Origin: Vairimorpha apis BRL 01 | Lineage: Eukaryota; Microsporidia; Nosematidae | Direction: 5' to 3' | Length of the DNA stretch: 36,926 bases | Assembly (NCBI GenBank): GCA_000447185.1 | Contig: KE647334.1 | Span: 12,435 to 49,360, forward strand | Shown here: positions 1 through 36,926 of the stretch, one piece after another | How the letters are laid out: every line of letters begins with the position of its first letter | How positions within the stretch are numbered: the stretch's first letter is position 1 | The notes under the pieces: generated by a model | What the model was told of the DNA's origin: nothing | What the model saw: the letters and a program-made list of their open reading frames with translations, nothing else | Database searches by the model: none | Position numbers and translations under genes: made by a program

Positions 1-1
1 T

Positions 2-510
2 TCTAATAAAGAAGTAACTGAGCATAGTTCACTTATGGAAAGTTTTAAAATTGGAATACCAAAACGAAGAAAAGTTGAAGATGACATAATTGAATATGAA
101 AGTGCTTTTTATAGAAATAATATTTGCAATATAAAAACATTATTGAAAATTCGAAAAAATTTAACTTTAATTGTAATTTAGAATTTAAAAATATTTTTAG
201 CGATAAATTTAATTTTGTAAATGAACCTGAAGTAATGAGAGATCAAACGACAATAGATCATTATAATGAAATTTCAATAGATGATGGTTTTTCTTGTCCA
301 AGTTTGCCTATATCTGATGTATGTGATGAAAGTAAAATGAAAGTTGAAGATTTACCTTCAAGTTTTGTTTTTGAAGAATATGTAAAAGATTTTGGACGAA
401 ATGAACAAGCAGAATGCTTTTATAGTTTGCTTAATTTAGCTTCACAGCAATTAATTGATGTAAAACAAGAATCTCCAATTTCTCCCATTTATTGTAATCT
501 TATTTCTTAA
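2..510 (+). CDS. RAD21: Cohesin kleisin subunit (RAD21/SCC1 or REC8), C-terminal part, frame broken
   Basis: This is the 3' end of a kleisin gene; the 5' part lies outside the window. Kleisins close the SMC1-SMC3 ring that holds sister chromatids together. The recognisable part is the C-terminal winged helix that binds the SMC1 head: its last 35 residues contain AECFYSLLNLASQQLIDVKQ, close to the family pattern of a CFY-LL segment followed by I-V-Q. The gene is read in two frames: positions 2-182 (a charged stretch with IPKRRKVEDD) and then from about 121 to the stop at 510. A one-base deficit in the A5 run at 133-137 or the A6 run at 154-159 would join them. Mitotic RAD21 and meiotic REC8 cannot be told apart from this piece. 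The domain call is firm; the exact junction is not. Confidence 0.8.
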
Positions 511-1238
511 GTGTTTAATGTTAAAAAAGTCTATTGTTTGAAATTATAATATGAATTATTTTTATTAAAATATTTAAAATATTTTTTGATATACTTTAAA
601 TTAAATCAACACCACTTTAAATATTAAAAATTTTTTCTTAAATTTACAAATTTTCAATAAAAATTTTATATATGCTTATTTTTAATTTAAATGATGATCA
701 AAATTAAAAGGCAATACAATAAACTAATATTAATTTTATATTTTTAAATAAGAATCTAAATTTTTTGAGATATAAATAAATAAAAATAACATACTCAAGA
801 TTTATTTGAGCACAATAATTTAAGTTTGTTTGAGTTATATATTGTTTATAATAAACAGGTTTAGAAAAAATTAACACACCAATTTTACAAAAAAATAACA
901 GAATATTTCTTGTTTTTTTACTTATGCATTTTATCAAAAAATTATTTTTTGAAATTTAATATGATATAATTTTTATATACATATCTTAAATTAGAATAAT
1001 TGACTTTCAATAATTATATATTATCATTATAAAAAATAATTCAAATTTTTAAAAATTGTTGGATTTAAATATATTTTTGAAAATAATATATTATAATAGT
1101 AATATTTTTAATAGATAAAATACATGACTTAAGATATTTAAGTTAATTAAAAAGTAAAAATCATATTTAAATTTCCTTTTTATTATTGAAATTTTACGCA
1201 AAATATATACCTAAATCTTTTTACAAAAATAAATGAAT
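511..1238. other. Intergenic, no gene seen
   Basis: This A+T-rich stretch separates the convergent ends of the kleisin and SAC3 genes. An open frame on the minus strand (704-937) is low-complexity, resembles no family and has no CCC signal, so I do not call it. Confidence 0.6.
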
Positions 1239-3049
1239 TTAGTATAATTTACTATTTTCCTCATAAAATACATCAATGTTATCTATTCGTTCTCTTTTGT
1301 CAATTTTGCTTATATAATCTTGTAAATTTTTAGAGTTACGATTATTTTTTATTAAATTCGTAACTATAGTGATCTGTTTAAGTCGACTTTTGTTATCTAA
1401 TAAATTATTTAATTTGTTTTTTACAACCCTATTACAATTATTTATTAAGTTTCCAATATCTTCTATTTTTTTATTTAGGTTTTGCGGTGTATCTATAATA
1501 CTATTTAACATTTTATATTTATTTTGAGTATCTTGTAAATAAGATTTGCCAACCGAAAATACTGATACACGATATTTTAGTAATAAATTTACACTTATTT
1601 CTTTAAATTTGAGAAATTCGGGATTGTATTTAGAAAGATTTGATTTTTTTACGTTATTAATGAATATGGCTGAAAAAATTGAATCATCAACAATAACAGC
1701 AAGCGATTTTGTATCTAAATTAGATATTTCTTTTTTATAAATATGTTTATTTAATATTTTTTTATATATAAATCTAAAATACAATAACAAATCTTTCGAG
1801 ATAAATTTTTTTTCTTTTCAAAAATTATAATTTTTTTATGCAAATCAGATAAAAAAATGGTAGATATAGCTTTGCAATAAATTTTCAAAATGACATTATA
1901 TATGTCTTTTAATGTTTCTGATTCAGAAGAAAATATTGCAAATTTAATTTTTTTAGGCTTTTCTAAATTTATAATCTCTGATTTCTTGGAACTGAAAAAT
2001 GGCTGTATTTTTCTCCTTATAAATAAATCTCTAATTATTTTAAAAATCTTATAATCAATATCACCAAAATAAATCATTATAGATGGATGAGTTAAATAAA
2101 TTAGTTCTTTTCTTGTTTTTATCAAAATATTTTCATTCTCAAATAAATCTTTATTCTTAAAATCAATTTTATTATCATTAAATTTTAAGTTAATTTTTTC
2201 ACATAAACTTTTCAATTCACATTCATTTGTCCATAATATTTTATTGAAAAAATTTTCTTCTATTTTTTCTACAAAACATTTTGCATAAATTTCCATCCCA
2301 CGTAATCTAACCTTATCAAAATAACTATGAATTATGCAATAACTAAAAAAATCCATTTTTCTAGCTAACCTAAAAAATTCTGAAATATTATTTTGTTTAT
2401 AACATCTCTTGATATAAAAACATTCTTTAATTTTTAATTCATTTGAATATTTTTCTAAAAATAAAAATTTTTCATCAAAAGTCATTAAAATATAATATGA
2501 TATAAATTCTACTTCATTTTGAGACATAAGTACACTATTTCGCTTTAAGTATAAATCATATAATGTACTTAAAATTTTTTTACATTGTTCTAAATTTAAA
2601 TGTGATTCAAATTCTTTTACATCGTATAAAGCCAAATTGTACAAAATATGAAATCTACATATTTTTTCTAATATACTAATGGTTGTATCACATTCAAGTT
2701 CTTGTATAGATATATCTAATCTTATGGCTCGGGTTCTATTTTCAACAAATTTATATAAATCTAATGAAAAATCATTAAAACAAAAACTTAAGATATGATT
2801 TAATGTTTTTTCTAATACGTTTATTGGTCTAACATCTTCAGGAAATGCTTTTGTTCGACCAGCAGAAGATCTATAATATTTTTTAACTAAAACATCTTTT
2901 TCGTACTTATTTATATCACCTCGAATTGTTCTTTCTATGTACTCAAAATATGGACAATATTCTTGACATGTGCCTCGAATTGTTCCTTGACATTCTGGTT
3001 TAAGATCTCTTTTAGAAGATAATTCTTTATATATGTGGTCTAAATTCAT
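1239..3049 (-). CDS. SAC3: SAC3/GANP-family mRNA export protein (TREX-2 scaffold), one apparent frameshift
   Basis: SAC3 is the scaffold of the TREX-2 complex, which couples transcription to mRNA export at the nuclear pore. The SAC3/GANP domain begins near the N-terminus: GTIRGTCQEYCPYFEYIER (about residues 22-40), then RSSAGRTKAFPEDVRPINVL (about 61-80), both hallmark blocks, followed by a long helical domain. The main frame stops at 1751. A second frame, overlapping it and running to 1239, continues with coding-like sequence (NLDTKSLAVIVDDSIFSAIF). One more base in the T7 run at 1757-1763 (A7 in the gene) joins them into about 603 residues. The start at 3049 is supported by a CCCC signal three bases upstream. 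It is transcribed away from RPL13A. Family assignment is firm; that the second frame belongs to the same protein is an inference. Confidence 0.88.
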
Positions 3050-3052
3050 TAT

Positions 3053-3056
3053 GGGG
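3053..3056 (-). promoter_or_regulatory. CCCC start-associated signal of SAC3
   Basis: CCCC on the minus strand, three bases before the ATG at 3049. This kind of C-rich signal just upstream of start codons is known in microsporidia; here it supports the chosen start. Confidence 0.65.
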
Positions 3057-3488
3057 TTTAAAAAGATTGTACTAGAAAATTTTAGTTTTATGTAAATAAA
3101 ATATTATTTATATAAGGAAAAGTATTTTTTTACATTTTATAATATAATAATTATATTAAATTTAAAGTAAAGTTAATATTTTTTTTGTATTTTGATCTAT
3201 CTTAAAATTTATTATTATTTTTTGTATTAATATTAAATGATCAGATAAAAATTATTTTATATTTTGGCTATTATTAACAAATTTTTAAAGTAACTCTATT
3301 TTTCTAAAAAAATGTTTTCTTAATTAAATTTTAAAATATTATATTAATAATAAAATTCAACACATATGATTAAAAAAAATTTTAATAATTATAAATTTTA
3401 TAAAATTTATTCATCTACTATTATTAACATAAAATTTTGTATGTTAATGATTTTTTTATTCAAATTTTATTATTTTAAAATTTATATA

Positions 3489-3492
3489 CCCC
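3489..3492 (+). promoter_or_regulatory. CCCC start-associated signal of RPL13A
   Basis: CCCC lies directly against the ATG at 3493, the shortest spacing in the window. Confidence 0.65.
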
Positions 3493-4086
3493 ATGCAGAA
3501 ACATTTAATTGTAGACGCAAGTGAACATGTAGCTGGAAAATTAGCTTCAAAAATTGCTAAACTTCTTCTTGAGGGAAATAAAATTACTATTTTATGTTCA
3601 GAACGTGCCATCTTAACAGGACCTCTTGAAAGATCAATTGATAAGTTTAAATCTTTTATGAATAAAAGATGTAGAGTAAATCCTAGAAGAGGCCCATTTC
3701 ATCACGTTCTTCCTTCCATGAGATTTACTAGAATTATTAGAGGAATGATTCCTTATAAACAATATAAAGGTAAAGAAGCTATGAAAAATTTAATCGTACA
3801 TGAAGGTATTCCAGCTGAATTTGAAAATAGTGAAAGAGTAAAATTTCCTAGCTGTTTATTAAAATATTGTAATAAACCTGGAAGAAAATACTCTACTTTA
3901 GGAGATTTGTTAGTTAAATTTGGATGGAAACATTCAAAAATAGTTAAAGAAATTACAGATAATATTATTGAAAAAGAAAAAACTAATAAGGATGAAGTTA
4001 TTAGTAAAGATGAAGAAATAAAAAAATATATGGAAAGTAATGAGTTTCAAGCAGAGTTAGAGAAAAGATTACTAATGATTAAATAA
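3493..4086 (+). CDS. RPL13A: 60S ribosomal protein uL13 (RPL13A; yeast Rpl16)
   Basis: A structural protein of the large ribosomal subunit, 197 residues, about the usual eukaryotic length. The uL13 fold is clear: N-terminal [18 protein letters not shown] (residues 6-23), [15 protein letters not shown] (about 57-71) and [18 protein letters not shown] (about 80-97). The eukaryote-specific C-terminal extension is charged and helical. The start is set by the adjoining CCCC. The frame is intact and includes an A7 run that reads correctly, so not every A-run in the window is affected by the frame problem seen elsewhere. In some microsporidia ribosomal protein genes carry short 5' introns; none is visible here. 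Confidence 0.96.
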
Positions 4087-4488
4087 ATTATTATTTTTTA
4101 TTAAATTTTTTAAAGTTTAAAAAATGTAAATATTTGGATTAAAAAATTTTTTAATAAATTTTGATATTATTTTGAATTAATTTCTTGCATAAATTAAAAT
4201 TTAAGCCATTTTAAAAAAACAATTACATAATATTATAGATATATTTTTTGTTTTACAAATAATACTATTTTTGACATAAAAAATTTAGAAATAAAAATTT
4301 AATAAATATAATTTTATTTTAAAATAGAAATTATTATATTTTTTTGTTTTATTTATTAATTTTAATAATTAAGTAAATATCTTAAAAATATCATTTGAAT
4401 TAACCTTATTTTATTATTTTTTATAGTCAAATAACATTAAAAAAACATAAAATATATTTTTAAATGATTCGTACAACACCCCTTTTTG
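4087..4488. other. Intergenic, no gene seen
   Basis: About 400 bases of A+T-rich sequence between RPL13A and the acyltransferase. Only the CCCC signal at its end stands out. Confidence 0.55.
4479..4482 (+). promoter_or_regulatory. CCCC start-associated signal of the acyltransferase
   Basis: CCCC six bases before the ATG at 4489; it favours this ATG over other in-frame possibilities. Confidence 0.6.
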
Positions 4489-5333
4489 ATGACTATAATA
4501 AGAAGTTACTTAATCGTGTTTCAAAAATTGACATACTTTTTTCTTTTGATTCTTGTATCTATATGTATTTTTGTTTATATACCAATAGGTTATTTAATAA
4601 GATTGTTTAATCTTAGATTTTCAATACAGATATCAACTTTTTTTATTTATATTTTTTGGGAAATAAATGATAAAATTTTTAAACTAACCTTTAAAATAGA
4701 ATGTAAAAATTTACTTAAAAATAATACAAACTATTTTGTTATTTCAAATCATACAAGTGCTTCTGATTTTATGGTTGTTAATTATTTATTTAATAAAAGA
4801 CAAACAATGAAAAATAATAAATATTTATTAAAGTCAGAATTAAAATGTATAATAGGCTTTTACCAATTAATGAAATTAGTAGGAGCTATTCCAGTAAGTA
4901 GAAATTATGCACAAGATGAGAAAAAAATAAAAAAGAATATTATGGAGCTCACTAAATATAAAATACCAGCAAATATAATATTATATCCTGAAGGATCGAG
5001 ATACAATGAAGAGACTTTAAAAAAAGTCATAATTATATAAAAAGTAAAAATTTGCAAATGTTGGATTATGTATTATATCCAAGATTTAGAGGTTTTGAAT
5101 TAATTTGTGATTGCTTAATAGATTCTGACATTAAATATGTTGTAGATTTGACTATTGTACATTTGAATAAAGTTCCTGCATTTTGGGAAATATTATTTAC
5201 GAATTTTACTGGAATGATAAAAATTGATATGGAAATTATTGATGTTAGTGAAATTAAAAATTATAGAGAATGGTTATTAGAAAGATTTGTTCGTAAAAAC
5301 ATTTTGATATCTAAAGTTAAAAATAATATATAA
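4489..5333 (+). CDS. 1-acyl-glycerol-3-phosphate acyltransferase family (PlsC/LPLAT), one apparent frameshift
   Basis: A membrane acyltransferase that adds a second acyl chain to lysophosphatidate or a related lysolipid in phospholipid synthesis, presumably in the ER. A hydrophobic N-terminal segment (about residues 8-40) is followed by the four family blocks: NHTSASD (NHx4D catalytic motif, about 87-93), VGAIPVSRN (about 131-139), LYPEGSRYNEE (EGTR-type block, about 165-175), and VLYPRFRGFE in the downstream frame. The first frame stops at 5040 and the fourth block lies in another frame ending at 5333. One more A in the A7 run at 5019-5025 joins them into about 281 residues, with the blocks in the right order and spacing. 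Substrate is not determined by sequence; AGPAT3-5/LCLAT-like members are the closest by the YPRxxGF block. Confidence 0.88.
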
Positions 5334-7009
5334 ATTTTGTTTTTCATAATAAATAATTTAAATTTTAAATTTTATGTTATATGTTATTATAGCTGAAATT
5401 TATTTAAAATTGAAAAATATGTTAAATTAAAAAAATTTAAACGATGTAATTTGAGTGTTTAGTAATACGAATTTTAAAATTTTTAAAATAATAAATCGTG
5501 AGATAAAATAAACCTAAAACAAAAGTAATGCGACAAAAAACAAAATATCTGAATAAAAGTGAGTAATGAAATATAAATTAACAAATTTGTGTAATAATTT
5601 ATAAATTTAAAGCAAATATTATTTTAATTAAATTTTCGAATACATAAAAATTTAATTTTTATTTTACATTATATTATAAATTATAGATAACTTAAAAAAA
5701 TTTAATTAATTTATAAATTTAGCATTGATTTTTAATGTTTTTAAAAACAATTTTCTATTTAAAAGAAACAAATAAAATTAATATTATAAAATATTTGCTT
5801 TTTAGTTAATCATGTATTTTATTTAAAATTATATCAACTCTTTTTTTAAATGTTGATTTATGTATATTTATATTAAAAAATAATTTTTGTTTATTAGAAG
5901 AATTTAAATATATTTTAATAAAAAAATTAAATTTTATAAAATATTATTTTTATTTTAAATTGTTATTGTCTTATTCTAAAATAATCTGTTTTTTATTTAT
6001 TATTTTCTTTAGGAAAAAAATCATTTCTTTTTTGTAAGTATTCATTTATAGTCATTATTTTAGAATAAATGTTGCAAGTCAAAGATTTATTAAAAATATA
6101 AAATTTTTTATAAAATAAATTTTTTAAATAAAAAATATAAAAATTTATTGTCTATTGAATGATAATAAACATACATAAGTTATATTCTTATAATAATTAT
6201 CTAATTACAATTATAAATATTTTTAATTTTTTAAAAAGTTTATTAAATTTTTTTTGTTTTAATTTTGTATTTGAAAGAAAAATATTGCATAAAATTTTAT
6301 TTATTTAAAAATTTAATAATTTTAAATATATTTTATTTATAATTTAATTTTTTATACTAGAAACAGCTTAAACCATATTATAGTTTGCTGATCTGCCTCT
6401 TCGAATTAGAAAATCTAATTTCTCTTCTGTACTTAATTTAAATGCTCTTAAAATTTTCATATAAATTATAGAATTAATATAGGCTTTAATTATGTCGATA
6501 ATGCAATTTTTTTATATGTTGAGTGCTATATGTTTACTATCCATCCAATGTTATACAAATTGTATATTTAAAAAAATATTTTTGAAATTTATTAAGATTG
6601 TATGCTGATAAAAATGTTAAAATGGTTATTTTTGTAATATCATAAACATTATATTTTTTATAAATTATGATAAATATTTATATATTCTTTAAATATATAA
6701 ACGCGTTATTATTACAATTTTTTAAAAAATTATAATAATGTTATAAATCTTAAATTATAATTTAATGATTATAAATCGATATGATTTTTAATTTTAAAAT
6801 AAATTTGCTGTAATTAATCAGTTTTGGATTGTTTTATTTTTATATAATATTTATAAAGTTTAATTTATAATTAAATCAGTATAATTTATTTATTTATTTT
6901 TTATGTGAAACTAAATTTACATGAGCAAATATTATCAGTTATAATCATTTTTTAAAAAAAAATGGATCAAAAGTACTATTTTAATTTTAAACCCTTCTTT
7001 GTTGTATCA
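5334..7009. other. Intergenic, mostly featureless, with one dispersed-repeat copy
   Basis: A+T-rich sequence with no supported gene. The only stretch of different composition is at about 6355-6560, annotated separately as a degenerate dispersed repeat. Confidence 0.5.
6355..6560 (-). repeat. Degenerate dispersed element, copy A
   Basis: Copy A of a three-member family (others near 21297-21480 and 30000-30300). The best-conserved core on the plus strand is GCTGATCTGCCTCTTCGAAT at about 6388-6407. On the minus strand it can be read as FLIRRGRSANYNMV followed by a stop, and the other copies give related peptides (RRCKLANYCF and LRGRSVNYCL). Conservation of the peptide sense suggests a decayed mobile-element gene, but I cannot name a transposase family. 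Confidence 0.5.
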
Positions 7010-7872
7010 ATGACTAAAAAAGTAAATAATGAAAATAAAAACAATGTTAACATTAAATCGAGTAAAAATGATATGAAGTGTTCAAATTTAAATAGTTCTA
7101 CATCAAAACCAAACTGTAAATTATCAAATATAAAACGAAATTTAAAACGAAAAAATGTTGATATTATTAATAGTGACGTAAATTTTGATAAAAATAAAAA
7201 CTTAAAGAAAATAAAATACGACACTGCAAAAGATACATATAAAAACGAAAAATTAAAAATGAATATTTAAATAAAGAAAATATGACTATAAATAATGAAA
7301 GAAAAATTAAGAATAATAAAAAGACTCTTAAAAATAATTTAAAAGAAAGTGATTGTAATGGATTACAAAAAAAGTTTCAATATATTATTAATAATTTAAG
7401 TTACAAAGAAACAGAAGAATCTTTAAAAAAATACTTTTCTACCTTTTGGGCGTATTGAAAAAATTTCTTTACAAAAAAACAAAAAAATATTTTTGTTGGT
7501 AAAGCAGTTATAACAATTAATAAACATTTAAAAATAGATAATGATTTTATATTGAATGGTAAAATTTTACGTGTTGAAAGAATAAAAGATCAAATGGTTA
7601 ATGACAAGAGAATTTTTGTGTCACATATAAATAAAAATTTAAGTATTTTGGATATTAGGAATATGTTAAAAGAAAATGAAATTAAACCTAGTGATATACG
7701 TATTAGATATGATTCTATAACTAAGAAAAACAATGGATTTTGTCATTTAACTTATAATAACAGATTAGAAGCAAAAAAATTTGAAAGTAAATGGAAATAT
7801 ATAAAAGAAAAATTAGGATTTGATTCTAATTATGAATATGCATACGAGAAACCAGAAAAATTTTATAAATAA
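7010..7872 (+). CDS. Two-RRM RNA-binding protein, possibly Nop12/RBM34-like; several apparent indels
   Basis: Probably a nucleolar RNA-binding protein. A basic, Asn/Lys-rich N-terminal region is followed by RRM1, starting at YIINNLSYKETEESLKKYF (7381 onward), with RNP1-like FVGKAVITI and ending NGKILRVERI. RRM2 follows almost directly: KRIFVSHINKNLSILDIRNM and NGFCHLTYNN. The close RRM1-RRM2 spacing with RVERIKDQMVNDKRIFV resembles Nop12/RBM34. The reading frame changes three times: a base short between 7243 and 7267, an extra T in the T4 run 7444-7447 (FGRIEK is restored without it), and a base short in one of the A7 runs at 7473-7479 or 7481-7487. Net length about 287 residues. The start at 7010 is preferred over the ATG at 6962 because a CCC lies 15 bases upstream, though that spacing is longer than elsewhere. 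It ends 20 bases from the oppositely oriented secreted-protein gene. Confidence 0.65.
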
Positions 7873-7892
7873 AAGTATTTTTTTTTATATAT

Positions 7893-9101
7893 TTAATAGA
7901 TATTTTCTGATGATTCTATAGTATCCCAACATATTGTATTTATACCTCCCATTTGTGATCCGCATTGTTCGTTACTACCTTTAAGAATAATTATAATATT
8001 ATTTCCGATTTGATAAATTATATTTTCAAGCTCCATTAATAATCTTCTTGCACTTTGATCTATTATTCTTCTAATTAATTTACATTCTTCATCTGTTAAA
8101 TCACAGAAATGTCTCGTTAATTTACAAATAAATTCTTCAATTGCTTTTGTAAGTTCTGTTAAAATTAAATTTTTATTTTCAATTATCGCTTTTCTTATTG
8201 CATTTAATTCAATTAAATTAGCTCTTCTAAAGAGATTTGTTAATATTGTTAATAGATCAGCAAATGATGTAGCAACTAAAGCTTGCACATCTGCTAATTC
8301 AACTGTTATCGGTGTTGTAGTTACGTCTGCACCTAATGCTGTCAAATTAGTATCAAGTGTTCTATTAGATAATGTTAAAGTTGACAATATTGTTTCTAAT
8401 ACTTCTTCATTTGTTTGTGTAATCACTGCTTCTATTTCTCTTAAAATATTTTTATTATATCTTATAACTATATCTAGAATTCGTTGCTCAAATCGTGAAA
8501 GATCACTAAATAATTTTTCTTGTGCACTTTTAATAAGTAATATCAAACCATCTTGAAGTTGACTTTTGAGGTCATCAGCAAAGAATTTTGACAATTTATT
8601 TACTTCACATATACCTTGATATAATACTTGTTGTATGAGTTTTATTTCATGATCAATAGATCTTTTTACAATACAATGTTCTTTTTTATGTTTATGTTTT
8701 TTCTTAGATTTAGGTTTGCATACAGGTTTGCACTCAGGTATACATCTTGAATGATGGTTAGGTTTACATATAGGAGGACATTCGGGTATACATATAGGAG
8801 GACAATAAGGTTTACATATAGGAGGACATTCAGGTATACATCTTGTGCGATGATAAGGCTTGTATATAGGTGGGCATATTGGAGGACATTCTGGCAGACA
8901 TGCTGGAGGACAAAGAGATGGATATTCATTTTCATAATAAGATATTTCTTCATAATCTTCGTAGTTAGGTATTGAATTTGAACGTATTAAATTATTTTGA
9001 TATTCAGGATTTTCATAATAATTCCATGAAAAATCTTCTTGACTTTCATAAGATGAAAAAATTAAATTTAACATCATTAATAAAGTTATTAATTTGCTCA
9101 T
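7893..9101 (-). CDS. Secreted Cys/Pro tetrapeptide-repeat protein, candidate spore-wall or polar-tube component
   Basis: I do not recognise a named family. The protein has 402 residues. Residues 1-17 form a signal peptide (MSKLITLLMMLNLIFSS). An acidic, Tyr/Asn-rich stretch (18-62) follows, then residues 64-131 form a tetrapeptide array (CPPI, CIPE, CKPx types) in which 14 cysteines all sit on a strict four-residue register. Next is a basic His/Lys stretch (KSKKKHKHKK, about 131-140), a KR site near 146-147, and a long helical region (about 150-370) with regularly spaced Leu/Ile, suggesting a coiled coil or helical bundle. Four further cysteines are near the C-terminus. The base composition is richer in G+C than its surroundings. 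A secreted, disulphide-rich repeat protein is what one expects of spore-wall or polar-tube material, but that is inference. It lacks the CCC signal seen at most other starts, as does PDHB. Confidence 0.75.
   Translation of the reverse strand: MSKLITLLMMLNLIFSSYESQEDFSWNYYENPEYQNNLIRSNSIPNYEDYEEISYYENEYPSLCPPACLPECPPICPPIYKPYHRTRCIPECPPICKPYCPPICIPECPPICKPNHHSRCIPECKPVCKPKSKKKHKHKKEHCIVKRSIDHEIKLIQQVLYQGICEVNKLSKFFADDLKSQLQDGLILLIKSAQEKLFSDLSRFEQRILDIVIRYNKNILREIEAVITQTNEEVLETILSTLTLSNRTLDTNLTALGADVTTTPITVELADVQALVATSFADLLTILTNLFRRANLIELNAIRKAIIENKNLILTELTKAIEEFICKLTRHFCDLTDEECKLIRRIIDQSARRLLMELENIIYQIGNNIIIILKGSNEQCGSQMGGINTICWDTIESSENIY
8697..8912 (-). repeat. In-gene tandem array of 12-bp Cys-tetrapeptide units, with 48-bp higher-order repeat
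   Basis: The array encodes residues 64-135 of the secreted protein. The basic unit is four codons beginning with Cys (CPPI, CIPE, CKPx). From residue 88 there are three successive 16-residue (48-bp) blocks: CIPE-CPPI-CKPY-CPPI, CIPE-CPPI-CKPN-HHSR, CIPE-CKPV-CKPK-SKKK. The last decays into the basic stretch. The minus-strand complement shows the repeated string TATAGGAGGACA on the plus strand. Such arrays expand and contract easily, so copy number may vary between strains. Confidence 0.85.
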
Positions 9102-9876
9102 ATAATTAAAATTTTTTATTTTTTAAGTATTAGTAGAAATGTTCTTTTAATCTAAAAAAATATTTAAATTTAATAAGAAAAAGAATGCTCGAAATTTTTT
9201 TTCAAAAAAATATCTCTAAAATTAATATATAATATTTTTACAAAAGTTTTTGTATGATGTTTATATATTTTTTAGTTAATTTAAATTAGTACAGATAATT
9301 TTAAAAAGACTATTTAAACAAAGTTTTTTTAAATTTATATTTATTATATATAAATGTAAACATATTATATATATGAACATATTTTCAATAAAATTAGAAA
9401 TATTATATATAAATTATTTTATAAAAAAATTTAGTGTATTATTATTAAGATTTTTATTTTTACCTATTAAAAATATTATAATTAAAAAAAACAGATTTAA
9501 AAATCATTTTTTATATGTACATATATTAAAAAATTATTTTGTTTAATATTTTGTAATTCAATAAAAGTTTTAAAAAATTTGATTTAATCGGATTTTATTA
9601 AATGTTAATTATTAATATATAAAAGAAAATTTTTTTAATAAATATTATTAATATGATCTGTTAAAAATGATATTTAAGATTTTAGTTTCAAAATATAATT
9701 AAATAAATTTATTGTTTTTTTTTGATAAAGATTTAAAACATTATACCATTCAGATATATATTTATAACGCAATTTTTTTGAAAATTAATTTAATTTTTTA
9801 ATTTTAAATATTTAATATTTTTAATATATTTTATAAAAAGAAAATGTTTATAAAATATATAGCATATAAAAAAATT
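9102..9876. other. Intergenic, no gene seen
   Basis: A+T-rich sequence between two minus-strand genes. It should contain the promoter of the secreted-protein gene; no distinct signal was recognised. Confidence 0.5.
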
Positions 9877-10562
9877 TTATTTTCTATATTTTCTTGTTTT
9901 GATTTCTCTTAAATCTTGTTTATCAATGTGTAATGTACCTATTTCATCTTTAAATTCATTTTTTTTGATTTTTTTATTTTTTTACTAATTTCACCAAAAC
10001 TTTTTTTATATAATTCATCACTACAATAATATTTATCTACTAATTCTAATTCAAAATAAGGACCAATATCTTCAATTTCATCATTTGATAATATTCTACA
10101 ATATTTAAAAATGTATTTTGAATCAATACATGAAAAAATCCAACAATATTTTATATTTTTTAAACAAACTTTAGAACTTTTCATATTAAAAACATCAATT
10201 ATTAAATTGCAAATTCTATCATCGGCTATGTTTTGTATAAAAATATAATACTTCATGTTTAACTCAGCACTGACTACATTTTTAAAAGTTGATTTACTGT
10301 TTATAATTTTAAACTTTAATAAATCTAAAATTTCATCATTAAAAGATCTTCCAAAAGAAAAAAATCCATTTGTAATAGTAAGAAATAATTTGCATTCATT
10401 TTTTTTCAATAATTTCTGAATAAGTGAATATTGTTTCATAGGATCAGATAATTTTTCTCTTATAACTTGAATACAATCTGATCTTATTTTTGTCACAATA
10501 GATTGAATTTCTTTATTCTTTTTACTTGTAATAATTGATAATACATTTAAACGTTTAGACAT
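9877..10562 (-). CDS. RPF2: Ribosome biogenesis protein RPF2 (Brix domain), one apparent frameshift
   Basis: RPF2 works with RRS1 in the nucleolus to bring the 5S RNP into the pre-60S particle. The Brix domain spans most of the protein, with the family's closing element DIGPYFELELVDKYYCSDEL, equivalent to the GPSLDL block of RPF2 followed by a SDDLYK-type stretch. The first frame ends at 9939 in a poly-Lys stretch. Downstream, another frame encodes IGTLHIDKQDLREIKTRK, which matches the RPF2-specific C-terminal signature (GRIHxxKQDLxxxQTRK). One more base in the T8 run at 9959-9966 (A8 in the gene) joins them into about 228 residues. The C-terminal signature distinguishes RPF2 from BRX1, SSF1 and RPF1. 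The start at 10562 has CCCC three bases upstream. Confidence 0.87.
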
Positions 10563-10565
10563 TTT

Positions 10566-10569
10566 GGGG
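10566..10569 (-). promoter_or_regulatory. CCCC start-associated signal of RPF2
   Basis: CCCC on the minus strand three bases before the ATG at 10562, the same spacing as at SAC3. Confidence 0.65.
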
Positions 10570-11137
10570 ATAAAAAATATATTAACAAATACAGAACATT
10601 ATCAAAAAAAACAATTAAAACTACTTAAAACATATTTTTATATTTAAATTTTAATATAGAATATACATTGTATTAAAATTTTATGATTGTTTTAAAATTG
10701 CGTTTTTATTTTATATCAATATCATAACGGTTTTTTATATTTTAAAAACTAAATATATTTAAATTTTTTAATAAAACATGAAAAAATTTTATAATTTGTT
10801 TTTAAAAACTTATAAAAATTTTTACTAAACTTAAAAATATATTATTTTTAATATATTTAATTTTTATTATTTTCTTGTAATAATATCAAATAATAGCCTT
10901 TTAAAAAGTGAAAAAATATACTATTCTAATATATATTTTTTATTGCTGATTAACAACAAATACATTGTTTAATTTATTGTATTGTAGAAATAGTTTTATT
11001 GTTTATGAAATTTTTTAAATTAACCAAATAATTTTTTATTTTATTTTTATTTTTATATTGTAAATTGCAAAATGATAATTTTAATAATAAACATATAAAA
11101 ATTTCAATCTAAAAATTCATTTGATTTTTAATGTGTA

Positions 11138-11140
11138 CCC
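11138..11140 (+). promoter_or_regulatory. CCC start-associated signal of CDC20/CDH1
   Basis: CCC five bases before the ATG at 11146. An upstream in-frame ATG at 11131 would place the signal inside the gene, so the signal argues for 11146. Confidence 0.6.
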
Positions 11141-11145
11141 TTAAA

Positions 11146-12216
11146 ATGGAAGAATCATCTAACATTGAAGATTTGTTCAATACTATACCAATTTCTAGAG
11201 TAACTAGAAATCCTGTTGTTGGTGTAAAACAAAAATTATTAGCCACATCAACTCTATGTATTGAACCAAGATATGAGAGAATTCTTAATAGGTTTATAGA
11301 TACAAAACCTTTTAAAATATTAGATGCACCAGGCATGGTAGACGATTATTATTTAAATTTATTAGACTGGAGTTCAAATAACATACTAAGTATTGGACTT
11401 GGTGATTCAATATATACTTATAACTATAATAATGGAACTGTTGATGAAATATTTTCTGGTAACGAACCTGTAACGAGTGTTAAATCATGTAATAATATTT
11501 TAAGTATAGGTTTAAATAGTGGAAAAAATATATTTTATGACTTAGATGTACAAAAAATAGGAATGTATAAAAAATATCATGACATGCGTATTGCATCTAT
11601 GAGTTGGAATGGCAATATTTTGTGTACTGGAGGAAAATCAGGCAAAATTGTTGTTCAAGATGTAAGGTCAAATTCAAATGATGTGTTAACGGGTCACACA
11701 CAAGAAGTATGTGGATTAGAGTGGAGTCCTGATTATAAATATCTTGCCAGTGGAAGTAATGACAACGACATTCGTGTCTGGCACAACAATCACACATATA
11801 AAACATTAAAAGAACACAAATCGGCCGTAAAAGCATTAGCATGGTGTCCTTGGAAATCTGGTGTACTTGCTTCAGGCGGCGGAACTAAAGATAAAAGTAT
11901 AAAATTTTGGGATGTTTACGAGGGGAGTAAAATATGTGAAACTCAAGTTAATTCTCAGGTATGTACATTAACTTATATCAACAAATATAAAGAACTTATT
12001 AGTTCACACGGTTATTTAGATAATAATATAATATTATGGAAAGCTTCAACTATGAAACAAGTCATAGCTTTTGGAAAACATGAACAAAGAGTTTTACATT
12101 GTGCTATTAGTCCAGATAATACTATATTAGCTAGTGTAAGCTCTGATGAAAATCTTAAGTTTTGGAAAGTATGTGATAAAACAAAAAAAACGAAAAAAGA
12201 GCAAGTATTGGAGTGA
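11146..12216 (+). CDS. CDC20: CDC20/CDH1-family WD40 activator of the anaphase-promoting complex
   Basis: This protein brings substrates to the APC/C and triggers anaphase or mitotic exit. After a short N-terminus with a degenerate C-box-like NTIPISR, the family entry block KILDAPGMVDDYYLNLLDWS is followed by a seven-bladed WD40 propeller, including GHTQEVCGLEWSPDYKYLAS, LASGGGTKDKSIKFWD and ELISSHGYLDNNIILWK. The N-terminus is shorter than in animals and fungi and no KEN or D-box is obvious. The frame ends in TKKTKKEQVLE without the C-terminal Ile-Arg tail that docks on APC/C. One more A in the A8 (12183-12190) or A6 (12193-12198) run would move the end to 12221 and give a tail of RASIGVR, close to the expected Ile-Arg ending. 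CDC20 and CDH1 cannot be separated with confidence. Confidence 0.93.
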   Translation: MEESSNIEDLFNTIPISRVTRNPVVGVKQKLLATSTLCIEPRYERILNRFIDTKPFKILDAPGMVDDYYLNLLDWSSNNILSIGLGDSIYTYNYNNGTVDEIFSGNEPVTSVKSCNNILSIGLNSGKNIFYDLDVQKIGMYKKYHDMRIASMSWNGNILCTGGKSGKIVVQDVRSNSNDVLTGHTQEVCGLEWSPDYKYLASGSNDNDIRVWHNNHTYKTLKEHKSAVKALAWCPWKSGVLASGGGTKDKSIKFWDVYEGSKICETQVNSQVCTLTYINKYKELISSHGYLDNNIILWKASTMKQVIAFGKHEQRVLHCAISPDNTILASVSSDENLKFWKVCDKTKKTKKEQVLE

Positions 12217-12585
12217 GATAAATAAACGTGACTAAAAATATTTAAAATTATAAAAAATCTTACAAGTTATTTATATTATTATAATTTAAAAAAAATTTAA
12301 AAAGATGTGTTTATTACTTCCTTCTATATAGCATCGAAATTTTTTTTTTAAAATTTTATTTAGATAACAATATAATTAAGTTTTATTTTTTATATTTTAA
12401 AACATTTAAAATCCTTATTTACAATGTTTTTTTATAACATTTAATTTATTATATATAAAAACTAGTTAAATTAATTGTAAATTATATCTTTAAATCTACA
12501 TATAAAACTTCAACTTTTTATTATTTATTTATATATAAAAAAGTTAATTATAAAAAAAATAAAAAATATTATTCTGAGTTAAATT

Positions 12586-12621
12586 ATAATAATTTTGTAT
12601 TATTATACACAAAATTATTAT
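12586..12621. repeat. Perfect 13-bp inverted repeat (hairpin), 10-base loop
   Basis: The left arm ATAATAATTTTGT (12586-12598) pairs exactly with ACAAAATTATTAT (12609-12621). It lies about 370 bases past the CDC20 stop, too far for an obvious 3'-end signal. In sequence this A+T-rich such hairpins can arise by chance. Confidence 0.6.
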
Positions 12622-13029
12622 TAAAAATTTTTTTTACAGATAAAAAAAACAATAAAATCTTTTATTCACATATAAATTTTTTTCGATCATAATTTGCTTT
12701 TTATTTTAAATATGCTTAAAATAATATTAAAATACAAAATTTTTCTTAAAAAAATGCTATATACTCTAGAAATACTAATTTTATTGTTGAAAACTTTAAA
12801 ATCGAATTTTAGAATATGTTTTTTATTAAAGTTTCTATTTTGTAAAAATACTTTCTTTTGATAATTTTTTTTAATAATACTATTGCACCATATATATTTT
12901 AATTGATAATTTTTAATAATATTGCTAAAAATTAAATTTTTATTTAATTAATAAATATTGCTTAAAAATTAAATTTTTATTATTATATTGAAGAAAAAAA
13001 CGTAAAATTTTATAATATTTTTTCTATAT

Positions 13030-13033
13030 CCCC
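13030..13033 (+). promoter_or_regulatory. CCCC start-associated signal of the Hpc2-like gene
   Basis: CCCC six bases before the ATG at 13040, the same spacing as at the acyltransferase gene. Confidence 0.6.
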
Positions 13034-13039
13034 TAAAAA

Positions 13040-14182
13040 ATGGTTGAATTATTAAAAGAAATAACGTTTGATATTACGAAATCTCTTGAAGTTGATTTAT
13101 CAACGAAGAAAAAACAAAAAAGACGCAAACGTGTAGATGATTATGATTATACAGACAATTTTATTGAACCATTTGAAGGAGAAGAAGATTTAGTTGAAAT
13201 CGAATGTTCGATTTCTAATTTTTTTGTCTATCAAGGAATTCTTCCTGGTTCAATAAAAAAAGTAATTAACCAGTACAAAAATAAAAAACCCGTCACACCT
13301 CCAAAAATGATGAGTGAATCTAGAATTCTTGAAGATGCACTTATAATGAGGCGAAAAAGAAAAGCAAGTTCTAATGTTTTATCGGATCCTTTTATTAAAG
13401 AAAATGAAGGATTAGAAGAAATTTATAATAAACTATCCAGTAAAAAAATTAAAAGCAAAAAGCAAAATATAGATAAAAAATTAGAAGATGTAAAAACCGA
13501 AAATGCTATTGAAAATTACGATAATTTGCCAGTATTTAATGATGAAGTTATTTATAAAGAAGTTGTTAATAATTATTTATATAAAAAATTTAAAAAATTG
13601 AAGGATAATTATGAAAATTTAAATGTAAACGATAAAATTGTTTATTTTGTAATAAATTATATGTTTTTTGAATACAATCCTGAATTATATGAAGAAAATG
13701 AAAAAATATGTAAAAAAATTACAGTTGATATAGAAGAAGGAGAAATTTTAGATCCTAATTCAGATTTTGTTAAATATAAAAATATTAATGAAAAAACTAT
13801 GATATAAATTTATATGCAAAAATCAAACAATTTTTTACTGATTTTGAATTGGATGAATTTAGCAGAAATTTAATAAAAAAATTGATGAAGTATTTATGAA
13901 AATATCAATCTTTTTAAATGATAGAACTAATTATTCTTCTGATAAAAAAAATTTAACAATGTCAGAAATAATGAATTTAAAGAAAACTGTGTATCATATT
14001 GTATTAATTATATCATGAAGCATTACACAGTTAACACTAAAAAAACAGTTGTTGAATATATAAATGAAGCAAAAAGAAATATTGAAGATTTATTTTATCC
14101 AGTTGAAAAACGAATACGCATTTTGTATCTAGTAAATAATCGCATAAGAGATATGATAGAGAAAAATAATTTTAAATATTAA
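13040..14182 (+). CDS. HPC2: Hpc2/ubinuclein-like subunit of the HIR (HIRA) histone chaperone; three apparent frameshifts
   Basis: The HIR/HIRA complex deposits H3-H4 independently of replication; Hpc2/ubinuclein is its histone-contacting subunit. The Hpc2-related domain is visible at about residues 31-70: RRKRVDDYDYTDNFIEPFEG and, shortly after, SNFFVYQGILPG, matching the family pattern of an acidic D-Y-D-x-x-D-x-FI block followed by FFV-x-x-G. The rest is Lys-rich and helical. The first frame stops at 13807, but coding-like sequence goes on to 14182, ending NRIRDMIEKNNFKY. Three A-runs each one base short (A6 at 13791-13796, A7 at 13875-13881, A8 at 13944-13951) would give one protein of about 381 residues. 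The domain call rests on a short motif; the three-step joining is inference supported by the continuing codon character. Confidence 0.72.
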
Positions 14183-14957
14183 GATTAAGAAAAATTTATG
14201 TTCAACAAAAAACAATATTTTATTAATATTTGTAATTTTTTAAATAATTATTAAATGAATATAATTTAATTAATAACTAAAAAAACTTTGTTAGATCAAA
14301 TAATACAAGATATTATTCATTCTTAATTTGAATTAACTTAAATAAAAATTTTAATTATTTTTTACTCATATTTTATAATAAGATTAAGTTTACAATATAT
14401 TTTTGTTAAAGAAGTTGTAAAATATTAAATTTTAATACAGCTACAAAATATATGTTTTGGTTTTTTTAGTAAACTAGCAAGTTTAAAATTGTTCGAAATT
14501 TTTATTTATTTTTTGTAAACTTCAAATTAAAATTTGTTTATTTGTAAGTGATAAATCATATAGTGTTTTAATATTATAGTTTTTTATCAATTGTCTCATT
14601 GCACTTTAACATATTTTGTTGTATATTGTAAATGTTGATTGAAATATTGTATTTTATATTTGTTTATTTATTAAAATCATCATTTAAATATATAAAAACA
14701 ATTTCATTATGTATTTAGACACAGTAAAAGGTTTGTTTTTTAGATTATTGTTTTTAATGAATTTTATATCAATAAAATTTTCATTTTTTTATTTTTATAA
14801 AAAAATTTAGATAATATAAAAATAATTTTTTTAATAATTTTTTTAATTTACATAAAATTTATAATAGAAAGAAATTTAGCTAATAATAAATTTGATAAAA
14901 AAACATCTTTAAAAATTTTTATATTTTTAAATAGATTAAGACAAAAGTATTTGAAAA
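14183..14957. other. Convergent intergenic region, no gene seen
   Basis: A+T-rich sequence between the ends of the Hpc2-like gene and the minus-strand membrane-protein gene. No feature recognised. Confidence 0.5.
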
Positions 14958-15733
14958 TTAATATCTTCCTCTGTAAAAATTTTGTAGTATTAAATTATTA
15001 TCATCATTAGATGCAATTCTATTTCTTTTATAATAATTATATGATAACTTAAAAAATATACAAACTATAGCTATTATACTAATAATATTGCTTAAAAGTA
15101 TAAATATATATATACTTGTTTCAGGTGCATTTATATCTTGTATTGAAGTTTTAGAAACAATTTCATTACTAGTTTTATTATAGTCTGAATCAATGTTAAC
15201 ATATAAATGTAATTCTATAGGAGAAGTATACGAGACATATGGAATAAAATCTGGTGTAAATCTCCAAAACATTTTACTTTTAATAAATTTATTTAATATG
15301 TTTTTATCGTGTTTAAGTGTTTTAATAATATTATCAAAATTATTAAATAAACATAAATCTTTCATAAAATCAAAACTAAAACTCATTATAGAATCATAAG
15401 AAGGTCTGTGTTTTTCATGTAAATTAATAATACTTAATTTTGGCATATAAACATATTCTTTGTTTAAAAATGAATTAATAATGGAGAATATTACATCATC
15501 ACAAAGAATTTTAGCACTTATGTGATCAAGATATGATGTATTATTTTGAATTAAATTTATATCATCCATAGCATTTTTTAAAACAATTTTACAAAAATTA
15601 TTAACATTTACAAATTGATTAATATCACTTTTAAAATTATAGTTTCTAATTATAGAAATTTCTTTTTTTTTGTATTAGCAAAATTAAAAGAATTCATTGA
15701 ACCTTGATGTATAATAAGTTGAATAAATCTCAT
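14958..15733 (-). CDS. Unrecognised protein with one C-terminal membrane segment; one apparent frameshift
   Basis: I do not recognise this gene. The frame starting at 15569 encodes 203 residues ending in one strong membrane segment (IFILLSNIISIIAIVCIFF) and a short basic tail with RNR and RGRY. Upstream sequence in another frame is also coding-like: an ATG at 15733 (MRFIQLIIHQGSMNSF) leads to a T9 run at 15663-15671 (A9 in the gene), and one more base there joins it to the main frame, giving about 258 residues. No convincing signal peptide is seen, so the topology could be tail-anchored. A Trp/Phe-rich stretch (FWRFTPDFIPYVSY) precedes the membrane-proximal region. There is no CCC signal at either start. 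Function unknown. Confidence 0.6.
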
Positions 15734-17137
15734 ATAGAAAAATCAAAATTAACATGGTATTAAAATAAAATCTTTATTTATTTTATATTTTATCATCTAT
15801 TGATTATTTTTTGATAACTTTTAAATTAAAAAAATGTTTTGATTTCAATAAAAATTTTGAAACAAGTTAAAAAATTTTAATTATTTAAACAAATTTTTTA
15901 AAAAATCATTATTTTTGAAATTTATTTTAAATTTATTTTTTTGAAAAAATATATTTTATAGTCGGTATAAAAAAATTTAATTCATTATTTTATTAAAATC
16001 AGAAAAAATTAATTAATTTAATTTGATTAATTATGAAATAATTTTTTTTGTATCGACTATAAAATATATTTTAAAAAATTTCTTTATAAAAATAAAAAAT
16101 ACCAATAATAATGTTAAAAAAATTGATTTTAAATTTATAATATATAAATAAAAAAAATTTATATATAATAAAATATTATTTGTACTTAATAAAAAAGTGC
16201 ATTTAACTTGTACTACCAAAAAACTGTATATGTTTTTTTATATTCTATGTATTCTGCTATTATACGTCTTTATGTGTTTATCATCAATATAAATTGTGTA
16301 AAAAATTTTCTATTATGCACAATCTAGTTATTCGAAAATTTTTTATTAATTATATAATGTACATATAAAACATTATCAAATATAAAAAATATCAATAATA
16401 ACTATTTATAATAACTTAATGTGAACGAGCAACCAAACACAATAAAAAACATTATAATTTAGAGCATAATTAAATATTCTGTACTCAATAATTACTTATA
16501 ATTATTTTCTTAAAATAAAAAAAGATGTAATTGAAATTTACTTTTTAAAGTAATAAAATATTGTTAAAAAGTTAATGAATTTTATATATTTAATAAATTA
16601 AAGATTTGCGATGACGAAAATTTAATGAATAAAATAATAAGTTTCAATATGATAACTGTAAAAAATAATAAATTTATTTTATATAAAAGTACTACTTTTT
16701 AAAAATATATCAAAATTATATACTTTAAAAAAATTATACGAAGATTAAATTTTATACATAAATATTGTTTTCAAAAAACAAATAAAAGACATCAAAAATG
16801 AATATTAGATAAATTAGAAAAAAAAATTTAAAACTTTCTTGAAAAATTAAAATTTATCTTAAATTGGTTAAATTTAAAAAAATACATAACTTCATCTAAA
16901 TTTATACAAAAAATTGTATAAAAGTTTTAATAAAAAATAGTTTTAGAAATTTTGGACATAAAAATAATGTCAATTATAAAAATGTCGAAAATATTTTTCT
17001 TATTTTTGTCTATAAAAAAATTTTTATTCTATAAATTTTTATAATTTTAGTTTGTTACAGATTAAATTCATAAATTATTTTTAAATTAGAATTAAATTGC
17101 TTTAGAAACATCAAATCTCATTATCCATATTAATTTC
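15734..17137. other. Intergenic, no gene; contains a long imperfect inverted repeat
   Basis: About 1.4 kb of very A+T-rich sequence between two minus-strand genes. The only structure is the inverted repeat at about 15944-16077. A minus-strand open frame at 16031-16219 overlaps that structure and is low-complexity, so I do not call it. Confidence 0.5.
15944..16077. repeat. Imperfect inverted repeat with arms of about 50-60 bases
   Basis: The left arm contains ATATATTTTATAGTCGGTAT (about 15950-15968) and the right arm its near-exact complement around GTATCGACTATAAAATATAT (about 16050-16069). Arms extend imperfectly on both sides, with a loop of roughly 40 bases. The match includes TAGTCG, unusual in this composition, so chance is less likely than for pure A/T hairpins. 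It could be a small decayed transposable element or a structured RNA end; nothing decides between these. Confidence 0.5.
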
Positions 17138-18869
17138 TTATTTTTTATCTTTATTAAAAAATAGTCTAATTTTGATTTTTTATTTTTTAATTCTTTTTCT
17201 TTTTCATTTAAGCACTTATTAACGTGAACTTCAAAAACTTTATTATCTATATGTATATATTCTTTATTGCAAATCATACATATCTTATGATTATAAATAA
17301 CACTGTTAAATGAAATTTGATATCGTTTATTAATATCTACCAGATCACTACAACTTATTCCAAGTAATCGTATTTCTGATATTACTGTGTAAAATTCATC
17401 AAAATTTTTCTTTACTAATATTTTAGATTGTATTAATAAACTAAAACATTCATTAAATATTTCATAATCTTCGTTAACAAATAATTTCAATTTTTTTTGT
17501 TTACTTTTACTACTAAAAGAGCTAAATTTATAGCTAAGAGAAATATTTCCACATTTCAAATTTTTACATTTCAATTTATTACTTAATCTACTACTTAGAT
17601 TCCATAAAACACTACAAATATCATGAAACACATTAGTTGGTCTAAAACTCAAAGACTGTCCGATTGAATGATTTGAAGCCTTTGAACGTCTAGAAGATTG
17701 ATCAAAAACTGATAATCCATAACTTAAGTAATACAAATTTAAAAATGTTTTATAAGGAAGTGTTAAATATAATAAATGTATATTATCTCTTAATTCTCTA
17801 ATATATTTTATATTGTATGCTTTAAGCAACATTTCTTTAGTAGCTTTTCCTATTCCATTAATTTTATCTGTTTCTAAGTCTAAAATATGTGAATCAAAAT
17901 CTTTATCAATTGTAAAAATCCCATTTGGTTTATTTATACCACAAGCAAATTTCGCTAATCCTCTAGTAACAGAAATTCCTGCACTAACCGTAAGACCTGT
18001 GTTTTTATAGACAAGATATCTAATATTGTTTATTAATTTTTTCATATTTTTATAATTGAAAACTAAATCTACTTTTTTTAAATTAATTTCTTCTTGTTGA
18101 TTATGATTTATTTTTAATTTCTCGTAATTCTTTGAATTTTTATTTGTAGTAATATTATTTGGTTCATATTTTATTTTATTTTCTTCATGTACAAGAGATG
18201 TATTAGATACTTCAATTATTTCATTAATTTTTCGTGCAGCATTTAAAAATTTTTCTTTATCAAAAATCAAACAAGCTTCATCAATTCCATATATTTCAAT
18301 TTCTTTATCAAAATTAGCTAATACTTCCATAACCATCTCAGAATACATATTGTATTTAAAAAATCACATTTAACTATATGTAACATCGGACATATTTGCT
18401 TAGCCATGTATCCTGGCATACCTGCCTTAATACCATATTCTCTTGCTTTATAATTACATGTAGCCAACATGTTCATTGATCCTACACCTAAAGGAATATC
18501 TTTATAATGTGGGTTATCTAAAGATTCACAACTGGCATAAAATGAATCTAAATCAATATGTGTGTATATATAATGAGGAGGAAATACAAAAAGTCCAGGA
18601 AAATCAATTTGAAATTGTGTTGTTAATTTTTTGATATACAATTTTGAGACATCAATTTGACTTTTTGTAAGAAATTTTAATTTTAATTTTAAATCAAATG
18701 ATTTTTCACGAATTTTATATAATTTATTATCTTGATTTTCATTAAAAGAATCGTCAAGTGTTGCGATACCAATATTTTTTATACTTAAAACATTTGATTT
18801 TTCATCTTTAATAGTATTTAATGGCGTATCTTGTGTAGATAAATTTTGAATATTATTACTATCTTCCAT
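17138..18869 (-). CDS. POLK: DNA polymerase kappa/DinB-type Y-family polymerase; two apparent frameshifts
   Basis: A translesion polymerase that copies past damaged bases. The N-terminal extension (about 1-100) is followed by the catalytic HIDLDSFYASCE (about 104-115), ATCNYKAREYGIKAGMPGY (about 136-154), IYGIDEACLIF (acidic pair at about 197-198), a NKPNGIF block, a helix-hairpin-helix NGIGKATKEMLLKAYNI and the little-finger entry with SLSFRPTN. Near the C-terminus is a UBZ-type zinc finger (C531, C534, H549, C553), used to bind ubiquitinated PCNA. The frame changes twice. The A6 run at 18358-18363 is one base short, splitting the palm. The A6 run at 17156-17161 is also one base short: adding it ends the protein at 17138 with SKLDYFFNKDKK, a good PCNA-binding (PIP) motif, instead of an unrelated 25-residue tail to 17092. 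About 577 residues. The start has CCC six bases upstream. Confidence 0.9.
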
Positions 18870-18875
18870 TTATAT

Positions 18876-18878
18876 GGG
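18876..18878 (-). promoter_or_regulatory. CCC start-associated signal of POLK
   Basis: CCC on the minus strand six bases before the ATG at 18869. Confidence 0.6.
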
Positions 18879-20283
18879 ATTTAAATAGTTTCAAAATAAA
18901 TTTATTTATTGTTTTTTATAAGTTAAAAAATTTTAAATTAAAATAAAAAACTTAATTCAAAATACAGTATTATATTTAAATTTTTTTAATGTTTCTAGTT
19001 TATTAATATTAAAAAATTTTATATTCTTTGTGATGAATTAAAATAATACTTAAATATCTTCCAAAAATAATATGCTATGTATATAAAAATCATTAATACA
19101 ATCTTGATATTATAAAAGTAGTGTTTAAATTTTAATAGAAAGATTATACTGTATTTAATTGTAAAAATTATATTTTTTTAAATAAATTAAATTGTATAAA
19201 TATATTAATATTATTTTTTAAAAAATTTTAAAATAGAAATAATATATATATTCTAAGTATGTATAATTAAAACTTTTATTAATTTTATTATTTTATACAA
19301 TATAATAATTTAAATTTAAAATTTTAGTTACCAAAATATTAAAAAAAATATATTCAAAAATTTATTGTAAGATATATGAAAAATAAAAATAATTTACTAC
19401 TTACACAAATTTTTTTATAGAAATTAAATGTAATATTTTTTGAACTTTTAAAAAATTATGTATATACTCTTAAAAATATACATAAAAAATTTTATACATT
19501 AAATTATAAATATATTCTCTTCAGTTACATTAAATTTAAATTCAATTTTAAAAAATTATAGTTATAAGCAAATATAAAATTATTCTAATGTTATTTGTAA
19601 AAGTTAAAATAGTGCTTTCTATCAAAGTTGGATATAGAAATATATTATATTAGTAATAGATTTTAAATTTTATACTTAAATTTAATAATGTTTTGTTAAT
19701 TTGCAATTTGTTAAAAACACATCCTTGTAAAATTTATTATTTTTAATTTTTATAATTTACTTATATACACAAATTTTAATTTAACATATTTGTTACATAT
19801 TGTTTTATTAAAATACTGTTTTTTTCAACATTCTACAAAGATTATTAAAATAATTGTAAAGATTAATACATTTAAATAATCGAATAATATCATTTAATAT
19901 TTTTAATTTTGTTAAACTTTAAATCTTTTTATATTTTTTGGTCGATTTATTTGTAGATTTTTTATAATTAAACAAAAAAAATAAACCAAAATCATTTAAA
20001 TATAAAATTTATTTTATACAATTTTTGTATTAAAAAGATAAATTTTTCAAAATTTTTTTGAGTAAATTTCTCATTTAAATTTTCTTTTTTGTAATATTTA
20101 TTTTTAGTTTACATTTTATTAAAATTAGTTTTATATAAAATATATGTCTCAAAATTTATAAAATTATAATGTTATAAATATTTTATAGTAATATTTAAGT
20201 TGAATTAATTTAATAAATTTACCCGCCAATATAATAAATTTATTACTTAGTGCTTTTCCCTCTTAAATATATTTAATGAAAAG

Positions 20284-20286
20284 CCC
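20284..20286 (+). promoter_or_regulatory. CCC start-associated signal of thymidylate kinase
   Basis: CCC nine bases before the ATG at 20296, at the long end of the spacing seen in this window. Confidence 0.55.
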
Positions 20287-20295
20287 AATTAAATT

Positions 20296-20892
20296 ATGTT
20301 CGTTGTATTTGAAGGAATAGACAAATCTGGAAAAACAACTTTATGTAAAGCTGTATATAATAGATTACAAACAGATAATATAGCTTGTGAAATGATACAC
20401 TTTCCGATTCGTACCAGTTATATCGGTCAAATACTGAATAATTATTTAGTTGGTAAAATTAAAATGGATCCATATTCACAGCATTTATTATTTACAGCCG
20501 ATAGATATAATTTCATGTTAAATAAAAAATTTGATGATAAATGTATTTATTTAATCGATAGATATTCTTGGAGTGGTATAACAGCTACTGTTAGCAAAGG
20601 AGTAGATTTAGATTGGTGTATACTTACCGAAGATAAATTACCCAAACCAGATTTAACTATTTTTCTTGATTGTGATGTTGAACTATGTGCTAAAAGACAT
20701 GGCTGGGGAGACGAGGTTTTAGAAAATGTCGAAACTCAAATCAAAATAAGAGATGTATTTAAGCAAATGGAAAATTATGTTGATAATGTAATTACATTAG
20801 ATACATCGCAAAATCAAAATGTCATTTGTGATAAAGTTTTTAAAGAAATAAAAAATTTAATATGTGGAGTAAATAAAAGATTAGAAAATTAA
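20296..20892 (+). CDS. TMPK: Thymidylate kinase (dTMP kinase)
   Basis: Phosphorylates dTMP to dTDP, the step feeding dTTP synthesis. The 198-residue length is normal. The P-loop is FEGIDKSGKTT (residues 5-15), the dTMP-binding DRYSWSGITA block lies at about residues 88-97 with TADRYNF upstream, and the lid region follows LDCDVELCAKRHGWGDE, corresponding to the LDxxPExxxxR-G block of the family. The frame is intact. It stands alone, with more than 1.4 kb of non-coding sequence on each side. No alternative family is plausible; yeast calls the gene CDC8. Confidence 0.96.
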   Translation: MFVVFEGIDKSGKTTLCKAVYNRLQTDNIACEMIHFPIRTSYIGQILNNYLVGKIKMDPYSQHLLFTADRYNFMLNKKFDDKCIYLIDRYSWSGITATVSKGVDLDWCILTEDKLPKPDLTIFLDCDVELCAKRHGWGDEVLENVETQIKIRDVFKQMENYVDNVITLDTSQNQNVICDKVFKEIKNLICGVNKRLEN

Positions 20893-22455
20893 TTATATTA
20901 TGTAAAAAATCAAAAATGATAAAAGAATACATAATTTAAATTTTTTGTTTTATCATATTTTTTAGTTGTTTTTTTAAATTTAGATTAAAAATATCTTTTC
21001 ATGTAAATATAAATTATTTACGAATTAAATTCAATATACATTTTAAATAAACTATATTATTTTAGACAACTTGTTTATTTGTTTACTAAATACTTTTATA
21101 AATAAATATTATGATTTTTAGTTTTTGAATTAAATTAACAAAATATATGTTTTAGAGATTAATGTATGGAGATTAAAATAAGATGATGTATAATTCTTTT
21201 AAAAATTACACTATCAACTTTATATTTTTAAATAAATAAATTATTTAATTAAAAATATGTTTTATTATTCTATATGTTAATTTCAGTATTACTATAAAAA
21301 ACAGTAATTTGCTAATTTGCATCTTCGATTTCTGATAACCTTCAATCTCTTTTGAACTTCAATGAATAGTTATAAGAATCTTTTAAATGTATTTTATTAA
21401 ATTAAGGATTTAATTCGTCCAGTGATACGATTTTTCTGTGTTTAAAGTATATTATGCTAATTATACCATCTAATTTTCAACTAAATATTATCTTTATTTT
21501 AAATTTATGTGACAAACCAAGTTCATGTACAAGTTCATCATAATTCTTATATTATTCGAACTCAATTTCATGTAAGTTGTCAAGTGAGATGATTTTTATT
21601 TGAACAATTTATAGTTCTTTCTTTTTCTGTAAAATATAACCATATCTGATTTGTTATATCCAATATTTATGTTGCTTTTATAGTTATATCTACTATTATT
21701 TGAACATATAAATTTCGACTTTTTGTTAGATTCGTGTTCTCTGAGTTTCATATTTCCTATTGCTATGTTATATTTGTTACATTATAACAAATATATACAC
21801 TTTAAAATAACACTGTGTCTGTGCATGTAATCTTGACTTAGCATCTTTTCGCATCTTGTTGCCATGTGGTCTACTCATTTATTTAATATATTATTTAATT
21901 TTAACATTTAAAATTCGAATAAAATCATGTTTTATTGTTATTAATATATTTATTGATTTATTTACTATCATAATGTTATAAAACTAATTAGATAAAAACA
22001 ATAATATTTAGATTTATAATATTTTAAAATATATTTTGAATAAATAAAAAAAATCTCAAATATAATTTTAACTCGAATACTTGGAATTTAATAAGATATA
22101 TTTTATAAATTTTTATATTCCATGCTTAAAACCAAATAAAATAACAAATTAATTCTATAAGTCAATTCAATTAAAAAAACATATGTATTATATTTAATAT
22201 TAATTAAAAAAAGTATATTTTTATATTTTTTTATCATAAATAAAATATTTTCAAATAAATTGGTTAAATGTAATTTTATAATAAAAATTATTTATATCAT
22301 TTTTTTCTACAAAACTATTAAAAATTATAATTTTAGATAAAATTTATTTCACAATATAAAATATTTTTATTAAACTTTACAAAATAATTAAAAATACATA
22401 TTTTCTTTAAATATAATGAAATTTTATATATAAAATACAAGCTCATCATATTCAA
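20893..22455. other. Intergenic, no gene; contains a dispersed-repeat copy
   Basis: The convergent interval between dTMP kinase and the SWIB gene. From about 21297 to 21880 the composition changes to a more mixed one; the first part matches the dispersed element found near 6.4 and 30.2 kb. The rest (21500-21880) has no open frame of note but may be more of the same element. Confidence 0.5.
21297..21480 (-). repeat. Degenerate dispersed element, copy B
   Basis: The plus strand reads TTTGCTAATTTGCATCTTCG at about 21308-21327, aligned with the core of copies A and C. Further on, GGATTTAATTCGTCC and TTTCTGTGTTTAAAGTA align with copy C (GGATTAAATGT and TTTCTGTGTTTAGAACGTA), so the match extends over some 180 bases. 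On the minus strand the core can be read RRCKLANYCF. All frames are interrupted. Confidence 0.5.
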
Positions 22456-23376
22456 TTAAATAACTTCTTTTAAAATTTCATACATTAATTTTTGGACTTC
22501 TTCATCTCTAAATACTATACTTTTATTATAAAATTCTTCTAAATCTAAACAAACCCATTTATTAATATAATTAATTGGATTTTTACTAAATTCTTCCAAA
22601 ACTTTACAACGTTTAATCAAATTATTTTTTATTTCCAAAAGTGTATCAATTTTTCTTTCTAATAAATAAACGTCCTTATTGTGTATTTTAGGTTGTTGAT
22701 ATAAGTCATCAACTTCTATAGGTATATCAGTTACTAAACTTCTTGTAATATCAATAACTAGATCATCTATAGGTCCTAAACAAAAATCTACTAATTTATT
22801 AATATCAGTAAATTTTATAACATTGGTTTCTATTCCAAATGCTTTTTTTAATTCGTTATTAAGTGTAACAGAATAATCTTTCCTATCCAATAATTCATTT
22901 TTAACAATATAAGTATATAAACTCCCTATAACGTTTGATTTAGTGTCTGTTTGTTTATTTAACAATTTAATTAAGTTGTCACTTAATTTAAATAAATTTC
23001 TATCATTTTTAAATGCAATTGTTAATTCAACACGAGAAGGTATTAATTTGGATTTTATTTCGAAAGATTCAATTTTATCATCATTATTGTTCCATTCAAA
23101 TATTTCCAAAACATTTTTGTTGTTATAAAAAATAATGATAAATTTATCAATTAAATCATACAGACACATTTCCATATTGTTTTTAAAGTCATTTAGTATA
23201 CGTGTACTTATATTTATAAATATTGTGTCATCTATAACTGTATTAATAAACAAACGAATAGTTTTTACACATTTTATACGTTTCCTGTGATCAGATTCAA
23301 GGTTTAAATATTTTTTTAAGCATAATTTATTTATTGTATTTTCTATTTGTTTTAATTTATTAAAAGTGTTTGACAT
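22456..23376 (-). CDS. SNF12: SWI/SNF-complex SWIB-domain subunit (SMARCD/BAF60; yeast Snf12/Rsc6)
   Basis: A core accessory subunit of SWI/SNF or RSC chromatin remodellers. The 306 residues follow the SMARCD plan. An N-terminal helical block (about 15-45, HRKRIKCVKTIRLFINTV) is followed by a region ending IFYNNKNVLEIFEWN. The SWIB domain is at about 129-205, recognisable from LSDNLIKLLNKQTDTKSNVI and GSLYTYIVKNELLD, equivalent to the family's LARLLGxxTxTRP-LWQYIKxxxLQD. The C-terminal helix with KNPINYINKWVCLDL matches the ARDPxxFIxxW block that closes SMARCD proteins. The protein is shorter than animal BAF60 (about 500) because the N-terminal extension is missing. The frame is intact and the start has CCCC seven bases upstream. 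Confidence 0.88.
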   Translation of the reverse strand: MSNTFNKLKQIENTINKLCLKKYLNLESDHRKRIKCVKTIRLFINTVIDDTIFINISTRILNDFKNNMEMCLYDLIDKFIIIFYNNKNVLEIFEWNNNDDKIESFEIKSKLIPSRVELTIAFKNDRNLFKLSDNLIKLLNKQTDTKSNVIGSLYTYIVKNELLDRKDYSVTLNNELKKAFGIETNVIKFTDINKLVDFCLGPIDDLVIDITRSLVTDIPIEVDDLYQQPKIHNKDVYLLERKIDTLLEIKNNLIKRCKVLEEFSKNPINYINKWVCLDLEEFYNKSIVFRDEEVQKLMYEILKEVI

Positions 23377-23383
23377 TTTTTTA

Positions 23384-23387
23384 GGGG
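23384..23387 (-). promoter_or_regulatory. CCCC start-associated signal of SNF12
   Basis: CCCC on the minus strand seven bases before the ATG at 23376. Confidence 0.6.
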
Positions 23388-24936
23388 TAAAAAAATAATT
23401 ATAAAAATTAAATTTTTATTTCTGATTTTAAAAAGTTTTATTGTTAAATCAATGAATTTTTAGATATGTTTTAATAATTTTATTAAAGATAACAAATTTT
23501 CAAGTAATAATTTTTTTACGTTCAATAATAAATTAATATTTATTTTAATTTTTTTATTTATTTTGTTGTAATTATATTTACAAATAAAAAAAACTTAAAT
23601 TTACAAATTTAGAATATTCATTTATACAGCATTGGATTTTTAATTTATTACATTGTAAACCAAAACATAAATTCAAAATTTACAAAATATAACAATATAA
23701 TAAAAAAAATTAGTTTAAGTTTTTTTTAATCAAAATAAACGTCAAATTTTTATTAATGGATGTATTGCACATGTAAAATGCAAATGTTAATAATAATAAA
23801 AAATATATATTTTAATAAAAGATAATTAATTTTTTTATTATCAAAAAAAGACATAAAAAAATTAACTCTACAATAAAAGAATACTTTTATTAAATTTTAA
23901 TTTAACAATATATTTAAGTCAAGAAAAATCAGTTTAAAATTGCAACAATTCTTTTGCAAATTAAAATTTTGTTTGATTTTTTCTTATATTTTAAATTTAT
24001 ACTAATAAAATATTTTTATTTTTTTAAACTTTATAGTATAAAAACATAAGTCTTAAATTTATTACATATAAATTATATAAAAAGAAATTTTACAACAATC
24101 TCATTTTTAAGTATCATCTATGTCTATATTGCAATCTACATAAAGATGTTATTTGACATATTTATAAGTCTCTTTTTGTATAAACATTTTTCAAATTTAA
24201 ACAAAATAGTTTTAAATATCTTAATTATCATTTAAAAACTATATATGCCTATTATGTTGTTAATCTATACTTGTATATATCTTTATAATAATTGTAATAA
24301 ATTCATTTAATAAGTTTATGTAAAATGTTTTTACTTTTAAAATTTATAAAACTTTTTTAAATCTCTTGTTAAAACCTTTATTATTTTTATTTCAATTTTG
24401 TTTGTTCAAAGTCGATGTATCTACATTATAGTTTTACATAACTAAGACGGCATTTTCTTTTTTAACAGATAAAAATTTTTGAACTTATTGCTTGTATTTT
24501 TACATTTATATACATTTTCATATCTATTTTAAAATTTCAATTTCATTTTATACTAATTAAAAAAATAGGTTTTAAAACCTTTTAGATTTAGTAAAATTAT
24601 ACAATAGATAATATATTTAAAAATCTTACTATTTTTTTGTGTTTTTTCATATAATTAAATAAAAGTAATGATAATTCAATGCTATAATATTTCATATCAG
24701 CTTTTTTATCGATTATAATAAGAGTAGAACATATACTATAATTATATAGAAGACTTTTTTATTTTGAACAAAAAATTTTGCTACTATTTTTTTAATTCTA
24801 ATATTATATTTTTATTTTATTTTTAAGAATCTGTTATTAGAAAAAAATTGCGAATACTTGTTACAGAGACTAGTTTACAAAATAATATTATATAATCATA
24901 TTGTTTTTATATATTAATATTAAGATTCTTAAGATA

Positions 24937-25050
24937 AAATTTTTTTATATTTAAAATTAAATAAATATTTGACAAAATGTTATAAAAGCATCTCAAATTA
25001 AAATTTTTTATATTTAAAAAAAAATTAATATTTGACAAAATGTTATAAAG
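24937..25050. repeat. Direct duplication, about 60-base period, two copies
   Basis: The string ATTTGACAAAATGTTATAAA occurs at about 24968 and again at about 25030, each preceded by a similar TTTTTTATATTTAAAA stretch. This points to a local tandem duplication that has since diverged slightly. Confidence 0.6.
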
Positions 25051-25798
25051 ATAGTATATTTAATATAAAAAATTAATTTTACACAATTTGTCTTATTTTA
25101 TATTTTATAAAAAAATTTAAAATGAAATTTTTTTTGACGTAAACATGTCAAAAACATCTCAAATTTTTATTGAATATTTATATTGTGAATAAATTTTATA
25201 ATATTTTAAAACAAAATTAAATTATTTCTAATAATTGAAATTGTTTTAAATATTGTTAATCACATTTTTTAAACAATATCGAATTTTTTACATATTATTT
25301 TTTAAATTAAAAATTTAAAAAATAATTATTCAATATCATAAAATTATCAATAGAGTTTAAATATATATTTTTCGTTTATCATATAATCAAAATTTATATT
25401 ATACACAAAAAAAATTAAATATATATAACTTTGATAACTAAATTATTTTTCTAAAAATATTAAATTTCTTCAGATAACAAAAAATTTTTAGTAATTTACT
25501 AATAAGTAAAAAATATATTATTTTTTCTAAGTTTTTACTGTACTAATTAAATAAAATCATAATAAAAAAATTTCCCGTTATTCATTAACGATTTTTTTAT
25601 ATTTTAAAAATATTTATTTAATAAACTTTTACATAAAAAAATAAATAAATTTCATAAATCTTTTATTTACTAATAAAAAATTATTATATTAGAAAAACAT
25701 CATAAAATAAAAAAATCATTTAATATATTACCAATTGACTAAATATTTTAGTTTTATTTATCCATTAGTTTTTAAAAATAAAATTTTTATAAATTTAA

Positions 25799-26767
25799 AT
25801 GATAAAAATAAAGGATTTAATAAATCAAGCTCTTGATGAAGAAATGGCTAGAAATGGTGATGTATATATAATAGGAGAAGAAGTTGGTAAGAGTGGTGGA
25901 CCAAATGGTTTAACTAAAAACTTAATAAGAAAATATCCGAATCGAGTTATAGACACACCAATTTCGGAAATGGGTTTTACTGGATTAGCAGTTGGTAGTT
26001 CATATTTAGGTTTAAGACCAGTAGTTGATTTTATGACAATGAATTTTGCACTTCAGTCAATCGACCACATTATAAATAGTTGTGCAAAAACTTTATATAT
26101 GTCAACATCAATAAATTGTCCAATTGTATTTAGAGGACCAAATGGTTTCAGTAAAGGTTTTGGTGCACAACATACTCAAGATTTTTGTAGTTTATACGGT
26201 AACATTCCCGGATTAAAAGTTGTATGTCCATACACTGGAAAAGATCATAAAGGTCTTCTAAAATCCGCTATACGCGATGATAATCCTGTTGTTTATTTAG
26301 AAAATGAAATGTTGTATAAAAATGAAGTGCACAATGTTGATTCTGATTATATACAACAATTAGATAAAAGCGTGGTTGAAAAAAATGGAACAGATTGTAC
26401 TATAATTGGAATAGGATTAAGCATGCAAGAAGTATTTAAAGCTGAAGATGTTTTAAATGACATTAATATTGATTGTGAGATAATAAATTTGGTATCTATC
26501 AGGCCTTTGGATAAGAAAACTATTCTTGATAGTGTAAATAAAACAAAAAAATTAGTTGTAGTTGACTACGGATATCCATTGTATGGAGTGGCAAGTGAAA
26601 TATCTGCATTAGTGGGTGAAGTAATTTTTGATAAGTTGGAATTTCCAGTTGTTAGGTTGCAATCTAAAGATGTTCCTACGCCATATTGTAAAAAACTTGA
26701 AGATTTATGTTATCCCAAATGTGATGATATAGTTGAAGAAGTCAAGAAAATGTTTTTAAATAAATAA
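25799..26767 (+). CDS. PDHB: Pyruvate dehydrogenase E1 component, beta subunit
   Basis: With the alpha subunit it forms the thiamine-diphosphate enzyme that decarboxylates pyruvate. The 322 residues match the E1-beta plan: LDEEMARNGDVYIIGEEVG (about 12-30, with the conserved Glu of the cofactor site), DTPISEMGFTGLAVGSSYLG (about 52-71), FRGPNG, the GAQHTQDFCSLYGNIPGLKV block (about 121-140), then the transketolase C-terminal domain with LVSIRPLDKKTILDS and PTPYCKKLEDLCYP. There is no mitochondrial targeting extension: the protein starts directly with MIKIKDLINQALDEE. That fits microsporidia, which keep E1 alpha and beta but lack E2 and E3 and have only mitosomes. The alpha gene is not in this window. 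No CCC signal is seen at its start. The frame is intact. Confidence 0.96.
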   Translation: MIKIKDLINQALDEEMARNGDVYIIGEEVGKSGGPNGLTKNLIRKYPNRVIDTPISEMGFTGLAVGSSYLGLRPVVDFMTMNFALQSIDHIINSCAKTLYMSTSINCPIVFRGPNGFSKGFGAQHTQDFCSLYGNIPGLKVVCPYTGKDHKGLLKSAIRDDNPVVYLENEMLYKNEVHNVDSDYIQQLDKSVVEKNGTDCTIIGIGLSMQEVFKAEDVLNDINIDCEIINLVSIRPLDKKTILDSVNKTKKLVVVDYGYPLYGVASEISALVGEVIFDKLEFPVVRLQSKDVPTPYCKKLEDLCYPKCDDIVEEVKKMFLNK

Positions 26768-28475
26768 ATTTTAATATAAATATTTTTTAAGTAATCAAAA
26801 TATTTAATTTTAAAAATTAATTATTCTAAATCTTTACGATAATAAAAATAATATATATAAATTTATTAAATTTTACAAATAAAAACATTATTATTTAATA
26901 AAATTATTTTAATACTACTTTAAAAACAAATGCAAAAAAAACTTAATTAAATTTTCATTTTGTATAAAAAATTTAAATGTATATTTTTTATATTTGAATA
27001 TAGTTATAAATTATAATATAAAAAACGATGTTAACATTATATATAACATTATTTAATTTTAATTTTGTATAATTTAATCAAAAATGTTTTAAATTAAAAT
27101 AACTATTAAATTGTTTGATTACAATTTATATAAAAAATATTTCTAATAACGTTTTAAAAATTTTATTTAAATTAGTTATTTAATTATTTTTTTATTTATC
27201 TATTCATTTTCAATTTCAAATTTATCTAAAATTAATAAAACCGTATCTATAAAATTTTTTTACATGAATGTATATTAATTATGAATTATTCTGGTTTATA
27301 TTTTTTTATAATCAAAACTTTAACACTACAAATCGATCAATGTAGTGATTTTATTAAAATTATTTTAGATTATATTTAATTTTTATGTAGTCATTAATCA
27401 AACTACGTTTCTATATTATCTTGTTTAATTATAAATTATTAAAATAAACTATATTTTATTTTGTTATTTTTAAAAAATTTAATTAACATTTTACCAAATT
27501 ATTTATTTTGATCATCTGAATTCACAATTCATTTTCAAATGTTTATTTTAATTTTGTGTTTATATTAAATTTAAATTTAGGTAAACCTGTTAAATTAATA
27601 AACTTGCAGAATATTAATTTCTTTTAAAGAAAATAGAATTTAGTAATGAATTTTAAAAAAAAAGTTGTAATAACAGAAAATCTAAATTTAATTTTTTCGA
27701 TAAACAGGAATATTATATAAAATGAAAAATTTTTTGACTTGTTTGAATTTAATCAAAATAATTCATTTACTTAGTATATGAGAAAACAATAATTAAAAAT
27801 TAAATATTGAATATAGTTATAAGTTAAATAAAAAATATATTAAAATTTAACGATTATATTGATAAAATATTAAAAATGAAAGCCAACAATTATAAAATAA
27901 ATTTTGTTATGATTTTGAAAATAAAATATTTAAATTCTTATATTTATTTTACATAAATAATACAATTTTTAAAAATTAAAGTCTATTGTTTACATTTTAG
28001 TTTATCACTATCTCCATTTATCACTATATTATTTAACATTCTTGTTTTTTCAAAAAAAATATTTTATTACTTATTTAAATTTCGTTTTTTTATAATTATT
28101 TTTATTTATTATTGTAAACAACTATAAAATAATAACCTAATAAACCTTTTTAATTTATTATTGTAATTACTTTTTTTAGTTAAATTTCTAAATTTTTAAT
28201 ACATAATTTAATACAATTTATATTTTTAACTTAAAAAGTTTTTCCTTTTTAATAATTTACACTAAAATTAATTTGAATGTCTTTTAAAATTAAACTTATA
28301 ATATATAATTTTAAAATGTTTCATATATATTTTAAAATTATTTAGTTCTTTCAGATTATGTAAATGATTTTAATATTAAAAAAAATCTATATTTAAAAAT
28401 AAATTTATTAATTTTTTTTGAACTATTCATTTAACAACCTTTTAGAAATAATAATTCAAAAAAAAATTTAAAAAA
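26768..28475. other. Convergent intergenic region, no gene seen
   Basis: About 1.7 kb of very A+T-rich sequence. A 7-bp inverted repeat (CACTACA and TGTAGTG near 27324-27347) is the only structure noticed. Confidence 0.5.
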
Positions 28476-29132
28476 TTAAATAATATCAAATACATATCGA
28501 ATAAATAAAGTAAACGTAAAATCAAAAAGATTAGTATTGTCATCTCCTACAATAGATTGATAAAATTTCTTGTTAAATTTTTTGTCATCAAACTTTACTT
28601 TTATATTTTTAAAAACTTCTTTGTTATTTAAAACAATTTTATAATTATTTTCTTCAATATTCGGTTTAAATTTAACGTACCTATAAAATTTAGTTGAAAT
28701 TATTAATAATTGAGAAATTGTTAATCGTTTCCAAATATTAAATTGTTCAAATACGCGTTTAAGATAATATGGAAAATAATCATTATTAATATTAACAGAA
28801 CCTCCAAGACTTCGAACATTTGTTGAATTATTATGAAAATTTTTAGTTCTATCATCAACTATATCTGAAACTAAAGATTTACATTTACTTAAATCAGAAA
28901 TCTCTAAATGAACGATAATTATTAATATATCAATCAAATTACTACAATGAATCGATTCTAAATGTTTAAATGAAGTAGCAAATACATCTTTTAATGTTTT
29001 GTGTTCTTTTTCAGATAAATCTTCAAGATTATAGATTTTGTTTTTGTTTGTCCATATTAAATATTTTAAAAAGTAAATTGACAAACATATGAATATTAGG
29101 AAAAGTATTATATAAAAAGTATAAAATTTCAT
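28476..29132 (-). CDS. Membrane-anchored protein of unknown function, paralogue 1
   Basis: I do not recognise a family. The 218 residues begin with a hydrophobic segment (YIILFLIFICLSIYFLKYLI, about residues 7-26) that looks like a signal anchor. Next come a charged KNKIYNLEDLSEKEH stretch, a helical region with SFKHLESIHCSNLIDILIII, a variable Asn/Ser-rich loop (about 98-117), and a C-terminal part with WKRLTISQLLIIS and NNYKIVLNNKEVFKNIKVKF, ending FTFTLFIRYVFDII. About two thirds of residues match, by eye, the protein encoded at 32065-32739, including both ends, so this is a lineage-specific family. The start has CCC eight bases upstream, the same spacing as in its paralogue. Whether it goes to the ER, plasma membrane or is exported to the host cannot be told. 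Confidence 0.8.
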   Translation of the reverse strand: MKFYTFYIILFLIFICLSIYFLKYLIWTNKNKIYNLEDLSEKEHKTLKDVFATSFKHLESIHCSNLIDILIIIVHLEISDLSKCKSLVSDIVDDRTKNFHNNSTNVRSLGGSVNINNDYFPYYLKRVFEQFNIWKRLTISQLLIISTKFYRYVKFKPNIEENNYKIVLNNKEVFKNIKVKFDDKKFNKKFYQSIVGDDNTNLFDFTFTLFIRYVFDII

Positions 29133-29140
29133 GTATTAAT

Positions 29141-29143
29141 GGG
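29141..29143 (-). promoter_or_regulatory. CCC start-associated signal of paralogue 1
   Basis: CCC on the minus strand eight bases before the ATG at 29132. Confidence 0.6.
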
Positions 29144-29999
29144 TAGAAATTCAATTTACATATAAATATAATTAAATATTATTAAGATCACATTTAATTA
29201 AATTCAAATTATATTAATTTTTAAAAAATTTACAATAACAAATTATATTAAATATATCACATAGGTTATACTAATTTTTAATATTTTTGTATAATTTTAA
29301 TTAAAAAATATTCATAAGAATAATTCTATGTAAATATTTGTGTCAATTCAAATATGTAATAAATTATAATTTTTTAATTTAATATGAACATGCTTAATAA
29401 AATTAGAAATACAAGAAAAATGTATAATTTAAAGATTTTCAATAAATTCGAATTTCAAATATTTGTATAAAACTTGATACATAAAAAACTGCTAATTATT
29501 TTTTATAACATAACGATGTTGATATATTAAAAAAATAAAAAGTATAGAAGATAATAATTATTATAAAAAACTAAGATAATTACTTTCTTTTTATATAGTT
29601 AAATAAGATGTTTATGAACTTTTGTACTAAATAAAATAATTAAAACTAGAAATAGTCAATTAAGTATTTTTTAATTTAAATGCAAATATAACGTAATCAT
29701 CTTTAAAAATTGAGTATTCATAATAAACATTAATCTTATAAAAAATCATAAATTTTTTATAATTATTTTTATTTATAGAAATTTACAATTTTTCTTTTTT
29801 TTATGTAAATATTTACTTGATGCATTTTTAAATGAGAATAAATTGTGAAAAATAAAAAGTTATTTTAATTAATGTATTCTAATATAAATTACGACTATAA
29901 AAACAGACTTAAAAATACGATATAATAAACCAGACATACTCCTAATTAATAAAATAAAAAAACTACTTATAGTGAAATAAAAGTTACATCATTTGACAA

Positions 30000-30300
30000 T
30001 TTACAACAAGTCAAGTAAGAAAAAATGATAAACTTACAAATGGATTGGGTCTATTACATAGATGTAAGCCAAAGATTATACCATATGTATTAATGTTGGA
30101 CGTTATGTGAGTAAGTACGTTCTAAACACAGAAAGTAACTTGGTATCATCTACAGAATTGATGTGTACATTTAATCCAAAACTCTTAAAAAGACTCTTAA
30201 AAGTATTACAATAGAGTATATGAGAGGAGGCAGGATAGCAGAAACCTAAGAGGCAGATCAGTAAATTACTGTTTGTCTAAAAACGATACTAGCATAAACA
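30000..30300 (+). repeat. Degenerate dispersed element, copy C (best preserved)
   Basis: This block is conspicuously less A+T-rich than its surroundings and is the inverse of copies A and B. Its complement contains TTTACTGATCTGCCTCTTAG, matching the shared core. On the plus strand, broken frames can be read: MDWVYYIDVSQRLYHMY, then a later KSITIEYMRGGRIAET and, one frame over, LRGRSVNYCLSKND. Several stops and frame changes interrupt it. The composition and dispersal suggest a transposon relic, but no catalytic motif is visible and no terminal repeats were found. Confidence 0.5.
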
Positions 30301-31048
30301 AAAGAAAAATTAAATTAAAACACAAATAAACATACATTTTTTAATATTTAAAATTATTTAATATTATTTAATAAAGATTTTATTCAAATTTAACACATTA
30401 ATGTCATATATTGATTTGTATAAAATATTTATTTTCTTTTTTTACAAAAATATAAAATTTATATATTATATTTGAACATGAATAGAATATTAATTATTAT
30501 TAATGTTTTAAAATTCTTATCTTTTTATTTTTTTATATATTCAAGTATTCTATCTTTCAATCACTTTAAAATTTTTTTTAAGAAATTATAAGAAAAAGTT
30601 TCTTTTCATAAATAACTAAATTTAAGTTTTTTTAAAAAATTAATATATAAAAATCATCTTAAATTTTTTTAAAAAAGTTTTATTTAATTTTTTCATGTAT
30701 AATAAATTCAAGTTTTATAATATAAAAATCATCTTAAAATTATTAAAACGTTATATTTTATTTTTGAGTTTTAAATTATTTAAATTTTTGTAAATACGAA
30801 TTACACTAAACACATTGTTATTTTCATTAAAACTTAACATATCACTTATAGGCAATTTTATTAAATATATGTTATGTGTTGATCGTTTCACATAAACACA
30901 AGAGTTTCAAATCTTAACACGAATATGAACAAACAGTTTCAAGTCTATCTACAACACAGATCATTTTATATAACAATTGATTTGTAAAAAATAATTTTTT
31001 TAACCGTCAGATAAAAATAAATTTTTTTAAATTTTCTAAACCTTTAAA

Positions 31049-31398
31049 ATGGCCAAACAAAAAAAAGAAACAACACAGATCGTCAATTATTTTTCGCAGA
31101 TAACGAAAATACAGTATATGCGATAATCAGAACTCCACTTGGACAAGGTCAATTTAAAGTAGATTGTAGTGATTCGATAAGCAGAACTGCAGTAATAAGA
31201 GGACGAGATTATAGAAGAGTTTGGATACAACCAAATGATATTGTTTTACTTAGTATACGTGAAGGAAATAATTTAAGAGCTGATATAGAACTTAAATATA
31301 TGGCGAAAGAAATTAAAATATTGAAAGATAATGGTTATATTGATGACACATTTGGAAATGTAAGTGAAAATGTTAAAATAGATTTTGATCAAATATGA
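31049..31398 (+). CDS. EIF1A: Translation initiation factor eIF1A, one apparent frameshift
   Basis: eIF1A binds the ribosomal A site and supports scanning and start-codon selection. From about 31078 to the stop at 31398 one frame encodes the OB fold: FFADNENTVYAIIRTPLG, VIRGRDYRRVWIQPNDIVLL and REGNNLRADIELKYMAKE, matching the RGKxRKKVWIxxxDIILVxLR and KADVILKY blocks of the family. The short C-terminal tail ends KIDFDQI, a reduced form of the usual acidic tail. The ATG at 31049 is in another frame; one more A in the A8 run at 31059-31066 joins it and yields the expected basic N-terminus (MAKQKKRNNTDRQ). About 116 residues, shorter than the usual 140-150. It stands between the two paralogous membrane-protein genes, on the opposite strand. 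Only a CC, not CCC, precedes its start. Confidence 0.9.
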
Positions 31399-32064
31399 AT
31401 AAAAAATATTTAAATTTTATTTTGTATTTATTTAGACTGTTATAAAGAATTTTCTAATATTTTTTTTTTAAAGATTATTACATTTTGTGAAATTAAATTT
31501 TATATCTTTTTGAAAATTTATCAAAATTCTTTATTATTACATTTTGTAAATTTTTATCTTTTTTAAATAATATTTTTAATAAATATTTAAATTTCATTTA
31601 TTATCTAAAATTCTAAACTTTACCTTTTGCAAAATTAAAAAGTTTAATTATTGAACTTATTTTTCAAAAAAAATAAAATTTCAAATTATTTTCTTAAATT
31701 CTTTATTATTACATTTTCTAAATTTTTATCTTTTTTAAATAATATTTTTTAAAATATTTAAATTTTTATTTTTCTAAAATTTATTTTTAATATTGTTTAA
31801 ATAATTGAATAAAATAATTTTTTTTAATATATTTTTCTGATTAAGAATTTTTATAATAAACTTTATATATAAACATTTTTCTATTTTTTATAAAACTTTA
31901 TTATTATACTAAATCATTTAATTAAAAATCTTACTTAAAATTAATTTATTTTATAAGAACTATTTAATAAAATAACAAATTTAAAATAAAATTATTTTAT
32001 AAGAACTATTTAATAAAATAACAAATTTAAAATTAATCCAAAATTTATAATTATAAAATAAATA
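31399..32064. other. Convergent intergenic region with short direct repeats
   Basis: A+T-rich. A stretch beginning TTCTTTATTATTACATTTT occurs at about 31527 and again at about 31699, and a 46-base tandem duplication lies at 31946-32036. No gene is seen. Confidence 0.5.
31946..32036. repeat. Tandem duplication, 46-base period, two copies
   Basis: The string AAGAACTATTTAATAAAATA is found at about 31955 and again at 32001, with identical flanks for about 40 bases. It lies just beyond the 3' end of paralogue 2. Confidence 0.75.
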
Positions 32065-32739
32065 TCAAATAATTCCAAACACATACCTAATAAATAAAGT
32101 AAAAGTAAAATCAAAAAAATGAGTATTATCTTCACCAATAATAGATTGATACAATTTCTTATCAAATTTTTTTTTATCAAACTTAATTTTAATATTTTTA
32201 AAAACTTCATTATTATTTAAAACAATATTATAATTATTTTTTTCAACATTTGGATTAAATTTAATATATTTATAGAAATTAAGTGAAATTTCTAATAATT
32301 GAGAAATAGATATTCGTTTCCAATTGTTAAAAAGTTTATGTACACGTTTAAAATAATATAAAACAAAATCGTTATAATCATTGTTATTATTAATATCAAT
32401 GTTAGTAGATTCTCCAAGACCTTGTATTTTTTTCGTATTTTTATTATAATTTTGAACTCTTTCGTCAATTATATCAGATACTAAAGGTTTACATTTGTTT
32501 AAATCAGTAATTTCTAACTGAACAGTAATAATTAAAATATCAATTAAATGGCTACAATGTATTGAATCTAAATGTTTAAATGTTGTAGAAAGTGTTTCTG
32601 TTAATTTTTTATGTTCTTTTTTTGATAAATTTTCTAGATTATAGATTTTGTTTTTGGTCCATATTAAATGTTTTAAAAAGTATATTGATAAACACATGAA
32701 TATTAGAAATAGTATTATAAAATATTTATTAAATTTCAT
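32065..32739 (-). CDS. Membrane-anchored protein of unknown function, paralogue 2
   Basis: Paralogue of the gene at 28476-29132; 224 residues with the same plan: N-terminal signal-anchor segment (FIILFLIFMCLSIYFLKHLI), KNKIYNLENLSKKEH, TFKHLDSIHCSHLIDILII, a variable loop enlarged with Asn/Asp repeats (about 103-122), WKRISISQLLEIS, and the C-terminal FTFTLFIRYVFGII. Conserved Cys residues follow the pattern IHCS and NKCKPLVSD in both. The start has CCC eight bases upstream. The pair is separated by eIF1A and about 2.9 kb in total, so it is a dispersed local duplication rather than head-to-tail. Function unknown. Confidence 0.8.
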   Translation of the reverse strand: MKFNKYFIILFLIFMCLSIYFLKHLIWTKNKIYNLENLSKKEHKKLTETLSTTFKHLDSIHCSHLIDILIITVQLEITDLNKCKPLVSDIIDERVQNYNKNTKKIQGLGESTNIDINNNNDYNDFVLYYFKRVHKLFNNWKRISISQLLEISLNFYKYIKFNPNVEKNNYNIVLNNNEVFKNIKIKFDKKKFDKKLYQSIIGEDNTHFFDFTFTLFIRYVFGII

Positions 32740-32747
32740 ATGATATA

Positions 32748-32750
32748 GGG
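32748..32750 (-). promoter_or_regulatory. CCC start-associated signal of paralogue 2
   Basis: CCC on the minus strand eight bases before the ATG at 32739. Confidence 0.6.
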
Positions 32751-32896
32751 TTTAAAAAATGTGTTTTGTTTTTAAAGGAGAATGATTTATAATTTTAATT
32801 ATTTTATATTAAATTTAAATATTTTTATTTTTTTAAAAAATGAAATTTATATTAAGAAAAAAATTATTTTGTAACTTATTATTAATTTTTAATAAT

Positions 32897-33150
32897 ATTG
32901 TGTAATTTTAATTAGAAAATAATCATAAGAATTCTTTAATGTATAAGTTAGTGTAAATGCAGATATATAAAAATTTATTTTATTTTAAAATATTGTGTAA
33001 TTTTAATTAGAAAATAATCACAAGAATTATTTTATGCATAGGTTAGTGTAAATGCAGATATATAAAAATTTATATTATTTTAATAATATTTTGTAATTTT
33101 AATTAGAAAATAATCATAAGAATAGCTTAATATAAAATTTAATGTAACTT
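32897..33150. repeat. Tandem repeat upstream of paralogue 2, 95-96-base period, about 2.5 copies
   Basis: TGTAATTTTAATTAGAAAAT occurs at 32901, 32996 and 33092, each followed by AATCAyAAGAAT; the first two units also share GTTAGTGTAAATGCAGATAT. A single diverged copy (TATAATTTTAATTAAAAAAT at about 29290) lies at the same distance upstream of paralogue 1. The units may therefore have been duplicated with the gene and then amplified. Confidence 0.75.
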
Positions 33151-36100
33151 GAAAAATAAAAATTTCTTATTTTTATTTTTTTAATTAATCATAAACATAC
33201 TAAATAAAATTTTATATAATTAAAAATAAATTATATATTTTTATTTCTTTTAAATAACTTTGATTTGTTATAAAAATTTCTTAATTAAATAATATTTTTG
33301 TTTTTTCATTGTATTTAAATTTGTTAACATAAAATAAACACATATACATATTATAAGAATTATAATGATATAATATATTAATATGGTAATTTTTATAAAA
33401 AGTCTTATAATACGAATAAATTTTTTTATGTTTAATTAATTTTTTGCTAAAAAATTACAAGTAATTTAAAAATATATAAATCTGTTACGTAACTACCATT
33501 TATGATTTAATGATTTTCAATAAATATTTATTATGTTTTTACAAAGAAATGATGAACAACTTTTTTATATAAATCTGTTACTTTATTACAATTTATAATA
33601 TAATGATTTTTTTAAATATTTATTACGTTTTTACAAAGAAACGATAGAAAATATTTAAATAAATCATTTTATGACACAATGATTTTTAATAAAAATAAAT
33701 AAGGTTTTTAATAAGAATTAAAACTAAAAAAAATTTTTATATAAACCATTAAATTTTGTTAAAGAATATTATTATAATTTTCATTAAAGATTTAGAAAAA
33801 ATTAAATCATAAAAAACATTTATGTAATATTTAAATAATTTAAAAATAAAACTTATAAAGTTAGTTACTAAATTATCAAACCTATAAATAAAGATATTTT
33901 AATCTTTTAGTTGCATATTAAAAAATATTTGTATATTTTAAACTGATTTTAAAAATAAAGTTTATTAAATAAAGTATTTATATAAAAATTTAAAAAGAAC
34001 AAAATAATAAAACATTGATGTAAAAATATTTGTATATATTAAACTGATTTTAAAAATGTAGTTTATTAAATAAAGTATTTATATAAAAATTAAAAAAGAA
34101 CAAAATAATAAAACACTAATTAAAAAATATTAACAAACAAAAATATTTTTTAAATTAAAGAATTAAAAATTTTATTTTATTAAATATTAAATAAAATATT
34201 TATAAATTCTTTTTTTAGTAAAACAAATATTTATATAAAAACAATTAATGATTAATTTAAAAATGTAAATCATTGTATCTACAATAAGGATTTCTTAAAT
34301 AATAAAATTGTAACATATTTTTGTCATTTTTAGTATCTACAATAAAGATTTCTTAAATATAATAAAACAATTAAAATTGTAATATATTTTTGTCATTTTT
34401 AGATAAACATAGTATTAGATTATTTTGTTTATTGAAAAAAGTTTTACAAAAATAAAATGTATAAATTAAATTTTTTTTATGAACTGATTTTTTAAATATA
34501 TGTATAATCTTTATAAAATAAATTATAAAAATTTTTAAATATATTATATGTAACAATTATTTATTTAATTATAAAATTGTTAAATTACTAATAAAAATTA
34601 TTCATTATATAAATTTAAAAATAATGTAAGTACTTTTAATAGATATAAAAGGAAATATAATTTATTAAATTACGAAACTTTATTTTCAAATAAATTTGAA
34701 TAAAAATTTGAACACAAATTTAAATTATTATATAAAAAACTATATTAAATATTATTATTAAATTAATAAATTTGATGAGTATGTTACTAATAATATTTAT
34801 TTATTTTTAAATATATTTAAAAATATTTTATCTTAAATTAAAAGTAAAAATAGTTCTTTTATTTATTTACTATAATTTTTTAATTTAAATTTTAAATAAT
34901 TTATATTTAAAGTTTGTTAATCTTTATTAAAATATCAAATAATTATTAAAATTTTTTAAGATATTTAAAAATATTTAATCTAAAATAAAAATTAAAAATA
35001 GTTCTTATATTTATTAAATTTATTTTTTTAAAGATATTTATAAAATCTTAAATTAAAAGTAAAAATAGTTCTTATATTTATTAACCATAATGTTTAAAAT
35101 ATATTTATAAAATATTTAATCTCTATTAAAATATCAAATAATTATTAAAATTTTTCAAAGATACTTAAAAATATTTAATCTTAAAAAAATTAAATTAAAT
35201 TTATATTTATTAAAAACATTACTTTATTTATCGATTAAATTACATAAAAACCAACAAAATTATCAAACACAAAAAGTTACAACATTAAATTAATTTGACT
35301 AATCATATAAAAATAATTAAAGATATATATGAATTATACTTATATTGTTATAATTTATTACAAAAATAAATATTAACTAATATGTTTACATAAACTTTTT
35401 TAAATAATACATTTTTCAAATAAATTATCATCATTTATTAGTAAAAATTATTAAAATTTGATTATTATAAAAAAACTGACTAAAATTTCAATATCTAGTA
35501 AATGTAAAATAAAGATTTTATAAAAAATTGATGAACAATTGATTTTAAAAAAAATTATAATATTTTTATTAATTGAATATAAAGTTTAATAAATTTTAAG
35601 GTTAAATTTTTATACTTTATTTATAATAAAATTAAGTTTGTAAAAATAATTGTATTTAAAAAAAATATAAAAATTGTATCAAATTTTAATTATTTAAATT
35701 TAATGTATTTTTAGAATAAAATGTTTATATTTAAATTTTATGTATTTTTTAGAATAAAATATCTATATTTAAATTTAATGTATTTTTAGAATAAAATATT
35801 TATATTTAAAAATATTTAATTAAATATTCTTAACTTATTTATATTTGAAAATTTATAATTTAAATTTAATGTATTTTTTAGAATAAATGTTTATATTTCT
35901 AAAATATTAAATATTCTTTAGTTTTTTATTTAAAAATTTATATTTAAATTTAATGTATTTTTAGAATAAATGTTTATATTTCTAAAATATTAAATATTCT
36001 TAACTTATTTATATTTGAAAATTTATAATTTAAACTTTTCTATATTTAAAATATGTATTATAAATTTTATTTTTATTTCTAAAATATTAAATATTCTTAA

Positions 36101-36926
36101 CTTATTTATATTTAAAAATTTATAATCCAAACTTTTCTATATTTAAAATATGTAATAAAATTTTAATATACTTAAAAATTTAAATATATCAAAAAACTAC
36201 CAATTTTATTATTATATTTTTTTATTTAAGCAAAATAATATAAATTATAAAACTAAATTTAAGCAATACATACCATACATTAATATGGTTATATAAAAAG
36301 TTTTATAAACATTTATTAATTTTTTATAAAACATCTTTTTTTTACAATTAGTATTTTATAGACATTTTTTATTTAAATTATATGATTGTTACATAAAATA
36401 AGATTTACTTATCTTTATATTATTATTTTATAAATATTATTAAATTTTTATTAAATTATAATATTTTATATCCAAATATATATTAATATCTTTATATATA
36501 AAAATATCATTATAATATCTTTTATTTATAACATTTATATATACAATATTTTTACAATTACAATATCTTAATAGATAATATCTTTATACACAATATCTTT
36601 ATACAACAACAACTTTATTTACAAAATATATAAAAATATCTTTTTATTTATAATATTTATATATAAATATATTCTTTACAATTACAATATCTTTATAGAC
36701 AACAACTTAATTTACAAAATATATAAAATATCTTTATAGACAAACATTTTATACAACAACTTAATTTACAAAATATATAAAATATCTTTTTATTTATAAC
36801 ATTTATATATAAATATATTCTTTACAATTACAATATCTTTGTATACAACAACTTTATTAACAAAATATATAAAATATCTTTTTATTTATATCAACACCTT
36901 TTAAATACCAAAAATCATTTTTAATT
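33151..36926. repeat. Gene-free, repeat-rich end of the window
   Basis: No gene is supported here. Imperfect tandem repeats follow one another: a unit with TCTGTTAC and GTTTTTACAAAGAAA at 33481 and 33574 (period about 93); one with AAACTGATTTTAAAAAT at about 33939 and 34040 (period about 101); GTATCTACAATAA at 34275 and 34333 (period 58); AGTTCTTwTATTTATTAA units at about 34851, 35000 and 35068; ATGTATTTTTTAGAATAAA units at 35703, 35740, 35778, 35869 and 35953; and ACAAAATATATAAAA units at about 36621, 36714, 36768 and 36860. This suggests subtelomeric or other heterochromatin-like sequence, or simply slippage-prone A/T DNA. No telomere repeat is seen at the end. Confidence 0.6.

Follow-up and report, generated by a model that had tools for sequence, protein, structure and literature searches.

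Genes and reading frames of the window

The window, that is, the whole stretch of 36,926 nucleotides that was analysed (Vairimorpha (Nosema) apis BRL 01, contig KE647334.1, positions 12,435 to 49,360 of the forward strand), comes from an assembly of 5.96 Mb in 223 contigs (GCA_000447185.1). G+C content was 15.6-20.0% in 14 sampled 10-kb stretches and 10.6% in one 4.4-kb contig end. The microsporidian small-subunit rRNA family (RF02542) had no match in the copy of the assembly that was searched, and the organism was assigned from its proteins. Vairimorpha bombi was set aside as a source, its assembly having 28.7% G+C and being built from Nanopore and Illumina data (PMC10989860). The genes in which breaks of the reading frame were predicted, and one intact gene used as a negative control, are listed below with the differences of frame found here.

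121..510, plus strand: C-terminal part of a Rad21/Rec8-like kleisin (Pfam PF04824); deficit near 173 from the reference-free caller
1239..3049, minus strand: SAC3/GANP-family gene (Pfam PF03399); one break, run 1757-1763, one base short
4489..5333, plus strand: acyltransferase (Pfam PF01553); one break, run 5019-5025, one base short
6962..7872, plus strand: RRM protein (PF00076 in the intact copy P0141); two deficits and one excess
9939..10562, minus strand: RPF2-like Brix protein (Brix E 3e-4, under the Pfam cut-off); deficit near 9966, reference-free only
13040..14182, plus strand: Hpc2/ubinuclein-like gene (Pfam PF08729); deficits at 13791-13796, 13875-13881 and 13944-13951
14958..15674, minus strand: membrane-protein frame (open reading frame); run 15663-15671 at its upstream end
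17092..18869, minus strand: DNA polymerase kappa (Pfam PF00817 and PF11799, IMS and IMS_C); deficit near 18358, a probable second at 17141-17146
25799..26767, plus strand: PDHB, intact, negative control; no frame event against P0001
31049..31398, plus strand: eIF1A (Pfam PF01176); deficit at 31059-31066, directly after the start

The L13 and PDHB families were also recognised in the window with Pfam. No Pfam family was matched by the membrane-protein frame, and the name RPF2 is carried over from the original prediction for a putative Brix protein whose match here is sub-threshold. The reading frames at 28476-29135 and 32065-32751 resemble each other, both having a hydrophobic N terminus, and are probably paralogues in a lineage-specific family; the first of them, which was scanned, gave no Pfam match. 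The protein encoded at 7893-9122, which starts with hydrophobic residues and contains a repeat stretch rich in Cys and Pro, likewise had no Pfam match. The A+T-rich segment at 5000-6500 matched a further 42 places in the assembly, in either orientation and at 65-84% identity, some of them internal, and represents either a dispersed repeat or low-complexity similarity.

Intact copies in other assemblies

Two probes carried pieces of seven of the broken genes. For six of the seven, a near-identical full-length protein was found outside the window's own assembly, with 91-100% identity over the matched stretch: SAC3 (P0122, 588 aa), the acyltransferase (P0142, 281 aa), the RRM protein (P0141, 303 aa, on a contig of 5,013 bases), the Hpc2-like protein (two copies of 381 aa, P0124 and P0125, the former on 10 contigs of which the longest has 13,796 bases), Pol kappa (P0121, 577 aa) and eIF1A (P0140, 116 aa, in a single frame on a contig of 1,393 bases). 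More distant proteins in a single frame were also found, for eIF1A in V. necatrix (P0144), for Pol kappa in a relative (P0126) and for the acyltransferase (P0145). The RPF2 piece matched no copy in a search limited to lengths of roughly 233-740 residues and to sampled words, a scope from which a miss tells little. Among the best 120 of 7,998 matches of the PDHB control there were copies at 100, 88 and 68% identity, with proteins of Vairimorpha ceranae and Nosema bombycis in the group that followed.

Each intact copy stands for a cluster (1-15 members) of proteins that were predicted from other data sets, so that broken members of the same clusters stay hidden, and the source tag of the copies, lgn, is taken to denote assembly of public read sets. 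All six sit on contigs that exceed the size of the gene, by a wide margin in some cases. This suggests that the copies are DNA rather than mRNA.

Single-base differences of frame

Frameshift-tolerant alignment of the intact proteins with the window gave ten single-base events in the six genes, nine deficits and one excess, against none in the PDHB control over 322 residues of P0001. With these events scored as differences, codon identity in the six broken genes was 98-99%. The original prediction was confirmed in part. The ten A/T runs that it named as the sites of lost bases are all present where it placed them, and six of them (1757-1763, 5019-5025, 13791-13796, 13875-13881, 13944-13951 and 31059-31066) were upheld as deficits by comparison with the intact proteins. 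In the Hpc2-like gene the three deficits jointly restore the first frame. In the RRM gene, alignment with P0141 placed deficits near 7248 and 7482 and an excess near 7444. An expectation that nearly all changes go the same way was correct as a trend (nine of ten aligned events, and 29 of 37 calls in the wider sample described below) but not as a rule, as excesses occur.

The two proposed sites in Pol kappa fared differently. Against P0121, to which 566 of 577 residues are identical, a one-base deficit was found at 18358-18363; the intact protein has Tyr at this site, so the missing base adjoins the sense T run and is not simply within it. The intact protein remains in frame across 17156-17161, where a second deficit had been misplaced, and stops 15 residues short of the end of the window's frame. 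From this an eleventh difference is inferred, in which a deficit at the run 17141-17146 extends the C terminus.

For the remaining three genes, a deficit near 9966 in the RPF2-like gene came from the reference-free caller alone, in agreement with the proposed run 9959-9966, and the kleisin deficit near 173, from the same caller, had no A/T run of at least 5 within 12 bases. No event was called at 15663-15671 in the membrane-protein frame, and nothing in this analysis supports a break there. At 2798-2840 of SAC3, the copy P0122 is without 15 residues that the window's frame carries; a mistake or a wrongly predicted intron in the other data set may be the reason.

Frame calls and run lengths across the assembly

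With 60 long reading frames as its training set, a reference-free frame caller was applied to 18 stretches including the window (185,481 bases, of which 73,229 were called coding), and calls were counted where at least 60 coding bases lay on each side. The counts exclude one stretch that overlaps the window (L010), a further one (L012) and a small remainder of L015, and they include the readable parts of L014, L017 and L026. In validation the caller gave the right label to 115 of 120 random losses and to as many of 120 random gains. Deficits outnumbered excesses by 29 to 8 (binomial p = 0.0008), and the calls were scattered across much of the sample; a threshold of 30 bases gave identical counts and one of 90 gave 27 deficits and 7 excesses. 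Six of the deficits lay within the window. There the caller did not pick up eIF1A, the end of Pol kappa, the three closely spaced Hpc2 events or two of three events in the RRM gene, and it therefore undercounts.

Deficits were concentrated at homopolymers. The longest A/T run within 12 bases had a mean length of 6.4 at deficits, 4.4 at coding positions drawn at random (6,800 of them; p = 6e-9) and 5.6 at the 8 excesses (p = 0.08). It measured 5-8 at 22 of the 29 deficits and 9 at three; at the other four there was no A/T run of at least 5, and these, with the excesses, which make up 8 of 37 calls, count against the reading as consensus errors given below. Among sense A runs, the proportion with a nearby deficit climbed from 1% at length 5 to 17% at length 8 (5/485, 5/232, 6/122 and 5/30 at lengths 5, 6, 7 and 8, and 2/12 at 9 or more). 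For sense T runs the corresponding counts were 0/231, 0/92, 0/37, 1/5 and 1/5. Over runs of 5-12, 23 of 881 sense A and 2 of 370 sense T runs had a deficit (Fisher p = 0.014, with lengths unmatched). By longest nearby run the tally of A to T was 25:4, against 155:69 simulated at equal chances (p = 0.08); with the p value moving from 0.014 in the crude comparison to 0.08 in the simulated one, the preference for A runs is retained as a weak leftover only.

The spectrum of run lengths was shortened as well. Up to length 8, every extra base halved the number of non-coding A/T runs (414 at 7, 201 at 8); beyond it the number fell faster, to 54, 8 and 1 at lengths 9, 10 and 11; in coding sequence there were 159, 35, 16 and 1 at lengths 7 to 10. 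With the trend of the shorter runs as yardstick, this loss is as expected if long runs were called short.

Source of the frame breaks

The frame breaks are real in the letters of the assembly and are best explained as 454 consensus errors, not as biology; the probability of this reading is put at roughly 0.96. The BRL 01 genome is described in PMC3726280 as sequenced by 454 Titanium at 15x on non-repetitive contigs and assembled with the Celera assembler. In such an assembly, at about 15x and 17-19% G+C, the signal of an A/T run would often be rounded down by one base and sometimes up. Each one-base error would shift the reading frame, so that conserved genes appear split while the cell's own genes are intact. 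We infer that base calling or consensus building, rather than library preparation, introduced the errors, and the RPF2-like, membrane-protein and kleisin genes would presumably obey the same rule as the tested genes. Under-calling of homopolymers, one of two explanations offered in the original prediction, is thus favoured by the chemistry, the intact copies elsewhere, the rise of deficits with run length and the shortened run-length spectrum. A nanopore consensus, first suspected from the run-length cut-off, was dropped because the BRL 01 genome is 454.

Errors of this kind have precedents. A comparison of 454 with Illumina data reports A/T-biased, length-dependent homopolymer errors and states that 20% or more of the genes of low-G+C genomes may carry frameshift errors (PMC3277595), and in the 454 genome of Nosema ceranae, a relative of the window's species, 58 gene joins were made on the assumption of a single-base frameshift error (PMC2685015). 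The present case is like them in its A/T runs, length-dependence, conserved-gene breaks and platform; relative to the main data of PMC3277595, G+C is lower in the window's genome, and no other difference of substance was seen. In the accessible part of PMC3726280 the words homopolymer and frameshift are absent, and the corresponding parts of PMC11592040 and PMC8206274, on Nosema genome structure and an N. ceranae nanopore assembly, hold nothing on N. apis frame errors. Among titles and abstract openings no report of such errors in N. apis was found, which is not to deny that one exists.

The other explanation in the original prediction was that the short runs are real in the DNA and that slippage of RNA polymerase yields full-length mRNA from part of the transcripts; such rescue has been proposed for Buchnera and Blochmannia. 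Slippage rescue in poly(A) tracts of those endosymbionts is reported with the indel in the genome itself, in eight genes of B. vafer, and with Blochmannia tracts counted at 9 or more (PMC3017870). The likeness lies in an A+T-rich intracellular genome with one-base homopolymer indels in important genes; breaks near A runs, the involvement of essential genes and the commoner deficits at sense A than at sense T runs (at the crude and simulated p values given above) also speak for slippage. Unlike in the endosymbionts, intact frames exist here in other assemblies, some on far longer contigs, and the calls are dense across the sample. For the six genes that have an intact copy, these near-identical frames contradict the premise that the runs are short in the genomic DNA, and slippage as a means of tolerance thus finds no support in them. 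Long runs are lost in non-coding DNA too, excesses are also present, and the three deficits in a short stretch of the Hpc2-like gene would demand three slippages per transcript. Polymerase slippage is not needed as an explanation, and as a general account it is given hardly any weight. A mixed case, in which a minority of the breaks are real and slippage-rescued on A runs, above all in the RPF2-like, membrane-protein and kleisin genes, is marginally less improbable, at a chance that is still very small. Slippage rescue would, to our knowledge, be the first such case in a microsporidian.

Real frameshift alleles or pseudogenes peculiar to BRL 01, with the genes intact in other isolates, are rated as improbable as slippage throughout. 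The intact copies differ in up to about 2% of residues, as in Pol kappa, and may therefore come from other isolates. Against this, eIF1A, SAC3 and other conserved genes are broken yet otherwise 98-99% identical, with no decay beyond the frame break in the six genes, the calls are spread widely through the sample, and the increase with run length agrees with base calling. The deposited eIF1A model, which is built from several pieces, might suggest programmed ribosomal frameshifting or short introns. This idea is contradicted for six genes, if the intact copies are DNA, by their near-identical single-frame proteins; the distant eIF1A, Pol kappa and acyltransferase proteins P0144, P0126 and P0145 are also in single frames, and an unsystematic look noticed no common motif besides the run. 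It is regarded as the least credible of the alternatives.

Consequences for gene models

The eIF1A protein deposited for V. apis BRL 01 (P0143, 165 aa) is a model in several pieces over 30074-31395, whereas P0140 is one frame. The main part of P0143 matches 30904-31395, and its unusual N-terminal stretches match 30074-30163 (97%, 30 residues) and 30243-30305 (68%, 22 residues). These additional stretches look as if the annotation had been fitted around the frame break. Nothing new on cell biology follows from the breaks themselves. Their bearing is on the annotation: where an A/T run falls within a gene, the gene models, gene counts, calls of gene loss and claims of introns derived from this assembly are unreliable, and the deposited eIF1A model looks like one such case.
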